Shown here one piece after another: positions 1 to 64,000 of a DNA stretch of 64,000 nt; within the stretch, counting starts at the first letter, position 1, and every line of letters begins with the position of its first letter. The notes beneath the pieces are model-generated. The model saw only the letters and a list, made by a program, of their open reading frames with translations, ran no database searches and was not told where the DNA came from. The stretch is from a virus: the IMG/VR virus record IMGVR_UViG_3300028275_000006, positions 148,543 to 212,542 of that record; one strand, written 5' to 3'. The position numbers and the translations under genes were made by a program.

Positions 1-191
1 TTATCCGGAATAAAAAATACAACTGTTTGTAAATGATCCAATCCTTCTTCTGCTAACCACCAACGGATAGGATACGCGGCTTTAGCACGAGATTCCCACT
101 CGTCCCACTCTTCGCTAGTCCCACACTTTAGTTTAGTAGTACCACGAAGCCAATCTGCAAATTTTGAACAAGTCCAATAATGATTACGCAT
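1..191 (-). CDS. Conserved phage hypothetical protein, 3' end cut by window edge
   Basis: An open frame starts at an ATG at 191 and runs leftwards off the window without a stop, giving 63 visible residues. The protein begins MRNHYWTCSKFADWLRG and contains a WDEWESRAK stretch and a PIRWWLAEEGLDHLQ stretch. I recognise this Trp-rich pattern from small hypothetical proteins of marine T4-like phages, but know no function for it. It follows the 44-residue gene at 193-327 with a one-base gap, so both probably belong to the leftward unit that begins near 1.2 kb. Confidence 0.75.
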   Translation of the reverse strand, partial: MRNHYWTCSKFADWLRGTTKLKCGTSEEWDEWESRAKAAYPIRWWLAEEGLDHLQTVVFFIPD

Positions 192-192
192 T

Positions 193-327
193 TTAATCTA
201 TCTTATCTATTCCGTAGAGTTGCATGAAGCCGACCTTGTACACCGAAAACTCTATTGCCTCACTTAGTGTAGCAAACGTTCTCGATGAAAGTGTTCCAGC
301 AGTCATGTAGTATCTTACCTTATACAT
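193..327 (-). CDS. Small hypothetical protein (44 aa)
   Basis: A 44-codon frame begins at ATG 327 and stops at 193-195. It fits exactly between the end of the ClpP gene (330) and the start of the next gene (191), the tight packing expected for a phage operon. The product begins MYKVRYYMTAGTLSSRTF and has a mixed polar/aromatic composition, with no signal peptide or membrane segment. No function can be assigned. Support is positional plus a clean in-frame stop abutting the next start. Confidence 0.6.
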   Translation of the reverse strand: MYKVRYYMTAGTLSSRTFATLSEAIEFSVYKVGFMQLYGIDKID

Positions 328-329
328 CA

Positions 330-887
330 CTATACTATATGATCCGCTACCCCAAAGTCAACCACTTCTTGTGCAGTTAGGTAAACATCGCTGGCTGGTA
401 GTAGTTTTGCTTTAACTCTACTTTTAACCAAGCCTGTTGTTTCGGTTAGAATTGTTATCATCTTTTCATTTAACAATTCGGTTTCTTTCATTTCTGCTTT
501 TAGGTCGTGATACTTAGCATCCATTCCGGATGTAAATTGGTGACACATAAAACTAGTATTACTAGCCGCATAACGATGCTTTTTATCACCGCAGGCAAAA
601 ATTAAAAATGCCGCACTCATGACAGCACCAATTCCAATAGTTCTTACAATATGTGGACTGCTACGCATTACATCAATTAACGCTAGAGCCTGATACAAAT
701 CTCCGCCCGTGCTGTTAATATACAAGGTCAAAGTTCTACCTTCGCCTTGTAAATTTTCATAGAGAATCCATTTGATGGCTTCGCCTACTGTATCTTCATC
801 TATCTCTCCATTCAAATAAAAAGTAGAATTTTCCAGTAATCTAAGATCAATTCTATCTTCCGCATTGAACTCATCAATTTTTTTCAT
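330..887 (-). CDS. clpP: ClpP-like serine protease
   Basis: This is a 185-residue ClpP-fold peptidase. Numbering from the ATG at 887, the catalytic triad is visible: Ser91 in GAVMSAAF, His116 in MCHQF and Asp167 in LPASDVYLT. The glycine-rich strand (INSTGGDL) that forms the oxyanion region is also present. Length fits the mature ClpP core without a long propeptide. The ATG at 887 is preferred over an upstream GTG at 893 because a GGAG ribosome site lies five bases before it. ClpP rings need an AAA+ partner (ClpA/ClpX), which would come from the host. ClpS at 17.6 kb and DnaK at 18.4 kb suggest the phage manipulates host protein turnover; ClpP homologues also occur in other phages as prohead proteases, so a role in head maturation is possible. 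Confidence 0.9.
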   Translation of the reverse strand: MKKIDEFNAEDRIDLRLLENSTFYLNGEIDEDTVGEAIKWILYENLQGEGRTLTLYINSTGGDLYQALALIDVMRSSPHIVRTIGIGAVMSAAFLIFACGDKKHRYAASNTSFMCHQFTSGMDAKYHDLKAEMKETELLNEKMITILTETTGLVKSRVKAKLLPASDVYLTAQEVVDFGVADHIV

Positions 888-889
888 TT

Positions 890-1177
890 TCACTCCGGTA
901 TATATTGTCCAAAGCCGTTCTCTTGGAAGTGTGTGTATACGGCATCTTTATCTATTTCATCTAATGCTTTTACTTCTTGTGCAAATGTATTAATGTTAAT
1001 AGTTCCGTTTGAACTTTTAGAACTTTTTAACATTTGGAGTATATCTGCTAAATGGCCTAATCTTTCCAATCCAACATCTACTTCTCCATCTTCAAATAAC
1101 TTGTATGCCCTTTCGGCATGGTCCGAGCAATACTCAAACATAGATGCTTCGAACTTCTGAACGTGTGCTTGTGACAT
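890..1177 (-). CDS. Hypothetical protein, first gene of the ClpP unit
   Basis: The product is a soluble acidic 95-residue protein (MSQAHVQKFEASMFEYCSD) rich in short predicted helices, with no recognisable motif. Its stop codon at 890 lies just upstream of the ClpP ATG at 887, so the two are likely translated in sequence. A consensus sigma-70 promoter lies upstream at 1204-1231. It may be an accessory to ClpP because of the tight coupling, but nothing in the sequence proves that. Confidence 0.75.
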   Translation of the reverse strand: MSQAHVQKFEASMFEYCSDHAERAYKLFEDGEVDVGLERLGHLADILQMLKSSKSSNGTININTFAQEVKALDEIDKDAVYTHFQENGFGQYIPE

Positions 1178-1203
1178 GATTCCTTACTTTATTAAGTGCT
1201 ACT

Positions 1204-1231
1204 ATTATAACACATTTATTTAACCTGTCAA
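1204..1231 (-). promoter_or_regulatory. Sigma-70 type promoter for the leftward clpP unit
   Basis: On the minus strand TTGACA (1226-1231) and TATAAT (1204-1209) match both consensus hexamers, with a 16-base spacer. It lies 27 bases before the start codon at 1177. A perfect match like this suggests early expression by host RNA polymerase. Confidence 0.75.
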
Positions 1232-1251
1232 ATACTTATCTACTCAGTTAA

Positions 1252-1259
1252 CATAAATA
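1252..1259 (+). promoter_or_regulatory. T4-like late promoter box (CATAAATA)
   Basis: CATAAATA on the plus strand matches the T4-type late consensus (T/N)ATAAATA and is followed, 24 bases later, by the start of the 1284 gene with an AGCGGAG ribosome site between. It would drive the rightward membrane-protein cluster. Confidence 0.5.
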
Positions 1260-1283
1260 CACGTATAAAGAGCGGAGCGTAAA

Positions 1284-1565
1284 ATGGGTGATATATTCAA
1301 AATAATTGGTGATTTGGGTATGCCGGTAGCGGCGGCATTGGCAGGTGGATACTTTGTTTACCTAACAATCAAATTACTACTACAAGGTGTTTTGGGAAGT
1401 ATCAAAGGTATGGCCGGTATTATTACTGCGTTAGACAATCGTGTAAAAACAATGAACCACGATGTTGTACGTATTGATACTATTGTGTCCAACGCATTAG
1501 GTTTACGCCCTGACGTAGATCGTATTGCTAGAGCAGATGGTAAGAACGATGCTAGACGAGACTAA
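1284..1565 (+). CDS. Small membrane protein with C-terminal coiled coil
   Basis: The 93-residue product has one or two hydrophobic N-terminal helices (residues about 12-45, GMPVAAALAGGYFVYLTIK) followed by a charged helical tail (ALDNRVKTMNHDVVRID). The same pattern occurs in the gene at 2045, and the two look like diverged paralogues: both have a G-x-P-x-V membrane start and a tail reading ALxxRxxxxxxDxxRxxxxVxxxL. The membrane-plus-coiled-coil layout is compatible with a holin or a membrane-anchored accessory, but no specific family is recognised. First gene of a rightward operon. Confidence 0.75.
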   Translation: MGDIFKIIGDLGMPVAAALAGGYFVYLTIKLLLQGVLGSIKGMAGIITALDNRVKTMNHDVVRIDTIVSNALGLRPDVDRIARADGKNDARRD

Positions 1566-1719
1566 TACAAAATTACAAGATGCAATTATAACGTTGCATG
1601 ACATAGCCAGACTAATTGAACAAGAAGTTGGCCGAGGTAACCTTAGTGACGATATTAGAAACTGTGCTAATAGAGTCAATGTATTGATTAAGGAAAGAGT
1701 CGAAAATGCTGTATGTTGA
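1549..1719 (+). CDS. Hypothetical helical protein (56 aa)
   Basis: The ATG at 1549 is chosen because it sits just inside the end of the preceding gene and leaves a compact helical protein (MLDETNTKLQDAIITL); an ATG at 1525 would only add residues inside the upstream gene. The product has amphipathic heptad-like spacing and no hydrophobic segment. It overlaps both neighbours, typical of translationally coupled phage genes. Function unknown. Confidence 0.6.
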   Translation: MLDETNTKLQDAIITLHDIARLIEQEVGRGNLSDDIRNCANRVNVLIKERVENAVC

Positions 1720-1903
1720 TTACAGTTGGGATTTAAATCCTAGCGGTATCATATTCGATGAAGAACTTGATATTGATAAGTTAGGTTGGAAGCACGGCGA
1801 TTGCTTTAGAATTACCAACGTTAATGGTAAGGCAATGCTGGTTAAAATGCACCCAGTAGAGCAATTTGTAAAAGGATACCCAGTAAATGTTCAAGAAGAA
1901 TAA
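1706..1903 (+). CDS. Hypothetical protein (65 aa)
   Basis: This small protein (MLYVDYSWDLNPSGIIFD) resembles a compact beta-rich domain with a WKHGDCFRIT strand. It overlaps the genes on either side by 14 and 17 bases. No membrane segment or catalytic motif is visible. Its place in the rightward operon between small membrane genes is the only functional hint. Confidence 0.65.
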   Translation: MLYVDYSWDLNPSGIIFDEELDIDKLGWKHGDCFRITNVNGKAMLVKMHPVEQFVKGYPVNVQEE

Positions 1904-2045
1904 ATGGCAGTTGTGGTATGATGCACAACCCCAACACATCAAAGATTGGATGGATCAGCCAAGAGCAATTTGGTATGACAGCGATATGTGGAAGGCTGGC
2001 ATTACTGGATTAGTTGTTGGTTTAATAATAGGGATGATTATATAA
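1887..2045 (+). CDS. Small tail-anchored membrane protein (52 aa)
   Basis: A 52-codon frame runs from ATG 1887 to a TAA at 2043-2045 that overlaps the next start by one base (TAATG). An AAAGGAT ribosome site lies nine bases upstream. The product has a Trp/Tyr-rich N-terminus (WQLWYDAQPQHIKDWMD) and ends in a single membrane helix (ITGLVVGLIIGMII). The WYDAQP pattern is familiar from small proteins of marine T4-like phages. Function unknown; membrane location is clear. Confidence 0.7.
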   Translation: MFKKNKWQLWYDAQPQHIKDWMDQPRAIWYDSDMWKAGITGLVVGLIIGMII

Positions 2046-2422
2046 TGGATGTCGTAGAGTTAGTCAATAAGTATGGGTTTCCAATCGTTATGGCGGTTGG
2101 TATGGGTTTCATTATCAAATACGTTTGGGAATGGGCCACAAAAGAAGTTAAGCCAGTTATCAGCGATGCTAATACTGTGTTGATTGCTCTTATCGACCGT
2201 ATCCGTATGCTAGACAATGACTTGATTCGTCTTAACCAAAAAGTTAATACAGTCTTACACCTACGTGGTAAGATGATTGAATCGGATCGTGTTATGGAAA
2301 CTGCACTTGTAGAAGCACAGGCTAACAAGAAGTTCCACGAAGCAATGGAAGAAGCAGACAAGATTGGCGCAAAGAAAGTTGACCCGGACGATAAAAAGAC
2401 TGCGGCCGCTGGCGAGAGTTAA
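2045..2422 (+). CDS. Membrane protein with coiled-coil tail, paralogue of the 1284 gene
   Basis: The ATG at 2045 overlaps the previous stop and begins MDVVELVNKYGFPIVMAVG, which aligns with the start of the 1284 protein; a start at 1988 would only read through the upstream gene in another frame. One membrane helix (residues about 10-28) is followed by a charged coiled coil (ALIDRIRMLDNDLIRLNQKV) and an acidic/Ala-rich tail. 125 residues. Duplication within one operon suggests the two may form a hetero-oligomer. A holin-like or membrane-anchored role is possible but unproven. Confidence 0.75.
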   Translation: MDVVELVNKYGFPIVMAVGMGFIIKYVWEWATKEVKPVISDANTVLIALIDRIRMLDNDLIRLNQKVNTVLHLRGKMIESDRVMETALVEAQANKKFHEAMEEADKIGAKKVDPDDKKTAAAGES

Positions 2423-2424
2423 TA

Positions 2425-3129
2425 ATGTCAACAATTATAGCCACCTTGGTGATGGTTCAAATCACCATAGCCTGTGTTACCCTTTATCTTCATAGAGGAC
2501 AAACACACAGAGCAGTAACATTCCATCCAGCAGTAAATCACTTCATGCGTTTTTGGCTTTGGCTTACAACAGGTATGGTTACCAAGCAATGGGTAGCAAT
2601 ACATCGCAAACATCATCAAGCCAGCGATACAGATTTAGATCCGCACAGTCCACAAGTTTACGGTATTAAAACTGTGCTATTCAAAGGCTGGAGTTTATAT
2701 CACTCTGCCAGTAAAGATACCGCAATGGTTGAAAAGTTAGGAGTAGGTACTCCTGATGATTGGCTAGAGCGTAATGTTTACACCCTACACAGCCGCCTTG
2801 GAATTCTCTTAATGTTAGTCATAGACTTATTGTTCTTTGGTCCTTGGGGTATTCTTGTGTGGGGCATTCAAATGATATGGATTCCATTCTGGGCCGCTGG
2901 TGTTATTAATGGACTGGCACATTGGTGGGGATATCGTAATACTGACACCAAAGACACTAGCCGTAACTTATGGCCTTGGGCTATTTGGATCGGTGGTGAG
3001 GAACTACATAACAATCATCATGCCGATGGGGCCAATGCTAGTTTCCGTCAACGTTGGTTTGAATTAGATATCGGTTGGATCTATATTAAGGTACTACGCT
3101 TCTTTAACCTTGCACAGGTTAGGAATTAA
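2425..3129 (+). CDS. Membrane fatty-acid (acyl-CoA/acyl-lipid) desaturase
   Basis: The product is a membrane di-iron desaturase of the delta-9 type. All three histidine boxes are present: HRGQTH (23-28), HRKHH (60-64) and HNNHH (195-199), separated by two hydrophobic pairs, in the order and spacing of bacterial acyl-CoA desaturases. At 234 residues it is shorter than most (about 300), ending soon after the third box. It would insert a cis double bond into host membrane acyl chains and needs an electron donor. It starts two bases after the preceding gene and its last 11 bases overlap the convergent gene on the other strand. It probably changes membrane fluidity during infection. Confidence 0.9.
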   Translation: MSTIIATLVMVQITIACVTLYLHRGQTHRAVTFHPAVNHFMRFWLWLTTGMVTKQWVAIHRKHHQASDTDLDPHSPQVYGIKTVLFKGWSLYHSASKDTAMVEKLGVGTPDDWLERNVYTLHSRLGILLMLVIDLLFFGPWGILVWGIQMIWIPFWAAGVINGLAHWWGYRNTDTKDTSRNLWPWAIWIGGEELHNNHHADGANASFRQRWFELDIGWIYIKVLRFFNLAQVRN

Positions 3130-3853
3130 CAGCAATAAACTCTGCTTCAGGAATACGTGTCTTAGTATTCTTACTTCCTAGTACTACTACAATTCTGCGT
3201 CCTATTTCTGTATCCAACATCATTACTATGCAACCTCCACTGGCTCTTATGTAGCCAGTTTTGCTGACAATAAATTCATGACGCTTGCCAATAATTGGAT
3301 TAGTATTATTAAAGATAAACCACTTTTTCTTTATCTTAATTTTAACCTGCGGTGTGCGTGATGCTTCAATAATCTCTGCGTAGTTCTTTGCCGCTAGAAC
3401 TAGTTTAATTAAATCAGTGGCTGTGCTTACATTAAACACACTAAGCCCTGTAGGTTCGACATACTTTGTGTCGTGCATACCTAACAGATGTGCTTTAGTA
3501 TTCATTGCTCTAACACAGGCATCCTTACCATTAGGATAGTATTGACACAGTAGATCAGCCGCTTTGTTGTCGCTGTGTACTAATGCTAGTTGTATTGTTT
3601 CGGCTCGGGTATACTTACCGATTTGTTCATCTAAGTTTTGATTAGCATCTAACACAACCATTGCCGTCATTAGTTTAGTAATGCTGGCAATACTACGCTG
3701 TTGATCTATGTTTTCGCTTTGAATAATTCTGCCGGATTCATCGGCCACGAGCCAGCTCTGAGCGGTGATAGACAGAGGTTTGGCAGTGGCGGCGCTTGTT
3801 TGCCCATGATGTAAAAAGGCAAAAAATACCAATATAGATATAACTCTACACAT
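3119..3853 (-). CDS. D-alanyl-D-alanine carboxypeptidase/endopeptidase, PBP7-like
   Basis: A 244-residue penicillin-binding-protein fold with an N-terminal signal peptide (MCRVISILVFFAFL...TSA). The three active-site motifs are intact, numbered from ATG 3853: SITK (57-60), SDN (94-96) and KTG (198-200). Length and spacing fit the low-molecular-weight PBP7/PbpG family, which trims or cuts peptidoglycan cross-links in the periplasm. The ATG at 3853 is chosen because a consensus promoter (3860-3888) overlaps a GTG start at 3868 and would start transcription at or next to 3853. It could weaken the wall for lysis or remodel it. Confidence 0.85.
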   Translation of the reverse strand: MCRVISILVFFAFLHHGQTSAATAKPLSITAQSWLVADESGRIIQSENIDQQRSIASITKLMTAMVVLDANQNLDEQIGKYTRAETIQLALVHSDNKAADLLCQYYPNGKDACVRAMNTKAHLLGMHDTKYVEPTGLSVFNVSTATDLIKLVLAAKNYAEIIEASRTPQVKIKIKKKWFIFNNTNPIIGKRHEFIVSKTGYIRASGGCIVMMLDTEIGRRIVVVLGSKNTKTRIPEAEFIAVNS

Positions 3854-3859
3854 CTGTCT

Positions 3860-3888
3860 ATTGTACACTCTGCTATAATCTCTGTCAA
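3860..3888 (-). promoter_or_regulatory. Sigma-70 type promoter, probably giving a leaderless mRNA
   Basis: TTGACA (3883-3888) and TACAAT (3860-3865) are separated by 17 bases on the minus strand. Seven bases after the -10 box is the A of the ATG at 3853, so the predicted transcript would begin at the start codon. Confidence 0.6.
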
Positions 3889-3889
3889 A

Positions 3890-5941
3890 TTATTTTTCAT
3901 GTGCTATGAATTCACCATTCCAATTATCTGGAAGGTTCTGTTCTTTCATAAACTCGCAACGTTCAATCCAGATTTTGTAGTACTTGTCCATTTGTCCACC
4001 AAAGTTGCCTTTTAGTTTTTTACACATAGCGGCTGCTTCGTCGAACTTCTTTTGTTTATACAAGGCATGCATCAACTCGTGCTGTACTTTATCTTTACTG
4101 TAATCTTCACCTTTGGTTCTTAATGCTGTATAGATTAAGTCTGCTACAGTTTTGCCTTTAGGTTGTAAGTTATCTAGCATTAGATAGAAGAAGTCATCTT
4201 TAGTACGGTTGTAAGTTTCAGCACCGATGATACATAACACGCCATAGGCCTTACAACGTGCTTCTAAACGAGCGGCGGTTGAAACCATGTCACCTAAGAT
4301 GTCGTAACTATGTCTGTCAGTTGATCCCATCTCACCAATAAAGCCAATACCTGAGTTACAACCCCAACCCATTGCGGCTGGTGGTAAGCCTTGTGCTTCC
4401 ATTAGTTTAGTATACTCATCAACAGCATCTAACATCTGTAAACCAACAGCAACAATAGTACGGGCATGATTAGGATCTTCAATCGGAGCACCGTGTATGT
4501 GCATACTTGCGTCACCTACATACTTTATGACCATACCCTTGTTGTCCATGATAGGCTGACTAATAGCATCCATGTAACCGTTCATATACTTGCCTAATCC
4601 AGCAACATCATCACCGTAGTGTTCTCCAATGGGTGTAAAGCCACGCAAGTCACTGAACATAACGGATACGTCTTTACGCACACCACGCTTGATTAGGTCT
4701 GGATCTTTTTGTAGCATTTCTACTACTTCCTTACTACAGTATCCAGCGAACTGTTTCTTAATTGCCTGTTTCTGTAAAAACTCGCTTATAAACTTAACGC
4801 CATAACAATGAAGAGCAACGATAATAAGGCCAAACGCGATCGCAGTCGCGTCTCCCAAGACGAGCCAATTATTGAAAGCGTAGATAGTACCAGGAACGAT
4901 GGCACCAACAATAACCACAGTAGCACCAATGCCAACATAAGTCCACCTCGATAAGAAAATTAATAATATGCCAAGTGATACTAATGCTAAAATTTCAACC
5001 CCGTCGGCATAGTCGGGACGTTGAATAACAATGCCGTTAACCATTGTACCAATTACTGCGGCCTGCACTTCGTGAGGAAATACAGCACCTTTGCTTGTCG
5101 GTAACGGATTACTAATACCAGCGGCAGTAGGACCTACAATAACGACGGCGCCACCTAAATCTTTTGGAAGTTTAACAGCACTAACGCTATGAGCTTCTTG
5201 GCTCCAATCGATCCAAATTCTTCCTAAACTATCTGTAGCAATAGGACCAAACTTTGGAATACGCATTTTCTCAACGCCGCCTTCAAAAAGTTTTACTTGG
5301 AAGGTAGAGTCTCCTGCGGCGACTCTAAGTGTCTCTAAACTCAATGCTGGATATAATTTGCCGTCTACAGTAACAATTAACGGCATGCGGCGATTAACAC
5401 CATCTACTTCTGGAAGTGTTCCTGTAATGCCAACACCTGCGGCATTTTGTTCTAGTTGAGGAACGTTGGCGATTAGTCCCGGGTATTGAATAATTTGATC
5501 TAGATGTTCTGGACCTAGTACAGCCGATCCTGGAACACGTGGTGTATTCTTTGTTTTCTGTGCTGGCGCACTTCCTAGTACTACAGGGAACTCTTTTAGA
5601 GTTTGTCCTAGCGCACCATCTCCACCAGTACGATCTGTCTCTGGCATAAGAACATTAAGTACAACAAGTCCTGCATTTCTTTGGTATAGTTCCTTCACAA
5701 GTTTAGCATATTCTGCTCTTGGTAAGGGCCACTGACCATATTTGTCTAACGTGGCTTCGTCGATATTTACAGTAACTATGTTGTTAACTGTAACTTCTTT
5801 ACTTGTAATTAATGTGTCAAAATAACGTAGTCTTACGCTTTCAACAAATGTAGGATCTGCAACTCTGACACCAACAACTAGTGCTAGAGTTAGTAAAGCA
5901 GTCCATGGACTTACTAGTATTTTTTTGAATTGTATTTTCAT
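3890..5941 (-). CDS. CHASE2-domain class III adenylate/guanylate cyclase
   Basis: A 683-residue membrane receptor cyclase. Residues 1-30 hold one membrane helix; about 35-305 form an extracytoplasmic CHASE2 sensor; about 315-380 contain three membrane helices; about 424-600 form the catalytic domain. Metal-binding Asp431 (MFSDLRGFT) and Asp477 (KYVGDASM) are present, as are Lys473 and Asp547 (YDILG), the pair typical of ATP specificity, and Arg558. The usual Asn of the VNxAAR motif is Ser554 (VSTAAR), which could lower activity. It would make cAMP in response to a periplasmic signal. Its stop is 37 bases upstream of the PBP gene start. Confidence 0.88.
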   Translation of the reverse strand: MKIQFKKILVSPWTALLTLALVVGVRVADPTFVESVRLRYFDTLITSKEVTVNNIVTVNIDEATLDKYGQWPLPRAEYAKLVKELYQRNAGLVVLNVLMPETDRTGGDGALGQTLKEFPVVLGSAPAQKTKNTPRVPGSAVLGPEHLDQIIQYPGLIANVPQLEQNAAGVGITGTLPEVDGVNRRMPLIVTVDGKLYPALSLETLRVAAGDSTFQVKLFEGGVEKMRIPKFGPIATDSLGRIWIDWSQEAHSVSAVKLPKDLGGAVVIVGPTAAGISNPLPTSKGAVFPHEVQAAVIGTMVNGIVIQRPDYADGVEILALVSLGILLIFLSRWTYVGIGATVVIVGAIVPGTIYAFNNWLVLGDATAIAFGLIIVALHCYGVKFISEFLQKQAIKKQFAGYCSKEVVEMLQKDPDLIKRGVRKDVSVMFSDLRGFTPIGEHYGDDVAGLGKYMNGYMDAISQPIMDNKGMVIKYVGDASMHIHGAPIEDPNHARTIVAVGLQMLDAVDEYTKLMEAQGLPPAAMGWGCNSGIGFIGEMGSTDRHSYDILGDMVSTAARLEARCKAYGVLCIIGAETYNRTKDDFFYLMLDNLQPKGKTVADLIYTALRTKGEDYSKDKVQHELMHALYKQKKFDEAAAMCKKLKGNFGGQMDKYYKIWIERCEFMKEQNLPDNWNGEFIAHEK

Positions 5942-6474
5942 TTTTTAAATCCTGGCTTTGGTAAGTGGTTGCGGCCGTAACTAATTCTACTGCCTATAAT
6001 TTGTTCTAATGCTGTATGTAAGGCTTGTCCTGATAAATGTTTACGCAACCATTTTTCTGCTAAGTTGTTAATAATCTTTTCATTAGCGTGTGCAAAGCCG
6101 CCTTTACTTTTAGCGTGTACATAAGCGTGATATGCTTCGTGGGCCGCAACAGCAACGTCTCGTGCCGCGGTGCTGTCTAGATTTGGTAAGTTGATACTGC
6201 CAACGCCGTCGCCTGTATCCCTAAACATTGGATCTCCGCTACTCTGGTAGACATAATACATTCCAGGACCTAATTCGTCATCATCGTCAGTTACTCTATC
6301 TCTACCTAGAATATTTCTAACTACATCATATGCTGTCCAAAGCGTGGCTGCAGGTTCTCTGCTTAATTTTGTAGTTGGAAGCATTATTTTATCTTCAGGA
6401 TCGAAGTCACCATATCTTGCTTTTAAATCGGCGTCACTTGCTTCTGCTTCTTTTATAAATTCTTTTGCTCTCAT
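5938..6474 (-). CDS. Capsid-targeted HExxH metallopeptidase-like protein
   Basis: The start at 6474 is chosen because it yields MRAKEFIKEAEA, the same N-terminus as other genes in this window; longer frames read through the lipoprotein gene. It resembles the T4 capsid-targeting sequence and has an IKE site after which a prohead protease could cut. The mature part (about 170 residues) has AAHEAYHAYVHA, a zinc-type HExxH motif. It probably travels in the head and enters the host with the DNA, where it could cut host proteins; peptidase activity is inferred from the motif only. Its start overlaps the upstream stop (ATGA), and its end overlaps the cyclase start. Confidence 0.75.
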   Translation of the reverse strand: MRAKEFIKEAEASDADLKARYGDFDPEDKIMLPTTKLSREPAATLWTAYDVVRNILGRDRVTDDDDELGPGMYYVYQSSGDPMFRDTGDGVGSINLPNLDSTAARDVAVAAHEAYHAYVHAKSKGGFAHANEKIINNLAEKWLRKHLSGQALHTALEQIIGSRISYGRNHLPKPGFKK

Positions 6475-6614
6475 GATCTTGGTGCCGCGCCGTTTCGAGT
6501 AGCAGGATCCCATGAGTGGCAACCCTTGGGTCGTCCGTCTTTGTCGCAAAATGCTATTCCGGCGCAGCCTGCTAAGGTTGTAATAATTGCTAATATTAAG
6601 ATGTTTTTCAGCAT
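6471..6614 (-). CDS. Small lipoprotein (47 aa)
   Basis: A 47-codon frame starts at ATG 6614 and ends overlapping the metallopeptidase start (ATGA). The N-terminus MLKNILILAIITTLAGC is a lipoprotein signal with lipobox LAGC (Cys17); the mature part is only 31 residues with two more Cys. A late-promoter-like ACTAAATA ends five bases before the start. Its size and lipobox resemble small phage outer-membrane lipoproteins such as Rz1-type spanins, but no matching inner-membrane partner is adjacent, so that role is only possible. Confidence 0.7.
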   Translation of the reverse strand: MLKNILILAIITTLAGCAGIAFCDKDGRPKGCHSWDPATRNGAAPRS

Positions 6615-6632
6615 CCAATATTTAGTTAGATT

Positions 6633-9026
6633 TTATTGGCGAACAACTGTGCTACAACCCGCTGGATTTGTACAACTTTGAATGATGCTAAATGATTTGC
6701 CGCCTGTTTGTTGCAGGTCAACACTGGCTGGGCCACCTGCGTTAGTTACATCAATAACTGCTCTGTTAGCAGTATTTCCTGTTTGTGTCACTAGTGCTGA
6801 GTTGTTATTTCCTGTTAGTGTAATATCAGCGAAATGGCCAGCACCGCCAGACTGTGTAGTGTTTACAGTATTAATATCGCCTGTAACTTTACTGAACAAT
6901 ATGTGATTACCGGTTTGTGTATGATTTACAGTATTACCATTTCCTTGTATTTTAGTTTCAGCATAATTTGAACCACTAGCATTTGACTGATTAGTAGTTA
7001 TGTTATTGCCCCACCCAGGCACTTCTTGCTTTAAGTAGTTACTGCCAGTTTGAGTATTATTAACAATATTGTTGTTTCCTTCTAAGGTAAATTCGATTTT
7101 GTTCTTAGTACCACTTTGTGTAATAGTTACATTATTGTTAGTACCGTATGTTTGTGTGATGTACAATTCGTTATTGTAGTTTTGTGTACCGTTGTTCCAA
7201 GTATTAATTCTAGTTTGTTTAACATCTATATCTGCTGGAGGAACGTATGAGCCACCGCTACCTATAACTTGATCACCAGGCGCATTTGTTTGTGTAATTG
7301 TTCCACCTTCAACTACTGGTCCTAATAAAACTGTTGTACCCGACACGTCAACTACTGCGCTGTTAGAATAAACAAATCCACTAGTGTCAATTGTATTTGT
7401 TTCAGTAATCCACCCTGTAGTAAATGCAGAGTTAGGTACGTTCATACGGCCTGCACCGTAGTCCCATTGAAAACGTAGTCCATAGCCGCCGGTGTCGTTC
7501 CAGTACCATGCTTCAAAATTATAAGTCTGTCCTGCTACTATGTCTATCCAGCCAGACGCTGTATAGCCACCTATACTCTGAAGTTGGAATGTAGATCTAT
7601 CGTTGATAACTGTTTGTCCGTTTACACTCATAACAAATCCGTCATCGCTGTTGCTATAGAAGTATAATCTATATACAGTACCTGCAGGATAATTTTGTGT
7701 CGTCGGAGCAGTAATCGTTCCGTTGAATCTAACTAAGGTACCAGTGTCCATATTTGGAAAACTGCCGTTAGTCGGAACATAAACTCCGTTACTAGTTGTA
7801 CCAATACTAACAGGCTGTCCACCAGGTGGCATATCAGGTACACGATATGGCCCTAACCAGTTTTTAATACAACCTAACCAACCGCAGTTATAAGTGTAAG
7901 GATCGAATTTGTAGACTTTATAGTTTAATCCCTGCTGTATGTTTTGTGTTGTAGTTGTTGCTGTGCCGTTTGCTTCTATGGTGCTGCCATTAACGCCGGT
8001 TGTAGTAACTGTATTAATTGGTGTTGTAGTTGTTGTCAGAACACCGTTTACAATTTTTGTAGTTACTACGTTAGACGCAACCTTAGTTTGATATACTGCT
8101 TCAGTACCATTTGTACTTGTGCTAGTTCCGTCGCTGTAAGTTGTTGTAGTTACAGGTGTGCGATAAACAGTAGTTGTATTACCATTAACCACAGTTCTAG
8201 TTGTATAAGTTACACTAGTTCCTGTTACTGTAGGAGTCGGAGCAGGAGCCGCACCGGCAGTTGCGCCCGTGCCAGCATTGGTCACTGACATTGTGTTATT
8301 ATATCCACCAGCAGTACCACTAGTAGTACCACCAGTAGCACTAGGGCCGCCACCGTTAGCGTTAGCAACTAAGCCAACTGTACTCGAACCAGGCACTCCA
8401 TCGCTGTTAACGATACAGGCATTTGATCCGCCCCATGCACCTTGACAAGCACCGAACCCTGGATTTGATACCCAACCTTGTGCTGTTATATTATTATAAG
8501 GCCCAAACTCCGGGTTATACAATAAGTTGCCGCCGCCATTAAGTTGGAATGTAGGAGCACGATACCAAGGACCATAATCACCTGCCCAGTAACTTCCATC
8601 AATACCGTACATACTGACTGTGGCATAGGCTACTTGGCTTGCTTGTGCCGCAGTAAGCGTTGCACTGATAGTTACTGTAGTCCAAGGTACCGCAGTATCA
8701 ATACAAGGATTACCACACACAGCATTTGGGTTTGGTAAGTTAGCAGAGTTAGTTGAGTTTACGCTAGTGATTAATCCACCACTGCTGTTATAGAACTGTA
8801 TCTTTACGTTAGCCGTATCACTTTGTCCTGCACGGCCGCCGCCGTTGTGTGCTAGTACACTCATTGTAAATGTACCGCCTTGTTGCATATTACTATCAAA
8901 CACTACTTGTTGACTAATTGTAGTAGTAACATAAGCAGTAGCAATAGCATTATAAGTCACAGCCTGACTATGTGCGCTAATGCACACAGTTAAAAACACA
9001 AGGAACTGTAATAAACGTTTTATCAT
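6633..9026 (-). CDS. Secreted PA14-domain adhesin with C-terminal curlin-like repeats
   Basis: This 797-residue protein has a Sec signal peptide (about 1-22, ending ISAHSQA), a beta-rich N-terminal domain, a Thr-rich linker, a PA14 domain (about 375-545, with YSNSDDGFVMSVNGQ and FEAWYWNDTGG) and about seven imperfect 20-25-residue repeats near the C-terminus with the curlin pattern N-N-x-x-x-x-x-Q-x-G. PA14 domains bind carbohydrates or are adhesion modules; curlin repeats stack into amyloid. It overlaps the FecR-domain gene start by four bases and closes the curli-like operon. Likely an amyloid-anchored surface adhesin exported through the CsgG-like channel. Confidence 0.8.
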   Translation of the reverse strand: MIKRLLQFLVFLTVCISAHSQAVTYNAIATAYVTTTISQQVVFDSNMQQGGTFTMSVLAHNGGGRAGQSDTANVKIQFYNSSGGLITSVNSTNSANLPNPNAVCGNPCIDTAVPWTTVTISATLTAAQASQVAYATVSMYGIDGSYWAGDYGPWYRAPTFQLNGGGNLLYNPEFGPYNNITAQGWVSNPGFGACQGAWGGSNACIVNSDGVPGSSTVGLVANANGGGPSATGGTTSGTAGGYNNTMSVTNAGTGATAGAAPAPTPTVTGTSVTYTTRTVVNGNTTTVYRTPVTTTTYSDGTSTSTNGTEAVYQTKVASNVVTTKIVNGVLTTTTTPINTVTTTGVNGSTIEANGTATTTTQNIQQGLNYKVYKFDPYTYNCGWLGCIKNWLGPYRVPDMPPGGQPVSIGTTSNGVYVPTNGSFPNMDTGTLVRFNGTITAPTTQNYPAGTVYRLYFYSNSDDGFVMSVNGQTVINDRSTFQLQSIGGYTASGWIDIVAGQTYNFEAWYWNDTGGYGLRFQWDYGAGRMNVPNSAFTTGWITETNTIDTSGFVYSNSAVVDVSGTTVLLGPVVEGGTITQTNAPGDQVIGSGGSYVPPADIDVKQTRINTWNNGTQNYNNELYITQTYGTNNNVTITQSGTKNKIEFTLEGNNNIVNNTQTGSNYLKQEVPGWGNNITTNQSNASGSNYAETKIQGNGNTVNHTQTGNHILFSKVTGDINTVNTTQSGGAGHFADITLTGNNNSALVTQTGNTANRAVIDVTNAGGPASVDLQQTGGKSFSIIQSCTNPAGCSTVVRQ

Positions 9027-10129
9027 TTTTGTATCAAGGTAATAATAGTATTACCTCCCTGATTTATTCTGTTCTTAAATTCTAAATTGCCCTGTGTTTG
9101 TAATATTGTTGAGTTTTGTGTGAGTGGTGTTTTAACACATTGTATGTCAGCACCGTTGTCGCGACAGAGTTCAACACTCATATCATCTTTGTAGGCTATA
9201 ATGCCACTGGACTTTTTATAGTCTGGTAGCACAGGATCTACAGGATCTAAAAACTTTTGATCCAGTATGTTTCCCACAATGTCGAATAAGTTAGCAAGGA
9301 AATCATTAGACAAAAAGTTTTTGGCTAACTTATCTTCATAAATCATATTGGCCTGCATATCTAAATAATTCTCCAAACCTTTCTCTTTTAAAAAGTCAAA
9401 GTCTAAAGCATTAAATGTTCTCTGTTGTTCTTGTTGTGCTTGTTTGACTTCGCGCGGAGGACTGACAATTAACATATTGCCAATGGCCATTTCACTTAGA
9501 TTTAATACTTTAGGCGGTGTAGGAGGTTGTGTTCTACTTTGAACTTTAGTTACTTGGAAGGGTTGATTTAGTATTACAGTACCTACATCATTGCTAACTT
9601 CAATACTGCCAGTCTTACAGTTAGTTTCAATATCTCTAACTGAGCGTGTTGGTCTATCATTAGGACAACTAGGTAAAAGAATAATTGTACTTTCGCCTAG
9701 CTCGTCTACAGTGGCAGTAAAGTCAGTACCGCGTACAGCAACAGTAGCACTAGGAGTAGAAAGGGCCACATTCTGAGGCGAATTCTTAGCAATCTGTCCA
9801 GACGCATAACGAACTGTGCCAAGAGCAATCTTAGCACCTAGTTTACCCGCCTTACTTTTTGGATCATAAACGAAATCATCAATTACAAGTTTAGAATTTT
9901 CATTGACTTGGACTTTAGTATCGTCCTCAAATGTTATCCCCACCTTGCCCTGCTGGGTCTTGATCGCATCGTTCATTTCCACTCCAGTCCCTTTCGACGC
10001 CGTTAGTGTCGAATTCTGTCTCTGGATAGTCGGGGGTGTATTGATTTGTTCCGTTACTTTGCCTATCGCGGCGTAGGCCAACGATGTACTCAGCAACGGA
10101 ACGCATAATACTACCATCCATAATTTCAT
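9023..10129 (-). CDS. Secreted FecR-domain protein
   Basis: The 368-residue product has a signal peptide (MKLWMVVLCVPLL...AYA) and a FecR-type beta domain over about residues 35-155: GITFEDDTKVQVNENSKL, a VRYASG strand and the hallmark TPSATVAVRGTDF. Such secreted FecR proteins are usually surface or periplasmic beta-solenoid-like modules rather than FecR sensors. The C-terminal half is helical then beta. It sits between two curlin-repeat genes, so a role in capping, anchoring or nucleating fibres is likely. Its role is inferred from context. Confidence 0.8.
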   Translation of the reverse strand: MKLWMVVLCVPLLSTSLAYAAIGKVTEQINTPPTIQRQNSTLTASKGTGVEMNDAIKTQQGKVGITFEDDTKVQVNENSKLVIDDFVYDPKSKAGKLGAKIALGTVRYASGQIAKNSPQNVALSTPSATVAVRGTDFTATVDELGESTIILLPSCPNDRPTRSVRDIETNCKTGSIEVSNDVGTVILNQPFQVTKVQSRTQPPTPPKVLNLSEMAIGNMLIVSPPREVKQAQQEQQRTFNALDFDFLKEKGLENYLDMQANMIYEDKLAKNFLSNDFLANLFDIVGNILDQKFLDPVDPVLPDYKKSSGIIAYKDDMSVELCRDNGADIQCVKTPLTQNSTILQTQGNLEFKNRINQGGNTIITLIQK

Positions 10130-10138
10130 GGAACCCTC

Positions 10139-11113
10139 TTAGTTTTTCTGTAAAATAGTGTAAGTGTTGCCACTTCCTGATATAGCAAGATTAGTTAGAT
10201 TGCTAACTGATCCTTGTTGTGTAATACCAATAGTATTAGTACTACCTGTTACAGATAACGTTGTGCTGTGTCCAGTAGCAGATCCACCTGTTTGTGCAAG
10301 TGTAATGCCATTGCTACCGCCTGTTACAGTAATACTAGCATAGTGATCGTACGCACCAGTTTGTGTTACGTCTGTAGTATTACCAGAACCTGTGATGTTG
10401 ATAATTGCTTGAGCACCAGTTACACCGTATGCACTCTGTGTTACAGATGTAGTGTTAGTTGCACCAACAGTTGTTAGACTAACTTGACCTTTGTTTCCGG
10501 TCATGTTAAGTGTAGTTGCGTTGCCGCCGCCACCTGTTTGACTAACAGTTGCTACAGTTTCATCAGCGTTGATTGTACCTGTAAATGTGTTGTTAGCACC
10601 ACCACTAGTTCCAACAGTTAATTGGTTACTTGTACCAGTCATGTTAAGTGTTGTAGTTGCACTACCGCCACTTTGAACAAAACTAACAACGTTACCACTG
10701 GCTGTGCCTGTACCATTATTGTTAATATTAATGTAACCTGTGTTTCCACCACCACTTACTTGGTAATTTAAATTCACACCAATATTAGCATAACCTTGTA
10801 CAGTACCACCTTGTGTTGAGTTAACACCTAACGCCAATACGTTAGTTGCTCCTGTTTGCTCAATGTTGATAGTCTGTGCGGCACCAGTTAGTTTAGCAGG
10901 ATCAGTTGTTCCACCTGCTGTGCCATTTAATAATATACCCTTTACTTTGTTTCCTGCTCCGTCTTGAGTCATAGTAATAGTACTATTATCGCCGGACTGA
11001 TCAATGTAAATGCTATTGTCAGCCGCATAACCCAATGTTGTCATTGCAGACAACACCAGAATTGTGAGTAATTTTCTCGACAACCCACCAGCGCCTGTGA
11101 TTCTCTTATGCAT
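10139..11113 (-). CDS. Curlin-repeat protein (CsgA/CsgB-like amyloid subunit)
   Basis: A 324-residue secreted protein. After an N-terminal signal region (residues about 10-30, ending LGYAADN) it is almost entirely Gly/Asn/Thr/Ser/Gln-rich repeats with strands of the type S-x-x-x-I-x-Q-x-G-x-x-N, e.g. YIDQSGDNSTITMTQDG and VTQTGAYDHYASIT. This is the hallmark of curlin subunits, whose repeats form stacked beta-strand/turn units. E. coli CsgA is about 150 residues with five repeats; this is about twice as long. It would be the major fibre subunit exported by the CsgG-like pore. Confidence 0.82.
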   Translation of the reverse strand: MHKRITGAGGLSRKLLTILVLSAMTTLGYAADNSIYIDQSGDNSTITMTQDGAGNKVKGILLNGTAGGTTDPAKLTGAAQTINIEQTGATNVLALGVNSTQGGTVQGYANIGVNLNYQVSGGGNTGYININNNGTGTASGNVVSFVQSGGSATTTLNMTGTSNQLTVGTSGGANNTFTGTINADETVATVSQTGGGGNATTLNMTGNKGQVSLTTVGATNTTSVTQSAYGVTGAQAIINITGSGNTTDVTQTGAYDHYASITVTGGSNGITLAQTGGSATGHSTTLSVTGSTNTIGITQQGSVSNLTNLAISGSGNTYTILQKN

Positions 11114-11196
11114 CGTTTTTACAGAATTAGGTTATCTTCCCTAACTCGCTCCTTGGTCTAAGACCATTAAAAAATTTAAAGTGCTACCTCTCTTTC

Positions 11197-12366
11197 TTAT
11201 TTTTGTTTGTTAACTACTTCTTTTTTAACAAACCCTTTACGCTTCTCTACGTCCTGCACTTGTACCCAATCACCTTCGCTCCCGGTTATGAATACTCGTG
11301 TATTTGGCTTAAACTGCCAAGTCCTTTGACTCTTTTCGTTTGGCTCCTTGTATATAAACTGAGCATCCTTTAGAATTGCTTCTGTAGGTAACTTCTCTAG
11401 TTCTTTTGCGGCGGTACTGGGTACGGCCTTGGTTTCGGTTTCGGATTTGGTTTGTGATTGAACCACGACATCTTTCTTCTCCTCTACTTTAACTTCTTCT
11501 TTAATCTCAGAGCTAATTACCGGCTGGGCCGCTGGTGCTGGTACAGGTGCCTTGGCCGCTGGTGCGGATTCTGGTTTAAACTCCCATACACCTTTACGTT
11601 GTCCTTCCTTAATTAACTCTACGACTGCCATTTCAATAGTTGCCTTTGTAGCGTAAGTGCCAGGTTCATTGATAGTTAAACCTGCTTCTGCTTCAAATGC
11701 CTTAGTGCCTGCGTCAAAGAATTTTAATGCAGATACGCTGTCTGCTGAACTTAAGATAGTCTTTTGTACTGTCACTGTGGCTAATACCTTACCAGTGTTT
11801 ACGCTAACTGCTCGTAAACTTACTGTTACTGTATCAGTGCTCCACTGTGTATTTTTGCCTATGCCAAATATACGTTGACCTACACCACCGCTGGTAGTGC
11901 TTTGATCGTAGCCTACTATTCCGCCTTCTACAATAATTCCAGCGAATTGCATTGGTAGCAATGGTTTAGCATCTTTACCTTCATATGCTTCGCGCATTTG
12001 CCTAATAATTAAACGTTCTTTAGTTAGGTTATCAATGCCCACACGTTCTACAACGTCGAACCATTGACCGCGTCCTACATTTTGTAATGCCTGTATTAAG
12101 AATGTTTCTGCACCCTGTGTCACTGCTGTTGATAAACTGGCAATGTTTGCCTGCGGTCTACGTTGACCTGTTTTATCAGTAAAACTATAAACGGCCACGC
12201 TTAGTGGTCTTCCAGCGATTGGACTAGGTATTGTATCAAATTCTTTCTTAACATTAGTCATTTGCCCTGTAACTTCAGGACTCTTGTCTAGTACTCCAGT
12301 TGTCTGCATAACAGCACAACCTGAAAGCATAGTTAAAACTGCTAGGGATAGTATTGTCTTTTTCAT
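11197..12366 (-). CDS. csgG: CsgG-like curli secretion channel with C-terminal SH3-like domain
   Basis: A 389-residue outer-membrane lipoprotein. Its lipobox is LSGC (Cys16). Residues about 50-265 match CsgG: RPLSVAVYSFTDKTGQRR, AVTQGAETFLIQAL, WFDVVERVGIDNLTKERLIIRQ, and the strands TVTVSLRAVSVNTGKVL. E. coli CsgG is about 277 residues; the extra C-terminus here is a Pro/Ala/Lys-rich linker followed by an SH3-like domain (about 335-385, RVFITGSEGDWVQVQDV), which may bind peptidoglycan. CsgG forms a nonameric pore that exports curli subunits. It lies three bases after the CsgF-like gene. Confidence 0.92.
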   Translation of the reverse strand: MKKTILSLAVLTMLSGCAVMQTTGVLDKSPEVTGQMTNVKKEFDTIPSPIAGRPLSVAVYSFTDKTGQRRPQANIASLSTAVTQGAETFLIQALQNVGRGQWFDVVERVGIDNLTKERLIIRQMREAYEGKDAKPLLPMQFAGIIVEGGIVGYDQSTTSGGVGQRIFGIGKNTQWSTDTVTVSLRAVSVNTGKVLATVTVQKTILSSADSVSALKFFDAGTKAFEAEAGLTINEPGTYATKATIEMAVVELIKEGQRKGVWEFKPESAPAAKAPVPAPAAQPVISSEIKEEVKVEEKKDVVVQSQTKSETETKAVPSTAAKELEKLPTEAILKDAQFIYKEPNEKSQRTWQFKPNTRVFITGSEGDWVQVQDVEKRKGFVKKEVVNKQK

Positions 12367-12369
12367 GTC

Positions 12370-12909
12370 TTAGTTCCCCGGCATTTGGAATGAACTTAAT
12401 GGAACATACACACAACTCATTCCAGTGTCTGTGCATGATGCTGTACTTGGGTTAGTGGCTGTAGGATCTGCAATCTTTAACATAATGCAGTATCCGTAGG
12501 CTGTTGAACAGTTAGCATCGTTAGCACTACTAACTCTGCCCCAACTAATATAGTTGCCCTGGAAGTCAATGTTGCCAGAACAGTTTGTGTTGCTACTTGC
12601 TGTACAGTTGTTATTGGCAAACATAGCGGTTGCTACGTTCTGACTAATCTGTGCATAGATACGTGATTCTAAGTTACTAACAAACTTAGCAAGGTTGGTG
12701 TTTTTCTTATCTGCGGCTGCTTTGTCAATTTCAGCCTGTAGTTTATCTGCACGTTCTTTCTGACGTGTGCGCTCTTGATTCTCAATGGTTAATACATGAC
12801 TGCTGTAACCTACGCCGTTAAAGGCAGGACTCTTAAAGGTGTAATCACCTAAAGGTGCTGCCGATACAATCATAGGCAATAATGCTATAAGTGATAATAG
12901 TTTTTTCAT
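12370..12909 (-). CDS. csgF: CsgF-like curli assembly factor
   Basis: The 179-residue product has a signal peptide (MKKLLSLIALLPMIVSA) and then the CsgF N-terminal pattern: YTFKSPAFNGVGYSSHVL is comparable with the aromatic-NP-x-FGG start of CsgF that inserts into the CsgG pore. A helical region with Gln/Asn-rich segments follows, ending in a Cys-rich beta tail longer than in E. coli CsgF (138 residues). CsgF couples export to surface nucleation of curli. It is the first gene of the operon, preceded by a GGGAG ribosome site. CsgE and CsgD homologues are not seen. Confidence 0.75.
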   Translation of the reverse strand: MKKLLSLIALLPMIVSAAPLGDYTFKSPAFNGVGYSSHVLTIENQERTRQKERADKLQAEIDKAAADKKNTNLAKFVSNLESRIYAQISQNVATAMFANNNCTASSNTNCSGNIDFQGNYISWGRVSSANDANCSTAYGYCIMLKIADPTATNPSTASCTDTGMSCVYVPLSSFQMPGN

Positions 12910-12976
12910 TCGGTTCGCTCCCGGCTATCTCACTATTATTTAATCTAGAGCAAGAAAGATTCTATTACCACATAAT

Positions 12977-13003
12977 AAAAAAGGGCTCCGAAGAGCCCTT
13001 TTA
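12977..13003 (-). terminator. Intrinsic terminator after the Bax-inhibitor-like gene
   Basis: The hairpin AAGGGCTC-CGAA-GAGCCCTT (12981-13000) has A-runs on its left and T-runs on its right, so on the minus strand it ends in a U-tract. It separates the 13024 gene from the curli-like operon. Confidence 0.85.
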
Positions 13004-13023
13004 TTAATTAACATACTAGTTAA

Positions 13024-13713
13024 TTATTTTCTATCACCAAACAACTGTAGTAAATTAATGAACAGATTAATAAAATCCATATATAGTGTTAATGCACCTG
13101 TTACTTCGGTTGCAGGATCAGAGTCGATTGAAACCATTTCTCGTATTTGCTGTGTATCGTAAGCAGTTAATCCTAGAAAGATAATAATTGCTAATGCACT
13201 GATAACCATGGCCATTACACTACTACCAATAAAGATGTTAACAATACTGGCAATAACAATAGCAATCAATCCAATGAACATAAACTGTCCAAGACTTTCC
13301 AAACTACGTTTTGTAAAGTATCCATAGAAGCTCATTGTACCAAACAAGATCGCCGCACCCATAAACGCACTAACAATACTGCCCATGGTAAAGATAGCAA
13401 AAATTGTAGCAAAGCTCAAACCCATTAATGCCGCAAAACCATGTAAGCATAGTTGGGCGACTTGTTTACTAGGGTTATTAGATAGTACCATGCTAACACC
13501 AAAGATAGCAACCAGTGGTGCAAAAATTACAATCCACTTCATTACACCTGTAAAGAAGAATTGTAACAATTCTGGGCTAGTACCTACAAAGTAACTAACA
13601 ATCATAGACACAAGAACTGCTAGGCTCATGTGTCCATAGACACGACCCATTGCTTCATTGATCTGTGCGGCTGAACGGTAAATTCCAGTACCTGTGTAAC
13701 TTGCACCAAACAT
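13024..13713 (-). CDS. Bax inhibitor-1 family membrane protein
   Basis: A 229-residue protein with seven hydrophobic helices and the BI-1/YccA signature region near the end (LGLTAYDTQQIREM followed by the ALTLYMDFINLFINLLQL helix). The start at 13713 has an AGGAG site. In bacteria YccA binds and slows FtsH, while related proteins act as pH-sensitive calcium leak channels. In this phage it could protect membrane proteins from FtsH, which would fit the other proteostasis genes. Terminated at 12977-13003; tRNA-Thr lies just upstream on the same strand. Confidence 0.88.
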   Translation of the reverse strand: MFGASYTGTGIYRSAAQINEAMGRVYGHMSLAVLVSMIVSYFVGTSPELLQFFFTGVMKWIVIFAPLVAIFGVSMVLSNNPSKQVAQLCLHGFAALMGLSFATIFAIFTMGSIVSAFMGAAILFGTMSFYGYFTKRSLESLGQFMFIGLIAIVIASIVNIFIGSSVMAMVISALAIIIFLGLTAYDTQQIREMVSIDSDPATEVTGALTLYMDFINLFINLLQLFGDRK

Positions 13714-13735
13714 AAATTTCTCCTGAAGTTAAAAA

Positions 13736-13811
13736 TGGTGCCCCTTGTCCGACTCGAACAGACCACCTACTGATTACAAATCAGTTGCTCTACCAGATGA
13801 GCTAAAGGGGC
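13736..13811 (-). tRNA. tRNA-Thr (anticodon TGT)
   Basis: The minus strand folds as a full cloverleaf of 76 bases: acceptor GCCCCTT/AAGGGGC, D-arm GCTC/GAGC, anticodon stem ACTGA/TCAGT with loop TTTGTAA (anticodon TGT, reading ACA-type Thr codons), and T-arm GTCTG/CGGAC around TTCGAGT. CCA is encoded. A consensus promoter lies upstream. It probably supports Thr-rich fibre and curlin-repeat genes that use ACA often. Confidence 0.95.
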
Positions 13812-13820
13812 AATGTTTTT

Positions 13821-13850
13821 ATTATATATGAACTTCGTAAGATTTGTCAA
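13821..13850 (-). promoter_or_regulatory. Sigma-70 type promoter of tRNA-Thr
   Basis: TTGACA (13845-13850) and TATAAT (13821-13826), 18 bases apart on the minus strand, end ten bases before the tRNA 5' end. Confidence 0.7.
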
Positions 13851-13861
13851 CTAGATTTGGC

Positions 13862-15415
13862 TTAACGGATTGCGAAACCCATTTTACCAACTGGTCTTCT
13901 TGTAGCGTAGAAGTTACTGCTGGCATCCAATTTAATTGTGCCCGTGAATACTGGAGGATAGATAACTTCAAAATTGGAGAAGTATGCTCCATTTGATGGT
14001 TTACCTTCAGCGTCCTTAGTAGGCTTCTGTTGTAATGAAGTTTTGACTTGTAACATATTGGAACGTTCCAGAACTGCTTTGAAGAAAGCATCTGTCTTGT
14101 AGTCCTTGTTTACTTTATTTGCTGTGCCAGTTGCTACTGCGGCTAATAAATGCCAACCAATTCTGTAGTCTGGTCTTGTCGAATCGTCTGTGCCTTTATA
14201 AACTAACAATCCTTTTAAGTCGCCTAGTGTTTCGTCATCAACATGCGGCTGATCGCTGTCAATGATTTCCATAATTTTTTCTGCTTGTGTACCATCGATG
14301 ATGCCTACTTTGACACCTAATTCTAATGCACCAGCAATAGAACCATTTCGTTTCCATTGTGCGCTTTTAGCCACATAACTCATGTCAGGGTCTTTAATAA
14401 TGTTTACAATGTCTAGTAGCTCTTGGAAGCCTGGGTTGACTTTAGGATCAAACAATCCTTCATAACGTTGCGGGTATGCCGCTATATCGTCTACCACACC
14501 AGATACAGATGCCTTTGCGCCGCCTTGCTTGTCTTTGGAACTTACACGAATCTTCACATCACCTGAAAACTTCAAATAACTATCGTATAGTTTTTCAGCA
14601 GGATCGTTTGGAAATTCTACACCAACGGCTTCTTCAAACTTCAAACCCATTCCGGCTTCGGCCTGTTGCCATGCACCACTTAAGAACTTTTTCTTAATTA
14701 ATGAAATTGGTGCGGCTGTTTCACCTAAATCAATTTCGTAACTCTTAGCATAGTCGCCGGCGCCGGGGACAGGATTACTGCTACCAGAAGCAACAGCCTG
14801 CAATAGTTGTACTACCTGTTGTTTAATAGCATCTGCTAGATCATCACGCTCTTGAATAGAACCTTGCACTTGTGTAGGAATATCATCTACAGCAATGGTT
14901 GTATTAGTAGGAATAATTCCAACAGGTTTTAAATTAGTTAGAGCACGTTGTTGTACTCCAGAAATTTTATCTTCCTCTCCTGCTTTGCCGCTTAGTTGTA
15001 CATAACCAGTTAGGTCTGAAAACTGTTTAGTCTGTAAGAAGATTGGATAAGCACCTGGCTTCTTAGCAGGCTTAAGAGCGATCCATGCTATGTTCTTTTT
15101 AGATTTTTCATCTTTAAAAATCATTACTAATGCGGCACCTGCTTTTTCAGGTATGCTTAGTCCGCCCACTGGCGGAAGTGTTAGTGCGTTAGATACTGCT
15201 ACATTGTTAGCCTTCACATAGTCCATAATCTCTGGAACTAGTTCTTGATAATTGTCTCGCTTGTCTACGTCTTGTGGAAACACTTGAGATGCAATCATAT
15301 GAATAACATTTCCATCTGCATTTTTAAATGCTACACGTTTGCCACGGCCGGCTTCTTCTGCACGGCGGGCCATGCCGCCTTCAGATTCAAATAAAATAAA
15401 TTCTTTTGCTCTCAT
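13862..15415 (-). CDS. Capsid-targeted internal protein (517 aa), function unknown
   Basis: It starts MRAKEFILFESEGG: the shared N-terminal peptide followed by LFE, a possible prohead-protease site. The rest is a soluble, mixed alpha/beta protein with no family I can name. A segment GDVKIRVSSKDKQGG has the look of a PD-(D/E)xK-type nuclease strand (D...S/E-x-K), but this is weak. A protein of this size delivered with the DNA would be a candidate host-takeover factor. Its start overlaps the stop of the next upstream MRAKEF gene by four bases, so the two are co-translated. Confidence 0.75.
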   Translation of the reverse strand: MRAKEFILFESEGGMARRAEEAGRGKRVAFKNADGNVIHMIASQVFPQDVDKRDNYQELVPEIMDYVKANNVAVSNALTLPPVGGLSIPEKAGAALVMIFKDEKSKKNIAWIALKPAKKPGAYPIFLQTKQFSDLTGYVQLSGKAGEEDKISGVQQRALTNLKPVGIIPTNTTIAVDDIPTQVQGSIQERDDLADAIKQQVVQLLQAVASGSSNPVPGAGDYAKSYEIDLGETAAPISLIKKKFLSGAWQQAEAGMGLKFEEAVGVEFPNDPAEKLYDSYLKFSGDVKIRVSSKDKQGGAKASVSGVVDDIAAYPQRYEGLFDPKVNPGFQELLDIVNIIKDPDMSYVAKSAQWKRNGSIAGALELGVKVGIIDGTQAEKIMEIIDSDQPHVDDETLGDLKGLLVYKGTDDSTRPDYRIGWHLLAAVATGTANKVNKDYKTDAFFKAVLERSNMLQVKTSLQQKPTKDAEGKPSNGAYFSNFEVIYPPVFTGTIKLDASSNFYATRRPVGKMGFAIR

Positions 15416-16320
15416 TCACAGTTCCAACGTTTACGTGCTTTGCAGATTGCCTTGTCTGGTGTCTTAGTGCAATCAATATTGTGCATTTTCTTTTGGCCAT
15501 CACTTCTAGCACAAAAACTTGATCTACGCTTACTTGCCTTAGATCCTTTCTTTAATTTGCTAGGAGGTGTAGTGACTGCTGTTTTTAATTTACTACCAGG
15601 ATGTTCTCTACGATATGCTTTAACGGCTTTACTGCTCATGCCATCGGTTTTGTCTTTCTTATTAACCTTCTGCCAATCTTCTGACATACCTTCTGGGCCA
15701 ATTTGAACTAACCATTCTAATTCATCGTCTGCATCTCTAACACTGAAGAATTTAACATTAGGAATCTTCTTAGCCGCAAACCATTTGTTAGCCACTTTAA
15801 CCATTAGGGCACGATGTTGACGATCATTAACATCCGGTTCATATCCGCCTGTTAAGTTTGCCCACAATGCACTTGGATTGCCATGGCGATCGTAACCCAA
15901 CAATTCACGCCATTGTTGTTGTAAGCGATCTGGCACATACTGATCCAATTCAGTGTCGCTCATCCACTCTCGGCCAATATCGACACCTTCCGCCATGGCG
16001 GCTTCAGTTAAGTCTTCTGGGGCAAAACCAATATAACTCTTACCATGCTCATCGCCAGACTGCACAACAAATGCGCCGCCTTCTTCTGATTCGATTTCGC
16101 CAATTTCCCAACCCATACGATTTAATAGTTTTTCAACTTTTTGTTGTATGTCGTCATCGCCATTGTACCAAATACGAGCGTACTTGAGTAATGTTTCTTC
16201 TTCGTCGCCACTATTATCCGGCGCAAATTCTTTTACATTTTGCTTTTTCTTTTTAGCAATAGCGATAGCGGCTTGTTGTGCGGCATTGGTTGCTTCTGTG
16301 ATGAATTCTTTTGCTCTCAT
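15412..16320 (-). CDS. Capsid-targeted internal protein with basic Cys-containing tail
   Basis: The 302-residue product starts MRAKEFITEATN with a clear ITE site after residue 9. Residues about 10-225 are acidic. The tail (about 230-302) is Lys/Arg-rich with the pattern MSSKAVKAYRREHPGSKL, then KRRSSFCARSDGQ and CKARKRWNCE. I know this basic Cys-containing tail from uncharacterised proteins of large DNA viruses and phages, where DNA binding is suspected. It may be packaged bound to phage DNA. It heads the transcript that also carries the 13862 gene. Confidence 0.72.
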   Translation of the reverse strand: MRAKEFITEATNAAQQAAIAIAKKKKQNVKEFAPDNSGDEEETLLKYARIWYNGDDDIQQKVEKLLNRMGWEIGEIESEEGGAFVVQSGDEHGKSYIGFAPEDLTEAAMAEGVDIGREWMSDTELDQYVPDRLQQQWRELLGYDRHGNPSALWANLTGGYEPDVNDRQHRALMVKVANKWFAAKKIPNVKFFSVRDADDELEWLVQIGPEGMSEDWQKVNKKDKTDGMSSKAVKAYRREHPGSKLKTAVTTPPSKLKKGSKASKRRSSFCARSDGQKKMHNIDCTKTPDKAICKARKRWNCE

Positions 16321-16343
16321 GGTAAAATCCGTCTATTCTGTAT

Positions 16344-17024
16344 TTAGCGAATTTCTGGGAACAAACATTCCTGTATGAATACCCTAACATCCTCTTCATC
16401 TAAGCCTAAACTAGCCATTACACGTGGAGTATGTGGGTTACATTTTTGATTGATTGCGTAGTAGTTCTGCGCTTCTGTGGTATTTTCAGTAGTATTATTA
16501 GTTTCTGCTACAGTTTCTAAGTAATGTGCCAGTGTATCTTTAGCCATTTCTATAATCTGCGCTAGTTCTTCTTCGCTCTGCACATTACCTGCGGCTACCA
16601 TGCTAGGGCTGAATATGTTGGTAGCCCATTCTGGTAGTTGGCGTTCTCTGCGCCATTCGAGTCGTTTAACATAATCAGCAAACCATTCCATCATAGGATG
16701 ATTAGAATCTCCTGCTTTGCTGTAATCATGAAAACAGCCAGTAATCTTATTCTTGCCTGCTACAACGTCAAAGCCGTAAATTGGTGCTGGATTGTGTAAG
16801 TGTGGGAAGATGCAACAATGCATCATCCAGAGTCCTTTGGTTTCTCTAGCATCCACAACATCAACGTGAGCACGGCGATAAGACCCACTGGTCCAAACAC
16901 GATTAACCCAACCAGGCTGATTAAAGCGATCCATGCCCGGTTCAAAGATTTCTGTTCCTGTTTCATTAAAACTGCTTTCTAAAAGATGCTGAACTTCAAT
17001 CAGCGTGTCCCATACTTTACTCAT
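16344..17024 (-). CDS. Ferredoxin-dependent bilin reductase (PcyX/PebS-like)
   Basis: The 226-residue product fits the bilin reductase family, which reduces biliverdin IXalpha using ferredoxin. Visible landmarks are the core FPHLHNPAPIYGFDVVAG (residues 73-90), KNKITGCFHDYS just after it, and the C-terminal YYAINQKCNPHTPRVM then LFPEI. Asp86 in the GFD strand is a candidate proton donor. Which bilin is made cannot be read from sequence alone. Its start overlaps the heme oxygenase stop by eight bases, so the two enzymes form a heme-to-bilin pathway. Phage versions (PebS, PcyX) are known. Confidence 0.85.
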   Translation of the reverse strand: MSKVWDTLIEVQHLLESSFNETGTEIFEPGMDRFNQPGWVNRVWTSGSYRRAHVDVVDARETKGLWMMHCCIFPHLHNPAPIYGFDVVAGKNKITGCFHDYSKAGDSNHPMMEWFADYVKRLEWRRERQLPEWATNIFSPSMVAAGNVQSEEELAQIIEMAKDTLAHYLETVAETNNTTENTTEAQNYYAINQKCNPHTPRVMASLGLDEEDVRVFIQECLFPEIR

Positions 17025-17571
17025 AGTGTGGAACTATATCCATCATTTGATCAAAGAATTTTGCCGCAAAATCAAAACATACTCTTGCTTCATCTGCTAG
17101 ACTATCATCTAGTTTTGCACGAATTGCTTCTTTGATCTTTTCAGGTTCGTCTCCAAACTGATAGTATTTGCCACTGCCTGGAACTCTTTTAGCAATCATT
17201 TGACCGCCTGATAAATCTCCCATGTGACGTACATAAATGTGTGCCATCAACTTTTTAGGATCATCTTTGATGCTGAGAATATATTTGATATATTCATCCA
17301 CTACCGGACACATTTTTGGTTCTTCAGGATTGTCTGAGCCCCATAGTTCTATGAAGTCAGATAAAATTGCAGGTGCTCTGCGTATCTCTGGTAGACCGGA
17401 AAGTAATCCATGTGGCATAGCACAGACTTCTAAAATCTCATACATTGGATGTTGATTTTTTAGATATGTTGCGTATAGTTTAGGATTTACATTTCCTGAA
17501 AATAAGACTTTAACAAAAGGCCTTGTTTCTGCTCTGCGATGTTGCTCGTGTGTAAGTTCTTTTAGACTCAT
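17017..17571 (-). CDS. ho1: Heme oxygenase
   Basis: A 184-residue heme oxygenase, which opens heme to biliverdin, CO and iron. The proximal heme ligand is His11 (THEQHRRAE), and the distal-helix signature GDLSGGQ is at 118-124, with the usual YVRHMG before it. Length is slightly shorter than bacterial HO (about 210-240). It overlaps ClpS upstream by four bases and the bilin reductase downstream by eight. It could feed bilin synthesis, release iron (see the Fe-S genes at 25.6-26.6 kb), or both. Confidence 0.92.
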   Translation of the reverse strand: MSLKELTHEQHRRAETRPFVKVLFSGNVNPKLYATYLKNQHPMYEILEVCAMPHGLLSGLPEIRRAPAILSDFIELWGSDNPEEPKMCPVVDEYIKYILSIKDDPKKLMAHIYVRHMGDLSGGQMIAKRVPGSGKYYQFGDEPEKIKEAIRAKLDDSLADEARVCFDFAAKFFDQMMDIVPHYE

Positions 17572-17876
17572 TCGGAATCCACTTTAATTTGTAATGGGAA
17601 GCCTGCTTGACGTGCAAGGTGTGTTGCCTCAACACCTTTCTGCTCGGCGATCTCGTAGGTATAAACACCTACTACTGCTGAACCTTCATTGTGTACAGTT
17701 AATGTAATCTGTTCAGCATTTTCTCTGGAGTGCTTAAACACAGTCATTAGTAATTCAATAACAAAGTCGATTGGAGTTTTGTTATCATTTAAAAACAATA
17801 CCTTGTAACGCTTAGGTTCAGTGATATCGATTTTAATCTTTTCGTCAATTTTAATTTCGGTGTCTACAGTTGGCAT
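17568..17876 (-). CDS. clpS: ClpS-like N-degron adaptor
   Basis: A 102-residue protein with the ClpS fold signature: LFLNDNKTPIDFVIELL, VFKHSRENAEQITLTVHNEG and VVGVYTYEIAEQK. The Asn/Asp pair (NDN) and the His of LTVHNEG correspond to residues that hold destabilising N-terminal residues. ClpS delivers such substrates to ClpAP. An AATAAATA late box (17899-17906) lies upstream. It heads an operon with heme oxygenase and the bilin reductase, and could work with phage ClpP to redirect host ClpA. Confidence 0.9.
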   Translation of the reverse strand: MPTVDTEIKIDEKIKIDITEPKRYKVLFLNDNKTPIDFVIELLMTVFKHSRENAEQITLTVHNEGSAVVGVYTYEIAEQKGVEATHLARQAGFPLQIKVDSE

Positions 17877-17898
17877 ATTGGCCCTCCATTCTTAATGG

Positions 17899-17906
17899 TA
17901 TTTATT
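17899..17906 (-). promoter_or_regulatory. T4-like late promoter box (AATAAATA)
   Basis: AATAAATA on the minus strand lies 22 bases before the ClpS start, with a GGAGG ribosome site between. It would drive clpS, heme oxygenase and bilin reductase late in infection. Confidence 0.5.
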
Positions 17907-17907
17907 A

Positions 17908-17927
17908 GTGGGGGCCGGAGCCCCCGA
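17908..17927. terminator. GC-rich hairpin between hsp20 and clpS
   Basis: GGGGGC-CGGA-GCCCCC (17910-17925) is followed by GATTTTTT on the plus strand and by CACTAATAAAT on the minus strand. It lies just after the hsp20 stop, so it probably ends or stabilises the hsp20 transcript, although the U-tract is stronger in the other direction. Confidence 0.5.
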
Positions 17928-17931
17928 TTTT

Positions 17932-18378
17932 TTACTTAACTTCTTTCACTTCAATCTTACGTGGCAGAAGTGCTTCAGGAACAATGCGCTCGATTTGAAT
18001 TGTAAGCACACCATCCTTAATTTCTGCTGACTTGATTTCCATGTGTTCTGCTAGAGTAAATCTACGTTCGAAATCACGGAAAGCAAGACCTCTGTGTAAG
18101 TACTCAACTTGGTATTCGCCTTCGTTAGCATTGATTGCCTTCTCGCCGCGAATAGTTAATTGATCACCTTCCACTTCTACTGCAACTTCATCTTTACCGA
18201 ATCCTGCTACAGCAACAACTATATTATACTGGTTTTCTCCAGACTTTTCAATATTATATGGAGGATAGTTGTTCGAAATCTGATGTGCAAAGCGTGTTTC
18301 GAAAGTATCGAATAGATTGTCGAAACCGATTAATGCTCTGTTTAGAGCGGCTGTGTCAAAACGTGTTAATTGTGTCAT
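17932..18378 (-). CDS. Small heat-shock protein, Hsp20/IbpA-like
   Basis: A 148-residue alpha-crystallin-domain chaperone. The N-terminus (LNRALIGFDNLFDTFE) resembles IbpA. The domain runs from about residue 35 (YNIEKSGENQYNIVVAVAGF) to about 135, with DQLTIRGEK and GLAFRDFERRFTLAEHME. It holds unfolding proteins for DnaK. Hsp20 is a recurring gene in T4-like phages of aquatic bacteria. Its leader is nearly the same as that of dnaK, suggesting joint control. Confidence 0.93.
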   Translation of the reverse strand: MTQLTRFDTAALNRALIGFDNLFDTFETRFAHQISNNYPPYNIEKSGENQYNIVVAVAGFGKDEVAVEVEGDQLTIRGEKAINANEGEYQVEYLHRGLAFRDFERRFTLAEHMEIKSAEIKDGVLTIQIERIVPEALLPRKIEVKEVK

Positions 18379-18435
18379 TTTATATCTCCTTTAATTAAGC
18401 AAGAATTTTAGTAGGGCCCCACCCGGGCACCCTAC
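18379..18435 (-). promoter_or_regulatory. hsp20 leader with hairpin and motif shared with dnaK
   Basis: The minus strand holds a GTAGGG...CCCTAC hairpin (18411-18435) followed by AAAATTCTTGCTTAATTA and AAGGAGA before the ATG. The same order of elements precedes dnaK. The CTT...AAG complement could cover the ribosome site. Confidence 0.5.
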
Positions 18436-18444
18436 ATAACGAGT

Positions 18445-20310
18445 TTAGTTTGTTTCCTTAAACTCGGCATTGATTGCATCTTCCTGAACAGGTTCAAATG
18501 GCTTGTCCTGTTTGGCCTGTGCAATCGCTTGACTGGCCACTGCTAGTTCGCTAGTCTTTTGTACGATAGCGTCTTTGTCAGAACCTGTCAATTCTGTTTG
18601 AAGTGCTTTAACAGCATCTTCGATCTTTGTTTTATCTGTGTCTGAAAGTGTTGTTTCTTTCATGTCGTTTTCAACATTGTTGATCAACGCCTCGGCTGTG
18701 TTCCTAGCATCGATAAGTTCACGTGCCTTCTTATCTGATTCGGCATTAACTTCTGCATCACGAACCATTTGTTCGATCTGCTCTTTGCTTAGACCACTGT
18801 CACTCTTAATTGTGATTTGATTTTCTTTGCCGGTGTTTTTATCTTTAGCACTAATTTTCATAATGCCGTTAGCATCGATGTCAAATGTAACTTCAATCTG
18901 TGGAGTGCCACGACGTGCTGGAGCAATACCGTCTAACTTAAACTCACCCAGGAGTTTGTTGTATTGGAATAGTTCACGCTCGCCTTGTGCTACTTTGATA
19001 TCAACTGCTGGTTGATTATCTTCTGCTGTGCTAAACACTTGGCTAGCCTTAGTAGGTATAGTTGTGTTCTTTTGTACAAGTTTAGTAAACACACCTCCCA
19101 TAGTTTCAATGCCTAGTGACAATGGTGTTACGTCTAACAATAGAACGTCTGTACGATCACCTGCTAGTACTGAACCTTGAATAGCCGCACCAACTGCTAC
19201 TGCTTCGTCTGGGTTAACGTCTTTGCGTGGAGCCTTACCGAATAGTTTTTCAACTGCTTCTTGTACCTTGGGCATACGTGTTTGCCCACCAACAAGAATA
19301 ACTTCGTCAATTTCTGATGGAGTAACACCTGCATCCTTCATAGCAACCTTACATGGTTCGATACTACGTTGGATTAGTTCTTCTACCAATGCTTCTAACT
19401 TAGCACGAGTAATCTTAACATTCATGTGCTTAGGACCACTTGCGTCTGCTGTGATGTAAGGTAAGTTAACATCAGTGCTGGCACTGCTAGATAACTCAAT
19501 CTTGGCTTTTTCAGCGGCTTCTTTTAGACGTTGTAAGGCCAACATGTCTTTCTTAAGGTTCATGCCTGACTCTTTCTTAAACTCGTCGACCAAGTAGTCC
19601 ATAATACGTTGGTCAAAGTCTTCACCACCTAAGAATGTGTCGCCGTTAGTGCTTAGTACTTCGATTTGTTTTTCGCCATCCACGTTGGCAATTTCAATGA
19701 TCGATACATCGAAAGTACCACCACCAAGGTCATAAACAGCAACTTTGCGATCTGCTTTGTCGTTTTTATCAACACCATAAGCAAGAGCTGCCGCAGTAGG
19801 CTCGTTAATAATACGCAATACTTCCAAGCCTGCGATTTTTCCAGCATCCTTAGTTGCCTGTCTTTGGCTGTCATTAAAGTATGCGGGAACTGTGATAACT
19901 GCTTGAGTAACTTTTTCACCTAAATAATCCTCTGCTGTCTTTTTCATCTTACGCAGAACTTCAGCACTAATCTGCGGAGGTGCTAATTCTTTACCCTGTG
20001 CGCGAACCCATGCATCTCCATTCTTGGATTCCATGATTTCGTAAGGCATTAGGTCAATATCTTTTTGTACAGCCTGTTCTTTGAACTTACGTCCAATAAG
20101 ACGCTTGGCCGCATAGATTGTGTTTTTGGGATTTGTTACTGCTTGACGTTTAGCACTAGCACCTACAAGTACTTCGTCTGTAGAATAGGCAACAATACTA
20201 GGTGTAGTTCTTGCACCTTCGCTGTTTTCAATAACTTTGGAATTTCCTGACTCGATGACTGCTACGCATGAATTGGTAGTACCCAAGTCGATACCGATGA
20301 CTTTGCTCAT
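18445..20310 (-). CDS. dnaK: DnaK (Hsp70) chaperone, near full length
   Basis: The 621-residue product is a clear bacterial-type Hsp70. The ATPase domain carries [13 protein letters not shown] (4-16), [12 protein letters not shown]-type phosphate loop ([12 protein letters not shown]) and VGGQTRMP; the substrate domain follows the linker [13 protein letters not shown]. The C-terminus ends [10 protein letters not shown], so the usual Gly/Ala-rich linker and EEV-type tail are shortened. It is closer to proteobacterial DnaK than to divergent viral Hsp70s, suggesting fairly recent capture from a host. No DnaJ or GrpE is in the window. It may assist capsid folding and also act on IscU (25.9 kb), which keeps its chaperone site. 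Confidence 0.97.
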
Positions 20311-20360
20311 AACATTTCTCCTTATAATTAAGCAAGATTTTAATTGTGGGCAACTGCCCG
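20311..20360 (-). promoter_or_regulatory. dnaK leader with hairpin and motif shared with hsp20
   Basis: A GGGCA-GT-TGCCC hairpin is followed by AAAATCTTGCTTAATTAT and AAGGAGA before the ATG, matching the hsp20 leader almost base for base. CTTA-ATTA-TAAG can pair and would occlude part of the ribosome site. Confidence 0.5.
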
Positions 20361-20392
20361 TTTCGTAAAACCCTATTGGCGTTCTACAAAAT

Positions 20393-20400
20393 TATTTATA
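20393..20400 (-). promoter_or_regulatory. T4-like late promoter box (TATAAATA)
   Basis: An exact TATAAATA on the minus strand lies 82 bases before the dnaK start and gives a transcript containing the shared leader. Confidence 0.65.
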
Positions 20401-20685
20401 TCAGATTTTATCTAAATTTGGTATTTTAGACCATTTTTTTAACTTTTCGACTTTTGCCCTTTTTGCTTCGTGCAATTTGCCCCAACTGACTACTTCGTTG
20501 ATCATTAGTATATCAATCATAGCCAGCATATCCCCTAGTTCTTCTTCTAGGTGCTGTCGATTGGTCTGCTCTGTTCCGTGTTTAGCATTGTCTATGCCAA
20601 AACGCCTAATTTTACTTACTGCTTGAATAACTTCTGCACACTCTTCCTGCAGAATGTCCATAACTTCGTTATTTTGTTCGTCCAT
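20401..20685 (-). CDS. MazG-like nucleotide pyrophosphohydrolase
   Basis: The 94-residue product has the all-alpha NTP pyrophosphatase signature: EECAEVIQAVSKIRRFG (ExxE, about 14-30) and HLEEELGDMLAMIDIL (ExxD, about 45-60), which hold Mg2+. It is a single short domain, as in many phage MazG-like proteins. It may hydrolyse dNTPs or alarmone-like nucleotides. It follows the bS21 gene by two bases. Confidence 0.85.
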   Translation of the reverse strand: MDEQNNEVMDILQEECAEVIQAVSKIRRFGIDNAKHGTEQTNRQHLEEELGDMLAMIDILMINEVVSWGKLHEAKRAKVEKLKKWSKIPNLDKI

Positions 20686-20687
20686 TT

Positions 20688-20921
20688 TTAATACATTTTT
20701 TTAGGTAGTTGTTGTTTACGCAGTTCTTTTTGCCAACGATTCTTAGCCGCAGACTTTGCTCGCTTACGAGCAGTTGTTGGCTTTTCATAGAACTCGCGAT
20801 CTCTTAGTTCCTGCAATAATCCGCTATCCTGTATTTTCTTTTTGAAACGGCGTAGAGCTCTTTCAACGGGTTCACCGTCTTTTACAGTAACTCCACTACC
20901 ACGTAGTTGTTTATCCCTCAT
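20688..20921 (-). CDS. rpsU: Ribosomal protein bS21 homologue
   Basis: The 77-residue product matches bS21: VTVKDGEPVERALRRFKKK (about 11-29), then LRDREFYEKPTTARKRAK, a basic helix and a C-terminal KKMY. bS21 sits near the anti-Shine-Dalgarno end of 16S rRNA and exchanges easily, so a phage copy could shift host ribosomes toward phage mRNAs. Phage-borne bS21 is known in other aquatic phages. The possible leaderless mRNAs in this window make this interesting. It overlaps the upstream gene by 11 bases. Confidence 0.93.
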   Translation of the reverse strand: MRDKQLRGSGVTVKDGEPVERALRRFKKKIQDSGLLQELRDREFYEKPTTARKRAKSAAKNRWQKELRKQQLPKKMY

Positions 20922-21303
20922 TATCTTCCTCTGTTAATTTTGGAAAGTCGTAAAAACGATTTTTATTTATTAAATCCCAAGGTGCTTGCATATTCGTGCA
21001 TCTATAGTATGTAGTAGGAATACTCAAAATGTAAGCAAAGAACTGGCTTATACTTACAGGACTATTATCCATATCTATAAGAATAGTGTCGACGGAATTG
21101 GCTACGCTGAGTAACCATGCTATGTTGTCTTCGTCGCCTGTGTACAGATATATGTTTAAGTGTTCACTACAGTCTAAAGCATATTCCTGTACAGCGTCTT
21201 TGAGTGTGTCGCTAGGAGTAATAACTAGCATTGTTTGACTTTGATCGTATATACGATCCGGAGCGGTTATGATTTTGATTTTCTTCTTTGTATTCTCTGC
21301 CAT
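20911..21303 (-). CDS. Hypothetical protein (130 aa)
   Basis: A soluble acidic protein (MAENTKKKIKIITAPDRIYD) with alternating beta-strands and helices (MLVITPSDTL, LNIYLYTGDEDN, TILIDMDNS), suggesting a Rossmann-like fold. No catalytic motif can be assigned. It heads the small operon with bS21 and MazG and overlaps the bS21 start by 11 bases. Function unknown. Confidence 0.75.
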   Translation of the reverse strand: MAENTKKKIKIITAPDRIYDQSQTMLVITPSDTLKDAVQEYALDCSEHLNIYLYTGDEDNIAWLLSVANSVDTILIDMDNSPVSISQFFAYILSIPTTYYRCTNMQAPWDLINKNRFYDFPKLTEEDNEG

Positions 21304-21340
21304 AATGTCTCTGTGTCTTGTTCAGCGTTTTGGACGTAGG

Positions 21341-22708
21341 TTACTCCTTGGTCTTGGTCACTTGTTGATTCTGTTCCTTCACTATGTAGGTTGTCTTTTT
21401 TTTTGAACTGTCAGGTTCTATGACTTCTGTAAGATCGGGCTTGTATCTGTCTCCTGTTACTTCGGATATATAATCCCCAGGACGCTCGTCCAAAGTTTCC
21501 TTCCAAGGTAACTCTTCAATTACACCAGATTCTTTTAATTTTTCCTGATGCTTAATAGTGTCATCTGGATTCTGTTCCTTCCAAATGCGCTTGGCTTCTT
21601 TTTCTTTTTCAAGTTCGCGTTCTGCTTCTTCAATCATTTTATTCCATTGCTCTAGTCCAATGTCTTCAACAATGTCCTTTTCTTCTTCTGGAATATAAGA
21701 TCTAGCATGTTCTACTATTTCAGCATCTTCATCGTCGGCATCTTCTACTTGATAGTTTTGGATGTCTGCGTGTTTAGGATACATCCAACCAATTGGATGC
21801 GGATCAGCACTTTCTTTAATCTGTTCGACTTGCTCTTCGACTAATGGACCATCGTCTGCTTCGTATTTAGGTTCATTCTGTGCATCAATTGGAGTTGGCA
21901 CAATTGGCGCTGGCTCAGGTTCTTCCTCTTCTTGTTTCCTAAACCATTGGAAACTATATTGGCTAGCCAGCAACAAAATAACAGCCAATGGGTCAAATAC
22001 TATAACAATAATAATGATTACCCAGGTAACTGCTTTTTCTAAAATCGTTTCATTTGTCTCGCCATAGACAAACGATGCGATATACTTAATTGGACCAACT
22101 TCGGCTTCGACCTTGCGTACCTCGGCGGCAATAGGCGCACGGGCATCATTAAGTTCCGCGATAGACTTCTGCGACTGTGATATTTCTGCTTGAAGTCTAG
22201 CACGTTCTTTCTGCTGGGACTTACGCAAAGCCACAGCCTTGTCGGCACCTTTTTCATCTGCTGAGCGACCCAATACTTGGTCCACTCCTTCATCCATCTG
22301 TTTAAGTGCTTTACGGTTTGCTTCAATATTTTCTTTTTCGGTTTTGATCTTTTCATCATAGATAGCAATCTTACTTTGAACATCGCCGCTTACTAGACTT
22401 TGGTCACTGTGTGCTTTGGATAAGAAACCAAAAATACCCATAGAGGTAATAAGCATTAGTATAGCAATAGCGGATAATAGATAACCTCTAATAAAGTTAG
22501 GTGCCCTGGACCAATTTTGTTTTAGCCAAACAGTTGCGGCTAACTTACTAACTTCTAGGGCTACACCCATAACAATGATAGGAATAACAGCCGCAGAGAA
22601 AATGGCCATTAGGCCCGCTACGCTGTAATAAATGGCTACAGCGGATATGGTTAATCCGCTGAACAATGTTAGCCAAGCAATTAGTTTGTCACTAGTTTGA
22701 TATCGCAT
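21341..22708 (-). CDS. Membrane protein with long coiled coil and acidic C-terminus
   Basis: A 455-residue protein with three N-terminal membrane helices (about 10-95), a coiled coil (about 110-205, DEKIKTEKENIEANRKALKQ), a fourth helix (about 225-245, VTWVIIIIVIVFDPLAVILL) and a long Glu/Asp-rich cytoplasmic tail. An AATAAATA late box is only a few bases upstream of the ATG. I know similar membrane/coiled-coil proteins in marine T4-like phages, without a known role. It could organise phage factories or lysis at the inner membrane. Confidence 0.75.
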   Translation of the reverse strand: MRYQTSDKLIAWLTLFSGLTISAVAIYYSVAGLMAIFSAAVIPIIVMGVALEVSKLAATVWLKQNWSRAPNFIRGYLLSAIAILMLITSMGIFGFLSKAHSDQSLVSGDVQSKIAIYDEKIKTEKENIEANRKALKQMDEGVDQVLGRSADEKGADKAVALRKSQQKERARLQAEISQSQKSIAELNDARAPIAAEVRKVEAEVGPIKYIASFVYGETNETILEKAVTWVIIIIVIVFDPLAVILLLASQYSFQWFRKQEEEEPEPAPIVPTPIDAQNEPKYEADDGPLVEEQVEQIKESADPHPIGWMYPKHADIQNYQVEDADDEDAEIVEHARSYIPEEEKDIVEDIGLEQWNKMIEEAERELEKEKEAKRIWKEQNPDDTIKHQEKLKESGVIEELPWKETLDERPGDYISEVTGDRYKPDLTEVIEPDSSKKKTTYIVKEQNQQVTKTKE

Positions 22709-22718
22709 AATCTATTAT

Positions 22719-23165
22719 TTATTGGCGAGCAAAAGTCCAAAACTGACTATCTAATGTATAGCAACCAACTTCTTCATATTCTCTACTTTTGCCTTGTTTA
22801 TAAACTAGAGTAATTAATTTACGGCATACACCGCCTTGAACATGCCAAGACAATACCGGTTTAATTTTACCCCACGATTCTTCTGTGTTGTTATACCACT
22901 CCATAACCTGTCCATCTGGTACAGATTCTAATGTTAGTATAACAGCATTTGTGTGTCTACGTCTATCTTCTTTACTCAATGCGCCATCCCAACTTTTAAT
23001 TAGGTTGGCAAAAACACTAACAGCACTTCCAGGATAATCGTAATCATTTCTCACACCTCCGGTTGCACTTAATGGAACACGGAGATCTGAAGCCTGACTA
23101 GTTTGACAGATTAGCAGGGTCAGAAATGTAAACGTAATGACCTTGACGATGTGTTTCGCAAACAT
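22719..23165 (-). CDS. Secreted surface-antigen-like protein
   Basis: The ATG at 23165 is preferred to one at 23177 because a GGAAG site precedes it and the signal peptide (MFAKHIVKVITFTFLTLLICQTSQA) begins there. The mature part, about 123 residues, has ALSKEDRRRHTNAVILTLE and a beta-rich end (CRKLITLVYKQGK, GCYTLDSQFWTF), similar in pattern to RT0821/Lpp0805-type surface proteins. It overlaps the upstream lipoprotein gene by 68 bases in a different frame, a large same-strand overlap. Function unknown. Confidence 0.7.
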   Translation of the reverse strand: MFAKHIVKVITFTFLTLLICQTSQASDLRVPLSATGGVRNDYDYPGSAVSVFANLIKSWDGALSKEDRRRHTNAVILTLESVPDGQVMEWYNNTEESWGKIKPVLSWHVQGGVCRKLITLVYKQGKSREYEEVGCYTLDSQFWTFARQ

Positions 23166-23436
23166 AGTTTCTTCCATATTGTGTAACTACAGGACGACAA
23201 TTTTGATCTACGCCAATTCTTGCAGGAACATGACGTTCAATAAAATCATCGGAGCATCTTACAGTAGTTTTGCTAGACACATTGGCTCCATCGACTACTT
23301 CGATAGTTTTTGATGTGTTACAAAACTGTGCCGTTTTAGTAGGAGCAGAACTACAGCCCGAGAGTAGAGCAATAATCACAAACATTACAATTATTGCTAA
23401 CCACAGATAGTTCTTAACTGTATAAGGGTGTGTCAT
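23098..23436 (-). CDS. Lipoprotein (112 aa)
   Basis: The N-terminus MTHPYTVKNYLWLAIIVMFV ends in a lipobox LSGC (Cys28), so this is a lipid-anchored envelope protein. The mature part has several Cys and a Arg/Tyr-rich end. Its start codon shares one base with the stop of the 23436 lipoprotein gene. It is the middle of a three-gene envelope cluster that may alter the host surface or exclude other phages; that is inference. Confidence 0.7.
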   Translation of the reverse strand: MTHPYTVKNYLWLAIIVMFVIIALLSGCSSAPTKTAQFCNTSKTIEVVDGANVSSKTTVRCSDDFIERHVPARIGVDQNCRPVVTQYGRNYVCETHRQGHYVYISDPANLSN

Positions 23437-23900
23437 TACTGAGCCTTTGCCTTAAGACGATTGAAAGTATCTTCAGTCATTTTCAAACGAACATAAGTGT
23501 AATATTGTCCGTTTAACGAGTACTGATGTTTCTTAGACTCTAATTGATCTTGTATCAATTGGTTACCAGTAGATGTTTCTACTCGGGTCTGAGTAGCCTT
23601 TCGTTCGTCGATAATTTCTACTTTAGTCAAAGAATTGACTCGACTACCTAAGCGTTTGGCAAAGCCGTCTAATGCAAAGGCATCTGCTTGTGCTTCTGAT
23701 GCTTGCTGGTAACGACTTTCGCCCATACCGCAAGAATAGACATAACCCTCACGTGCCCAAAACCAGCCTTCTTTGCCTCGTTGTTCGCAATCAGCATACC
23801 AACTTGGGTGTGCCGCAGTTTTACGGACTTCAATTTCCTTCATGCTTGAACAAGCAGAAAGAATACTTACCATAGATATTGCCAAAAGTGCCTTTTTCAT
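23436..23900 (-). CDS. LPP20-like lipoprotein
   Basis: A 154-residue lipoprotein with lipobox LSAC (Cys17). The mature sequence (WYADCEQRGKEGWFWAREG, then EAQADAFALDGFAKRLGS) follows the LPP20 pattern: a Trp-rich start, an Ala-rich helix then a strand (SLTKVEII). Function of LPP20 domains is not established. It is transcribed from the promoter at 23942-23970 and heads the lipoprotein cluster. Confidence 0.75.
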   Translation of the reverse strand: MKKALLAISMVSILSACSSMKEIEVRKTAAHPSWYADCEQRGKEGWFWAREGYVYSCGMGESRYQQASEAQADAFALDGFAKRLGSRVNSLTKVEIIDERKATQTRVETSTGNQLIQDQLESKKHQYSLNGQYYTYVRLKMTEDTFNRLKAKAQ

Positions 23901-23941
23901 AATGTGCCTTTCTGTGTGTGAAACAATTTACGACAGTTAAA

Positions 23942-23970
23942 AGTATAACACCACCCGAAGGTGGTGTCAA
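23942..23970 (-). promoter_or_regulatory. Sigma-70 type promoter with palindrome filling its spacer
   Basis: TTGACA (23965-23970) and TATACT (23942-23947) are 17 bases apart on the minus strand. The spacer is the perfect inverted repeat CACCACC-TTCG-GGTGGTG. This could be an operator for a dimeric repressor, or a terminator for the upstream gene overlapping a promoter. Confidence 0.65.
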
Positions 23971-23987
23971 CTGGTTTGGTAATCGAA

Positions 23988-24290
23988 TTACTTAAAGAAT
24001 ATCAATGCCATTAAAACGGCTTGAACAATAAAACCAAAGCCAATTGTAACTACATTTAGCATATCCTTTTGGACAGCGGCTTTGACAAACAACAGCGCAA
24101 GTCCGGACCAAACTAACAGTACCAAATCAACTGCTGGTAGTCTATCTGTAAGTCCACTCATTACTGCTAACAAACTTGGAATGGTACTAGCGTGTAATAC
24201 AATGACTGCTAACCAACCAAATGTTTCTGCGGAAATTTGAGATACTTTGGTAGTAACAAACTCTTTGAGTTGATCAATATTATTAATCAT
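23988..24290 (-). CDS. Small membrane protein with three hydrophobic helices
   Basis: The 100-residue protein has a polar N-terminus (MINNIDQLKEFVTTKVSQ) and three hydrophobic stretches (about 22-43, 50-70 and 78-98). Size and topology are compatible with a class I holin, and it overlaps the upstream SleB-type wall hydrolase by four bases, which is a classic holin/endolysin pairing. No sequence family is recognised, so the holin call rests on position and topology. Confidence 0.7.
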   Translation of the reverse strand: MINNIDQLKEFVTTKVSQISAETFGWLAVIVLHASTIPSLLAVMSGLTDRLPAVDLVLLVWSGLALLFVKAAVQKDMLNVVTIGFGFIVQAVLMALIFFK

Positions 24291-24841
24291 ATTTTGGTTT
24301 CCTTGCCTTTATAAAAAATGTGTTGTCCAATTTTGCCTATTTTTTCCAAATTCCATCTTGGGTTGACGTAGGAGGCATGATAGTATAAAGCATCTTTGAG
24401 AACGTCCAATCTGAAATTCTCAAGTAAAACCTTCTTAGCAACTTCGTAACTTTCATTATAAGCCTCCTTGTTTACAGGTTTAGTTTTTGCCGCAGAGTCA
24501 CATGCCCATGAAAATTGGCACACAACTTTTTCCATAATTACGTTCTTTTGGTAAACGACACCGCAGACATCTTGTCCAAATTTGCCTGATGCAACACGGT
24601 TCATTGTTACTTGGGCAACAGCAACCTTACCTTCGAATGGCTCATAACCTGCTTCGCGATAAATGTTGATTGCCAAACAATCTAATTGACGCTCTCGTGT
24701 CTTGATAGACACTACGTCCTGTGAGTATAGCCCGCCTCGTTCACGCAATGACTGAAACTTTGTAGTCGTTACAGTTTGAACCAAAACGGCAACCATAACT
24801 AATCCTAAAAAATAGGATACTAATCTAAATGACTTTTCCAT
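24287..24841 (-). CDS. SleB-family cell-wall hydrolase (signal-anchored)
   Basis: The start at 24841 has AAGGAGG five bases upstream; a GTG at 24856 would include the ribosome site itself. The N-terminus is a membrane anchor (MEKSFRLVSYFLGLVMVAVLV). Residues about 50-180 match the SleB/Hydrolase_2 domain: LAINIYREAGYEPFEGK, AVAQVTMNRV, VCQFSWACD and ALYYHASYVNPRW. It cuts peptidoglycan glycan strands. The signal anchor suggests a SAR-type endolysin, and the next gene looks like a holin. 184 residues. A second SleB domain is in the capsid-targeted protein at 41959. Confidence 0.88.
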   Translation of the reverse strand: MEKSFRLVSYFLGLVMVAVLVQTVTTTKFQSLRERGGLYSQDVVSIKTRERQLDCLAINIYREAGYEPFEGKVAVAQVTMNRVASGKFGQDVCGVVYQKNVIMEKVVCQFSWACDSAAKTKPVNKEAYNESYEVAKKVLLENFRLDVLKDALYYHASYVNPRWNLEKIGKIGQHIFYKGKETKI

Positions 24842-24928
24842 AAGTCCTCCTTTCACTTAGTGTTATTTTGGGCATAATATTGCACCGCAACAACATTACA
24901 TTAAGGGAGTTAACTTCACGAGGCTCAA

Positions 24929-25122
24929 TTAAAGAACCCTGGGTTCGTGTAGTTGTCTCCATTGGACGCACAATCTCATAACTTGTGTGCCTTTGGCGAA
25001 CTTGACCGCCCGAATCTCACGGGTTTCCAATTGGCCAAGACTCGCAGGATTGTTTCTGCTTGTGACATACTTTAATCCAACTATCTTAGTTTCTTTGCGA
25101 AACGTACAAATATATAGTTCAT
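24929..25122 (-). pseudogene. Broken small gene in the 24.84-25.15 kb gap
   Basis: The 309-base gap between 24841 and 25151 holds an open minus-strand frame of 67 codons (25132 to a stop at 24929) with protein-like content, e.g. TFRKETKIVGLKYVTSRNNP and VMRLCVQWRQLHEP, but no ATG, GTG or suitable start. An ATG at 25122 begins the other frame (MNYIFV) and stops after 13 codons. One added base near 25106 would join them into a 63-residue protein. It is therefore a recently frameshifted gene, a sequencing error or a recoded gene. Nothing else is seen in this gap. Confidence 0.5.
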
Positions 25123-25150
25123 AATTCCAAAATCACTAGTTAAATAGGCC

Positions 25151-25534
25151 CTATCTTCTCATTTTGGAGATTTCTACGGCTTCTTCATTACTAAAAATTG
25201 GAACTGCATTACTCTTGTGCATAGTACCGATGCCTTTGATCATTGTGCCTGTATAAACTTTATCTGGTGCTTTTAAACAAGGACCGCCAGTAAATGGTAA
25301 ACTAGCAATCTTTGGTGTTTCTCTAACGAATGGCTTGTTGACTACCGGATTCATCGTCGGTGCCGCTAGTCCACGCTTACGTTTTTTATCTTCGGCTTCG
25401 ATGGCCCACTTCTTTTGAAGTGCCTTCCAACTTTCGTCTAACTCTCTAGCCTTTTTGGCATGTTCAGCAGAACGAAACTTTTGTTTGCCTTTCTTTTTGC
25501 CAGTGGTACTAAGCCACGGGCCTTCTAAGTGCAT
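25151..25534 (-). CDS. Hypothetical basic protein (127 aa)
   Basis: The ATG at 25534 (MHLEGPWLSTTGKKKG) is preferred to an ATG at 25552, as a GGAGGT site lies ten bases before it. The N-terminal half is Lys-rich and helical (KQKFRSAEHAKKAREL), the C-terminal half Pro/Gly-rich. This LEGPWLSTTGKKKGKQKF pattern is familiar from marine T4-like phages but has no known role; nucleic-acid binding is plausible given the charge. It has its own consensus promoter. Confidence 0.75.
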   Translation of the reverse strand: MHLEGPWLSTTGKKKGKQKFRSAEHAKKARELDESWKALQKKWAIEAEDKKRKRGLAAPTMNPVVNKPFVRETPKIASLPFTGGPCLKAPDKVYTGTMIKGIGTMHKSNAVPIFSNEEAVEISKMRR

Positions 25535-25571
25535 ACTCAAAGTTACCTCCAAATATTGTTACTATAGGATT

Positions 25572-25600
25572 ATTATATAACAACTTTTGGTAACTGTCAA
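25572..25600 (-). promoter_or_regulatory. Sigma-70 type promoter
   Basis: TTGACA (25595-25600) and TATAAT (25572-25577), both perfect, are separated by 17 bases on the minus strand and lie 38 bases before the start at 25534. Confidence 0.75.
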
Positions 25601-25610
25601 GTGTTTTGGT

Positions 25611-25931
25611 TTATACTCGAAATGACTCGCCACAGCCACAACGGTCACGTTCATTTGGATTGGTAAAGTCAAATCCTTCGTTAAGACCTTTCTTTACCCA
25701 TTCAACTTGTACACCGTCCAGGTATGCTAGACTTTTTGGATCAACAAATACGTGTACACCGTGACTAACAAAACTCATATCTTCTTTTGTGGGCTCGTCA
25801 ACAAATTCAATCATATAAGCCATTCCACTACAGCCTGTAGTTTTAACACCTAATCGAATGCCTAGCCCTTTGCCCCTACGGTCTAGTGTAATCTTTACTC
25901 GCTCTGCGGCTTTCTCAGACAGTGATATCAT
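25611..25931 (-). CDS. iscA: A-type Fe-S carrier, IscA-like
   Basis: A 106-residue A-type carrier with all three cluster-binding Cys: Cys34 (TTGCSG), Cys98 and Cys100 (CGCGESF). The fold signature [16 protein letters not shown] and [15 protein letters not shown] is intact. Such proteins carry Fe-S clusters from the scaffold to apo-enzymes. It overlaps the IscU start region by 17 bases at the IscU stop and follows it in the operon. It lies closer to IscA than the 26314 protein does. Confidence 0.92.
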
Positions 25932-26304
25932 TTTTTGCCTTGTAGTCTGCTACTGCGGCTTTGATAGCATCTTCCGCAAGAATTGAACAATGGATTTTAA
26001 CGGGTGGAAGTGCAAGTTCTTCGGCAATCGCGCTGTTCTTAATCTCTCCCGCTTGATCCAACGTTTTTCCTTTGAGCCACTCGGTGACCAACGATGAACT
26101 AGCAATAGCACTTCCGCATCCGTATGTCTTGAATTTCGCATCCTCAATAATGCCCTCGTTATTAACTTTAATTTGTAACTTCATCACGTCGCCGCAAGCA
26201 GGTGCTCCCACCATGCCTGTGCCAACGCCTTCCTCGTCTTTAGGGAAACTACCTACGTTGCGAGGATTTTCGTAGTGATCTATAACTCTATCGGAATAAG
26301 CCAT
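25915..26304 (-). CDS. iscU: IscU Fe-S cluster scaffold
   Basis: A 129-residue IscU, complete and with catalytic residues at the same numbers as E. coli IscU: Cys37 (PACGDV), Asp39, Cys63 (YGCGSA), His105 and Cys106 (KIHCS). The LPPVK motif (99-103) that Hsp70 chaperones recognise for cluster release is intact. The start at 26304 has AAGGAG upstream. It is flanked by two A-type carriers; no cysteine desulfurase (IscS), HscB or ferredoxin is in the window, so sulfur would come from the host. It would serve phage or host Fe-S enzymes, such as the three radical SAM proteins at 61-64 kb. Confidence 0.95.
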
Positions 26305-26313
26305 TTAATCTCC

Positions 26314-26619
26314 TTAAACTGAAAACGAACTTCCACATCCACAAGTTGTTTGTGCATTTGGATTTTCAATATTAAAACTAGAGCCCATTAAGTCATCGAT
26401 AAAGTCGACTTTGGCTCCTTGCAAATAGTTCATGCTCATTGAATCTATTAATATTCTACCAAATTCAAAGTCGTCTTCTTCTTTGTTTTTTGCAAAATCG
26501 AACACGTAATTAAATCCCGAACATCCTCCACCTTCTATTGCAATTCTAAGGTATTTTTCTTTGCTTTCATCCAGCACCATTTGAATTTCTTTTTCAGCGG
26601 TTTCTGTTATTGTAATCAT
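26314..26619 (-). CDS. A-type Fe-S carrier, ErpA-like
   Basis: A 101-residue second A-type carrier with Cys33 (GGCSGFNY), Cys93 and Cys95 (CGCGSSF). EGGGCSGFNYVF and FNIENPNAQTTCGCG are typical of ErpA and HesB-type proteins. It is the first gene of the three-gene Fe-S operon and lies nine bases before IscU. Early (26662-26690) and late (26641-26648) promoter boxes both precede it, suggesting expression throughout infection. Confidence 0.9.
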   Translation of the reverse strand: MITITETAEKEIQMVLDESKEKYLRIAIEGGGCSGFNYVFDFAKNKEEDDFEFGRILIDSMSMNYLQGAKVDFIDDLMGSSFNIENPNAQTTCGCGSSFSV

Positions 26620-26640
26620 GTCGTGTCTCCGTTGTAGTAA

Positions 26641-26648
26641 TATTTATC
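26641..26648 (-). promoter_or_regulatory. T4-like late promoter box (GATAAATA)
   Basis: GATAAATA on the minus strand lies 21 bases before the ErpA-like start. Confidence 0.5.
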
Positions 26649-26661
26649 GCACAATTATCGT

Positions 26662-26690
26662 AGTTTAGTATTATTTTTGGTAGTTGTCAA
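26662..26690 (-). promoter_or_regulatory. Sigma-70 type promoter of the Fe-S operon
   Basis: TTGACA (26685-26690) and TAAACT (26662-26667) are 17 bases apart on the minus strand, giving a leader of about 35 bases before the 26619 start. Confidence 0.55.
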
Positions 26691-26692
26691 CC

Positions 26693-26700
26693 GATAAATA
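26693..26700 (+). promoter_or_regulatory. T4-like late promoter box (GATAAATA), leaderless arrangement
   Basis: GATAAATA on the plus strand ends six bases before the ATG at 26706, so the PAAR mRNA is predicted to begin at its start codon. Confidence 0.5.
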
Positions 26701-26705
26701 TGAAT

Positions 26706-27023
26706 ATGCCAGCACTAGCAAGATTAACAGATTTGGGAGAAGGAAAATGTCCTTTGCACTCCCCTAGCCCACCGGTAGATTATACTACCACACACATTGC
26801 CGGATGCAGTACTGTGTTTACAAACAACCTAGCACAACTAGTAGCCACTAGAGATCCTGGCGAACAATCCTGCGGACATACTAGCCAAACACTTACTGGA
26901 TCTGCTACTGTGTTTGCAGAAAACTTGCCTGTGCATCGTATTGGAGATACAGGCCTTGGACAAGGCGGAGATACATATACAACTATCACCGGAAGTTCTA
27001 ATGTGTTTAATGACGGAGCGTAA
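26706..27023 (+). CDS. PAAR-domain spike-tip protein
   Basis: The 105-residue product has the PAAR pattern: MPALARLTDLGEGKCPLHSP at the start, then repeated GSxTVFxxxxPVHRIGDT units with conserved His and Cys that bind zinc at the cone tip. It sharpens the contractile tail spike that punctures the outer membrane. The ATG at 26706 is preferred to 26700 because the late promoter box overlaps the latter. It leads directly into the 27026 gene. Confidence 0.85.
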   Translation: MPALARLTDLGEGKCPLHSPSPPVDYTTTHIAGCSTVFTNNLAQLVATRDPGEQSCGHTSQTLTGSATVFAENLPVHRIGDTGLGQGGDTYTTITGSSNVFNDGA

Positions 27024-27025
27024 CA

Positions 27026-28687
27026 ATGCCTTTACTAAATTTACCTAGCCCACCAGATGGGTTTGATTTTGCTACTAATGGATTTGGTCAACAAACCGGT
27101 ACATTAATCAAATCTGCGGCTAGTATAGTTAATGATGCGGCAAAGAAGATAGCCAGTTCATTTCCTAAGCCTCCTGCAGATGCAGGCACATTTACTCCCC
27201 CGGCAGATTCTAATGGTCCTAGTTTAAATGCTACTATAGATGCTATTAAAAATGGATCTATTAATAAAAGTATTACCGCTTCGATTAATAAAATCGGCGA
27301 CGTTGCTGGATCATTGCCTTCTGATGTCAGCGAAGGACTTGCTTCTGCACAGGCCGCAGTAGCCGCAAAGATGGCCGCGGCGCAGGCGCAACTTCCTAAA
27401 TTAATGGCAGTAGCACAGGCTAATATGGATCTAACAACTAAGAAAGCATTAGCAGCCGGTGCACCACCAACTGAAGAACAACTAAAAGCCGCCAGCGGTG
27501 CATTGGCTATATTTCAAGATGGACCTGCCGCTCTAAAAGCACAGGCAGAGGCTGTTAGTAAAACTGTAGCACAGGCAGGAGCAGACTTTGGTGCAAAACT
27601 TCCTGCGGCATTAAACACCGCATCTAATTTTGCTAAGGCAGGTTTAGATAAAGTATCAAGTCTTGCCACCGGCGCAGGCGCATCAATTACTTCGTTTGCT
27701 AATAGTGTACCTCCGCAGACTATCCCGGATCCACAGAATCCCAGTGGTCCTCCTATTACTAATCCGGCATATACTACATTTGCCGCTAATCCTGATAATG
27801 CCAGTAAGTTAAGTAGTCTAGCAAATTTAAAAACTGCTATGACTACTGCGGGTGCTGGTCTTACTGCGGCATTTGGTGCAATCGAAACTAAAGCCAATAC
27901 GGCTGTTAGTGCAGGTGTTGCAGATTTAAAGGCATTTGCATTTGCTAATCAATTGGCTCAACCTGCAGGTGGCATTATGGCCACGGCCAGGGCCGCTACG
28001 ATTGATGCTAGTCAAGTTAGTGCCGCACAAATTAATAAAGTTGTTGCACAGGCCGCTGCCAGCAATCCAGCACAACCGCCTAAGTCTCCAGAGTCTGAGA
28101 TTAAAGAAACAAAAATTAAAGAACCTGAAACTACTACTACAACTACACCTAAAACAGGAATCTTTGGCAAAGATCCTAATGAAAAAATTTCAGAGGCATT
28201 TGTTGAAGCCTATGCAATAAAATGGAGACAAATTAGGACTTACTTCGAGACTATTACTGCCAAAGATAATTTTGAAAAAAATCTTAATGCTTGGTACCCT
28301 GGATATGTTGCTATACGAGATAAAGGAAGACAAGTAGTAAAAGACAAACCAGATCCTGCTACTAGAACAGCCGAAGAAACGTATTACTCAGATAAGCGTG
28401 ATAAACTTAACGCAAACTTCCAAGAATATTCTGTTTTTTGGAAAGGTGCTAGTCGTACTCAAGCTCAAACTAATGAGAGAGCACGTCAGTGGCAATTGCT
28501 TAAAAAGTTATTTGACGAAAATAAAACATACGGCGAAGCACCGTTGAGTATTGAAACTGCTATTAAAACATCGGCTGTATTATCCGATGAAGAGGAAGCA
28601 AAATATTTTAAAACGTATGCGGATTTGATAAAGGCAAAGCCTGAAGCGGCCTTGCCTAGTAGTTTAGATCAACCGTTTTCAGCGTAA
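27026..28687 (+). CDS. Ala-rich structural protein downstream of the PAAR tip
   Basis: A 553-residue protein, Ala/Lys/Pro-rich for its first 350 residues (long helices such as AQAAVAAKMAAAQAQLPKL), a Thr/Pro/Lys linker (about 345-375) and a charged helical C-terminal domain (about 385-553). It starts two bases after the PAAR gene and is one of the few rightward structural genes, so it is probably part of the baseplate spike or needle. No enzyme motif is seen. Confidence 0.75.
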   Translation: MPLLNLPSPPDGFDFATNGFGQQTGTLIKSAASIVNDAAKKIASSFPKPPADAGTFTPPADSNGPSLNATIDAIKNGSINKSITASINKIGDVAGSLPSDVSEGLASAQAAVAAKMAAAQAQLPKLMAVAQANMDLTTKKALAAGAPPTEEQLKAASGALAIFQDGPAALKAQAEAVSKTVAQAGADFGAKLPAALNTASNFAKAGLDKVSSLATGAGASITSFANSVPPQTIPDPQNPSGPPITNPAYTTFAANPDNASKLSSLANLKTAMTTAGAGLTAAFGAIETKANTAVSAGVADLKAFAFANQLAQPAGGIMATARAATIDASQVSAAQINKVVAQAAASNPAQPPKSPESEIKETKIKEPETTTTTTPKTGIFGKDPNEKISEAFVEAYAIKWRQIRTYFETITAKDNFEKNLNAWYPGYVAIRDKGRQVVKDKPDPATRTAEETYYSDKRDKLNANFQEYSVFWKGASRTQAQTNERARQWQLLKKLFDENKTYGEAPLSIETAIKTSAVLSDEEEAKYFKTYADLIKAKPEAALPSSLDQPFSA

Positions 28688-28981
28688 TTAAGACGCTAAC
28701 GTGATCCCAGTTGTTGTTTGAATGAACTGATCTGCAAACTGTTTGTCTGTTGCTTCTGCTACAGTTACAGTAGTCTTAAGTAGTTTAACTTCTTTGTCGG
28801 GACTTACTGTAAACAAATACGGCATAAGTCCTGGTCCTTTTGCACCCATACCAATAACCATTGGCTTACTCAACTTATAGTAAGTTGCTGTTTCCTCTGT
28901 AAGTTTGGCTACTAATTCTTCTCCTGAAGTTAGTTTAAGTGTAATTACTTCGCCTACTGATACGCCTTTGTCAATTAACAT
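28688..28981 (-). CDS. LSm/Hfq-like small beta protein
   Basis: A 97-residue protein whose first half fits an Sm fold: VITLKLTSGEELVAKL followed by ATYYKLSKPMVIG. Such domains bind RNA, but this one lacks the clear Hfq Sm2 signature, so RNA binding is a guess. Similar short proteins recur in marine T4-like phages. It ends one base from the convergent Ala-rich gene and follows glutaredoxin in the nucleotide-reduction operon. Confidence 0.7.
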   Translation of the reverse strand: MLIDKGVSVGEVITLKLTSGEELVAKLTEETATYYKLSKPMVIGMGAKGPGLMPYLFTVSPDKEVKLLKTTVTVAEATDKQFADQFIQTTTGITLAS

Positions 28982-28982
28982 A

Positions 28983-29225
28983 TTATCCCTTTAATGTTTC
29001 AAAAAATGCTTCGTCTTTACCTGCTAGGCCCTGATAGCCACCAGGAAGGAGAACGCCATCCTTAAAAATTTGTGGAACACTACGCAAGCCTTGATCCATA
29101 AGGAACTCACGTGCATCTGGTTCATCTTCCATCATAATTGTTTTAAATGGAATACCTTTGCTTTCTAACAATGCTTTTGCTCTGTCACAAAACGGACAGT
29201 TTTGTTTTGAATATACTGTAATCAT
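28983..29225 (-). CDS. grx: Glutaredoxin
   Basis: An 80-residue glutaredoxin with active site CPFC (11-14, within QNCPFCDRAK), the cis-Pro motif SVPQIF and the GG of PGGYQGL that binds glutathione. It supplies electrons to ribonucleotide reductase, whose genes lie just upstream on the same transcript. It could also act with the Fe-S carriers. Confidence 0.94.
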   Translation of the reverse strand: MITVYSKQNCPFCDRAKALLESKGIPFKTIMMEDEPDAREFLMDQGLRSVPQIFKDGVLLPGGYQGLAGKDEAFFETLKG

Positions 29226-29234
29226 ACTTCTCTC

Positions 29235-30335
29235 TTATAAATTTGGTAATGCGTCATAATCGATTGCATCGCTCATAACGCCAATAACGTAGTTAGTGCT
29301 TTCATTCTCTTGTAGAGCAGTTTGTTTTTTACTAGTATCGCTGTGCTTGTTAAACCAAGGAATAGGAGTTGTCTTAGGTGCAGGGTTAGTGTACTTAATG
29401 CCAATCTCCTTGAGTGCGTTATATGCGGTGTAATCTACAAAGTCTTTAAGAATGTTAGCGTTTAATCCAATCACTGGTCCTTTTTGGAACAAGTAGTCGG
29501 CCCATGCTTTTTCTTCACGTATTACATCCATATATAGCGCCAAGACTTCTGCTTCACACTCTGTCTTGATTCGAGCAAAGCGTGGATCTTCTTTGACTAC
29601 TTGATTGATCAAATAGGCAGTCCAACCTTTGTGTAGTAATTCATCTTGTAGAATTAAACTGATAATGTTGCCATTACCAATAAAGATTTTATTTTCTACC
29701 ATTGCTAGACTTGTAGCAAACGATACCATAAAGCGGAATGCTTCTAAGGCATAACTTGCGTTCAACGCTAACCAAATTGACTTGACGTGTTCTACTTCGG
29801 AAATTTCTTCGCCTAGTTCTTTGCGGCAGTTAATTAAGTGTAGGTCGTCATAATACTTGCCTACACTACTAGCCATGTCTACAATCTCTTTAGTGTCGTG
29901 GATAGTATTGAATACTTCTTTAGGCACATTATAGATGTTACGGATGATATGACTGTAACTACGACTATGAATATTTGTTTCAAAGAATGTCCAGTTGTAA
30001 ACCAGTGCTTCTAGTTCTGGCAGACTTACGACCGGAGTAAAGATTTGACTTGGGCCACGGCCTTGTAAACTATCTAACGCTGTTTGACGCAACAAGTTAG
30101 ATGTAAAGATATGTTTTACGGCATCGCTGGCATCTTTAAAGTCCTGTGCGTCCTTAGTTAAACTAATTTCTTCAGGTACCCAAAAGAAGCCGCGAGCAGT
30201 AGTTTCGAAATTTTGAATTTTAGGATACTTTACTTCCTCAAATCTTTGAATAGTAACAGGACCCTGTGGGTCCAAGAACATCTTACGATTAAGATAGTCT
30301 GTCTTTGTGTTTAAATTGTATTGCGCTTTACTCAT
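29235..30335 (-). CDS. nrdB: Ribonucleotide reductase class Ia, small subunit
   Basis: A 366-residue NrdB. The di-iron ligands are in the expected helices: LEALVYNWTFFETNIHSRSYSH (E..E..H) and DELLHKGWTAYLI (E/H). It makes the tyrosyl radical needed by NrdA; together they convert ribonucleotide diphosphates to dNDPs for phage DNA synthesis. The C-terminal tail (SDAIDYDALPNL) fits the NrdA-binding peptide. Its start overlaps the stop of a 57-residue gene by four bases. Confidence 0.97.
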   Translation of the reverse strand: MSKAQYNLNTKTDYLNRKMFLDPQGPVTIQRFEEVKYPKIQNFETTARGFFWVPEEISLTKDAQDFKDASDAVKHIFTSNLLRQTALDSLQGRGPSQIFTPVVSLPELEALVYNWTFFETNIHSRSYSHIIRNIYNVPKEVFNTIHDTKEIVDMASSVGKYYDDLHLINCRKELGEEISEVEHVKSIWLALNASYALEAFRFMVSFATSLAMVENKIFIGNGNIISLILQDELLHKGWTAYLINQVVKEDPRFARIKTECEAEVLALYMDVIREEKAWADYLFQKGPVIGLNANILKDFVDYTAYNALKEIGIKYTNPAPKTTPIPWFNKHSDTSKKQTALQENESTNYVIGVMSDAIDYDALPNL

Positions 30336-30505
30336 TTTGTTTCCAATGTTATTTGTCCGTCTACGATTGTTACACGTTTAACTGGACGGCCATCGACGTA
30401 CACAGGAACTTCAGTAAAGTTTTTCTTAATATTCGTAGCATCGGCCTTGTGTGCCAACTGTTGCCACGCTTTAAATATTTCTTGATGTATGTCGTAAGCG
30501 TCCAT
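30332..30505 (-). CDS. Small protein inside the nrdA-nrdB operon (57 aa)
   Basis: A 57-codon frame starts at ATG 30505, overlapping the NrdA stop by one base (TAATG), and ends overlapping the NrdB start (ATGA). The product begins MDAYDIHQEIFKAWQQLAH and ends in a beta hairpin (VPVYVDGRPVKRVTIVDG). The perfect coupling on both sides shows it is a real gene. Unknown function; a reductase regulator or a conserved filler is possible. Confidence 0.75.
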   Translation of the reverse strand: MDAYDIHQEIFKAWQQLAHKADATNIKKNFTEVPVYVDGRPVKRVTIVDGQITLETK

Positions 30506-32832
30506 TATAATTTACATGCCTCACAATCGTCTTCTAAATCTACTTCTACATAATTCTGTGCTACAGTTTGTACTAGTTCTTCTTCTTTGGCTTTACTACC
30601 TGCCTTGTTGATTAGGCTATAATAGAAAGTTTTTAGTCCCCAGTAGTGTGCCTGCATCAAGTTCTTAGCAATCAATGTAGTTGGCACTTTACGATCCGCA
30701 AAGTGTGCTGGATTGTAGAATGTGTTTGTACTAATTGACTGGTCAACATAGGCCGCAAGTACAGCCGCAGTCTTTAAGTAACCATCGCAGTCTTTCTGTT
30801 CCCACATCATTTGATATTTGTTCTTGAGTTTATGATACTCGGGGACAACTTGTACAAAGGAACCTGCTTTGCTTTCCTTAACTGAAATAAGCGACATAGG
30901 CATTTCAATGCCATTAGTGCTGTTAATGACAACACTAGAACTTTCAACAGGGGCAATGGCCATAAGTGTAGCATTTCTAACTCCGTGTTCTAACATCTCG
31001 CCACGCAAAGTTTCCCAATCAAGTTCCGGAGTAAAGTCTGCTAGTTCATTAACACCTTTAGCACGTAACTCCCAAGGAAACTCTCCCTGACCGTATCGTG
31101 TATGTGCGCTATGCAGACAAGGTCCACGTTCTTTGGCCAATTCAACTGTGGCTTCTGTTAGGTAGTAGGCTTGATGCTCCATCCATGTCTTGACATCTTG
31201 TAGTGCATCTTTTTCGCCATACTTGAGTCCACGCTTGGCGTGCCAGTATGCTAAGTTAGTAACGCCAATACCCAATGGTTGGATTTCGTCGTTGCTTAGT
31301 TTACTTTGAATACTTAGGAAGTCTTGGTAGTCCAGTATGTTGCATAGACTACGCTGAAGGATGCGGCAAGCTCTACGCATATCCTCAGGATTGCGGAATG
31401 CTCCCCAATTAATGGAGCCCAGAGTACAGAGAGCGATACGACCAGCATCGTCATCGAGACGCTTAAATGGCTTAGTAGGTAATAGTATTTCACAGCACAA
31501 ATTACTTTGATAGATTGTATGATACTCAGGATCAAATGGACCTTGGTTCATTACGTTGTCTACAAACACAAGATAGATACGTCCTGTGTCTGTACGTTCT
31601 TTTAGAATACCGCCTTTAAAAACTTCTTCTGCTGAAATTACTTTCTTGCGAAGATCTTTTTGCTTTTCATATTTGACATATAATTCTTCAAATAGTTTAG
31701 TATCCTGATAAAATGCTTCGTACAAATCTGGTACTTCATTAGGATCAAAGAATGTTATGTTTTCTTTGTTCTTGAATCGGCGCCAAAAGAACGCTGAGAG
31801 GACGACTCCGTAGTCCATGTGGCGGACTCTTGTCTCCTCAGTTCCTTGATTATTCTTGAGAACAATAAGATCATCGAACTGATGATGCCAAATAGGATAA
31901 AACACAGTAGCACTTGCATTACGAATGCCTCCTTGACTGCAACTCCTTAAATCACCGAACCACTTCTTCAAGAAGGGGATCATGCCAGTGTGCATGATTT
32001 CTCCACCACGGATCGGGGAGCCCAATGGGCGTAGTCGACCGATTTCCAATCCAATCCCCGCTCTCTTACTGGCGTACTTAGCCATCATCTCTCCAGAAGC
32101 AAATATGCTATCCAGATCGTCGTCACTGCGGATAAGAACACAACTAGAAAACTGCTTAGTTGGAGTGCCAAGCCCTGCCAACACAGGTGTAGCAAGAGTA
32201 AACAAACCATCGGATGCTGCCGCATAGTATTCTTTAATGTAACGCATTCTTGCACTATTCGGTTCTTCCTTATGGAAGACTGTAGCCGCGGCCACCATAT
32301 ATCTAACCTGTGGAGTTTCATAAATTTCCTTTGTCGCACGATTGCGTACCAAATACTTCTCTATTAACTGCTCAATAGCCGCATAACTATACTCTTCATC
32401 TTTAGAATGGTCTAACATATCATCCATTCTATTCCAATCATCTTCGCTATACCAATTCATTAGTTCTGGTGTGTATAGTCCGACTTCAATATTTTTCTTT
32501 ACGATCTCGTAGAGGCGAGGAGGCTCGTATTCGCCATATACATCCTTACGTAGCATACTCAAGCGTTGCTTGCCTGCTACATATTGATAATTTACATGAC
32601 CTACATCTGGATTATGTTCAACGTCAATTAAATCTACAATCGCTCGTAGTGTAATTTCATCGATTTCTTGAGTAGTAATGCCATCATAGAAATGAGGCTG
32701 TGCTTTAATTTCAATCATCGACTGACTTACGTCTGCAATACCAGCACATACTTTCGCTACCTGTGCCTGCCACTTTTCAATCGTTAATTTCTCTCTGTTA
32801 CCGTTTCTTTTTATTACTGTTATATTTGTCAT
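30505..32832 (-). CDS. nrdA: Ribonucleotide reductase class Ia, large subunit
   Basis: A 775-residue NrdA with an N-terminal ATP cone (VIKRNGNREKLTIEKWQ), the substrate-site regions KRAGIGLEIGRLRPLGSPI and NLCCEILLPT, the LGSINWGAF strand and the C-terminal redox pair CEACKL. It reduces ribonucleotides using the NrdB radical and glutaredoxin. It leads the four-gene nucleotide-reduction operon together with the small 57-aa gene, NrdB, glutaredoxin and the LSm-like gene. No frameshift or intron is seen. Confidence 0.97.
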   Translation of the reverse strand: MTNITVIKRNGNREKLTIEKWQAQVAKVCAGIADVSQSMIEIKAQPHFYDGITTQEIDEITLRAIVDLIDVEHNPDVGHVNYQYVAGKQRLSMLRKDVYGEYEPPRLYEIVKKNIEVGLYTPELMNWYSEDDWNRMDDMLDHSKDEEYSYAAIEQLIEKYLVRNRATKEIYETPQVRYMVAAATVFHKEEPNSARMRYIKEYYAAASDGLFTLATPVLAGLGTPTKQFSSCVLIRSDDDLDSIFASGEMMAKYASKRAGIGLEIGRLRPLGSPIRGGEIMHTGMIPFLKKWFGDLRSCSQGGIRNASATVFYPIWHHQFDDLIVLKNNQGTEETRVRHMDYGVVLSAFFWRRFKNKENITFFDPNEVPDLYEAFYQDTKLFEELYVKYEKQKDLRKKVISAEEVFKGGILKERTDTGRIYLVFVDNVMNQGPFDPEYHTIYQSNLCCEILLPTKPFKRLDDDAGRIALCTLGSINWGAFRNPEDMRRACRILQRSLCNILDYQDFLSIQSKLSNDEIQPLGIGVTNLAYWHAKRGLKYGEKDALQDVKTWMEHQAYYLTEATVELAKERGPCLHSAHTRYGQGEFPWELRAKGVNELADFTPELDWETLRGEMLEHGVRNATLMAIAPVESSSVVINSTNGIEMPMSLISVKESKAGSFVQVVPEYHKLKNKYQMMWEQKDCDGYLKTAAVLAAYVDQSISTNTFYNPAHFADRKVPTTLIAKNLMQAHYWGLKTFYYSLINKAGSKAKEEELVQTVAQNYVEVDLEDDCEACKL

Positions 32833-32869
32833 TTACGCCTCGATTGCAAAGTATGATATTTAGTACTGT

Positions 32870-33295
32870 TCAAAACTGTTCGGACAATACATGAGTTTTT
32901 TCTATATGTATGTTCTTTGGAATGTCTTTAATATGCACACTTTTTTCTTGGTCTAGTCCTATTACACGGTCGCCCGCAATTAACATATAATATAACTTGG
33001 ACTGTTCTTTGTCAAGGCCAACTTGAATCTCATAATGCCAATCTTTAAATTTTTCAGTTAGCATTAATGTATATCCAATTGCCAGTGTTGCGGTGTACTC
33101 GCAATAGACATTCTCCTCAATCATCTCCCATGGATCTGGCCATGTTGTTTGGTCATAAGGATCGATGTTACGCACAGATTTTGGAATTGTGTTCCAAAAG
33201 TCTATGGCTGTTTGAATTGGATCAGTGTCAGAGGTTAATTGGTCTCTGAGACCTCTCCAGGCGGCTAGGCGATCTTCGAATCGTTTGAGAACCAT
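32870..33295 (-). CDS. Hypothetical protein (141 aa)
   Basis: The protein starts MVLKRFEDRLAAWRGLRDQL and contains TIPKSVRNIDPYDQTTWPDPWEMIEE, a pattern familiar from marine T4-like phages of unknown role. It is soluble, with a beta-strand-rich C-terminal half. It lies three bases after the tail-fibre gene 33299, so it could be a chaperone or small structural companion; that is inference. Confidence 0.75.
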   Translation of the reverse strand: MVLKRFEDRLAAWRGLRDQLTSDTDPIQTAIDFWNTIPKSVRNIDPYDQTTWPDPWEMIEENVYCEYTATLAIGYTLMLTEKFKDWHYEIQVGLDKEQSKLYYMLIAGDRVIGLDQEKSVHIKDIPKNIHIEKTHVLSEQF

Positions 33296-33298
33296 GTA

Positions 33299-34927
33299 TT
33301 AACTAATTGTTTCGTACCAATAGTTAATATAACCATCCTCAGAGACTGCTGTATTTGTATATCTAACAAACACAGTTGGATCATTGGTAAATGTTCCTGC
33401 GTTTTCTAAAGTTGCTGAAAAACTTAGGTCTTCAATGTTTGAAGAATTACCAATGGTACTACAGTCGTCTGTAAGGTGTACTAGATCATTTTCTCTATCT
33501 ACATTAACAAAAATAGTTCCTTGTCTTGTAACGGCCTGTGCAGGGCTTGTATAGAAATAATGAATGATGTGAGAAGTGCTGGTATTAGCAGGCAGTTTAA
33601 TAAACGGACTACCAGTTGCACCCGAGTCGATATAAATTTCGTTGTTGTATTTGTGTTCCGATTTTACTATGCCTTTTACTTCTGGAATATAAGGAATAGA
33701 ATTCAAGTATGTTGGATTAGAAGTTAATTCGATACTTCTTTCAAAGTAATCGTTAGTAGAAACGTTACCGCCTGAAACAAAATTAACTACTTCATAGGTT
33801 GCAGTTTCTTCAGTACCGCCGTCATTACCAACTTGTACATAGGTATTGCTTTCAGATACGTTGCCTGTACCTGCAATAATTTCGTATCCAGTTTCTGTAA
33901 TTCTAGAAAAACGTGAATGTGTAACTTTGTTTTCGTGCGGACCATACTGACGTCCACTGGCTAATGAATCTACGTTGTGGCCAAATCTAATTCCTCTACG
34001 TAGTTCATAGAATGTACTGTTGGTAAAATGATTAGATTCGATGTCGTATGTACTGTCGATACCATAAGCAAAGTTTGTAATGTCAACATTGTCAAACAAA
34101 TTACCAGTACAAGATACGCTGGCTGATTTTGCCACTAATCTTAATCCAACGCTGTCTGCATTTAAGGCTGTACTTGGGTATGCCCATACACCTTTAATCT
34201 TTAGATTACTAAATGTAGAATTTTTAGCGGCTATTAATTCTAAGCCAGGCTTATTTGCCACAGTATTTTCTAAGGTCATGTCGGACATGCCTATTAACTG
34301 TGGTTGATTTAAACTGGTCATAGTAGATGTGTCTGTATAGACACCTGGAGTACTGTCGCTACCAACTGTATATGCTACTGCAAATGCACCTGTCTGGCGA
34401 ATCACTGTTTTATCTTTGCCAGCACCTTGTAAGTTTGCATAAGGAGGAATACGTAGTGGAGAAGTAATTTTATAGATACCTGCTTCAAACACTAATTTAA
34501 TTCTGCTGGCTGTAGATCCTTTGGTAGCATCGTTTAGATATAATTGATCAATAGCACGTTGAATGGCTAATGTATCGTCTGTAGTACCATTTCCCACAGC
34601 ACCAAATGCTCTAACAGAAACTACATCATCAAGACGTTCTTGAACAGTACGTTGTATCGGTTGCGCGGCGCTTGGACCTGTTTGGATTGTGGCATCATTT
34701 CTCTTGTACTGATATTGTAATGCTAGGTCAAGAATGTTGTCGTGTTCTGTAATAATTTTAGTGTTGCCCACATACGGAGCACCTTCACTAACACTACCAT
34801 TACCTATGAACAATTCTTGCGTGTCAATTGCCCAACCAATTTCTCCGCTGGCTAACTGCGGTAAACTAGTACCTGAATTTTTACGTCCTCTTCGATGCTG
34901 AATTTTTGATATTTGCACTACAGCCAT
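33299..34927 (-). CDS. Tail-fibre/tailspike protein with beta-helix
   Basis: A 542-residue protein. Its N-terminus (about 1-65, IQHRRGRKNSGTSLPQLASGEIGWAI) is a virion-attachment module seen in T4-like phage fibres. From about 95 it has the pectate-lyase-superfamily start VSVRAFGAVGNGTTDDTLAIQRAID and then a right-handed beta-helix with N-rich turns. Such tailspikes bind or cut host polysaccharide. No lyase catalytic set can be confirmed. A late box (34950-34957) and GGAG site precede it. Confidence 0.82.
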   Translation of the reverse strand: MAVVQISKIQHRRGRKNSGTSLPQLASGEIGWAIDTQELFIGNGSVSEGAPYVGNTKIITEHDNILDLALQYQYKRNDATIQTGPSAAQPIQRTVQERLDDVVSVRAFGAVGNGTTDDTLAIQRAIDQLYLNDATKGSTASRIKLVFEAGIYKITSPLRIPPYANLQGAGKDKTVIRQTGAFAVAYTVGSDSTPGVYTDTSTMTSLNQPQLIGMSDMTLENTVANKPGLELIAAKNSTFSNLKIKGVWAYPSTALNADSVGLRLVAKSASVSCTGNLFDNVDITNFAYGIDSTYDIESNHFTNSTFYELRRGIRFGHNVDSLASGRQYGPHENKVTHSRFSRITETGYEIIAGTGNVSESNTYVQVGNDGGTEETATYEVVNFVSGGNVSTNDYFERSIELTSNPTYLNSIPYIPEVKGIVKSEHKYNNEIYIDSGATGSPFIKLPANTSTSHIIHYFYTSPAQAVTRQGTIFVNVDRENDLVHLTDDCSTIGNSSNIEDLSFSATLENAGTFTNDPTVFVRYTNTAVSEDGYINYWYETIS

Positions 34928-34949
34928 AATCTACACTCCGTTATGACTG

Positions 34950-34957
34950 TATTTATG
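34950..34957 (-). promoter_or_regulatory. T4-like late promoter box (CATAAATA)
   Basis: CATAAATA on the minus strand, 22 bases before the tailspike start, with CGGAGTG as ribosome site between. Confidence 0.6.
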
Positions 34958-34960
34958 TGT

Positions 34961-35653
34961 TTAGGGTAGTCTATAATATTGTGCCACCCTGTCACACCAG
35001 CGATTTGTCCAGTAGTCAAAATCTGAAGGTTCTAATATAAACTCTTGATATTCGTAGTCTTTGCTACACATTAAAATAACACCCTTGCGTATATTAGTGC
35101 CGTGTATTTCGTTGTGTGCTAGAGCGTAGGCTGTTAACTGTAAAAAGTAATCCTCGATCCACTCAAGTTTCTTGGGTTTGTTAGTCTGCTTAAAGTCTAG
35201 GATACTTTCGTCGCCTTCGTGTATGCCTACACAGTCTGTGGTTCCTGCATATAATTCTGGGAAATACAAAGGAACTTCACTGCCCCATACTTCCTTAATT
35301 TTAGGGAATCCTTGTGCAATAACAATCTTAGCCATGTCCAGGCTTTGTTGTGCATAAGGGTTACTCACACTTTCTTTTAGTGGCTCACCTTTAATGTAGT
35401 TTTCTAGGTATGTGTGCATCCTAGTTCCGCGACTGGCGGCTTCGGTGGTAATCTGTTGTGCTTTTTGTTCGCCAACAGCCTTTTTCCAATTAGCCAGTGC
35501 TTCACGGGCTTCTGCTGGTTTAGTTTTATCTAGGATTGTTGTTACACTGGGAACTTTAAACCCATCTGGGCAAGCATATAAACGCTTGCCAGTGGATTCA
35601 TCTCTATTAAGTTTAGTGTAGGTATATTTTGGCTGTAATAATGTCGTAGTCAT
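34961..35653 (-). CDS. PD-(D/E)xK nuclease (Cas4/RecB-like)
   Basis: The 230-residue product has the PD-(D/E)xK core: YAGTTDCVGI (D), SILDFKQTNK (D-x-K) and a downstream QLTAYALAHN helix, as in RecB-type exonucleases. The N-terminal SVTTILDKT is typical of phage relatives. It probably processes DNA ends in replication or recombination. A consensus promoter (35660-35688) lies so near that the mRNA may begin at the ATG. Confidence 0.85.
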   Translation of the reverse strand: MTTTLLQPKYTYTKLNRDESTGKRLYACPDGFKVPSVTTILDKTKPAEAREALANWKKAVGEQKAQQITTEAASRGTRMHTYLENYIKGEPLKESVSNPYAQQSLDMAKIVIAQGFPKIKEVWGSEVPLYFPELYAGTTDCVGIHEGDESILDFKQTNKPKKLEWIEDYFLQLTAYALAHNEIHGTNIRKGVILMCSKDYEYQEFILEPSDFDYWTNRWCDRVAQYYRLP

Positions 35654-35659
35654 GACGCA

Positions 35660-35688
35660 ATTATAACATTATGTTTACAGCCTGTCAA
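35660..35688 (-). promoter_or_regulatory. Sigma-70 type promoter, predicted leaderless
   Basis: TTGACA (35683-35688) and TATAAT (35660-35665), both perfect, 17 bases apart. Seven bases beyond the -10 box is the A of ATG 35653. Confidence 0.65.
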
Positions 35689-36017
35689 GAGGCCATTGCT
35701 GTATTTGTTGCGTGTTTTGCCATTTGTGCAACAGCGTCACTGCCTGTGTCGCCGTCTACTGGACCTTGTGGTGGTGTTTGATTTTTAGTCTTTAGTTCAA
35801 TGCCGTTTTGATCAAATCGTGCTACTAATTTTTGTAGATTAGGATCTGCATCGAAGGTTAATTTAAATGTGTCGTAGTCGAATTCTTCTTGGCCAATGTT
35901 TGTCATGAAACGATTAATTTCGTCCCATCTAAAATTGCCTGGAATGTTTTTGCTATCGGCTTTACCGATCAAACTCCTAAGAATTAGGATTAGGTTTGGA
36001 TCGGTTGCCTCAATTAC
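35685..36017 (-). CDS. Frame -1 extension of the 36014 gene (candidate programmed frameshift product)
   Basis: The frame is open from the A-run at 36018-36026 to the stop at 35685, adding 110 residues (VIEATDPNLILILRS...). Inside it a TTG at 35972 could start a 95-residue protein, but its ribosome site is too close (AGGAG one base away). The text reads as one protein through the junction and continues with KADSKNIPGNFRWDEINRFM. A slippery A-AAA-AAG is followed 11 bases later by a long hairpin (35964-36005). Most likely it is made as a C-terminal extension of the 295-residue protein. Confidence 0.6.
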   Translation of the reverse strand, partial: VIEATDPNLILILRSLIGKADSKNIPGNFRWDEINRFMTNIGQEEFDYDTFKLTFDADPNLQKLVARFDQNGIELKTKNQTPPQGPVDGDTGSDAVAQMAKHATNTAMAS

Positions 36018-36901
36018 TTTTTTTTTGGTGCTAGTAAACTTGCTAGTTTACGGCTAAACTCGATTGATTCACGAGTAGCACGACCTGCGGGCTCTTCGCC
36101 ACCTGCCGCTGGAGCAGCCGCTCCTGCTTCTTCTTCACCGCCAACTACTGTGCCTGATTCAGCACCTGCTTCTGGTTCTTCTGCGCCTGCTTCTGGTGCT
36201 GGCTCTGCGCCCATTGTTGGAGCGGCTCCTTCACCTTCGCCTGTTAAGATAGCAACTGCTTGTGTTAGTTGCTGACGTGAACTTTCTAATGCTGTGTAGA
36301 TAGTTGCAAGGGCTGGTTTAACAACTCCCTCGAACTCCATTGATGTATCACTGCCCATTTCGTCTCTTATAGAGTCAATTAATTCTAACATTGATTCGGC
36401 CTGCATATTTGCTGTGTCTTCCATCCAGCCTGTAACGCGGTCAACCATGTCACGAGCGGCCATGATTAACTCGGCCTTTTCTTCTTCGCCTTCACGTAGT
36501 ACAGATTCTACTTGTACTACGGCTTTGTTCTTATTAACTTTATTCTGTAATTCTTCTGGAAGATCTTCAAATGCGATAACACCTTGCTCTACTTTTTCTA
36601 ATACCATGCTTTCCATTTCAGTATAGCCGCTGTCAGTAGTCATTTCGTTGCTACGCTCTTCGATAGCACGATTTAACACATCTAGGAACAGTTTGTTCTT
36701 AGAATATGTTTCGTCTTCGTAGACAGCATTGTAGCTCTCGCTGGCTTCAAACTGACTAATCTTTGTACGTAACTTGTTACGTGCATCTTCTAACTGTTCA
36801 AGAGTGAAACTCTCTAAATCAATTTTCTGTCCAAATTGCTGGGCTACGCTTTCGTTTAACGCCTTGGCAGTTAATGGTTTGTTAAGTTCTGTAATACGCA
36901 T
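36014..36901 (-). CDS. Core/scaffold-like head protein (zero frame, 295 aa)
   Basis: The protein starts MRITELNKPLTAKALNESV; LNE is a possible prohead-protease site. It is acidic and mostly helical (ESFTLEQLEDARNKLRTKIS), with a low-complexity Ala/Glu/Gly/Pro segment (about 225-275), as in scaffold or core proteins that are digested during head maturation. I recall related MRINEL-type proteins of marine T4-like phages. It ends in APKKK at a run of nine A on the coding strand. An exact TATAAATA late box and AGGAAG site precede it. Probable -1 frameshift into the next frame. Confidence 0.75.
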   Translation of the reverse strand: MRITELNKPLTAKALNESVAQQFGQKIDLESFTLEQLEDARNKLRTKISQFEASESYNAVYEDETYSKNKLFLDVLNRAIEERSNEMTTDSGYTEMESMVLEKVEQGVIAFEDLPEELQNKVNKNKAVVQVESVLREGEEEKAELIMAARDMVDRVTGWMEDTANMQAESMLELIDSIRDEMGSDTSMEFEGVVKPALATIYTALESSRQQLTQAVAILTGEGEGAAPTMGAEPAPEAGAEEPEAGAESGTVVGGEEEAGAAAPAAGGEEPAGRATRESIEFSRKLASLLAPKKK

Positions 36902-36931
36902 GGTTAAAATCTTCCTGTGAAGTTGTTTTAT

Positions 36932-36939
36932 TATTTATA
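36932..36939 (-). promoter_or_regulatory. T4-like late promoter box (TATAAATA)
   Basis: Exact TATAAATA on the minus strand, 30 bases before the head-protein start at 36901. Confidence 0.7.
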
Positions 36940-37378
36940 CAATCGACGAGTAGAACAGGTTGTCGATTCGAGCCTTGGCTGTCTTAGCATAATCCTTGAC
37001 TAACTCAAATCTCCAGTAAGCACTTTCCCTAGTCACAGGGTCCTTTGCGTTCTGGGCTGTTTTTCTGTAAAACTGTGAATCTATATAGTTCTTTCTAAAA
37101 ATCTCATCGTTGTTTTTAATATCATCGATGCTGTGTTTTTTGCCTTTTTCGTGCATTTTGCATATAGCAAAAGCACTTACTTTTAAAAATACTGTGGCCA
37201 CGTGAATTTTGCGTTTGTCTGCTAAAATTACGTTCCAATTATCGTCTGTACCTTTTACAATGATATACTTCTTGTATCGTATCTGACGTTTGTTTACTGC
37301 TACAAAGATGCCCTGCTTGACAACTATGTCATAGAGCATGGAATCTAAATCTGCGGCGGCTTGTTTAATATCAAACAT
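36935..37378 (-). CDS. Hypothetical protein (147 aa)
   Basis: A basic soluble protein (MFDIKQAAADLDSMLYDIVV) with a beta-strand-rich middle (KRQIRYKKYIIVKGTDDNWN) and a long C-terminal helix (DPVTRESAYWRFELVKDY). No motif is recognised. It overlaps the upstream gene by eight bases and belongs to the virion-protein cluster between 36 and 40 kb, so a structural role is likely. Confidence 0.75.
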   Translation of the reverse strand: MFDIKQAAADLDSMLYDIVVKQGIFVAVNKRQIRYKKYIIVKGTDDNWNVILADKRKIHVATVFLKVSAFAICKMHEKGKKHSIDDIKNNDEIFRKNYIDSQFYRKTAQNAKDPVTRESAYWRFELVKDYAKTAKARIDNLFYSSIV

Positions 37379-37571
37379 TTGGATATACGTAAGAAGAATG
37401 TTTACCTTGTACTTTAATTAACAGACTCTTACGTATAAGACTTTCGATTATGGATTGCTCTCTTTCATTAAATCCTGCTAAGATGCTGGGCTCAGTGATA
37501 GTTTCAAGAAGTTCTTGTTCCTCCTTGCTGGTCCATACATCTATTTTTCTTACAAATTCGTTAATTTTCAT
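37371..37571 (-). CDS. Small hypothetical protein (66 aa)
   Basis: The product starts MKINEFVRKIDVWTSKEEQELL and is predicted to be a small helical, winged-helix-like protein (NEREQSIIESLIRKSLLIKVQ). Its first residues are similar to the MRAKEF-type capsid-targeting peptides but lack an obvious (L/I)xE site nearby. It overlaps both neighbours by four to eight bases. Function unknown. Confidence 0.7.
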   Translation of the reverse strand: MKINEFVRKIDVWTSKEEQELLETITEPSILAGFNEREQSIIESLIRKSLLIKVQGKHSSYVYPNV

Positions 37572-37831
37572 TTTAATTCAGCCATCTGCTTTTTAAGGTC
37601 AGTTATCTGTTTTGTTAAATCAGCGATTTGATCAGTAATTTCTTTTTTCTTGTCTTGCACTTCTTTTTGATGCTGTGCTATCTGTAACTGCATTTGTTTT
37701 TGCTGTGCGGCAGGATCCTGAGCAACCATTTGATTATTAGGATCCAGTGTGGCTCCTTGCGCTGTGGCTCCTGGAGCGGGCGCGGCACCTGGTGCTGGGG
37801 GTACTGCTTCTAATAAGTCTGATATTTTCAT
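37568..37831 (-). CDS. Small coiled-coil protein with possible capsid-targeting start
   Basis: An 87-residue protein starting MKISDLLEAVPP; LLE followed by A fits the prohead-protease consensus. A Pro/Ala/Gly linker and a C-terminal coiled coil (DKKKEITDQIADLTKQITDLKK) follow. It resembles small core proteins that are processed during head maturation. It overlaps its neighbours by four bases. Confidence 0.68.
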   Translation of the reverse strand: MKISDLLEAVPPAPGAAPAPGATAQGATLDPNNQMVAQDPAAQQKQMQLQIAQHQKEVQDKKKEITDQIADLTKQITDLKKQMAELK

Positions 37832-38556
37832 AGTTGTCTCTGCTCTATACTTAATTCTTGATCTTGTAGTGTGTTAATATGATCATTGAGTTTTTCGATC
37901 CATCCCTGACTGCGTAGCATTTTGAATACTAAATTCTCTGTGCCAAATTCTCCATCACGGGCTAGACCTGCCTGTCGCATACGTTTTATGTCTTTCCACA
38001 TATCTTCTGCTAGGGCAATGTCATTGTCGCCTAACACTACAATAATTCTATCTCTGTAGTTCTTGTACTTATCCTTAACATCCTGTGTGTTAATATCTAC
38101 ATCTTGTCGTGTGGGTTTTTCAATCCAACGACTCCTTAACACGCTGTAAATTCCCAAACTGTGGTGCTCTTGGTTTACGTCCTGGGCATATAGCTCTACG
38201 TCTATACCTCGCACTTTGATGTCATGTCTAGCATTATATACATTTTTCTTGGCATCCAGCAGTTCGCGGAATTCTGGCTTGTCTGGTACAGCAACAACAA
38301 TGTGCAGATCCAAGTCACTCTGTGGAGTATAACTGAATGCCGCGTTACTGCCGCTGACTGTGATATCTTTAACGTCTAACTCAACTCCTATGAAATCTTT
38401 AAAGTGGCGAGCAATATCAATCAACGCTCTGCGTACTTCCCCGTGCATCATACCCGACTCAGTGAACAATTTAGGGTTCAGTATGTCGTGGAAGACCACA
38501 GCATTACTAATGCTAAAGTCGGGACTAGGAATACCAGTTAATTCTGTGACGTTCAT
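37828..38556 (-). CDS. Nucleotidyltransferase-like protein
   Basis: The product has a polymerase-beta-type nucleotidyltransferase core: VSGSNAAFSYTPQSDLDLHIVV, i.e. GS then D-x-D, with a third Asp in GIDVELYAQD. The start at 38556 (MNVTELTGIPSPDF) is favoured over 38583, which lies inside the upstream gene and in its promoter-like AATAAATA. 242 residues. It could modify RNA or protein by adding nucleotides, or be an inactive structural relative. Similar proteins occur in T4-like phages. Confidence 0.75.
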   Translation of the reverse strand: MNVTELTGIPSPDFSISNAVVFHDILNPKLFTESGMMHGEVRRALIDIARHFKDFIGVELDVKDITVSGSNAAFSYTPQSDLDLHIVVAVPDKPEFRELLDAKKNVYNARHDIKVRGIDVELYAQDVNQEHHSLGIYSVLRSRWIEKPTRQDVDINTQDVKDKYKNYRDRIIVVLGDNDIALAEDMWKDIKRMRQAGLARDGEFGTENLVFKMLRSQGWIEKLNDHINTLQDQELSIEQRQL

Positions 38557-38563
38557 ACTATAT

Positions 38564-38989
38564 TTATTCGTCGTCCGACGCAAAAATTACTGTGTTCTTG
38601 TGCTGTGGAGATTTAGTATCCAGCAGAGCACGTTCCAAGTCTGCTGTTTCGTTCAAGTCTACAATCATTGGAATGAAGTTTAAATCTTCAATTAACAGAC
38701 CTGCATTGTTTCCTTCTGCATCTTTGTATCCGTCAGCATACTCTATGCTAAACTTAAATGTCCAGATATTGTGCTGGCCTTTGTAGGCAGATCCAAATCC
38801 ATAGTCCTTGACATCATCTTCCCTAAGTTTGGGACTGTTGATGTAGTGCGGGTTTACACGCATACCTATGGTTTGAATCAACATTGTAAAGTTTTGATTT
38901 TGGAAATAGTCTATTTCCTTGCCCGGCTCTTTTCTTCGCTGTCCAGTCTCAGTAATATCTACTAACGTCTGTATGGTAAACTCTTTCAT
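38564..38989 (-). CDS. Hypothetical protein (141 aa), probably virion-associated
   Basis: The ATG at 38989 (MKEFTIQTLVDITETGQRRK) is preferred; an ATG at 39010 lies in the terminator of the upstream gene. The protein is beta-rich with QNQNFTMLIQTIGMRVNP and WTFKFSIEY. It is familiar from marine T4-like phages but of unknown role. It stands between terminated small membrane genes and the nucleotidyltransferase gene. Confidence 0.7.
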   Translation of the reverse strand: MKEFTIQTLVDITETGQRRKEPGKEIDYFQNQNFTMLIQTIGMRVNPHYINSPKLREDDVKDYGFGSAYKGQHNIWTFKFSIEYADGYKDAEGNNAGLLIEDLNFIPMIVDLNETADLERALLDTKSPQHKNTVIFASDDE

Positions 38990-39007
38990 GTGAGTATTTA
39001 ACAGCCA

Positions 39008-39035
39008 CAAAAAAAGCCCTAGTTAAACTAGAGCT
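39008..39035 (-). terminator. Intrinsic terminator after the 39054 gene
   Basis: AGCTCTAGTTT-AACTAGGGCT forms a hairpin on the minus strand and is followed by a run of seven to eight T. Confidence 0.75.
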
Positions 39036-39053
39036 TTAATGTATCCTGTTGGT

Positions 39054-39296
39054 TCAACCCATCTTTAATAAGATTGCTACTACTAACGAAATAACGCCTG
39101 CAATGATAGTGCCGGCTGTGCCAATAATAACTTTGGTTAAACTCTTTTGACCTTCGATGATATCGTTATGCACTGACTCTACTTTTTCTTCAAGTGCAGT
39201 TAAACGACCTTCAAGTTGTCCATAGCGTAAAGCACAAAGGTCAACGTGTGCTTCTAAACTAGTTTTTTCTAATTCTGTTGTAGGCGCTGTAGCCAT
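39054..39296 (-). CDS. Small coiled-coil/membrane protein (holin- or XhlA-like)
   Basis: The 80-residue protein has a polar N-terminus, a coiled coil (about 25-55, GQLEGRLTALEEKVESVHND) and one C-terminal membrane helix (IIGTAGTIIAGVISLVVAILL). This is the layout of XhlA-type accessory proteins and of small proteins of marine T4-like phages. It may help membrane lysis. GATAAATA lies about 50 bases upstream and a TTTGGAG site nearer the start. Confidence 0.75.
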   Translation of the reverse strand: MATAPTTELEKTSLEAHVDLCALRYGQLEGRLTALEEKVESVHNDIIEGQKSLTKVIIGTAGTIIAGVISLVVAILLKMG

Positions 39297-39347
39297 GTTT
39301 TATCTCCAAAATAAAAATACATGCCTAGTTGTGTGCCTTTGTTATAT

Positions 39348-39677
39348 TTATTTATCGGTATTGACCGATTTGCGACCTTTGACAAAGTCTTTGATGTCTC
39401 GAAGTTCCACCAAGACTTCACCAACATTGTCTCTAGTTTTATCCCACTGGTGTACTAGTTTGTTGATAACATATATTGCCCACCACCACCATATCACTGC
39501 TATGGCAAACATACTAGTCTCACCAAATACCATAGCCCTGGCAAAGAGAGTGTTGTCGCCAAATACCCATATAAAGAAAATGCCTGCAAGAGATACCAAG
39601 GGTAGTACTGCCGCTAACCATGCCCATATTTTAATTTGTTTAAGTGTTTTTATTCTGAAGTTGTTGAAGTCGTTCAT
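39348..39677 (-). CDS. Small membrane protein (109 aa)
   Basis: Two membrane helices (about 17-38 and 52-72, the latter including AVIWWWWAIYVI) are followed by a charged cytoplasmic tail (DKTRDNVGEVLVELRDIKDF). A GAGGC ribosome site precedes the start. No family is recognised. It lies beside another small membrane gene. Confidence 0.72.
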   Translation of the reverse strand: MNDFNNFRIKTLKQIKIWAWLAAVLPLVSLAGIFFIWVFGDNTLFARAMVFGETSMFAIAVIWWWWAIYVINKLVHQWDKTRDNVGEVLVELRDIKDFVKGRKSVNTDK

Positions 39678-39728
39678 TTTAATTGTGCCTCTATGAACAA
39701 TTATTTAATGTATTTTCCAGTCAAAAAA

Positions 39729-39750
39729 AAGCCCTAGATAAACTAGGGCC
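39729..39750 (-). terminator. Intrinsic terminator after the 39780 gene
   Basis: GCCCTAG-TTTAT-CTAGGGC on the minus strand is followed by eight T, a strong Rho-independent signal. Confidence 0.85.
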
Positions 39751-39779
39751 CTTCCTTCCCATCCCTGGGTTATTTGCTA

Positions 39780-40118
39780 TTAAGCGATTGTTAAACTAGA
39801 TGCTAAAGTAACAGTTGCACCGCTTAGGTCGTAACCGTTAACAGTACCCATTGCTTGGATACGTGCTTGTAGTGTTGTTGCATCTACAGCGTGACCATCA
39901 ACGATAACATGGATCTTGTCTGTTGCTGAATAGTACATTAAAGGTTGTACTTCACGAACTACTGCTTCAAGAGCTTGATCTACTTCACCTGCGCCGTCGC
40001 CATCTTGATCTGCTAGTGTTGCACCAGCATCGATAACGAATGCTTTTAATTGATATACTGAGTATACAGTACCTTGCACAAATTTTGTGCTACCATTATA
40101 ACGTGTTGTTGCTGACAT
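39780..40118 (-). CDS. Probable small virion structural protein (112 aa)
   Basis: The product (MSATTRYNGSTKFVQGTVYS) is Ala/Thr/Asp-rich and beta-strand-rich, with no Cys, signal or membrane helix. It stands as a single gene with a strong ribosome site (GAGGAG) and a strong terminator, a pattern usual for an abundant protein. A structural or decoration protein is the best guess; no family is recognised. Confidence 0.72.
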   Translation of the reverse strand: MSATTRYNGSTKFVQGTVYSVYQLKAFVIDAGATLADQDGDGAGEVDQALEAVVREVQPLMYYSATDKIHVIVDGHAVDATTLQARIQAMGTVNGYDLSGATVTLASSLTIA

Positions 40119-40206
40119 AATTTTTCTCCTCGTGTCATATGCCTATTACTCTATAGGACTTTTGTAATTTTATTTAGCCAAAAGGAGAAAAACCGGTGTC
40201 TATCGG

Positions 40207-40482
40207 TTAGTTTTCAGGATTATTTTTAGCGGCTCTGCGCTGTTCTTGAATTTTCTGTACTCCACGGCGGAATTTGCGTGGGTCACCTGTGCGTATAGCA
40301 TTAAGGAAACGGCGTTCTAGTTCTGCACTTTCTTCCTCATTGAACTGCTGGCGCACTAAACTTAGTAGATTAACTGCGCTGTCAATGATATTTTGACCTC
40401 TATTTTCTATTAGAAGTTCTGTATTTCTACTATTGCCTAAACTACTAAGTTCTTCTAAAATCGAACGTGTACGTTTTTTCAT
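40207..40482 (-). CDS. Hypothetical helical protein (91 aa)
   Basis: A charged helical protein (MKKRTRSILEELSSLGNSRN) with a basic C-terminus (RKFRRGVQKIQEQRRAAK). It recurs in my memory of T4-like aquatic phages as a small hypothetical. AGGAAACAGGG acts as ribosome site, and a -35/-10 pair lies at 40512-40540. DNA or RNA binding is possible from its charge. Confidence 0.72.
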   Translation of the reverse strand: MKKRTRSILEELSSLGNSRNTELLIENRGQNIIDSAVNLLSLVRQQFNEEESAELERRFLNAIRTGDPRKFRRGVQKIQEQRRAAKNNPEN

Positions 40483-40511
40483 AAGCCCTGTTTCCTGTTA
40501 TGTATTTACCT

Positions 40512-40540
40512 ATTATACATTAAAGATTTTGGAATTGCAA
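40512..40540 (-). promoter_or_regulatory. Sigma-70 type promoter
   Basis: TTGCAA (40535-40540) and TATAAT (40512-40517) are 17 bases apart on the minus strand, 30 bases before the 40482 start. Confidence 0.6.
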
Positions 40541-40575
40541 GAGTCAACGGAAGTATGTGGCACTGCGTTATATTG

Positions 40576-40583
40576 TATAAATA
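40576..40583 (+). promoter_or_regulatory. T4-like late promoter box (TATAAATA)
   Basis: Exact TATAAATA on the plus strand, 48 bases before the small gene at 40632. It probably serves the 40632-41893 rightward unit. Confidence 0.65.
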
Positions 40584-40631
40584 TATCAGTAGAAACCATG
40601 AGTTACTACACACATACACGGAGAATACAAA

Positions 40632-40742
40632 ATGTTCAAATTTATTGCTGACTTTTTAAAGTCGTTTCAAAAAGCGCGAGTAGCCGCACACTTCGCAAGA
40701 ATGGGTGATTACAAAGCCGCACAATCAATCTACAGAGATTAA
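40632..40742 (+). CDS. Very small protein (36 aa) at the head of a rightward operon
   Basis: A 36-codon frame (MFKFIADFLKSFQKARVAAH...) has a CGGAGAA ribosome site seven bases upstream and ends two bases before the next gene. The peptide is a basic amphipathic helix. Its own late promoter and tight coupling support it as real. Function unknown. Confidence 0.7.
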   Translation: MFKFIADFLKSFQKARVAAHFARMGDYKAAQSIYRD

Positions 40743-40744
40743 TA

Positions 40745-41317
40745 ATGTCTTACACTATCTATAAACTGCCGACTCACGAGTTCTATAGATATAGAACTCA
40801 CTTGTTAAGTCTCGACGACGAAACTAGATATCTACGATTTGGATTTCATATTCCAAATATAACAATTAATGAATTAGTTAATCGTTGGGAATTAAATTCG
40901 GATAAGCATAAAATATTTGCTATTGAAAACGATAACTTAGAAGTTGTTGCTGTAGCACATATCAGTCTAGAAGACGATCCAGCAGAACTAGCCTTTAGTG
41001 TTTTTAAAGAATGTCAAGGTCAAGGTATGGGCGATGCTCTAATGGCTCGTGCTATTGAATACTGTCAAAATCGTAATATCAAACACGGCTGTATGGTCTG
41101 TTTAGGTATCAATGACAAAATTAAAAGCCTGGCTAGAAAACACAATGTTCTTGTTAAAACAGAATACAGTGACAGCCACGGTGAAATAGAAATTCCAAAC
41201 CCTACTCCAGTTAGTCTATGGAAAGAGTACATGGAAGACAATTTTGCTAAGATAGACCATCTAGGCAAAACACAAAGGAAATTTGCTCAAATATTCAGAT
41301 TTCCGTTGCTTTTTTAA
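40745..41317 (+). CDS. GNAT-family N-acetyltransferase
   Basis: The 190-residue product has the GNAT core: VVAVAHISLEDDPAELAFSV then CQGQGMGDALMARAIEYCQ, in which Q-x-x-G-x-G/A binds acetyl-CoA. The substrate cannot be told from sequence. It starts two bases after the 36-aa gene. It could acetylate a host protein or a small molecule; GNAT genes are common accessory genes in large phages. Confidence 0.85.
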   Translation: MSYTIYKLPTHEFYRYRTHLLSLDDETRYLRFGFHIPNITINELVNRWELNSDKHKIFAIENDNLEVVAVAHISLEDDPAELAFSVFKECQGQGMGDALMARAIEYCQNRNIKHGCMVCLGINDKIKSLARKHNVLVKTEYSDSHGEIEIPNPTPVSLWKEYMEDNFAKIDHLGKTQRKFAQIFRFPLLF

Positions 41318-41341
41318 CAGAAGGCATATATACTATAGATT

Positions 41342-41359
41342 ACTAGCAAGGTGCTAGTT
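41342..41359. terminator. Small hairpin between two rightward genes
   Basis: ACTAGC-AAGGT-GCTAGT forms a six-base-pair hairpin without a clear T-run. It lies between the GNAT gene and the 41391 gene and may be a weak terminator or mRNA-end stabiliser. Confidence 0.35.
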
Positions 41360-41390
41360 AATCGTAACATACACACACAAGGAGAAAATT

Positions 41391-41597
41391 ATGTTTACAC
41401 CAGACTTTTACATCGACGGCGTTCAAAACGCTAAAAAGCAAATCGTTAATACATTTATCACTAACGATTCATTCAAAAAAGAACTTATCAAACTAGTTGA
41501 TGCACAGACTGAGTTTGCCAAGGGTCAAGTTAAAACTACTCTAGCAATCGCAGAAGCATTCGTTAAGAACGCATCAGCCGCTGTTTACACTAAGTAA
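41391..41597 (+). CDS. Small phasin-like protein (68 aa)
   Basis: A short amphipathic helical protein (MFTPDFYIDGVQNAKKQ...) whose segment LVDAQTEFAKGQVKTTLA has the look of phasins, the surface proteins of polyhydroxyalkanoate granules. The likeness is weak and this copy is shorter than typical phasins. AAGGAGAAAATT is a strong ribosome site. If it is a phasin, the host would be a granule-forming bacterium. Treat as tentative. Confidence 0.65.
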   Translation: MFTPDFYIDGVQNAKKQIVNTFITNDSFKKELIKLVDAQTEFAKGQVKTTLAIAEAFVKNASAAVYTK

Positions 41598-41626
41598 TCA
41601 TTAATTAACACACACAGGAGAAAATT

Positions 41627-41893
41627 ATGAGTGATTTAACACCAAAACTACCAGAAGTAAAATTCAACAAAAACGGTTATGAAATTCGTACTGACATACT
41701 AGCAATGGCTAAAGACTTAGTTAGCCAAGACTTCCATGTGAAGTTTCAAGGTTGGGAAATGACTGCTACTCGTGATGAGAAGACAGGTCAGATTGTTAGC
41801 AAAGTAGATATGCCAGAGTTTCCAGGACTTGAGAAAGTTTTAGAAGCCGCTGAAAAGATGTACGCTTTTGTTAATACTGGCGCAAAGAAATAA
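41627..41893 (+). CDS. Hypothetical protein (88 aa) of T4-like aquatic phages
   Basis: The sequence LPEVKFNKNGYEIRTDILAMAKDLV is familiar from small proteins of aquatic T4-like phages without known function. It is soluble, with a beta hairpin (FQGWEMTATRDEKTGQIV) and a C-terminal helix. A strong ribosome site (CAGGAGAAAATT) nearly identical to that of 41391 precedes it, so the two may be expressed at similar levels. A bidirectional terminator follows. Confidence 0.75.
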   Translation: MSDLTPKLPEVKFNKNGYEIRTDILAMAKDLVSQDFHVKFQGWEMTATRDEKTGQIVSKVDMPEFPGLEKVLEAAEKMYAFVNTGAKK

Positions 41894-41932
41894 TAATTAT
41901 TATATTAATCCCATAGGGAAATTATAGAAAAT

Positions 41933-41960
41933 AAAAAAGGACTCTTCGGAGTCCTTTTTT
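41933..41960. terminator. Bidirectional intrinsic terminator between convergent genes
   Basis: AAAAAAGGACTC-TTCG-GAGTCCTTTTTT is a near-perfect palindrome with T-runs on both strands, ending both the 41627 gene (+) and the 41959 gene (-). Confidence 0.95.
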
Positions 41961-43371
41961 ATACTTGAGCGGCAAATATTGTGCCGCCTATCTTTTCGCC
42001 GCCAGCGGCTATCATCTTATCTCTAAATCCAATGTTAGTGCCTGCACCGTAGGCCGCACTAGAAGCCGCTGTAAAGTATTTGAGATTTGTTGGAACTTGC
42101 GGAAGAATATTAATTGCGCCATCTACAATGTTAGCCAATTGTCTATCAGTTGGGCCACGTGTAAAGTTAGCACTTGGGCCCGGATCAAATCTTGTACCAG
42201 TAACTGCTTGGAACTGATTTGGAGCTCTTAACACACTGATAACATTGTCGCCCCAATTACCTGTGCGTGTTCTGTTTAGGATAACGCCCATAACATAGGC
42301 TTGTTCTTTACTGTTATTGCTTGCTTCAGCAGTTGTAGCACGTAACAAGTAATTCCATTCTTTGTCGTCCATTGGACGTCCTAGATACTTTTCTGCTGTT
42401 GCTCTTGCCTTTTGCGTACTCTCGGTGCTAGTTAAGGCTGCAACTTCTTCAGCACCTCTGCTATAGTCTAATGACTTAACATCCTTGTTAGTACTCTTTG
42501 TTAAAGTAGCCAATACTTCAGGCTTGGCTTTGAGCATGGCGTTCATTTTATCCGCAGTTTGCTGATTAACAATTCCTGTTGCTTCTAAGCCATTCTTCTC
42601 TTGGAAGGTTTTGATAGCACCTGTTGTTTCTTTACCTTGAATCCCATCAACACCATATTTAGGTAAAGGTACGCCCAATGCTTCTAATGCCTTTTGTGCA
42701 TCTGCAATTAATGGGCCACGTTTGCCGTCTGGAACTTCTACACTAAATGGAACTGCCGTAGCATCTTTTTCTTTATTGTCTGCTGTATCTTTACTAGCAG
42801 GTGCGGCAATAGAAGAACCTGCTTGAAATAGTTTACTGTATCCGTTAAACGGGTGTATGCCATCGCCCTTGGCTATGTTTGGATCAAAGGTGTTTAGTGA
42901 ACCTAAAAACTTTGCTCCTGCGCCTGCGGCAATGCCGGATAGTTTTTGATTTGCGCCTGTGTAATCTACAGTCCATTGTTTACCATTAGTAAACTTTGTA
43001 GGCTTTTGCAAAGGTGTTTTGCCATCAGCAACACCAACTAGTGCTACCGATGCTCCTGCATCTTTTAACGCTTTAATCTGTTGACTAATTGGACCAAAGT
43101 TTTCCGATTGAATCTGTGTTCCGTCTTCTGTTTCTACTTTACCACTGTTAGCGGCTCCACTACTTAAAATAACAATAGCACCTTTTGCTTTGCCACTTTT
43201 AACAAAGGGCGTTACAAGATTTTGTAGAACAAATGTAGTGTTTTTTCCAGGATTAGTGTATTCTTTGCTAACGCCACCGGCGCCAGCAATGCCATTGGCA
43301 ATACTGTCTCCAATTACGTAAACGTTGGATTTTGATTCAAAAAGTTTGGATAAGAATTCTTTGGCTCTCAT
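41959..43371 (-). CDS. Capsid-targeted SGNH hydrolase + peptidoglycan-binding + SleB hydrolase
   Basis: A 470-residue protein beginning MRAKEFLSKLFESKS (shared capsid-targeting peptide; LFE cleavage site). Then: an SGNH-type hydrolase domain (about 16-190) with YVIGDSIANG (GDS) and GDGIHPFNGYSK (D-x-x-H); a peptidoglycan-binding domain (about 215-275, YGVDGIQGKETTGAIKTFQ); and a C-terminal SleB-type wall-hydrolase domain (about 325-470, TAEASNNSKEQAYVMGVILNRT). The order suggests a protein that binds the cell wall, removes acyl groups and cuts glycan during DNA entry. A CATAAATA box ends six bases before the ATG. Confidence 0.82.
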   Translation of the reverse strand: MRAKEFLSKLFESKSNVYVIGDSIANGIAGAGGVSKEYTNPGKNTTFVLQNLVTPFVKSGKAKGAIVILSSGAANSGKVETEDGTQIQSENFGPISQQIKALKDAGASVALVGVADGKTPLQKPTKFTNGKQWTVDYTGANQKLSGIAAGAGAKFLGSLNTFDPNIAKGDGIHPFNGYSKLFQAGSSIAAPASKDTADNKEKDATAVPFSVEVPDGKRGPLIADAQKALEALGVPLPKYGVDGIQGKETTGAIKTFQEKNGLEATGIVNQQTADKMNAMLKAKPEVLATLTKSTNKDVKSLDYSRGAEEVAALTSTESTQKARATAEKYLGRPMDDKEWNYLLRATTAEASNNSKEQAYVMGVILNRTRTGNWGDNVISVLRAPNQFQAVTGTRFDPGPSANFTRGPTDRQLANIVDGAINILPQVPTNLKYFTAASSAAYGAGTNIGFRDKMIAAGGEKIGGTIFAAQV

Positions 43372-43376
43372 AGTCT

Positions 43377-43384
43377 TATTTATG
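43377..43384 (-). promoter_or_regulatory. T4-like late promoter box (CATAAATA), leaderless arrangement
   Basis: The box ends at 43377; a T4-type late start six bases on is 43371, the A of the ATG of the SGNH/SleB gene. Confidence 0.55.
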
Positions 43385-43462
43385 TAAACTTCTCTGTTGG
43401 GTTAGGCGTTATTATATTATAGCACTTAAAAAGGTGGATTACTATGTTGATGAGGACCAATT

Positions 43463-43828
43463 ATGAAACGCTTAGTAGTATTCATTGCGTTGACAACAAG
43501 TTTGACATTAAGCCTGGCAAATACGAGCTTGAAAAACCCGACCCATTCAGTCTCCGTTGCCCAACACCCGACTGTGATACGAAGCGCACAGGTCCGTGTA
43601 AATCTACCGAAAATCCAAAAACCTAAGATATTTGTTGGACATCCACATAAAATCTTTGTCTCTGATTGGGACGGAGATTTCCTAGAAATTGATGATGTTA
43701 TCACCAGTTATCGTCGTAGGGATTTAAACAAGATTGAACACGAAGACGGTATCAGTGATAATGTTCGTTGGCGATTGTTTTTAGCTCGCCAACTAGCATT
43801 ACTCAAATATAGACAAATTTACAGTTAA
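43463..43828 (+). CDS. Secreted hypothetical protein (121 aa)
   Basis: The N-terminus MKRLVVFIALTTSLTLSLA is a Sec signal peptide. The mature part is basic, with IFVSDWDGDFLEIDDV and a C-terminal RRDLNKIEHEDG. The start at 43463 has GAGGACC eight bases upstream; the frame at 43444 is only a shadow. Its end overlaps the convergent secreted-nuclease gene by four bases. Function unknown; it may be an envelope factor. Confidence 0.7.
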   Translation: MKRLVVFIALTTSLTLSLANTSLKNPTHSVSVAQHPTVIRSAQVRVNLPKIQKPKIFVGHPHKIFVSDWDGDFLEIDDVITSYRRRDLNKIEHEDGISDNVRWRLFLARQLALLKYRQIYS

Positions 43829-44634
43829 TCTGCTTTGCCGCACTTAGCACGTTTAGCATTAGTTAACGCACCGTAGTCCACAGGCCATTCTTGTCCAGGT
43901 TGTAGTTCTTTTGCGTTAGCAGGATACTTGAATGTAACGCCTGCTTGTTGTTGTATTTGTGCTACTGGTACACGGAACTTGGTCAAGTCGTTGCCAAGAT
44001 TAACATATGGTTTAGTGTGTGGGAAAGCCCAACCAGCAATAGCACCTGTTTGTTGATCAATAACAATCTTGTAGTAGCCATGTGGAACAATAACGCCATT
44101 GCCAATTACACCGTCACCAGCGCCATAAAATGCTCCAACGTATATTGTAAACGGACGATTCTGCTGTACCGCCCACCCACGTACTGAAGTTTCCAGTAGT
44201 TTCCAAATTCCACGATTTAAACTGCCGTGTTGTGGATACATATTGGTCATTAGGAAACTCTCATACTCCACGATCTGTGACCAACTTAGGTCACCATCGG
44301 GAGCGGCATGTCCTTTGTCGTAGCCTGTGCCTGCGTAGTCATTAGGAGTAGCACCCCCAGGAACTGACTGATCCGCAACGAATGCGTTCGTACGTGGAAA
44401 GCATCCTAAAGCATTTTGTGGAAGTAATGTGTATGCTACATAAGCAGGAATCTTAACAGGAGCATCGTATGCTACTAGATATGCTTCGCGGCAAATTGGA
44501 GCAACTTGTCGTTGTGTTTGAGCAAAGCCGTAAGGACTGTGTACTTGACAGGCTTGTACTGGTAGTGGAGCACGTTGTTCCCAGGCAAACACTTGGGTTG
44601 AAACAAACGCTAACAATAATAATAACTTCTTCAT
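43825..44634 (-). CDS. Secreted DNA/RNA non-specific endonuclease (NucA-like)
   Basis: A 269-residue beta-beta-alpha metal nuclease with a signal peptide (MKKLLLLLAFVSTQVFA). The DRGH motif appears as DKGH (106-109), and the metal-binding Asn helix is NMYPQHGSLNRGIW (131-144). The Arg-to-Lys change in DKGH is unusual. It degrades nucleic acid in the periplasm or outside the cell. It could destroy competing phage DNA entering the cell, scavenge nucleotides or thin extracellular DNA. An AAGGAT ribosome site precedes it. Confidence 0.87.
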   Translation of the reverse strand: MKKLLLLLAFVSTQVFAWEQRAPLPVQACQVHSPYGFAQTQRQVAPICREAYLVAYDAPVKIPAYVAYTLLPQNALGCFPRTNAFVADQSVPGGATPNDYAGTGYDKGHAAPDGDLSWSQIVEYESFLMTNMYPQHGSLNRGIWKLLETSVRGWAVQQNRPFTIYVGAFYGAGDGVIGNGVIVPHGYYKIVIDQQTGAIAGWAFPHTKPYVNLGNDLTKFRVPVAQIQQQAGVTFKYPANAKELQPGQEWPVDYGALTNAKRAKCGKAD

Positions 44635-44667
44635 AATAATCCTTAGTAATTAAGTGCTATTATTTAG

Positions 44668-47600
44668 TTATCGAGCGATCTCTGTAATACGAAGTGTTAG
44701 TGCTGTTGATGAATTTGTAACGGTTATGCTATCGTCCGCTGAGTCTCTACGAACACCAACGGTAATAGTCTTTGCTGTGGTACTTGAATTTGTATATCTA
44801 CCCGTTAGCGGAAATAAATTACCTGTTCTACCGCTTTCATTACTTCTTGTCATTTGACGAGCGTAGACTATTTCAGAACCATCTACTTTGATACGAGAAA
44901 AATAACTGTCTGTACCAGCACCACCACTATCTGATGCCGCTCTATAGTCTGCCACGTGAACGTGTATGATCAAGTAACTTGAATTGCTGGTCGGTGTATA
45001 ACTGTAGGTAAGAAGATCTGTGTCGCTGGTGCTAGTAGCCACTGTAGTATTATTAACAGTAAACTCGCTGTTGTTCAACATAGTATCTTTGATGACTTGT
45101 CCAGCTCTCCAAGCACCTGCTTGTATAAATCCAGTAGTGGCCAAGTTACCTGTAGTATCTACAGCCATCTTTACTGCGCCGCCACTTTCATTTAGGTTGT
45201 TAGTCACACGGAACAGTTGTCCGCTTAGGACAGTGAATGACCCGTTGTAACTATCAACAGCCCAGTTATTATTGTTGGCATAATACATCAACACACCCGG
45301 AGTGTCTGTAGTGCCGTTGTCTAGGGCAATATCACCAGTGCCCAGTGTTTTGGTGTATGTACCAGTGCCCGCTTTAACAGCACTGGCAATGTTTGTAGTG
45401 CCACTGCTGTTGCCAATGTTTAGAGTAGTTGCGGCACCTGCAAAGTTAACGGTAGTTGCTGTTGTGTTAAAGATATTAGCACTAGTGTTTCCGGTTAATA
45501 AATTCTGTGCTGTAACATCGCCGGTACTGGTAGAGAACCCGCCGGCATAGATAGTGCCAACTGAGTTGATACCGCCACCAAGATATATGTTACCAGCAAC
45601 ACCTACACCACCAGATACTTTCAATGCTCCAGTTGTTGTGTTTGCGCTGTTAGTAGTATCTGTAATGCTAACTGCACCACTAGATGTTAAACCAGTTAAT
45701 GTTCCTACACTAGTCAAACTACTGTTTACCACAGTAGATTTTAATGTTACGCCAGTTAGAGTATCTGCGGCTGCTGTAACGGTAATGTTTGCGCTACCAT
45801 TAAAACTTACACCGTTAATATTACGAGCAGTTTGTAGAGTAGTTGCTGTAGTAGCATTACCAGTATAGGCTGTTGTTTGTACAGTACTATCTGGGAATGT
45901 TATCTGTCCAGCCTTGTCAAATACCCAAGTCTTGATAGACCTTACACTTGCTGTTCCTGATGACACATAAAGAGTAACACCTGAAGTATCAGTTGTTACA
46001 TAACTGTCAAAAGGAAGTCCTGCTCCAATAGTAGTGGCTTTCCAATACAAATTAGAACTAGATGTATCACCACTGCTCTTTACGCCAATACTGTTAGTGC
46101 CGCTGTCAAGAGTATTACTAGGCAGAGTTGTGGTTCCATCGTTGTTAAACTTCCATTCATAGTATGGTGCTGGGCCGCCTGTTTGGATTGTTAAACCAGT
46201 TGCTTGTCTAAATGTATTTGTGTTAGATAAGATTAAACTGCCGGCGCCATCAAAGCCTAACGAACTAGTAAAGCCACTGGCTTTGATACTGTTGACTTCA
46301 ATAGTAGCACTAGAGCCTAGACTAATACTTGTACCGTTAACTGTGACTGCGCTGTTGGCTAGTTTGCTGTTGGCTATTGATCCAGCCAACATAGTATTAG
46401 TTACTGTACCTGTGTCACCAGTTGTTATCACTGTACCAGTTGTTGCTGGCATTGTGATAGTAGTTGTACCAGCAGCCGCACTTGCTTTCAATACAGTAGT
46501 GCCACTTGTTGATCCGTTGAATGTAGCACCAGTACCACCTATGGTTGGTAATGTCAGCGTTTTGTTAGTCAGTGTCTCACTGCCCGCCAGTGTAGCAAAA
46601 TCTCCATCAGTCAGTGCTGAGTTAAACTGAGCAGTGGTTCCGCTGACTGTATTAGAACCTAGAGCAATAGTTTTGTTGGTTAGTGTTTGGCTACCAGTTA
46701 GGGTTGCTACTGTTGAATCAATAGCGATAGTAACTGCTGAACTACCGTTATAAGTTGTGCCGCTTAATCCTGTGCCAATAGTTAAGGCATTTAAGTTACT
46801 GCCCAGACTTACACCAGATATAGTGCTGTTGGCTAGTTTAGCATTGGCGATTGATCCTGCTAACATTGTATTTGTAACAGTACCAGTATCACCTGTAGTA
46901 ACTACTGTGCCTGTAGTTGCTGGTAAAGTAATAGTTGTAGTACCTGCGGCTGCTGATGCTTTTACTACTGTAGTACCACTTGAGCTGCCGTTGAACGTAG
47001 CGCCAGTACCACCTATCGTTGGTAGTGTTAATGTCTTGTTGGTTAATGTTTCAGCACCAGTTAGAGTAGCATAGCCACTGTCGTTAGTCAGTTGGCTAAC
47101 GTTAGTTGGAACTGTAGGAGCACCAGTTAACTTACTGTAGGCAAGACTTGTTATCCAGGCAGGGTTAGCATACGATCCTGTTGAGTATAATCCGTTGGTA
47201 ACTGTTGCCGCATTACCATCAATGCTTACACCAGTTAGTGTTTGGCTAGCACTTAGTCTTGTAAAGTCTAAACTGGTTGTGCCAATATAAGCACTAGAGT
47301 AGATAGTTGGCTTGTTTGTTAAGTCTGTGTAACTGCCACTAAACAATGTAGGTGTACCAGTTAGTTTGCTGTAGGCTAGGCTTGTTATCCACGCAGGGTT
47401 ACTGTATGTTCCTGTAGTGTAGACTCCATCAGTTACTGTACCGGCATTGCCATCAATGCTTACACCTGTTAAAGTTTGGCTAGCACTTGTTCTGTTTAGT
47501 GCTATGCTGGTTGTACCAATGTAGTGCGTGTCTGCTCGTAGGGCTACGGTTGAGTCTACAGCGATAGTAACTGCGGTACTACCATCAAAACTTGTACCAC

Positions 47601-50600
47601 TCAATCCACTGCCAATAGTTAGTGCGTTAGTTGTACTGGCTGTAACAGTAATGCCAGCAGAGCCGTCAAAGCTCACATTGTTAATTGTTCTTGCTGTGCC
47701 TAGTTTAGTTGCTGTTGCGGCATTGCCTGTAATGCTACCTACAATGCTGTTAGTTGCTGTTAGACTTGTGATAGTCACAGCACCGTTCATAGTTGTTGTA
47801 GTTGTAGCACTACCTAAGTTAAGTGTAGCAGTACCACTTGTAACACCCGTACCAATGTTAATAGTACTTGTACCGCCTGCTAAGTTTGTGCCAATGTTTA
47901 AATTCTTAACATAGGTAGCACCCGTTGCCGCGGTAAGAATGTTTAGTGTGTGATTAAAAACACTACTACTAGGACCCAATGTTAAAGAAGGTGTTGAGGC
48001 ATAAGCATTGGTACTGGTTGTGCTGTCAAGGTTAGTAATGTAAGCAGTACTAATACTTGGACTTGAGTTAGTAACTAATGATGTACCTGTTCCAACCAAT
48101 CCACTCACTAACTGTGTATAAGACAAGTTAGCAGTTGCGTTAGATGCTGTGCTGACTACGGTGAATGTAGTTTGTCTTGCTGTCGCTATAGTATTAGAAA
48201 CTATTTGTGTGCCGGTACTCAACTGATAAGTTATAGTTGCTGCCGAAGTAAAGAATGTAATCTGTTGCCCAGCAGTTAGCGTAGTCAAGTCTGGCAGTTT
48301 GAATATGTGTGTACCGCTTATTGATCCTGTAACATTGTAATATCTAGTTATAGTTGCGGCATCTAATGTTGTAGTAGCACCTGCTGTTGCCACAACGGTA
48401 GTAGTACTTGTATCCAAACTAACTGTGACTGCGGCACTACCATTGAAGGTGCTGGCTGTGCCTGTTAAGCCTCTACCGATAGTTAGTGCGTTGGCTGTGT
48501 TGACTGTGCCACTGCTACCTAAACTTATACTTGTTCCATTAACTGTGATTGTGCTGTTGGCTAACTTGTTATTGGCAATACTGCCGGCCAACATAGTATT
48601 AGTAACAGTACCAGTGTCTGTGGTTAGAACAGCATTAGTAACCTTACTACCTGCTAAACTGGTAATCCAACTTGGATTAGCGTAACTTCCTGTAGTGTAA
48701 ACACCATTAGTCACGGTGGCAGCATTGCCAGCAATACTGTCTGGAACTACGATACTAGATGTTTGTTCAACTGTTAGAATAACTGCCGGGGCTCGTGGCA
48801 CTGAAGGACTTGTTTGTGCGGCAATGGTCTTAAGGTAAACATCAGTGCTAGGACTCTGCCAATATATCTGTATCTGTTCTCCTGCTTCAACAGTTAGAAT
48901 GAACGGATTGATAGCAACCAACTTGCCCAATGATCCTGTATCAGCATCGATAGTATAAACCACTGTACTGTCATCTACGTTTGAAGTAACACCATTGACT
49001 GTAGTCTTTAACCAAACACTGACATCCTGTTCTGCGGCATTGTCATTGACAAACTGTAAACTGAATACGATAGAATATGTGCCAGCATAACTGAACGTGA
49101 TCTTAGATCCGTTCTGTATTGTAATACCGTTGGCTTCATAAGTTCCGCCAATTAATACTAGGTTAGCACTGGTAGCACCTGCGTTAGACTGTTGTGCTGT
49201 GACATCATAGAAACTACCGTAGTAGCCTAGAGCACCTGTAGCACCTCCACCCGATCCGCCTGGTATCCAACTATGTGTAACAGAGTCATAGGTTAATACT
49301 TGTCCTGTGATAGCACCTGTGACGTTAACATCTGTCAGTGCTGACAAGGATGTAGTCAGTGTTGGTTGATTAGTTACGTTGGCCCAATCAACAGAGCCAG
49401 TCCAAGCAGTTGTCTGTGTAGTTTCGTCAGCAAAGTTTATGCTTGGAACAGAGATACCAGACTCTACTGACAGTACACCAGTAGCATAGTCTAAGACAAA
49501 TGCGTTGTCGTGCCAAGCACCATCGTTGCGAGTAATATAGAAACTGTGATCGTTTCTGCGACCCATTGCCAGTTTAGGATCTCCGTTCCATTCAAATGTA
49601 AATGTATTAAATCCTGGACTAGCCGAAACTTGATTAAAGTTAATATCTGGTTCGCTACCAATAACACGAAGAATACCAACACCATCCTGTAAGACACTGG
49701 CTGTCAATGTCATAGCCGGTTGGTTAGTGTTATTACTTTCAAAAGCAAATGTACCGTTGAAGGTTGGATTGTTAATTGTTGGACTGGTAAATGTTTTATT
49801 GGTTAGTGTTTCTTCGCCAGTTAAAGTAGCATAGCCAGATAATGCGGCACTGGTAATAAATCCTGCGTTGTTAGTTAAGTCGCCGGTATCTAATGGAATA
49901 GTTGGAGCATCGGTTAAATCATTCCAACTGTATGTTCCTAACCACGCTGTTGTCTGTGTAGTGTTGTCGTTGAATGTTAACTGTTTGCTCAGTTTAACTT
50001 CTGTACTACTAAATCGAATGACTTCTCTATCGCCTGTGGCTACATTGCCTGCTACAATCTTTGTGTAGGTATTAGCAATACTTGTACCTAATACTAGATT
50101 ACCTCCGCCAGCATTGCCACCTTGAACATACAACCAACCATCACGTTGTCCCACGTTGTCATATAGGCTATTCTCTGCTGTACCATCCCAGCTCGCACCG
50201 TTGATACCCATGTCAATGTAGTAGTCTGTGTCACTGCCATTAGGACTTGTTGCTACCCATTCTGTACTTGAGTGAGCACCGTCGCTGGTATTTTGGAAGT
50301 TATTCTGTGCGTAGTCGTTGACCTGTGCTTGACTTTGGATAACTGTATTTGGTAGTGCTGCCACACCTGCCGCACGTCCTGCGAATACTGCTGTGAATCC
50401 ATCAGCATCGCCAGGGAGGATACCTGTAGTGTGTAACTTGCCATTAGCATCAAGATTGATAGTGTTTAGATCAAAATTACTTTGAACTAGAAAGTTGCTG
50501 TCGTTTGACAGTTGGCTAACTGCTGTAGGTATGCTTGCTGATGTAATATAGCCGCGACTGGTTACATAACTTTGTGTAGCATAACTTGATAATGAACTGG

Positions 50601-51063
50601 ATGTTAGGTATCCGCTGTCGTTAGTAAATGAGCTAACATTTGTAGGCTTGCCAGTTAAGTCGGCGTAAGCACCACTGAATAGTGAAGGCTTGCCTGTGAC
50701 TGCGTCCCAACTTACACCTGTGATAAATCCTGTGTCGTTTGTAAGTTGGCTAACATTTGTTGGAACTGTAGGGGCACCTGATATACTAGAGTAGGGAACT
50801 GTGCCTACACTGATAACGCTGTTATCGATAGCAATAGTTGTGCCATCAATCTTAATACCACCTTTAACTGTGGTAGTTGCTGTAGGTAGCACATAACTAC
50901 TGCCGCCCGCTCCGCCTACGGCTAAACCGCCCGGAGTTTCACCGTCAGAGATGCGTATTGTATTGGTTATTCCATCGTACCAAAGACGGTCTTTTTCACC
51001 TATACGGGTGTCGCCGTCTTCGTAGTTTCTTCGTTGGGTTCGGAAATCTTGTGTAAATGACAT
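44668..51063 (-). CDS. Giant repetitive tail fibre (2131 aa)
   Basis: The N-terminus (about 1-55, QRRNYEDGDTRIGEKDRLWYDG) is a virion-attachment module. The rest is built of repeated beta-strand units such as SWDAVTGKPSLFSGAYADLTGKP, GDTGTVTNTMLAGSIAN, LTGxETLTNKT and GxSIDGNAxTVTNGxYxTG, occurring many times from about residue 80 to 1900. The C-terminal 150 residues are less repetitive and likely form the receptor-binding tip. Thr, Ser, Asn and Gly dominate. It is a long, flexible fibre; near-identical DNA repeats make recombination or assembly error likely. Confidence 0.88.
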   Translation of the reverse strand: MSFTQDFRTQRRNYEDGDTRIGEKDRLWYDGITNTIRISDGETPGGLAVGGAGGSSYVLPTATTTVKGGIKIDGTTIAIDNSVISVGTVPYSSISGAPTVPTNVSQLTNDTGFITGVSWDAVTGKPSLFSGAYADLTGKPTNVSSFTNDSGYLTSSSLSSYATQSYVTSRGYITSASIPTAVSQLSNDSNFLVQSNFDLNTINLDANGKLHTTGILPGDADGFTAVFAGRAAGVAALPNTVIQSQAQVNDYAQNNFQNTSDGAHSSTEWVATSPNGSDTDYYIDMGINGASWDGTAENSLYDNVGQRDGWLYVQGGNAGGGNLVLGTSIANTYTKIVAGNVATGDREVIRFSSTEVKLSKQLTFNDNTTQTTAWLGTYSWNDLTDAPTIPLDTGDLTNNAGFITSAALSGYATLTGEETLTNKTFTSPTINNPTFNGTFAFESNNTNQPAMTLTASVLQDGVGILRVIGSEPDINFNQVSASPGFNTFTFEWNGDPKLAMGRRNDHSFYITRNDGAWHDNAFVLDYATGVLSVESGISVPSINFADETTQTTAWTGSVDWANVTNQPTLTTSLSALTDVNVTGAITGQVLTYDSVTHSWIPGGSGGGATGALGYYGSFYDVTAQQSNAGATSANLVLIGGTYEANGITIQNGSKITFSYAGTYSIVFSLQFVNDNAAEQDVSVWLKTTVNGVTSNVDDSTVVYTIDADTGSLGKLVAINPFILTVEAGEQIQIYWQSPSTDVYLKTIAAQTSPSVPRAPAVILTVEQTSSIVVPDSIAGNAATVTNGVYTTGSYANPSWITSLAGSKVTNAVLTTDTGTVTNTMLAGSIANNKLANSTITVNGTSISLGSSGTVNTANALTIGRGLTGTASTFNGSAAVTVSLDTSTTTVVATAGATTTLDAATITRYYNVTGSISGTHIFKLPDLTTLTAGQQITFFTSAATITYQLSTGTQIVSNTIATARQTTFTVVSTASNATANLSYTQLVSGLVGTGTSLVTNSSPSISTAYITNLDSTTSTNAYASTPSLTLGPSSSVFNHTLNILTAATGATYVKNLNIGTNLAGGTSTINIGTGVTSGTATLNLGSATTTTTMNGAVTITSLTATNSIVGSITGNAATATKLGTARTINNVSFDGSAGITVTASTTNALTIGSGLSGTSFDGSTAVTIAVDSTVALRADTHYIGTTSIALNRTSASQTLTGVSIDGNAGTVTDGVYTTGTYSNPAWITSLAYSKLTGTPTLFSGSYTDLTNKPTIYSSAYIGTTSLDFTRLSASQTLTGVSIDGNAATVTNGLYSTGSYANPAWITSLAYSKLTGAPTVPTNVSQLTNDSGYATLTGAETLTNKTLTLPTIGGTGATFNGSSSGTTVVKASAAAGTTTITLPATTGTVVTTGDTGTVTNTMLAGSIANAKLANSTISGVSLGSNLNALTIGTGLSGTTYNGSSAVTIAIDSTVATLTGSQTLTNKTIALGSNTVSGTTAQFNSALTDGDFATLAGSETLTNKTLTLPTIGGTGATFNGSTSGTTVLKASAAAGTTTITMPATTGTVITTGDTGTVTNTMLAGSIANSKLANSAVTVNGTSISLGSSATIEVNSIKASGFTSSLGFDGAGSLILSNTNTFRQATGLTIQTGGPAPYYEWKFNNDGTTTLPSNTLDSGTNSIGVKSSGDTSSSNLYWKATTIGAGLPFDSYVTTDTSGVTLYVSSGTASVRSIKTWVFDKAGQITFPDSTVQTTAYTGNATTATTLQTARNINGVSFNGSANITVTAAADTLTGVTLKSTVVNSSLTSVGTLTGLTSSGAVSITDTTNSANTTTGALKVSGGVGVAGNIYLGGGINSVGTIYAGGFSTSTGDVTAQNLLTGNTSANIFNTTATTVNFAGAATTLNIGNSSGTTNIASAVKAGTGTYTKTLGTGDIALDNGTTDTPGVLMYYANNNNWAVDSYNGSFTVLSGQLFRVTNNLNESGGAVKMAVDTTGNLATTGFIQAGAWRAGQVIKDTMLNNSEFTVNNTTVATSTSDTDLLTYSYTPTSNSSYLIIHVHVADYRAASDSGGAGTDSYFSRIKVDGSEIVYARQMTRSNESGRTGNLFPLTGRYTNSSTTAKTITVGVRRDSADDSITVTNSSTALTLRITEIAR
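46330..48640 (-). repeat. Imperfect DNA repeats inside the tail-fibre gene
   Basis: At least three copies of a unit coding GDTGTVTNTMLAGSIAN and its flanks occur near 46.33-46.60, 46.80-47.06 and 48.50-48.63 kb, with a pair of units (TSLAYSKLTG...) near 47.1-47.4 kb. They are close in DNA sequence, suggesting duplication and gene conversion. Confidence 0.6.
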
Positions 51064-51102
51064 TAAACTATCTCACGTTTAATGTATTTACCGTAAAACG
51101 TA

Positions 51103-51309
51103 TCAGTGTTCGCTACGTGTAAGTTTTTGAATAACAGGACTGTCTTTGCCCTGTTCTGCTTTGTCCAGCTCTAAATGCTGTTGTAATGGCGGAACCATTA
51201 CAGGATCTGGGTCTTTTTCTTCGGCATCGTGGCTTTGTTTATCACTAGAGTTATCGTCTAGTGCATCAATTATATCTGCTAGTGATCTTAGGAATTCTGC
51301 GGCTCTCAT
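51103..51309 (-). CDS. Small acidic protein with MRAAEFL start
   Basis: The ATG at 51309 yields MRAAEFLRSLADIIDALDD, a variant of the shared capsid-targeting start, while an upstream start at 51327 lies inside the next gene. No (L/I)xE site directly follows, so cleavage is unsure. The 68 residues are acidic, with a charged tail. An ACTAAATA box ends six bases before the ATG. It is probably a small internal head protein; function unknown. Confidence 0.65.
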   Translation of the reverse strand: MRAAEFLRSLADIIDALDDNSSDKQSHDAEEKDPDPVMVPPLQQHLELDKAEQGKDSPVIQKLTRSEH

Positions 51310-51314
51310 ACAAT

Positions 51315-51322
51315 TATTTAGT
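51315..51322 (-). promoter_or_regulatory. Late-promoter-like box (ACTAAATA), leaderless arrangement
   Basis: ACTAAATA ends at 51315; six bases on is 51309, the A of the MRAAEFL ATG. It lies at the end of the 51318 gene. Confidence 0.45.
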
Positions 51323-51959
51323 TCCACGCAACCATTTTAAATCTTTCTTCAGGAATGCCGAAATATTCGCATTTCCAGCGACTCTGTGCAAAGAAATCCA
51401 AGTGATGCCAAGAATTTTTATGTGCTAGTATCTGCTTACCAGCATCTTCCCAATCTATAGCCAACAACACAGGTTCTATAGTTTCACGTACAGATTCAAT
51501 TTCCGCATAGTCAAAACTATCCCATTCCCAGTGTAGGACTTCAAGTGCGTTGCCCTGTTGATCTACATAGTCCATGCTAAAATCTAATCCCCATTTGGGT
51601 CTTAGAGCTATAACTTTATGTATTAAGGGTAAACTTTTTGCCCAGTACTGTAGTTCTTCTAAGGCGGCTCCTGCGTAACCTTTACGTTCGAATAATAGAC
51701 TGTGATTTAATACACTGCCTTCTATTGTATGTTCCTGAGTAAACCACGGCTGTTTAAGTGCTGTGCGATGTTCCCTATGCTTCTTTGGTTTGGTCCAATT
51801 ACTGTAGGCATAGTGCTTTTCGAGATCAGTTAGGTCATAACCGTTCTGATCAAATAATGCAACATCCTCTACTGTTGGGATATAAACTATCTTTTCTACA
51901 GGTTTATCCCAATAACCGTTGGCGTCAAATTTGTTATCAGTTAGAGCTACGTTGGACAT
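51318..51959 (-). CDS. Hypothetical protein (213 aa)
   Basis: A soluble protein (MSNVALTDNKFDANGYWDKPV) with several Trp and acidic patches (EVLHWEWDSFDYAEIE). A His pair (SWHHLDFFAQ) is visible, but no catalytic set is recognised. It overlaps the Cys-rich gene upstream by 23 bases. Comparable proteins occur in aquatic T4-like phages; no role is known. Confidence 0.72.
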   Translation of the reverse strand: MSNVALTDNKFDANGYWDKPVEKIVYIPTVEDVALFDQNGYDLTDLEKHYAYSNWTKPKKHREHRTALKQPWFTQEHTIEGSVLNHSLLFERKGYAGAALEELQYWAKSLPLIHKVIALRPKWGLDFSMDYVDQQGNALEVLHWEWDSFDYAEIESVRETIEPVLLAIDWEDAGKQILAHKNSWHHLDFFAQSRWKCEYFGIPEERFKMVAWN

Positions 51960-52098
51960 TTTTATCTAAACAATCCGAACAACCACATTCGTTGCAATCG
52001 CAGCCGTCAGTCATACAACTGAATCCGCAATGTGCGGTGCACCAGCACTGACATTTAGGTTTTAATCTTTGATAAGTCGTGTCGTTGTTTTCGCTCAT
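51937..52098 (-). CDS. Cys-rich small protein (53 aa), probably metal-binding
   Basis: The ATG at 52098 gives MSENNDTTYQRLKPKCQCWC; an upstream start at 52134 lies inside the next gene. Of about 30 residues in the middle, ten are Cys (CQCWCTAHCGFSC, then CDCNECGCSDC), the pattern of a metallothionein-like or zinc-knuckle protein. It could bind iron, zinc or copper, or Fe-S clusters. No other family is recognised. Confidence 0.65.
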   Translation of the reverse strand: MSENNDTTYQRLKPKCQCWCTAHCGFSCMTDGCDCNECGCSDCLDKNVQRSSN

Positions 52099-52100
52099 AA

Positions 52101-53723
52101 TTAATCCTCGCTCCATACTAATCCTGCAATACAAGGACTAATACTGTTTGTGCTTTTAACAGCAATACTTAACCAACTACCTGGCGGAACTGTGATACGA
52201 TAAGCACTTAGGTCAATGTTAATAGTTCCGTTAATACCACAAAAGCCTGTATATATAGGAGTATCTATAGTGTTATCAAATGTTCCTGTGACTGTACTAC
52301 GAACTTCGTTGCAACGAGTAATAGCATAGTATTCGTGTGTTCCTGAAAAACTACTTGGTTCAAAGTATAAGTAAACTTCCACAGGGTCTGTGCTCTGTAC
52401 TGACAGGCTCATGCTTTTGACAATGGCTTCTTTGGCATTGATGATATAGTTGCCGTTGTTAGCACCTGCTAATCCGTTAGTGACTACAGCATTTTTAATA
52501 GTCATTATATGATGTATGATATCTTTTGCTAGGCCTGTTTTGCTTGTTGAATAAGAGCGTGTGAGTTCGTTTAGGTGAATTGTACCTTCGACAGCGGCAT
52601 AGATACTAGCACCATATACACTTATGTCTGTGGTATTAGTTGTGTTAACAGCGTTGTAGGTAATCTTAAAACTTGGATTAGCAGTATGAGGAGTAGTATG
52701 TTGATTAACATAGTGTTCGCGATGTACATAGATCATTGTTCCCGAATCTTGATCTTCTATAGCATAACTGATTACACCTGCGCCTAACCAGCGCATAGCA
52801 ATTTGGTAGACATTAAGTTTAGTATGATCTAAAGTCATACCACTAGGATTAGAGTCAATGGAATTGCTGCCATCTAGTTTGTCAATGTTCCAATCTTCTT
52901 GATAGGTCCAGTTATCTGTTTGTGCCAACCCTGCTTGTCTTACAGTAAATGTAGCAGTAGCATTGCCTGTACTGCTAAAACTAAATGTGCCATTCATCGG
53001 GCCTAGACTAGGTGCCAACCACATCATAGCGCCATCTGTTTGTTGCATCAACCAACCACCATATCCACCTACACGGTTAACAATTTCTGTAATTGCATGT
53101 GCGGCTGTGCCCGATGTCAGTGCTACAGTATAGGCCGTTCCGTTAAGAGTGATAGTAGCAGTCTGCCCAGCGTTGGGTGCCGTGTTTATAATTAATGTTA
53201 AGATTGTGGCCTTACCGCCTGTGCTTCGAACAACTCCAAAACGATTGCCATTCCAGCCAAAGCCCACACGATTTTCTTGATTGGCTAAACCAGCAAACTG
53301 ACTACTGCCTGCAACGCCCGTAGTAAAACCTGCGGTCATACGACTTATAATGCCCTGTCCTGGACGATAGCGAACAAAACGTTTGCTACGCAATACACCA
53401 TAACCACCTGCTGTGGTTCCTGAGTGTACTCTAAACATCTGATCTACTGAACCGGCACTAGATCCTGTACCGTTTGTGTATGTTTGTATAACATCTGCTG
53501 TGGCGCCATATATACCATCTAATTGTATAACAGCAGTAGGAGTGATTGCTAATGGTTCGCCAAAAGCAGATACCTGACCGGCAACACTAGGCCCTGACAA
53601 TTTAGCCGCTACACGAATCATTGGCTTACCAGCCAAGTCGTACTCCATGGCCTTGTGTAGGTTTAGAAGGTTTGGTTCGTCCGAGTGGACGTAGTCTGTC
53701 GAGTTAGGATTTCTTACACCCAT
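52101..53723 (-). CDS. Large virion structural protein, fibre- or baseplate-like
   Basis: A 540-residue beta-rich protein (MGVRNPNSTDYVHSDEPNLLN) with Gly/Thr/Ser-rich strands (ATITLNGTAYTVALTSGTAA) and one Trp-rich region, without signal or membrane helix. Composition and its place next to fibres suggest a fibre, hinge or head-decoration protein. A late-type box TCTAAATA and an ACGGAGTT ribosome site precede the start. No enzyme motif is seen. Confidence 0.72.
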   Translation of the reverse strand: MGVRNPNSTDYVHSDEPNLLNLHKAMEYDLAGKPMIRVAAKLSGPSVAGQVSAFGEPLAITPTAVIQLDGIYGATADVIQTYTNGTGSSAGSVDQMFRVHSGTTAGGYGVLRSKRFVRYRPGQGIISRMTAGFTTGVAGSSQFAGLANQENRVGFGWNGNRFGVVRSTGGKATILTLIINTAPNAGQTATITLNGTAYTVALTSGTAAHAITEIVNRVGGYGGWLMQQTDGAMMWLAPSLGPMNGTFSFSSTGNATATFTVRQAGLAQTDNWTYQEDWNIDKLDGSNSIDSNPSGMTLDHTKLNVYQIAMRWLGAGVISYAIEDQDSGTMIYVHREHYVNQHTTPHTANPSFKITYNAVNTTNTTDISVYGASIYAAVEGTIHLNELTRSYSTSKTGLAKDIIHHIMTIKNAVVTNGLAGANNGNYIINAKEAIVKSMSLSVQSTDPVEVYLYFEPSSFSGTHEYYAITRCNEVRSTVTGTFDNTIDTPIYTGFCGINGTINIDLSAYRITVPPGSWLSIAVKSTNSISPCIAGLVWSED

Positions 53724-53746
53724 AGAATAACTCCGTTATTTAGAAA

Positions 53747-54037
53747 TTAATCTAGGTCTAAAATACTTGTATAACTTTGTGTTGCTGTGTAAATTGCAAC
53801 CTTATTTCCAGATTTGAAGTTAAAAATCATTTGTGCATTTGCAGGGATTACAAATTTTGTAACGCTTGCGGTTGGATTAGTCCCAAATTCAATATAAGTC
53901 GGTTGGGCTCCTGTTGTGATTAAAATTCTTCTTGCTGTAATTGCTGTGCTTTGTACACTGGCATTATTAGTGCTCACAGTTTGATATCGATTAGTATCAA
54001 CACCGTCCAGCGTTTGTATTGTATAATATTGACTCAT
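53747..54037 (-). CDS. Small probable structural protein (96 aa)
   Basis: A small beta-rich protein (MSQYYTIQTLDGVDTNRYQT) with a segment TGAQPTYIEFGTNPTASVTKF that resembles neck or fibre-associated beta-sandwich proteins. AAAGGAAA is the ribosome site. It follows the 54 kb divergent promoter region and is likely cotranscribed with the 52101 gene. Confidence 0.68.
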   Translation of the reverse strand: MSQYYTIQTLDGVDTNRYQTVSTNNASVQSTAITARRILITTGAQPTYIEFGTNPTASVTKFVIPANAQMIFNFKSGNKVAIYTATQSYTSILDLD

Positions 54038-54142
54038 TTGTATTTCCTTTGATATTTAAAATCTGTTTGATTAGAATACTGATTTCTAATCAGGATTCCA
54101 TAATATTTGTAACTGTAATATATTTATCGTTAAATATTGCTT

Positions 54143-54751
54143 ATGAAACCTTTGTTGATGATACACGAAGTCCGTGAATGGATGTTTGATTTACCCTTAA
54201 ATGATTACATCTTGACCTTTGATGACGGATTGTACAGCCAGTATTACTACAACGATTGTTTCAAACAATTAACTACGCAGAGAATATACTACATCAGTTC
54301 AGGCATTGTTAGCAGTGGTTGTCAAAGCCTAGATTTTCCAAACTGTGTTCAAGCACATAAAAAAGCAAGATTGGGCGACTTTGAAGATTATATGACTGTG
54401 GAACAGATCAAAGAGCTCATGCAAGACCCTAATGTTATCATTGGCGCACACAGCCACAGTCACACTAGGTTAGATAACTTTACTAGTCTAGCAGAAAAAG
54501 TTGCTTATATTAATCAAGACACTGAACAGATGATACAATGGTTTGAAACAAATCTAGGATTTAAACCAACGCACTTCTGTTTCCCTTACAACGAAGATCC
54601 ACACGGACTGTACAAAGGACTAGTTAAAAAGTTTGGGATTACTGACTGCGCTGGATCCGGTCGAATACCAATCGAAATGCTTCGGCATAAGGAAGGCCAA
54701 CCTGATAGCCTCGATACTTTGCCAGCGTGGTCATTGCCTCGATACTCCTAG
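54143..54751 (+). CDS. Polysaccharide deacetylase-like protein
   Basis: The ATG at 54143 is chosen over a TTG at 54137, because a GTTAAATA box ends just before it. The NodB-type motifs are visible: TFDDG (Asp27-Asp28) and GAHSHSH, which bind the metal. It would remove N- or O-acetyl groups from a surface polysaccharide. The last 113 bases overlap the opposite-strand PIG-L gene, and GSGRIPIEML, close to the usual end of the family, is inside that overlap. 202 residues. Confidence 0.78.
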   Translation: MKPLLMIHEVREWMFDLPLNDYILTFDDGLYSQYYYNDCFKQLTTQRIYYISSGIVSSGCQSLDFPNCVQAHKKARLGDFEDYMTVEQIKELMQDPNVIIGAHSHSHTRLDNFTSLAEKVAYINQDTEQMIQWFETNLGFKPTHFCFPYNEDPHGLYKGLVKKFGITDCAGSGRIPIEMLRHKEGQPDSLDTLPAWSLPRYS

Positions 54752-55298
54752 CATCTGGAAACTCGTAAGTTTCTGTTGAGTATCTACTTAGGGCCTCTTT
54801 CTTAGAGTCAATATAATCACTGATGTCTACATAGGTTGTAGGTTGAAACGCAGGTGTTAGTTGATTAAATGTCCAATCTGTGCTAGACGGCACTTCAAAG
54901 AAATAAAGTTGATTAACAGTACTATCTGGTTTGGGACGACTGGCTATCATAACTGCATCTGCCAATACTCTGTGGTCGTGATTTATATCTGATATGTTAT
55001 GTGTGTAAACTACTTCAGGTTTATGTTGAATAAACAACTGTGTCAATAGATGTGCAGTATCATTAAGTTCTAAACTAAGATCTTTATTATTCCAAATCTT
55101 CCATTCTATTCCTAGTTGTTCGCAGTTGGCTTTGAGTGCAAACACTCTGTCAGCGGCAACTTGTTCAAAGTTCGGACGCTCTCCGTTACACAAGCAGAAT
55201 AGTGTAACCTTATGTCCTTCAGCCACCATCCGAGCCATAGTACCGTATGGACCATATGCTTCATCGTCTGGGTGTGCTAGGACAAACAGTATGTTCAC
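54639..55298 (-). CDS. PIG-L/LmbE-family N-deacetylase
   Basis: The 219-residue product has the LmbE signature AHPDDE (8-13) and the second zinc ligand region NHDHRVLADAV, then the family's conserved end PYAEAFRLVF. It removes acetyl groups from amino sugars such as GlcNAc on lipids or thiols. Its last 113 bases overlap the convergent polysaccharide deacetylase. It lies in the surface-sugar cluster, with an epimerase upstream (overlap four bases). Confidence 0.9.
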   Translation of the reverse strand: MNILFVLAHPDDEAYGPYGTMARMVAEGHKVTLFCLCNGERPNFEQVAADRVFALKANCEQLGIEWKIWNNKDLSLELNDTAHLLTQLFIQHKPEVVYTHNISDINHDHRVLADAVMIASRPKPDSTVNQLYFFEVPSSTDWTFNQLTPAFQPTTYVDISDYIDSKKEALSRYSTETYEFPDARSIEAMTTLAKYRGYQVGLPYAEAFRLVFDRIQRSQ

Positions 55299-56167
55299 AG
55301 CATGTCCTTGATAATATCATCTAAGTCATACTGTGCTACAAAACCTGTAAGATATTTTACTTTAGTTAGATCTGGGATTCTACTGACAATGTCACTGTGC
55401 GGTGTTGGCACATAGTTTATCTTAGATGTAGAGTTCGATAGTTTAATCACTCGCTCTGCTAATTCTTTGATAGTCACTACGCTGTCACTGCCTACATTAA
55501 AGATTTCTCCGTTGATGTTTTCGATCTTTAACAACAACTCAACAGCATCATTGATGTGACAGAAACTACGTACCTGCCCGCCATCGCTATAGACTGTAAG
55601 ATCCCTACCAACCTTGGCCGCATCAACAAACCTTGGCAGCACCATGCCATGCTCGCCTAACTGCCCAGGGCCTGTTACATTAAAGAATCTAACTATAGTG
55701 TAAGGGAATGTACTGGCAGATATCATAAACTCTGTCATTAACTTTGCCGCGGCATATCCCCAACGCAAATCTGTAGGAGGACCAATGTGTAGAGTGTTAT
55801 CTTCGCTGAATGGTCCGTCGCCGTAGACTTCTGATGTAGAACTAAAGATTACTTTGTTTTGATATCTTTCAAACAAAGGAATCAAACGACTCATTAGTTC
55901 AATATTGTTTCTTAATGTAGTTGTTGGATTGTTGACTATGTTAGCAACACCTACAGATCCTGCTAGAAAATATACAACATCTGTTTCTAACAGCAATTCA
56001 TCAAGTACAGCGTTGCGTATGTCTGCATGAATGAACTTAACTGGAAAGTTTGGAGCACTGGATGTTATTAAGGAATCAACAATAGTAACATCGTGTCCGT
56101 CTTTGATAAGACGCTTTGCTAAGTGGGCGCCAATAAAACCAGCGCCACCTAATAATAGATACTTCAT
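55295..56167 (-). CDS. NAD-dependent sugar epimerase/dehydratase
   Basis: A 290-residue extended short-chain dehydrogenase with the NAD loop GGAGFIGAHLAKRL, the DxxD region (FIHADIRNA) and the catalytic YAAAK in GYAAAKLM (Y-x-x-x-K). It acts on nucleotide-sugars such as UDP-hexoses. It overlaps both neighbours by four bases, so it belongs to the same transcript as the deacetylase and the 56164 gene. Confidence 0.93.
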   Translation of the reverse strand: MKYLLLGGAGFIGAHLAKRLIKDGHDVTIVDSLITSSAPNFPVKFIHADIRNAVLDELLLETDVVYFLAGSVGVANIVNNPTTTLRNNIELMSRLIPLFERYQNKVIFSSTSEVYGDGPFSEDNTLHIGPPTDLRWGYAAAKLMTEFMISASTFPYTIVRFFNVTGPGQLGEHGMVLPRFVDAAKVGRDLTVYSDGGQVRSFCHINDAVELLLKIENINGEIFNVGSDSVVTIKELAERVIKLSNSTSKINYVPTPHSDIVSRIPDLTKVKYLTGFVAQYDLDDIIKDML

Positions 56168-56961
56168 AGATTAATTATAATCACTTCCCCTGCAAAATCG
56201 TCAAAATAAACATGAGGAATAGTTTTAACGAAATCAGTTTGTTCTGCTGTTAATGTTGAAAACGGAAAGAAGTATCCATTTCCATTTATATACTTTTCAG
56301 AATTCTTTGCAATCATTAATACCCCTAATTTAACATTTGGGTTTTGTAAAAATGACAGACAATCGACACAGTAAACTTTACCGTCAACTAAATGTAATTT
56401 ATCTGTAAGATCTGTTAAAAGTGGATTAATGTTATCTGTGAATGTGTTTTGTATTTTTGTCAGTAAAGTTTTATCGAGCTCGTCTATAGTGATAACATCT
56501 GTACCTACGTCCATACATTTAAAGAACTGAGGAGTTTCTAAAGTAAGCTCTGGAAAACCTGCTGGTCTATTTTTAAACAAATTAGAAAGTTGCTCAAAGT
56601 CAAATGCGTCTAAAATTTGAGAACCTACAACAGAAATATATTTTTTCTTATCATCTACACGACTATTTGGATTATCTTTTAAGAAATCTAATTCGGTAAT
56701 GTCTTCGTTTAAATTAGTTTCTAACCAACCTTTGTAGTAGTATGCGGCGCCTTCGTGTAGACAGTATTGATCCCAATAACCCCATTGCATTTCTGGATCG
56801 ACAAACGTGTCGTATTCTGCTTCTAAAGCAAGTATTGTACTAGTTCTGCGGCAACCAGACTGTCCGTCTGGATTATACTCACAAAGTCTAAAAAGGTTTT
56901 CTTTGGAATTTTCCACAGAAGACGCAGGGATAGAGACTTGTTCGTTAGTAGGTTCTGTCAT
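56164..56961 (-). CDS. Hypothetical protein (265 aa) in the sugar cluster
   Basis: An acidic soluble protein (MTEPTNEQVSIPASSVENSK) with several Cys (CEYNPDGQSGCRR, VYCVDCLSFL) but no recognised motif. It may bind a metal or act with the neighbouring transferases. It overlaps the epimerase by four bases. It contains WGYWDQYCLHEGAAYYYKG, an aromatic-rich stretch of the kind often found in sugar-binding proteins, a weak hint. Confidence 0.68.
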   Translation of the reverse strand: MTEPTNEQVSIPASSVENSKENLFRLCEYNPDGQSGCRRTSTILALEAEYDTFVDPEMQWGYWDQYCLHEGAAYYYKGWLETNLNEDITELDFLKDNPNSRVDDKKKYISVVGSQILDAFDFEQLSNLFKNRPAGFPELTLETPQFFKCMDVGTDVITIDELDKTLLTKIQNTFTDNINPLLTDLTDKLHLVDGKVYCVDCLSFLQNPNVKLGVLMIAKNSEKYINGNGYFFPFSTLTAEQTDFVKTIPHVYFDDFAGEVIIINL

Positions 56962-56970
56962 TTTTATTCC

Positions 56971-57612
56971 TCAATATTCTATAATATTAGCATCTAATAC
57001 AGGATAGTCAATACCCAAATGATTGACTATAGTATCAATATCTGTTCCTTGTTCGATGTATAGTGTATTTACCCTATTATCTTCATTGTAAAGATAGAGA
57101 AAGAACGGCTTGTTATCCTTGAGTTCAAAGTGCTTAAAATCTATTAATTTAATTTGATTGCCGTTTCTAGCCAAATTATAAGTCATGCTGTTGTAGAATG
57201 GAGTGAGTTCTAACTGTTTGTGTTGAAGTTTCAAATAATGAAATTCCTGCTCTGTAACTGATTCTACAGGATCTCCTTCCCAGTATTCATAGACCAAAAA
57301 ACTATCATTGCTTTCTAGTAATTTGGGTAATAGATTTCCCTGATAAGATTCTAAAAATGCAAATATGTCTACGGGCTGTTTTTGTTTTGTCAAATAGCAG
57401 TAGTAAGGATCTACTTCAGTAGTGTAAGTATCTGCATTAGAGTAAATGAATTGTAACGCTCGCCTGTGAACGTACTTTTTGTTATTGTGTTCAAAGAAGT
57501 AAAAATATATCTTACGAGTAAAAGGCGTGTGGTCTAGTCCGTAAATGCGTTTAAAGTCATCACGGGCTTCCTTTATAAATTGCACCTTACTGTTAATAAG
57601 ATATGTATTCAT
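56971..57612 (-). CDS. Kinase-like hypothetical protein
   Basis: The start at 57612 (MNTYLINSKVQFIKE) is favoured over a GTG at 57618. The 213 residues show a degenerate aminoglycoside/lipopolysaccharide-kinase pattern: DSFLVYEYWEGDP (hinge) and YNLARNGNQIKLIDFKHFE (N-x-x-x-x-D catalytic strand). Without a clear catalytic Asp in the loop, activity is doubtful. It may phosphorylate a sugar. Its start overlaps the amidinotransferase stop region. Confidence 0.6.
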   Translation of the reverse strand: MNTYLINSKVQFIKEARDDFKRIYGLDHTPFTRKIYFYFFEHNNKKYVHRRALQFIYSNADTYTTEVDPYYCYLTKQKQPVDIFAFLESYQGNLLPKLLESNDSFLVYEYWEGDPVESVTEQEFHYLKLQHKQLELTPFYNSMTYNLARNGNQIKLIDFKHFELKDNKPFFLYLYNEDNRVNTLYIEQGTDIDTIVNHLGIDYPVLDANIIEY

Positions 57613-58666
57613 CCTCACGCACCAAGTCTAATGTTGAGCAATGAATGCCGCCTGCAAAGATTTCACCGTGCTCTAGTTTAATAGGAATGACTGTAAAACC
57701 ATTCTTATCTAATATGTCTGCAACACCAACAGCACGATCGGTAACCAACACAGTATTTTCGTCAACACTTAATACATTAACGTCCATACCACGACTGCTG
57801 GCTAGTCTAATATCAATATCTGTCATACCTCGTACATCAATGTTTGCTGTTAGGTCTTTAGGATACAAGTAAGTCCAGTTGCGGAACTTAGCAGGCAACA
57901 GATCTTTAATGTTTGGGTACAAGGGATTAACTAGGAACACTCCTGGCCGTAGACAGATTAGGCAACCATCGATATGATTATCTGCTACATGTAAGACATG
58001 GAAGTCTGTGTCTGGATAAAAGCTCTTGATCCACTCGTAGCCCAAGTATTGATTATAACTGTTGATGTTAACAACACAGTCTTTGCCTATGCGTAGGAAC
58101 TGTGCGCCATCTACTGCCATTACATAGTTACTGGGAATGTTTGCATAGTCACGACTATCTCCCCAATGCCCTAGGTCAATAGTGTCTTCTGTTAACTCAG
58201 TGTGCGGAGCCTTAATCCATTGCCCGCCACGTCCTCTATCCCATGCACGACTATACACATCATGTAACAGAGTATTTTCATAATAACGATTGCGTACAAA
58301 AGTAGGAGTTTCAATTAACTTGTTGCCATACACTAATGTTAGATCACGTACATTACTTGCCGAACTTAGTTCACTACGAAAACTAGGGGTAGTAAACGGA
58401 ACAATCTTATCTAGCACATCGGGTCTGTGTACTGTTACTCCTAGGCTTTCTAATGTCTTTGCCAACCCATCTAACTGTTCATTGCGTTGATCAATCAATT
58501 CCATGCTGACTGTATAGTTTTCAAACGGTGCTTCGTAGATGCGTTCGTCTAAGGCTTCTCTATAAAACTGTTTGAATGTAATGTCGCTGATACGCTTGGC
58601 TAGTTTTAATTCTCTGCCAACTACTACTTCTTTTAAACGGCCAAAACTTGTGTGTGAGTTAATCAC
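57593..58666 (-). CDS. Amidinotransferase (glycine/inosamine amidinotransferase-like)
   Basis: A 357-residue protein of the GATM/StrB family: an arginine-type amidino group transfer to an amine. The catalytic Cys343 lies in GGIHCSTLDLVR, and the acid/His pair region is DNHIDGCLI; VDGAQFLRIGKD is also typical. In this cluster it may amidinate an amino sugar on the host or phage surface. Its start overlaps the glycosyltransferase stop by eight bases. Comparable enzymes occur in a few aquatic phages. Confidence 0.88.
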   Translation of the reverse strand: MINSHTSFGRLKEVVVGRELKLAKRISDITFKQFYREALDERIYEAPFENYTVSMELIDQRNEQLDGLAKTLESLGVTVHRPDVLDKIVPFTTPSFRSELSSASNVRDLTLVYGNKLIETPTFVRNRYYENTLLHDVYSRAWDRGRGGQWIKAPHTELTEDTIDLGHWGDSRDYANIPSNYVMAVDGAQFLRIGKDCVVNINSYNQYLGYEWIKSFYPDTDFHVLHVADNHIDGCLICLRPGVFLVNPLYPNIKDLLPAKFRNWTYLYPKDLTANIDVRGMTDIDIRLASSRGMDVNVLSVDENTVLVTDRAVGVADILDKNGFTVIPIKLEHGEIFAGGIHCSTLDLVREDEYISY

Positions 58667-59486
58667 GTAACTTCCTCATTCTATTAAAATATTCTACTTT
58701 CTCTCTGACTTTGTCATACACAGGATCATGTATAAGGTGTTCGTGCCAGAAGTATACTGTTCTAAGTTCATCGTCTGTAAACTCCTTTACTGGTGTATAC
58801 CACTCGCCTATCTGATACTTTTGTATTGGCTGTACGGGCCACAGTTTGTTGTTATAGATCTTGTCCATAACGTATTCTTCTAAGTAGTAGTCTCCGCTGA
58901 CTGCACGAACTTTCTCCCATTCAGGATCATGATTAGTCATTGTGTCAGTTAGGACATCAAAGAAGAATTTATAAAATCCACTGTCACGTCTGCTGATAGT
59001 AAAGCCTGTGTCAAATGGATTACTCCATCCTTCTTTAACTGTACGCTGTTGTGCTGTACAGTAGTCATCGTACTGTCCGCAGATCAATGTTTCACTGTTA
59101 ACTAACTCTTCCGGCAAGGGCTTAATCAAATTCATGTCTAAGTCTATTTTGATTAGTACATCTTCTGCAAGCCTCTGCTCTAGCAACATACCTACTAAAG
59201 GAACATTTAAGAAACCACTGATAAATGTTTCTGTGATAGGCTGATACTCTTCTATGTAAGTTACATTTAATTCTTTAAATCGTTCTTTTGTTTTGTCAGT
59301 TACAATGTTGTGTGTGGGACAAAAAGCATAGATAGCACAGTCCTTTAACCATCCGCCATTCTTACGCCAGTTCTCAAAGCACAGTACTGCTTCGCTTTCA
59401 AACAAACGTCTAGTACCAACAATACCTTTCTGCTCGTTAAGGTTGTTAGCATCTCCTTCGATGGCTGTGATTAGGGCATACTTCAT
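58659..59486 (-). CDS. Glycosyltransferase-like protein (DxD motif)
   Basis: The ATG at 59486 (MKYALITAIEGDANNLNEQ) is preferred to one at 59507. The 275-residue product has a nucleotide-sugar-binding DxD site (IKIDLDMNLIKPLP) and an aromatic C-terminal half. It probably transfers a sugar onto a glycan or protein. It overlaps the short DegT gene by four bases and the amidinotransferase by eight, so it is part of the same transcript. Confidence 0.75.
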   Translation of the reverse strand: MKYALITAIEGDANNLNEQKGIVGTRRLFESEAVLCFENWRKNGGWLKDCAIYAFCPTHNIVTDKTKERFKELNVTYIEEYQPITETFISGFLNVPLVGMLLEQRLAEDVLIKIDLDMNLIKPLPEELVNSETLICGQYDDYCTAQQRTVKEGWSNPFDTGFTISRRDSGFYKFFFDVLTDTMTNHDPEWEKVRAVSGDYYLEEYVMDKIYNNKLWPVQPIQKYQIGEWYTPVKEFTDDELRTVYFWHEHLIHDPVYDKVREKVEYFNRMRKLRD

Positions 59487-60118
59487 ACTGCATAGTCCTT
59501 TAAACACGCAAACTTTGAAATGTCTGGATAGTCTTTGTGTGAGCCATTAGTGTAGTGTTCGCTGAGTTGATTAAGCAACAATACACCACGTGCGGCTTCG
59601 TCTGGGCTCATGTACATATGATAACCCATAATGATACCTGTGTCCTGTGCTGTAGGAATAGCACTGTCTCTACCGTCGTGGCGCATACGTTTTAGTTTCT
59701 CATACATCTCTTTGTTGTCTAATAGAATTGCTCCGCCCTTACCTATTGCTAGACGCTTCTTCTGTTGAAAACTAACACACTGGATTTGCCCAGGCACATA
59801 CATATTCTTTTCAAAACCTACAGCATAGTCATAGACATTAGTGTGTCCAATACGATAGTTGCCCATCCAATCATCGAACTCTAACCATACATTGTATCCG
59901 TAGTTGATCAGTGTCATTGGAACACTTAGGTATGTCTGTGTTGGTATACTGACTTTCTGTTTCTTCTTACCATAGTATTCCATTGCTAACAGTATAGCAT
60001 TGGTGCAACGATCTACTGCCACAGCATAAGGAGCACCTGTGTATTCACATAGGCGTTGCTCAAATAGTTCTACAAAATCGTTGTTGTTGTGATAATCTCG
60101 TTTAATGTCTTTAGACAT
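59483..60118 (-). CDS. Short DegT/DnrJ/EryC1-type aminotransferase
   Basis: The 211-residue product matches the N-terminal half of DegT sugar aminotransferases: EQRLCEYTGAPYAVAVDRCTNAI and the PLP-lysine region SFQQKKRLAIGKGGAI. Full-length members have about 370 residues, so this is either a truncated gene or a compact form. It ends just inside the start of the glycosyltransferase gene, and an AAAGGAT ribosome site precedes its start despite a 49-base overlap with the epimerase gene. Confidence 0.75.
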   Translation of the reverse strand: MSKDIKRDYHNNNDFVELFEQRLCEYTGAPYAVAVDRCTNAILLAMEYYGKKKQKVSIPTQTYLSVPMTLINYGYNVWLEFDDWMGNYRIGHTNVYDYAVGFEKNMYVPGQIQCVSFQQKKRLAIGKGGAILLDNKEMYEKLKRMRHDGRDSAIPTAQDTGIIMGYHMYMSPDEAARGVLLLNQLSEHYTNGSHKDYPDISKFACLKDYAV

Positions 60119-61038
60119 ACTGTATCCTTTTTTAACTCGTCTAGCAAAGTGACTATGTTAGTTATCATAGGCACTGGCTTCCATTCAATTTTCTTAATCA
60201 AAGTGTTGCTAGTATCTTGCAGTTGTTCGTAGTCGTAGAATAATTCTTCTCGTAGTTTCTCTCCAGGTCTACATCCAATTATGACCTGCGGGTAATCTTT
60301 AGGTACTAGGTCCATTATAGACTGCTCGTCGCCCATATCTAAGATGTATGTTGCTTTGGCAAATTCTAAATGAACAATATTAATGATTAACGATACTGCA
60401 TCCTGTACTGAAATAAAGTAACGCTTCATTTCAGGATCTGTAATAGTTATTGGCAAATTGTTTGCTATCTGCCACTCTAATGTTTCTACAAAGGATCCCG
60501 ATGATCTAAAAACATTTCCAAATCTAACAATTTTCATTTCTGTGTCAGATGTTCTAGCATATTGCTGTACAATACGTTCGCACCAAAGTTTAGTGTAGCC
60601 CATATTGTTAGTAGGGTTTACTGCCTTGTCGCTGGATATGTGTATCATACATTTCACTTCGTCCGAATGATTACATAAATTAATAACAGATAGAATATTG
60701 TTCTTAACTACAGAATAAAAGTTATTTTCATCTTCTAGTGTATCTACATGTTTATAGGCAGCGGCATTAAAAATATAATCTATTTGATATTTGTCAAAGA
60801 TCATGTCGACTAACTTCTTGTCGCTGACATCTCCGACTATACAATGCACGTTCTTAGCACCAATGCCGCGCTGTAGTTTATAGATAGCGTATTCGCTGAT
60901 ATCAACTGCTATAATAGTTTTTGCCTGTATCTGATTTACCAATTCACTGCCAATAGTTCCGCCAGCGCCAGTTATTAAAACTGTGCTGTCTAAAAAATTT
61001 TGCAAATCGTCTATGTTTAGTTTGTTTTTTATTTCCAA
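60070..61038 (-). CDS. Polysaccharide-biosynthesis nucleotide-sugar epimerase/dehydratase (CapD/FlaA1-like)
   Basis: A 322-residue Polysacc_synt_2-type enzyme: NAD loop LITGAGGTIGSELVNQI, AAYKHVDTLE after the second beta strand, and SSDKAVNPTNNMGYTKLWCE with catalytic Y-x-x-x-K. It is typically a UDP-GlcNAc 4,6-dehydratase/5-epimerase. Together with the DegT-type gene downstream it could make an amino-deoxy-sugar, as in pseudaminic acid or bacillosamine pathways. Overlaps both neighbours. Confidence 0.9.
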   Translation of the reverse strand: MEIKNKLNIDDLQNFLDSTVLITGAGGTIGSELVNQIQAKTIIAVDISEYAIYKLQRGIGAKNVHCIVGDVSDKKLVDMIFDKYQIDYIFNAAAYKHVDTLEDENNFYSVVKNNILSVINLCNHSDEVKCMIHISSDKAVNPTNNMGYTKLWCERIVQQYARTSDTEMKIVRFGNVFRSSGSFVETLEWQIANNLPITITDPEMKRYFISVQDAVSLIINIVHLEFAKATYILDMGDEQSIMDLVPKDYPQVIIGCRPGEKLREELFYDYEQLQDTSNTLIKKIEWKPVPMITNIVTLLDELKKDTVCLKTLNEIITTTTIL

Positions 61039-62555
61039 TTTAGTTTCTTCGTTTTATAGTTGTTGACAAACACTTTAAAATTTTCTGTGTGTTTAATAGC
61101 AGTCTCTTCGACTAATTTTAATTTTTCTTCAAGAGTAAGCACATCGCCGTTTTCGTGACACAATATTCTTGACAATAAGTATCCTTCAGTCCTAGCAAGA
61201 TTCTTTTCTCCCACTAACCAAATTTTATCTAATTTGTTACACCAATCCCATGCTTGCATAATATCCATGTTAGGATTCTTCCAGGCTATGGGAGGATTTT
61301 TACCTGTTCCAGGTAACATTACTTTTGTTCTGTCTACTGTTTTATCTTTTTCAAATATAAAATTAGGATTAGGATTAAGATCTATTTCAATCTGTTCATA
61401 TCCGTATTTTTGAAAATCATCGGAAATTCTATTTTCTCTAGAGTCTCCCCAGTCCATTATTTCTAAAGGACAAGCCACTGCTAACTGATCTCTCCAATGA
61501 TTCTTAACCCATTGGTAAGTAGTTTCTAAACTGTCTAATGTTTCGTGTGGCAGGCCTGCTATCAAACTGATAGTTGCCCTGTACTTGTTACCTACGTGCT
61601 TTTGAAAGTATTCTTTAACTTCTACTAGTCCTTCTTTCATTCGTGTAGTGTTACCATTTTTTCCTATGTAACTTGCTGATTTAGGGTTAAATGTTTCTAT
61701 GCCATAGAAATGTCCAAGGAACCCCATTCTTAATAAATCTTCTCTATCGTGCTTACGATTTATTAATAAATCAGCACGGATGAATCCAGCAAAGTATGGC
61801 TTCCACGGTAACGTTTCAACTAAGTCTGCTATTCTAGAAATCTTATAGGGCCTGTCATTGAATGTTTCGTCGCTAATATGATAGTTCTCTATACCAAAAC
61901 GATCATAGGCATCCATGAATTGTTCTCTTACGTTTTTAATATCTCTAGTATAATCTTCTTTGGCACCGATCACAGGAAAATTACAGAACTTACAGGCAAA
62001 CTTACAACCTCGACTGAATTCTATTCTGCCCCATTCGTTAGGCATTAAAAAGTCTCTATCCTCATATTTGATCATAGCATGTTTCATAGGATATGCAGGA
62101 TAGTCTCTATTGGCATTTATAATCTTAGTTCTGCTAGAAATATTTTCAAACTTTGGACTTTGGCCATTTGAAAATTTATAGTTAAGTAACTCTTCTATAG
62201 CATACTCGCCATAGCCATAAATGTGATAGTCCGAATATGAATAATCAATAAGTTGCGATTGCCCGCCTGATATAAAAACTATGTCTGGATAGTTCTTTTT
62301 TATCCATTCAAAGGCTAGACGAAATTTATGTATAGACTGCGCTCTGTTCCAAAGATAAGAAAATCCTATAAACTTTGTATTTGATGTAACTCTAGATTTT
62401 ACAAGTTCTAACAGTTCTTCCGGAGTCCAATACATTATAAAGTCCACAACTTCGCAGTCCCAATTCAAGGAACGAAGGTGATTAGCCATTCTGTGTATGC
62501 CGCCAACTCTATCAATTAGCACAACATTCACAGCCAAAAGTAAACAATGATTCAT
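61029..62555 (-). CDS. Radical SAM enzyme with B12-binding-like N-terminus
   Basis: A 508-residue radical SAM protein. The N-terminal third (LLAVNVVLIDRVGGIHRMA, then FIGFSYLWNRA and VFISGGQSQLI) looks like a B12-binding Rossmann domain as in P-methyltransferase or BchE types. The iron-sulfur site is SRGCKFACKFCNF (C-x3-C-x2-C). The C-terminal part is unknown. It needs Fe-S clusters, which the phage Isc proteins may provide. Overlaps both neighbours; its substrate is unknown but likely a cell-surface glycan or peptide. Confidence 0.9.
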   Translation of the reverse strand: MNHCLLLAVNVVLIDRVGGIHRMANHLRSLNWDCEVVDFIMYWTPEELLELVKSRVTSNTKFIGFSYLWNRAQSIHKFRLAFEWIKKNYPDIVFISGGQSQLIDYSYSDYHIYGYGEYAIEELLNYKFSNGQSPKFENISSRTKIINANRDYPAYPMKHAMIKYEDRDFLMPNEWGRIEFSRGCKFACKFCNFPVIGAKEDYTRDIKNVREQFMDAYDRFGIENYHISDETFNDRPYKISRIADLVETLPWKPYFAGFIRADLLINRKHDREDLLRMGFLGHFYGIETFNPKSASYIGKNGNTTRMKEGLVEVKEYFQKHVGNKYRATISLIAGLPHETLDSLETTYQWVKNHWRDQLAVACPLEIMDWGDSRENRISDDFQKYGYEQIEIDLNPNPNFIFEKDKTVDRTKVMLPGTGKNPPIAWKNPNMDIMQAWDWCNKLDKIWLVGEKNLARTEGYLLSRILCHENGDVLTLEEKLKLVEETAIKHTENFKVFVNNYKTKKLNWK

Positions 62556-63463
62556 ATAATGTAACGTAAGTCTTTTTTATCGCAGAGTTCTATAACTGCA
62601 CGGTCGCAGTATTTACAGACTTCGTACTGCATGTTCAAAATTTTCTCGTAGTCGCCGTCCCATTCTTTGCCTTTGCTGGCTTCCAAAAACAAATAGCAGG
62701 GATATACTTTGCCGTCAATGTCCACTTGCTGGCTTTTGTTTTCCCAACTCATGCAGTAGGCTTTGCCTTTAACTGGACTAGCATATTTGGCACGGGCAAA
62801 CTTATCCATCTGCTGATAGTCATCTATTTTTTTAGGATTGGGTCTTAATTTAAGTAGGTTCGTTTTGTCTACGTAATTGGATTCTTCTTTCTGCAGGAAT
62901 GTTTCTGTCCAATAGACATGACTAAACTCGCTGACCATTTGTTTGAACTCTAGCCCATCAAAGTCATCGCTGTTATAATAAAAACGAATACACTGAGCAT
63001 AGTCATTCTTATTATCACTACGGAACGCACGAGCATTCTCTAGTATTTTTGCTAGACTAGTTCCTGTACGATATATTTCGTGTAGTTCTTGTGTGCTACC
63101 ACAAATGCTGAAATAAACTTTGTCATCTGCGTTCATTAGAGTAGATAACTCTTTCCACCAGTCGGGCTTGTGTGTTGCTCCGTTAGTACAGATTTCAATC
63201 TTTAGTCCACGGGCCTTCATGTATTTGACTAAAGGAAAGAAGTCTTTGTAGATAGTTGGTTCCGATATAGTACCAACAAGACGTATCCATTCTAAGTCTG
63301 GAAACGTTTCTAATTGATCTATGACTTCCTGTAGTGGACGAACTTTATTCTCTGGGTAGTGTTCTTTGAATGCTGTATAGTTTCTATAGCATAGTCCACA
63401 CTGAGCATTACAGTATGTTGTAAGTTCTAACTCTAGGTCAATAACCTTAGGCATCTTTAACAT
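62552..63463 (-). CDS. Radical SAM/SPASM enzyme
   Basis: The 303-residue product carries the [4Fe-4S] site TTYCNAQCGLCYR (C-x3-C-x2-C) and a C-terminal Cys set (CMSWENKSQQVDIDGKVYPC, CKYCDRAVIELC) typical of SPASM auxiliary clusters. The enzyme resembles the neighbour at 63457, so they are tandem paralogues. Such enzymes modify peptides or small molecules. Start at 63463 overlaps the upstream gene stop by seven bases. Confidence 0.9.
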   Translation of the reverse strand: MLKMPKVIDLELELTTYCNAQCGLCYRNYTAFKEHYPENKVRPLQEVIDQLETFPDLEWIRLVGTISEPTIYKDFFPLVKYMKARGLKIEICTNGATHKPDWWKELSTLMNADDKVYFSICGSTQELHEIYRTGTSLAKILENARAFRSDNKNDYAQCIRFYYNSDDFDGLEFKQMVSEFSHVYWTETFLQKEESNYVDKTNLLKLRPNPKKIDDYQQMDKFARAKYASPVKGKAYCMSWENKSQQVDIDGKVYPCYLFLEASKGKEWDGDYEKILNMQYEVCKYCDRAVIELCDKKDLRYII

Positions 63464-64000
63464 ACAAAGTCCAATCCCATTTTATCAATAAAGGTACGTG
63501 TACGCTTCTCACATAGGAAACAATCTGGAAACTTAAAGGATAGGATATCACTGTAGTCCATGTCTTCTTTGTCTGCTGGAAAGTAGTCTTGCTCATTCTC
63601 AGCATGAGTATAACAGGCACTGACCTGTCCCCATTGGTTAATGTATATTTTCTTTTGTTGTAGACTACGGCATTGTATGTTGTATTGTTTACCGTCGTTG
63701 GGCTCAGGACGATTCTTAAACAACAACTTAATAGTTTGCTCCCGGGTCTTAACAGGACGAATGCCTAGTTCTACTTCTTTGTTGTAGACGTTTACTCTAC
63801 GCACACCTTCTGTTTCAACTTTCATTACATTACTGAATTGATCAAAGATTGCTTTCATCTCTGGGCTTTCTCTATCCTCTGCATTGTACTCAAAACGGAT
63901 ATGTTGTATCCAATCATTCTTACGTCTGTTCTTACGGAACGCCGCGGCATTGTCTAGGATCTGTTGTAGGTCACTGCCCACACGATACTTGGCATGTATT
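63457..64000 (-). CDS. Radical SAM/SPASM enzyme, 5' end beyond the window
   Basis: The frame is open from the right edge (64000) to the stop at 63457; the visible 180 residues begin IHAKYRVGSDLQQILDNAAAF, which aligns with LHEIYRTGTSLAKILENARAF of the 62552 protein. The radical SAM cysteines are outside the window; the SPASM-like Cys (QCRSLQQKKIYINQWGQVSAC, CFLCEK) is visible. A GTG at 63981 is not the real start. Its substrate is unknown. Confidence 0.88.
   Translation of the reverse strand, partial: IHAKYRVGSDLQQILDNAAAFRKNRRKNDWIQHIRFEYNAEDRESPEMKAIFDQFSNVMKVETEGVRRVNVYNKEVELGIRPVKTREQTIKLLFKNRPEPNDGKQYNIQCRSLQQKKIYINQWGQVSACYTHAENEQDYFPADKEDMDYSDILSFKFPDCFLCEKRTRTFIDKMGLDFVC

Follow-up and report, generated by a model that had tools for sequence, protein, structure and literature searches.

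A short N-terminal peptide on unrelated proteins of an aquatic phage is a probable T4-type capsid-targeting signal

Why should proteins as different as a peptidase and a wall hydrolase, encoded by the same phage, begin with the same few residues? The question is raised by a window of 64,000 nucleotides (the whole stretch analysed, positions 148,543 to 212,542 of the linear 212.5-kb IMG/VR record IMGVR_UViG_3300028275_000006, here G000). Five starts singled out by the first-pass annotation as carriers of one signal are all present on the minus strand. Four of them, at 6474, 15415, 16320 and 43371, read MRAKEF(I/L), a set well beyond what chance would give, and the one at 51309 reads MRAAEFL. 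The same annotation had it that a T4-like (L/I)xE cleavage motif follows, and this holds for IKE-A (6474), ITE-A (16320) and LFE-S (15415 and 43371), but not for 51309, which has no such site. In all four MRAKEF(I/L) genes the motif is reached at most 12 residues from the start, the cleavage-motif Glu being E10 in the 517-aa protein and E12 in the 470-aa protein. The fifth gene matches in part only, and has been dropped as a tag because it lacks an (L/I)xE site and no relative turned up among the loci compared. The MRAKEF(I/L)xE peptide is, with a probability of roughly 0.85 as judged from sequence, a capsid-targeting propeptide (CTS) of the T4 type, with the consensus M[RK]xx[ED][FI][IL]xE, which would be cut after the E by a gp21-type protease.

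No further MRAKEF start occurs in G000. An overlapping record, G026, belongs to the same phage (99.998% identity, G026 112,574-270,181 corresponding to G000 1-157,605), and holds one additional MRAKEF start, MRAKEFIDE-S, on a 118-aa protein; two more tag-like starts lie in its non-overlapping part. A possible further tag is found in the window on an 87-aa Pro/Ala-rich protein, whose homologue in a sister phage starts MKITDLLSE-Q. A profile trained on tags taken from homologues found by their bodies, with the single 9-mer MRAKEFITE added, was run on five phage records, and scored at least 8 at 22 of 1,894 candidate starts and at not one of 4,677 internal methionines, several of the profile counts being based on longest-ORF gene calls, not on curated ones. 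The features are collected in Table 1.

Table 1. Tagged genes, predicted propeptides and head genes of the phage (window positions unless G026 is named; a hyphen within a peptide marks the predicted cut)
Feature	Position	Strand	Basis or status
Predicted 9-aa propeptide MRAKEFIKE-A of HExxH peptidase	6448..6474	-	Sequence and homologues
178-aa zincin-like peptidase (HEAYH), cargo	5938..6474	-	ORF; homologues share ATG
Predicted 10-aa propeptide MRAKEFILFE-S of 517-aa protein	15386..15415	-	Kept in homologues
517-aa protein, function unassigned, cargo	13862..15415	-	ORF
Predicted 9-aa propeptide MRAKEFITE-A of DUF6321 protein	16294..16320	-	Sequence and body homologues
302-aa protein, C-terminal DUF6321 (PF19846), cargo	15412..16320	-	Pfam E=2e-10
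Possible further tag MKISDLLE-A, 87-aa Pro/Ala-rich protein	37568..37831	-	Regex match at start
Predicted 12-aa propeptide MRAKEFLSKLFE-S of hydrolase	43336..43371	-	Site kept in homologues
470-aa protein, cargo: PG_binding_1, Hydrolase_2	41959..43371	-	Pfam; SGNH-like start by eye
Acidic 68-aa protein, MRAAEFL start	51103..51309	-	Not accepted as tag
gp23, predicted site KYLSE-SAS	G026 98731-99906
Scaffold, 21 (L/I)xE sites	G026 99918-101009
gp21-type (Peptidase_S77) prohead protease	G026 101025-101657

The four cargo genes differ in how far their bodies can be named. The mechanical ORF of the peptidase (5938-6618) opens at TTG; ATG 6474 has been taken as the start because homologues begin there. 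M1, E9 and A10 are invariant in 10 aligned peptidase homologues, while the other tag residues vary. The 178-aa peptidase has no Pfam match, and the fold search was weak, the matches near the top being mostly zincins, none of them significant, with a poor structure model (pLDDT 62). The HExxH domain is also found inside longer proteins (loci L479, L488, L489 and L490), several of which keep an I/V-K-E-A junction where the tag would end. The 517-aa protein has no match in Pfam or PHROG, an unreliable structure model (pLDDT 37), and relatives only in close phages; all of these start MRAKEFIL(F/I)ES, and have bodies 75-90% identical. A single tRNA-Thr gene (window 13736-13811) adjoins this gene. 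DUF6321 homologues, found by their bodies, start MRAIEFLTE, MRASEFVTE, MKINEIIVE, MRITEILTE, MKSNEFLSE and others, and in some of them the tag is joined directly to the domain. One homologue, S-CREM2 gp137, is present in a published virion proteome (PMC10665884); some in cultured cyanophages lack the tag, though one of these is in virions. The 470-aa hydrolase matches PHROG endolysins, and its homologues keep the cut site, as MRAREFITQIFE-S (66% identity segment) and MRFYEIKKLIE-T (41%).

The first-pass annotation had proposed a search of related phages for such starts. IMG/VR was scanned with a tag DNA pattern fixed only to residue 7, so that Glu9 was not part of it; 125 of the 127 matches read are gene starts, and 114 of these 125 have Glu9, with residue 8 variable, as expected for the x of (L/I)xE. 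A version of the scan with CGN arginine gave Glu9 in 65 of 72 starts, while across the whole collection the scrambled MARKEF, used as a control, matched 25 times, yielding three distinct starts and never a Glu9. Bacterial and archaeal genomes totalling 257 Gb gave seven matches. Two of these are starts of tagged genes, and both belong to a single metagenome-assembled genome, in contigs carrying homologues of tagged phages' genes. The tag hence looks phage-specific. The string MRAKEF occurs in none of the papers searched.

The claim that one signal stands on unrelated bodies is borne out by the four window proteins and, on a larger scale, by the collected phage loci, in which 344 distinct ORFs matching M[RK]xx[ED][FI][ILVFM]xE, with Glu9 thus required, fall by single linkage into 55 body clusters. 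Pfam families recognised among cluster representatives and window proteins are ADP-ribosyltransferase, NUDIX, Fe/Mn superoxide dismutase, sigma-70 region 4, GNAT, amidoligase, transglycosylase, wall hydrolase and kinase. The same body may also carry different tags: a ligase-like protein starts MRLRELFVES in the window phage, and MRAKEFLFEE or MRAFEFLTEA in other phages.

Virion protein lists are available for the cultured cyanophages S-CREM2 (PMC10665884) and S-SZBM1 (PMC9146016). A first preset tag regex gave no enrichment in the S-CREM2 list (P=0.55). With a grammar following T4 positions, chosen post hoc, five of the six matching S-CREM2 ORFs are in virions (P=2.4e-4 among non-structural ORFs), including a SAM hydrolase, a kinase and a cytidylyltransferase; the same grammar, pre-specified, gave no enrichment on S-SZBM1, where 0/3 and 1/4 matches were detected in virions. 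The single S-SZBM1 match detected in virions is again a cytidylyltransferase (MRFRQFIIE-A), and the enzyme detected by mass spectrometry in S-CREM2 virions starts MKNFSSFLTE-A. Four more cyanophage cytidylyltransferases, picked blind to their starts, all carry F(I/L)xE-A, ending at residue 9 or 10; that of S-ShM2 is a member of T4-GC190, which has been reported from virions of S-SM1 (PMC3037559). The homologue in the window phage starts MRLRNLFE-N. The S-CREM2 authors remark that virion-detected enzymes such as these might be co-purified contaminants.

These data bear on the best-surviving alternative, in which a CTS does package the proteins, their role being structural or in assembly inside the head, and not that of ejected effectors. 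Since the targeting step is common to both, its probability overlaps with that of the preferred explanation. Many cargoes are indeed short, about 130 aa, with no known function; enzymatic cargo such as ADP-ribosyltransferase, NUDIX and superoxide dismutase, and the non-structural enzymes in the virions of relatives, make a purely structural role rather unlikely, if still to be taken seriously.

A processing site at the end of the tag is suggested by the residues that follow it. In 322 non-redundant tagged proteins Pro never occurs after Glu9, versus about 18 cases expected from the mean Pro content of 5.7% at residues 12-26 (P about 6e-9), and Ala or Ser occupies this position in 28%. The bias at residue 10 is only mild, yet the lack of Pro with frequent Ala/Ser would be a pattern as at a scissile bond. 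The major capsid protein offers a term of comparison. In the sister phage, gp23 has a candidate site, KYLSE-SATAGATSAG, directly before the region aligning to mature T4 gp23*, and a junction like the predicted LSE-S is found in small tagged proteins as MKIKEILE-SATAGATSAG and, in a close version, MRAKEFISE-TASAGATSSG.

Searches of G000 for Peptidase_S77 and Gp23 gave no match, because the contig is truncated and not because the genes have been lost. The prohead protease gene, which the first-pass annotation had recommended locating, is found in the overlapping G026, outside the window's own record, together with those of the scaffold and gp23. G000 and G026 together span about 325 kb, and the phage is therefore a jumbo phage with T4-like head genes. 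The scaffold of the sister phage is enriched in (L/I)xE sites (20, versus 8.6 in shuffles), and its protease matches 5jbl, a structure of the T4 prohead protease, at E=4e-14. A detectable S77 protease occurs in 15 of 27 records with MRAKEF tags versus 0 of 3 control records.

It might be held that the peptide is an uncleaved recognition tag for some other step of assembly or localisation, at the tail or baseplate, a membrane or a cellular compartment, and some tagged bodies, namely cell-wall hydrolases, could also act in the tail. The conserved Glu, the exclusion of Pro directly after it and the agreement with the predicted gp23 junction speak against this, and the cargo families named above suit internal proteins better than tail parts; such a tag is quite improbable. 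More improbable still is an effect at the nucleotide level, that is, a 5' coding sequence favoured for translation start or expression. The first codons are rich in A, with AAA almost invariant; yet conservation does not extend to the tag DNA itself, in which the codons for Ala, Glu, Phe and Arg vary (AGA and CGN are both common for Arg, and other third positions vary), and upstream sequences differ. Selection therefore acts on the protein, as also indicated by variants such as MKINEIIVE, which keep the protein grammar and not the DNA, and by the rarity of scrambled MARKEF. That the tagged genes arose by duplication of a single gene whose bodies then diverged, the common start being a functionless fossil, is hardly credible. 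In its favour, several tagged genes lie side by side at some loci (L018, L066, L129); against it stand the 55 body clusters, many of which have recognised Pfam families of their own, the same body with different tags, and a peptidase-family tag that varies while M1, E9 and A10 stay fixed.

The peptide has thus been read as a CTS because Glu9 is kept, the bodies are unrelated, the protease is present and the gp23 junction is alike. The first-pass reading of an address tag with a T4-type site emerges strongly supported by Glu9, the 55 body families, the exclusion of Pro and tag swapping, and further by the finding that the phage also encodes gp23 and a gp21-type protease, with agreement at the predicted gp23 cut site. 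During prohead assembly the tag would bind the scaffold core and carry the attached protein inside; the gp21-type protease would cut after the Glu of (L/I)xE, and the trimmed cargo would be left free in the head, from which it could enter the host with the DNA. The sequences support a conserved tag with its cleavage grammar, modular use, and a phage that itself encodes the cognate protease, the scaffold and gp23. From these we infer packaging and cleavage in the window phage and, more weakly and from the cargo types only, ejection and effector roles.

On a wider scale, it is rather likely that a plug-in nine-residue code for address and cleavage operates across aquatic T4-like phages, jumbo phages included, loading dozens of unrelated enzymes into the head, so that the proteins inside the heads of uncultivated phages, which are probably injected as well, could be read from sequence; the cargo would comprise ADP-ribosyltransferase, superoxide dismutase, sigma-factor-like, NUDIX, acetyltransferase, peptidase and wall hydrolase proteins, and some small cargoes would copy the predicted mature gp23 N-terminus. 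Since virions have been studied for few phages, little is known of the proteins that enter with the DNA. As proteins with similar tags number in the hundreds in other aquatic phages, internal cargo may be guessed from sequence alone; with a readable packaging tag, likely internal proteins could be listed directly from metagenomic contigs, candidates for early counter-defence and host takeover could be named, and new tags would be at hand for bringing proteins into phage heads.

Some neighbouring features may be recorded. A tag-like cluster outside the window (G000 60776-66437) encodes cytidylyltransferase, ligase-like, HAD plus HExxH and nucleotidyltransferase-like proteins, and has relatives in the methylophage Melnitz and in cyanophages. 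The end of its 219-aa protein (G000 60776-61435) has a stretch related to the predicted mature gp23 N-terminus, which is found copied directly behind a tag, as E-SATAGATSAGN, in small proteins of L435, L363, L197, L052, L494 and L500 (gp23 in L429). At window 3890-12366, an adenylate/guanylate cyclase gene matched as close to that of Melnitz adjoins, as in that phage, a cluster of curlin-repeat, FecR-like and CsgG-like genes (names by eye). Melnitz structural proteins found no tblastn match in the window's record.

Among known systems, the closest is the CTS of T4 IPII and IPIII. Both ipII and ipIII start MKTYQEFIAE-A, in agreement with EFIxE, and in T4 the first ten residues are enough for targeting, gp21 cutting after L/I-x-E (PMC9026906). 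Shared are a short N-terminal peptide with an EFIxE core, the cut motif, unrelated mature parts and a gp21-type protease. In contrast to T4's ten residues, the tag described here has nine, with an MRAKEF consensus, and sits on 55 body families in uncultivated aquatic phages. Phe7, a targeting residue in T4, is matched if the peptides are aligned on EFIxE, whereas Tyr4 has no clear counterpart. T4 Alt is a packaged ADP-ribosyltransferase, and a domain of this class is found among the tagged cargoes. In the giant phages phiKZ and SPN3US, a distant relative of gp21 cleaves head proteins behind Glu (PMC9026906), whereas the protease here is a clear Peptidase_S77 member and the motif (L/I)xE. Of the virion-associated enzymes of cyanophages (S-CREM2), the cytidylyltransferase is homologous, and tag-like starts occur on this enzyme, the SAM hydrolase and the APH/ChoK kinase; the available part of that publication gives them as a list without a common signal, and the tag there is usually of ten residues, MKxFxxFLxE. 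The mechanism is already known from T4, and what is new is its breadth and cargo; the tag is most probably a shorter, widely deployed version of the T4 CTS. A 2022 review of T4 suggested that the CTS may be a general packaging route for varied proteins in T4-like phages (PMC9026906), and the present data are broad comparative evidence for it.

Follow-up and report, generated by a model that had tools for sequence, protein, structure and literature searches.

A tagged three-domain wall enzyme of a giant T4-like phage and its predicted packaging into the phage head

Introduction

Does the wall enzyme encoded at one locus of a giant, T4-like phage serve lysis at the end of infection, or does it travel in the phage head and open the wall at entry? 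In the textbook account, phages with contractile tails open the cell wall by means of a baseplate lysozyme; wall enzymes carried in the head are a podovirus theme. The locus belongs to a phage represented by metagenomic sequence only, in a T4-like virus record of 212.5 kb (G000), of which positions 148543-212542 form the window, i.e. the whole stretch of 64,000 nucleotides that was analysed. The original prediction, made from the letters of the window, proposed a packaged enzyme in which a capsid-targeting start is joined to SGNH hydrolase, peptidoglycan-binding and SleB domains.

Results

Gene and domains of the enzyme

The ORF was found exactly where it had been predicted (Table 1), on the minus strand with an ATG start and encoding 470 amino acids, and identical copies of the enzyme are present in five further viral contigs (L001-L003 and L005, and a partial copy in L004). 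The three-domain make-up was upheld, the PG_binding_1 and SleB domains by Pfam and the SGNH domain by aligned motifs together with AlphaFold2 and Foldseek. The Hydrolase_2/SleB match of Pfam covers residues 354-437 (E 1.7e-6, above cut-off), and in the alignment a candidate catalytic glutamate, Glu349 in the motif AEAS, is kept in 7/7 SleB-type family members. Pfam did not call the SGNH domain in the window enzyme and called Lipase_GDSL in most relatives. Alignment with these relatives places GDS at residues 21-23 (Ser23) and a DxxH motif, DGIH, at residues 170-173 (Asp170/His173), while block III reads GAANS versus the canonical GxND. The AlphaFold2 model has a mean pLDDT of 78.5, with low values at residues 7-13 (the end of the tag) and 190-206 (linker), and Foldseek matched it, among PDB structures, to TesA, PatB and the GDSL esterase Cj0610c with probability 1.00 and moderate TM-scores; the E-values of these structure matches are modest, the best SGNH match having 3e-3. 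The model of the relative L020 is poor except in its SGNH and PG-binding parts, and is stronger in its structure matches, with 29 below 1e-3, nearly all of them SGNH/GDSL proteins.

Table 1. Features of the tagged enzyme and of other proteins of the window (arrow, proposed cleavage position)
Feature	Position in window	Strand	Basis or remark
Tagged wall enzyme, 470 aa	41959..43371	-	ORF, Pfam domains, AlphaFold2 model, identical copies
N-terminal tag MRAKEFLSKLFE, residues 1-12, proposed cut after LFE-12	43336..43371	-	Recurrence, cleavage-motif coupling, T4 IPII/IPIII comparison
SGNH-type esterase domain, about residues 14-190	42802..43332	-	Alignments, Foldseek, Lipase_GDSL in relatives
PG_binding_1, residues 218-276	42544..42720	-	Pfam E 9.7e-14
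SleB-type (Hydrolase_2) catalytic domain, about residues 322-470	41962..42408	-	Pfam, L071 identity, alignment
Unrelated tagged protein MRAKEFITE↓A, DUF6321 at C-terminus	15412..16320	-	
Unrelated tagged protein MRAKEFILFE↓S, no family match	13862..15415	-	
Unrelated tagged protein MRAKEFIKE↓A	5938..6474	-	Internal ATG of ORF 5938-6618
Tag-like start MRITEL...LNE↓S	36014..36901	-	phrog_14154 (virion structural proteins), E 1.3e-10
Contrast, non-member: untagged membrane-anchored SleB-domain protein	24287..24856	-	Hydrolase_2 E 1.5e-26, hydrophobic N-terminus

The N-terminus of the enzyme reads MRAKEFLSKLFE↓SKS. No hydrophobic core of the signal-peptide type was found in it, and secretion, which the original prediction had set against packaging, was therefore rejected. 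The enzyme gene neighbours a tail-fibre-like gene of 2131 aa. Between the two lies a gene for a DNA/RNA non-specific endonuclease (43825-44634, minus strand; E 8e-38) with a signal-peptide-like start, and a similar-looking gene follows a tagged gene in L038.

The N-terminal tag and its protease-like site

The proposed capsid-targeting start proved to be a shared feature, since MRAKEF[IL] opens three other, unrelated proteins of the window (Table 1). The full pattern, M[RK]xx[EDQ][FLI]...(I/L/V/F)xE, occurs at 7 gene starts of G000 against 1/805 internal methionines, and at 7 gene starts against 1/1055 internal methionines in one relative. The coupling of the two halves was assessed by asking how often M[RK]xx[ED][FLI] at residues 1-6 is followed within the next ~10 residues by (I/L/V/F)xE and a small residue. 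Such a cleavage motif lies downstream of 12/20 tagged starts and of 44/579 others (G000 and G001 pooled; Fisher p ~1e-8, relatedness uncorrected), the true significance being lower than this because the pattern was set after the tag had been seen and because the two genomes share orthologous genes. The strict DNA pattern of the tag matched few loci, and sites of the T4 late-promoter type (TATAAATA) were too few for a comparison.

The window tag closely resembles the propeptide of the T4 internal proteins IPII and IPIII, both of which begin MKTYQEFIAE↓A (10-aa propeptide, annotated in X04567). The likeness extends to an N-terminal tag of about 10 aa, the EFIxE↓A site, a cut by the prohead protease and diverse cargo behind one tag. 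The window enzyme differs in its cargo, a three-domain wall enzyme, in a tag of the form M-R-x-x-E-F versus M-K-T-Y-Q-E-F that ends LFE↓S versus IAE↓A, and in that its packaging is predicted. The capsid targeting sequence of T4 is enough to package foreign proteins and is removed by gp21 (PMC3012670, PMC9958956, PMC5694885). Sites of this kind lie near the starts of the putative gp21, gp22 and gp23 of G001 (VVE↓S, LFE↓N and LSE↓S, respectively), and a Peptidase_S77, the T4-type prohead protease, is encoded in 3/3 of the largest relatives. Neither gp21 nor gp23 was found in the G000 record, so that the prohead protease is known from the relatives only; the simplest explanation, and a probable one, is that the record is incomplete.

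Tag-like starts are also found on NT5C-like and DUF6267 proteins of the locus L014 (G000:57001-77000), and these apparently nucleotide-type proteins are either packaged too or indicate that the tag is not head-specific. T4 Alt is an example of a packaged enzyme. The tag-like starts of L014 are clustered at G000:60776-65586 on the minus strand (MRLIDIINE, MRLRNLFE, MRLRELFVE and MRASDL), and further packaged enzymes are possible there. Other tagged proteins were seen in related contigs (L038:444-2122, L039:5189-6348 and L037:12506-12997), among them GNAT-like ones and others of no assigned function, showing diverse cargo behind the tag. The tag pattern showed no excess in CBB, an isolate jumbo phage with the gp23 capsid family and virion MS data; CBB does not use the pattern and is uninformative for its validation in isolates.

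Lysis genes of the same phage

The domains of the enzyme are typical of endolysins, the best PHROG matches carry that name, and a signal peptide is absent, as in holin-dependent endolysins. The enzyme might thus be the phage endolysin or a second one, its N-terminus being an ordinary leader with no targeting role. G000, however, already has an untagged GH19 endolysin (phrog_181, E 2e-77) that adjoins Rz- and Rz1-like genes in a lysis cluster at 71307-73782, which also has a holin-like gene and lies about 117 kb from the gene of the tagged enzyme. With lysis provided for by these other genes, the tagged enzyme is probably not the lysis enzyme. G008, a relative of 259 kb, holds two untagged endolysin candidates beside two tagged SGNH enzymes, and throughout the family the tag is constant while the cutter varies. 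We regard an endolysin role as unlikely, and it was rejected as the main reading once the separate lysis cassette had been found. Searches of G000 for GH24, M15_4, M23 and Amidase_2 domains found none. The untagged endolysin of G000 and the untagged candidates of G008, together with the untagged membrane-anchored SleB protein (Table 1), indicate that wall enzymes in these phages are not generally tagged. The membrane-anchored protein is also conserved in G001.

A family with a constant tag and exchanged cutters

Relatives of the enzyme were gathered by scans of viral contigs, counting distinct proteins with a complete N-terminus, by which a sixteenth member, L082, was left out because it is cut by a contig end. 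There are 15 distinct proteins with tag and SGNH domain, usually joined to a PG-binding domain, and the tag pattern opens 15/15. Their C-terminal parts are diverse, namely SleB (7), lambda-R-like (2), SLT (2), Phage_lysozyme2 or tail lysozyme (2), VanY (1) and none (1). The lambda-R-like ends match phrog_90 ("endolysin"), a type which we take to be akin to lambda R.

The case for swapping is made by pairwise identities, since trees leave most of the family unresolved. The SGNH domains of L074 and L069 are 84% identical, and their ends differ (tail lysozyme versus SleB). The SleB domain of the window enzyme is 64% identical to the C-terminus of L071, its SGNH domain groups with L006 in another clade than L071, and in its PG-binding domain it shares 66-70% identity with L007, whose cutter is of another kind. 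In L020 and L077 a tagged protein with PG-binding and M23 peptidase domains is encoded directly upstream of the SGNH gene.

A second recurrent neighbour is a small tagged basic protein (pI ~10, 80-113 aa, core KASRKLC..SELGASNLASCKSQGLR), whose gene is found just upstream of the SGNH gene at most loci. It adjoins the SGNH gene, or lies one gene off, in L006, L020, L067, L071, L074 and L077, is somewhat farther upstream in L063, and is found elsewhere in G001 (94317-94562). The small protein had zero matches among isolate phages and is a candidate DNA-binding internal head protein. Neighbours of this kind are what one would expect beside the gene of an internal head protein.

The SGNH part was not found in isolates when three family members were compared by tblastn with 50,697 phage records, in which PG-binding or SLT parts were the only ones matched. 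In bacterial genomes, patterns drawn from the lambda-R-like domain alone found one Rhodobacteraceae bin, which has that part only. Small untagged SGNH proteins (GDSLAVGVG...GSNDTAK) also stand alone, at G000:136162-136599 and G001:15529-15951, both on the minus strand.

Discussion

The one argument for the enzyme being part of the virion is its tag, which makes packaging into the head likely. Head targeting, as originally predicted, is still the best reading in view of the presence of the tag on unrelated proteins, its likeness to T4 IPII/IPIII and the coupled cleavage motif, and is further backed by the prohead protease of the largest relatives and the untagged lysis genes of G000. We consider it probable that the enzyme is a virion lysin which a jumbo phage of the T4 superfamily packages into its head, and which would be ejected with the DNA and cut the wall.

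The course of events from packaging and cleavage to ejection, the place where the enzyme acts and the substrate of its esterase are inferred as follows. The first 12 residues would dock the enzyme into the prohead core, and a T4-type prohead protease would cut after LFE-12. The basic mature enzyme of 48 kDa, from Ser13 onward, would stay among the DNA and leave with it through the tail. At the wall, the PG-binding domain would hold the enzyme in place, the SGNH domain would strip ester groups that block cutting, most simply the O-acetyl of MurNAc, and the SleB-type domain would cut the glycan strand by lytic transglycosylase chemistry. Entry with local cutting of the wall appears the best reading of the enzyme. 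T4-type tails are thought to deliver their contents to the cytoplasm, and an extra assumption is therefore needed for the enzyme to reach peptidoglycan; release into the periplasm during ejection is the one that we would prefer.

The arrival of T4-type internal proteins in the cytoplasm, and the presence of tagged non-wall enzymes in the same genome, would also suit an enzyme that is packaged and injected but acts inside the cell, for example on wall precursors, on rival phages or against superinfection. For PG-binding and polymer-cutting domains, however, the assembled wall is the only sensible target, and an export signal for the return trip is absent, which makes an intracellular role unlikely. 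The neighbouring tail-fibre-like gene, and the fact that the known lysins of contractile phages are mostly located in the tail (PMC5380687), are in line with a virion lysin of tail or baseplate, like T4 gp5, for which the tag would be a general assembly or chaperone signal. We find a tail location rather improbable, since the enzyme has no baseplate domain, the tag resembles propeptides of the T4 head core down to its terminal protease site, and in relatives the genes nearby encode small basic tagged proteins similar to internal head proteins.

SleB is a lytic transglycosylase (PMC12331253), and an O-acetyl group at C-6 precludes the lytic transglycosylase reaction, because this reaction uses the C-6 hydroxyl; bacteria clear the group with the SGNH esterase Ape (PMC6174289). 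The rationale of the original prediction, that de-acetylation permits cleavage, agrees with this biochemistry. An SGNH domain is paired with cutters of the glycan strand in 13/15 members, and the tagged M23 peptidases are without SGNH, a pairing that fits, as circumstantial evidence, de-O-acetylation clearing the way for cutting. Removal of acetyl groups by the window enzyme itself is plausible, although esterase activity of this copy is uncertain because its block III is GAANS and not GxND. The fold also matches acetylesterases other than Ape.

A catalytically dead SGNH domain, serving as a carbohydrate-binding or spacer module, would be compatible with packaging. Such a loss would be in line with the altered block III of the window enzyme and of L006 (GAGNS), the failure of Pfam to recognise the window copy, and the state of the L063 copies, where DxxH is lost in the SGNH domain fused to VanY and in one SleB-linked copy of the same phage. 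The window enzyme nevertheless keeps GDS, the glycine and DxxH, and most relatives carry the complete GDSH/GAND/DGxH set, so that we hold an inactive domain to be somewhat unlikely while giving it real weight. The two tagged SGNH proteins of L063, with SleB and VanY ends, stand in tandem (L063:5440-7453), and the SGNH domains of both, lacking DxxH, are apparently inactive.

Several known systems share traits with the enzyme. T7 gp16 and phi29 gp3 are wall-cutting virion lysins that are kept inside the head and leave it ahead of or together with the DNA (PMC5380687), but they are podovirus core or DNA-linked proteins, have other domains and carry no removable tag. In phage phi11, gp44 (Tal) joins an endopeptidase and an SGNH/esterase domain on one virion lysin (PMC5380687); it resembles the window enzyme in this joining of SGNH hydrolase to a wall-cutting domain and differs from it in its baseplate site, Gram-positive host, endopeptidase cutter and absence of a head tag. 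The endolysins phiKZ gp144 and EL gp188 show the combination of PG-binding domain and transglycosylase in jumbo phages, with a role in lysis and with neither SGNH domain nor tag. The same two proposed activities are found in bacterial Ape (Ape1) and SleB, which are normally separate, exported and unfused proteins. In phage P1, N-terminal residues of DarB suffice for capsid targeting (PMC9024508), but these are 30 residues that lack the shared consensus, and the cargo is anti-restriction. Among these systems the enzyme is best described as a putative virion-associated lysin with T4-style head targeting, and what would be new is a modular, swappable family of SGNH domain plus wall cutter. No earlier report of tag, SGNH domain and wall cutter in combination was found in the open literature, a scope that excludes most subscription journals.

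The conserved tag and the swapped cutter suggest a toolkit of wall-opening enzymes injected with the DNA. As a tentative generalisation, jumbo phages of the T4 superfamily may have made capsid-targeted internal proteins into a wall-opening kit with exchangeable parts. In this kit a tagged esterase-transglycosylase fusion, sometimes with a separate tagged endopeptidase, would be packed and injected, the cutter matched to the wall of the host and the O-acetyl cleared by the esterase. If true, a modular wall enzyme delivered by a tag in these phages joins the baseplate-lysozyme and podovirus themes, and T4-style internal proteins do more than their known defence roles. The family gives a testable tag and cut site, its natural esterase-transglycosylase fusions are a means to ask whether de-O-acetylation limits entry, and the tag is a sequence handle for predicting what uncultivated jumbo phages inject as cargo.

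The window holds further genes of note. A curli-type cluster on the minus strand (3890-12366) encodes CsgG (E 1e-46) with SH3 domains, two proteins with curlin repeats and a FecR-domain protein, and adjoins a gene for a protein with CHASE2 and adenylate/guanylate cyclase domains, with the tagged protein of 5938-6474 in between; curli genes are known from aquatic phages (PMC7029224). By eye, DnaK, Hsp20, ClpS, heme-oxygenase-like and IscU/IscA-like genes were seen at 17017-20310 and 25611-26619 (minus strand).
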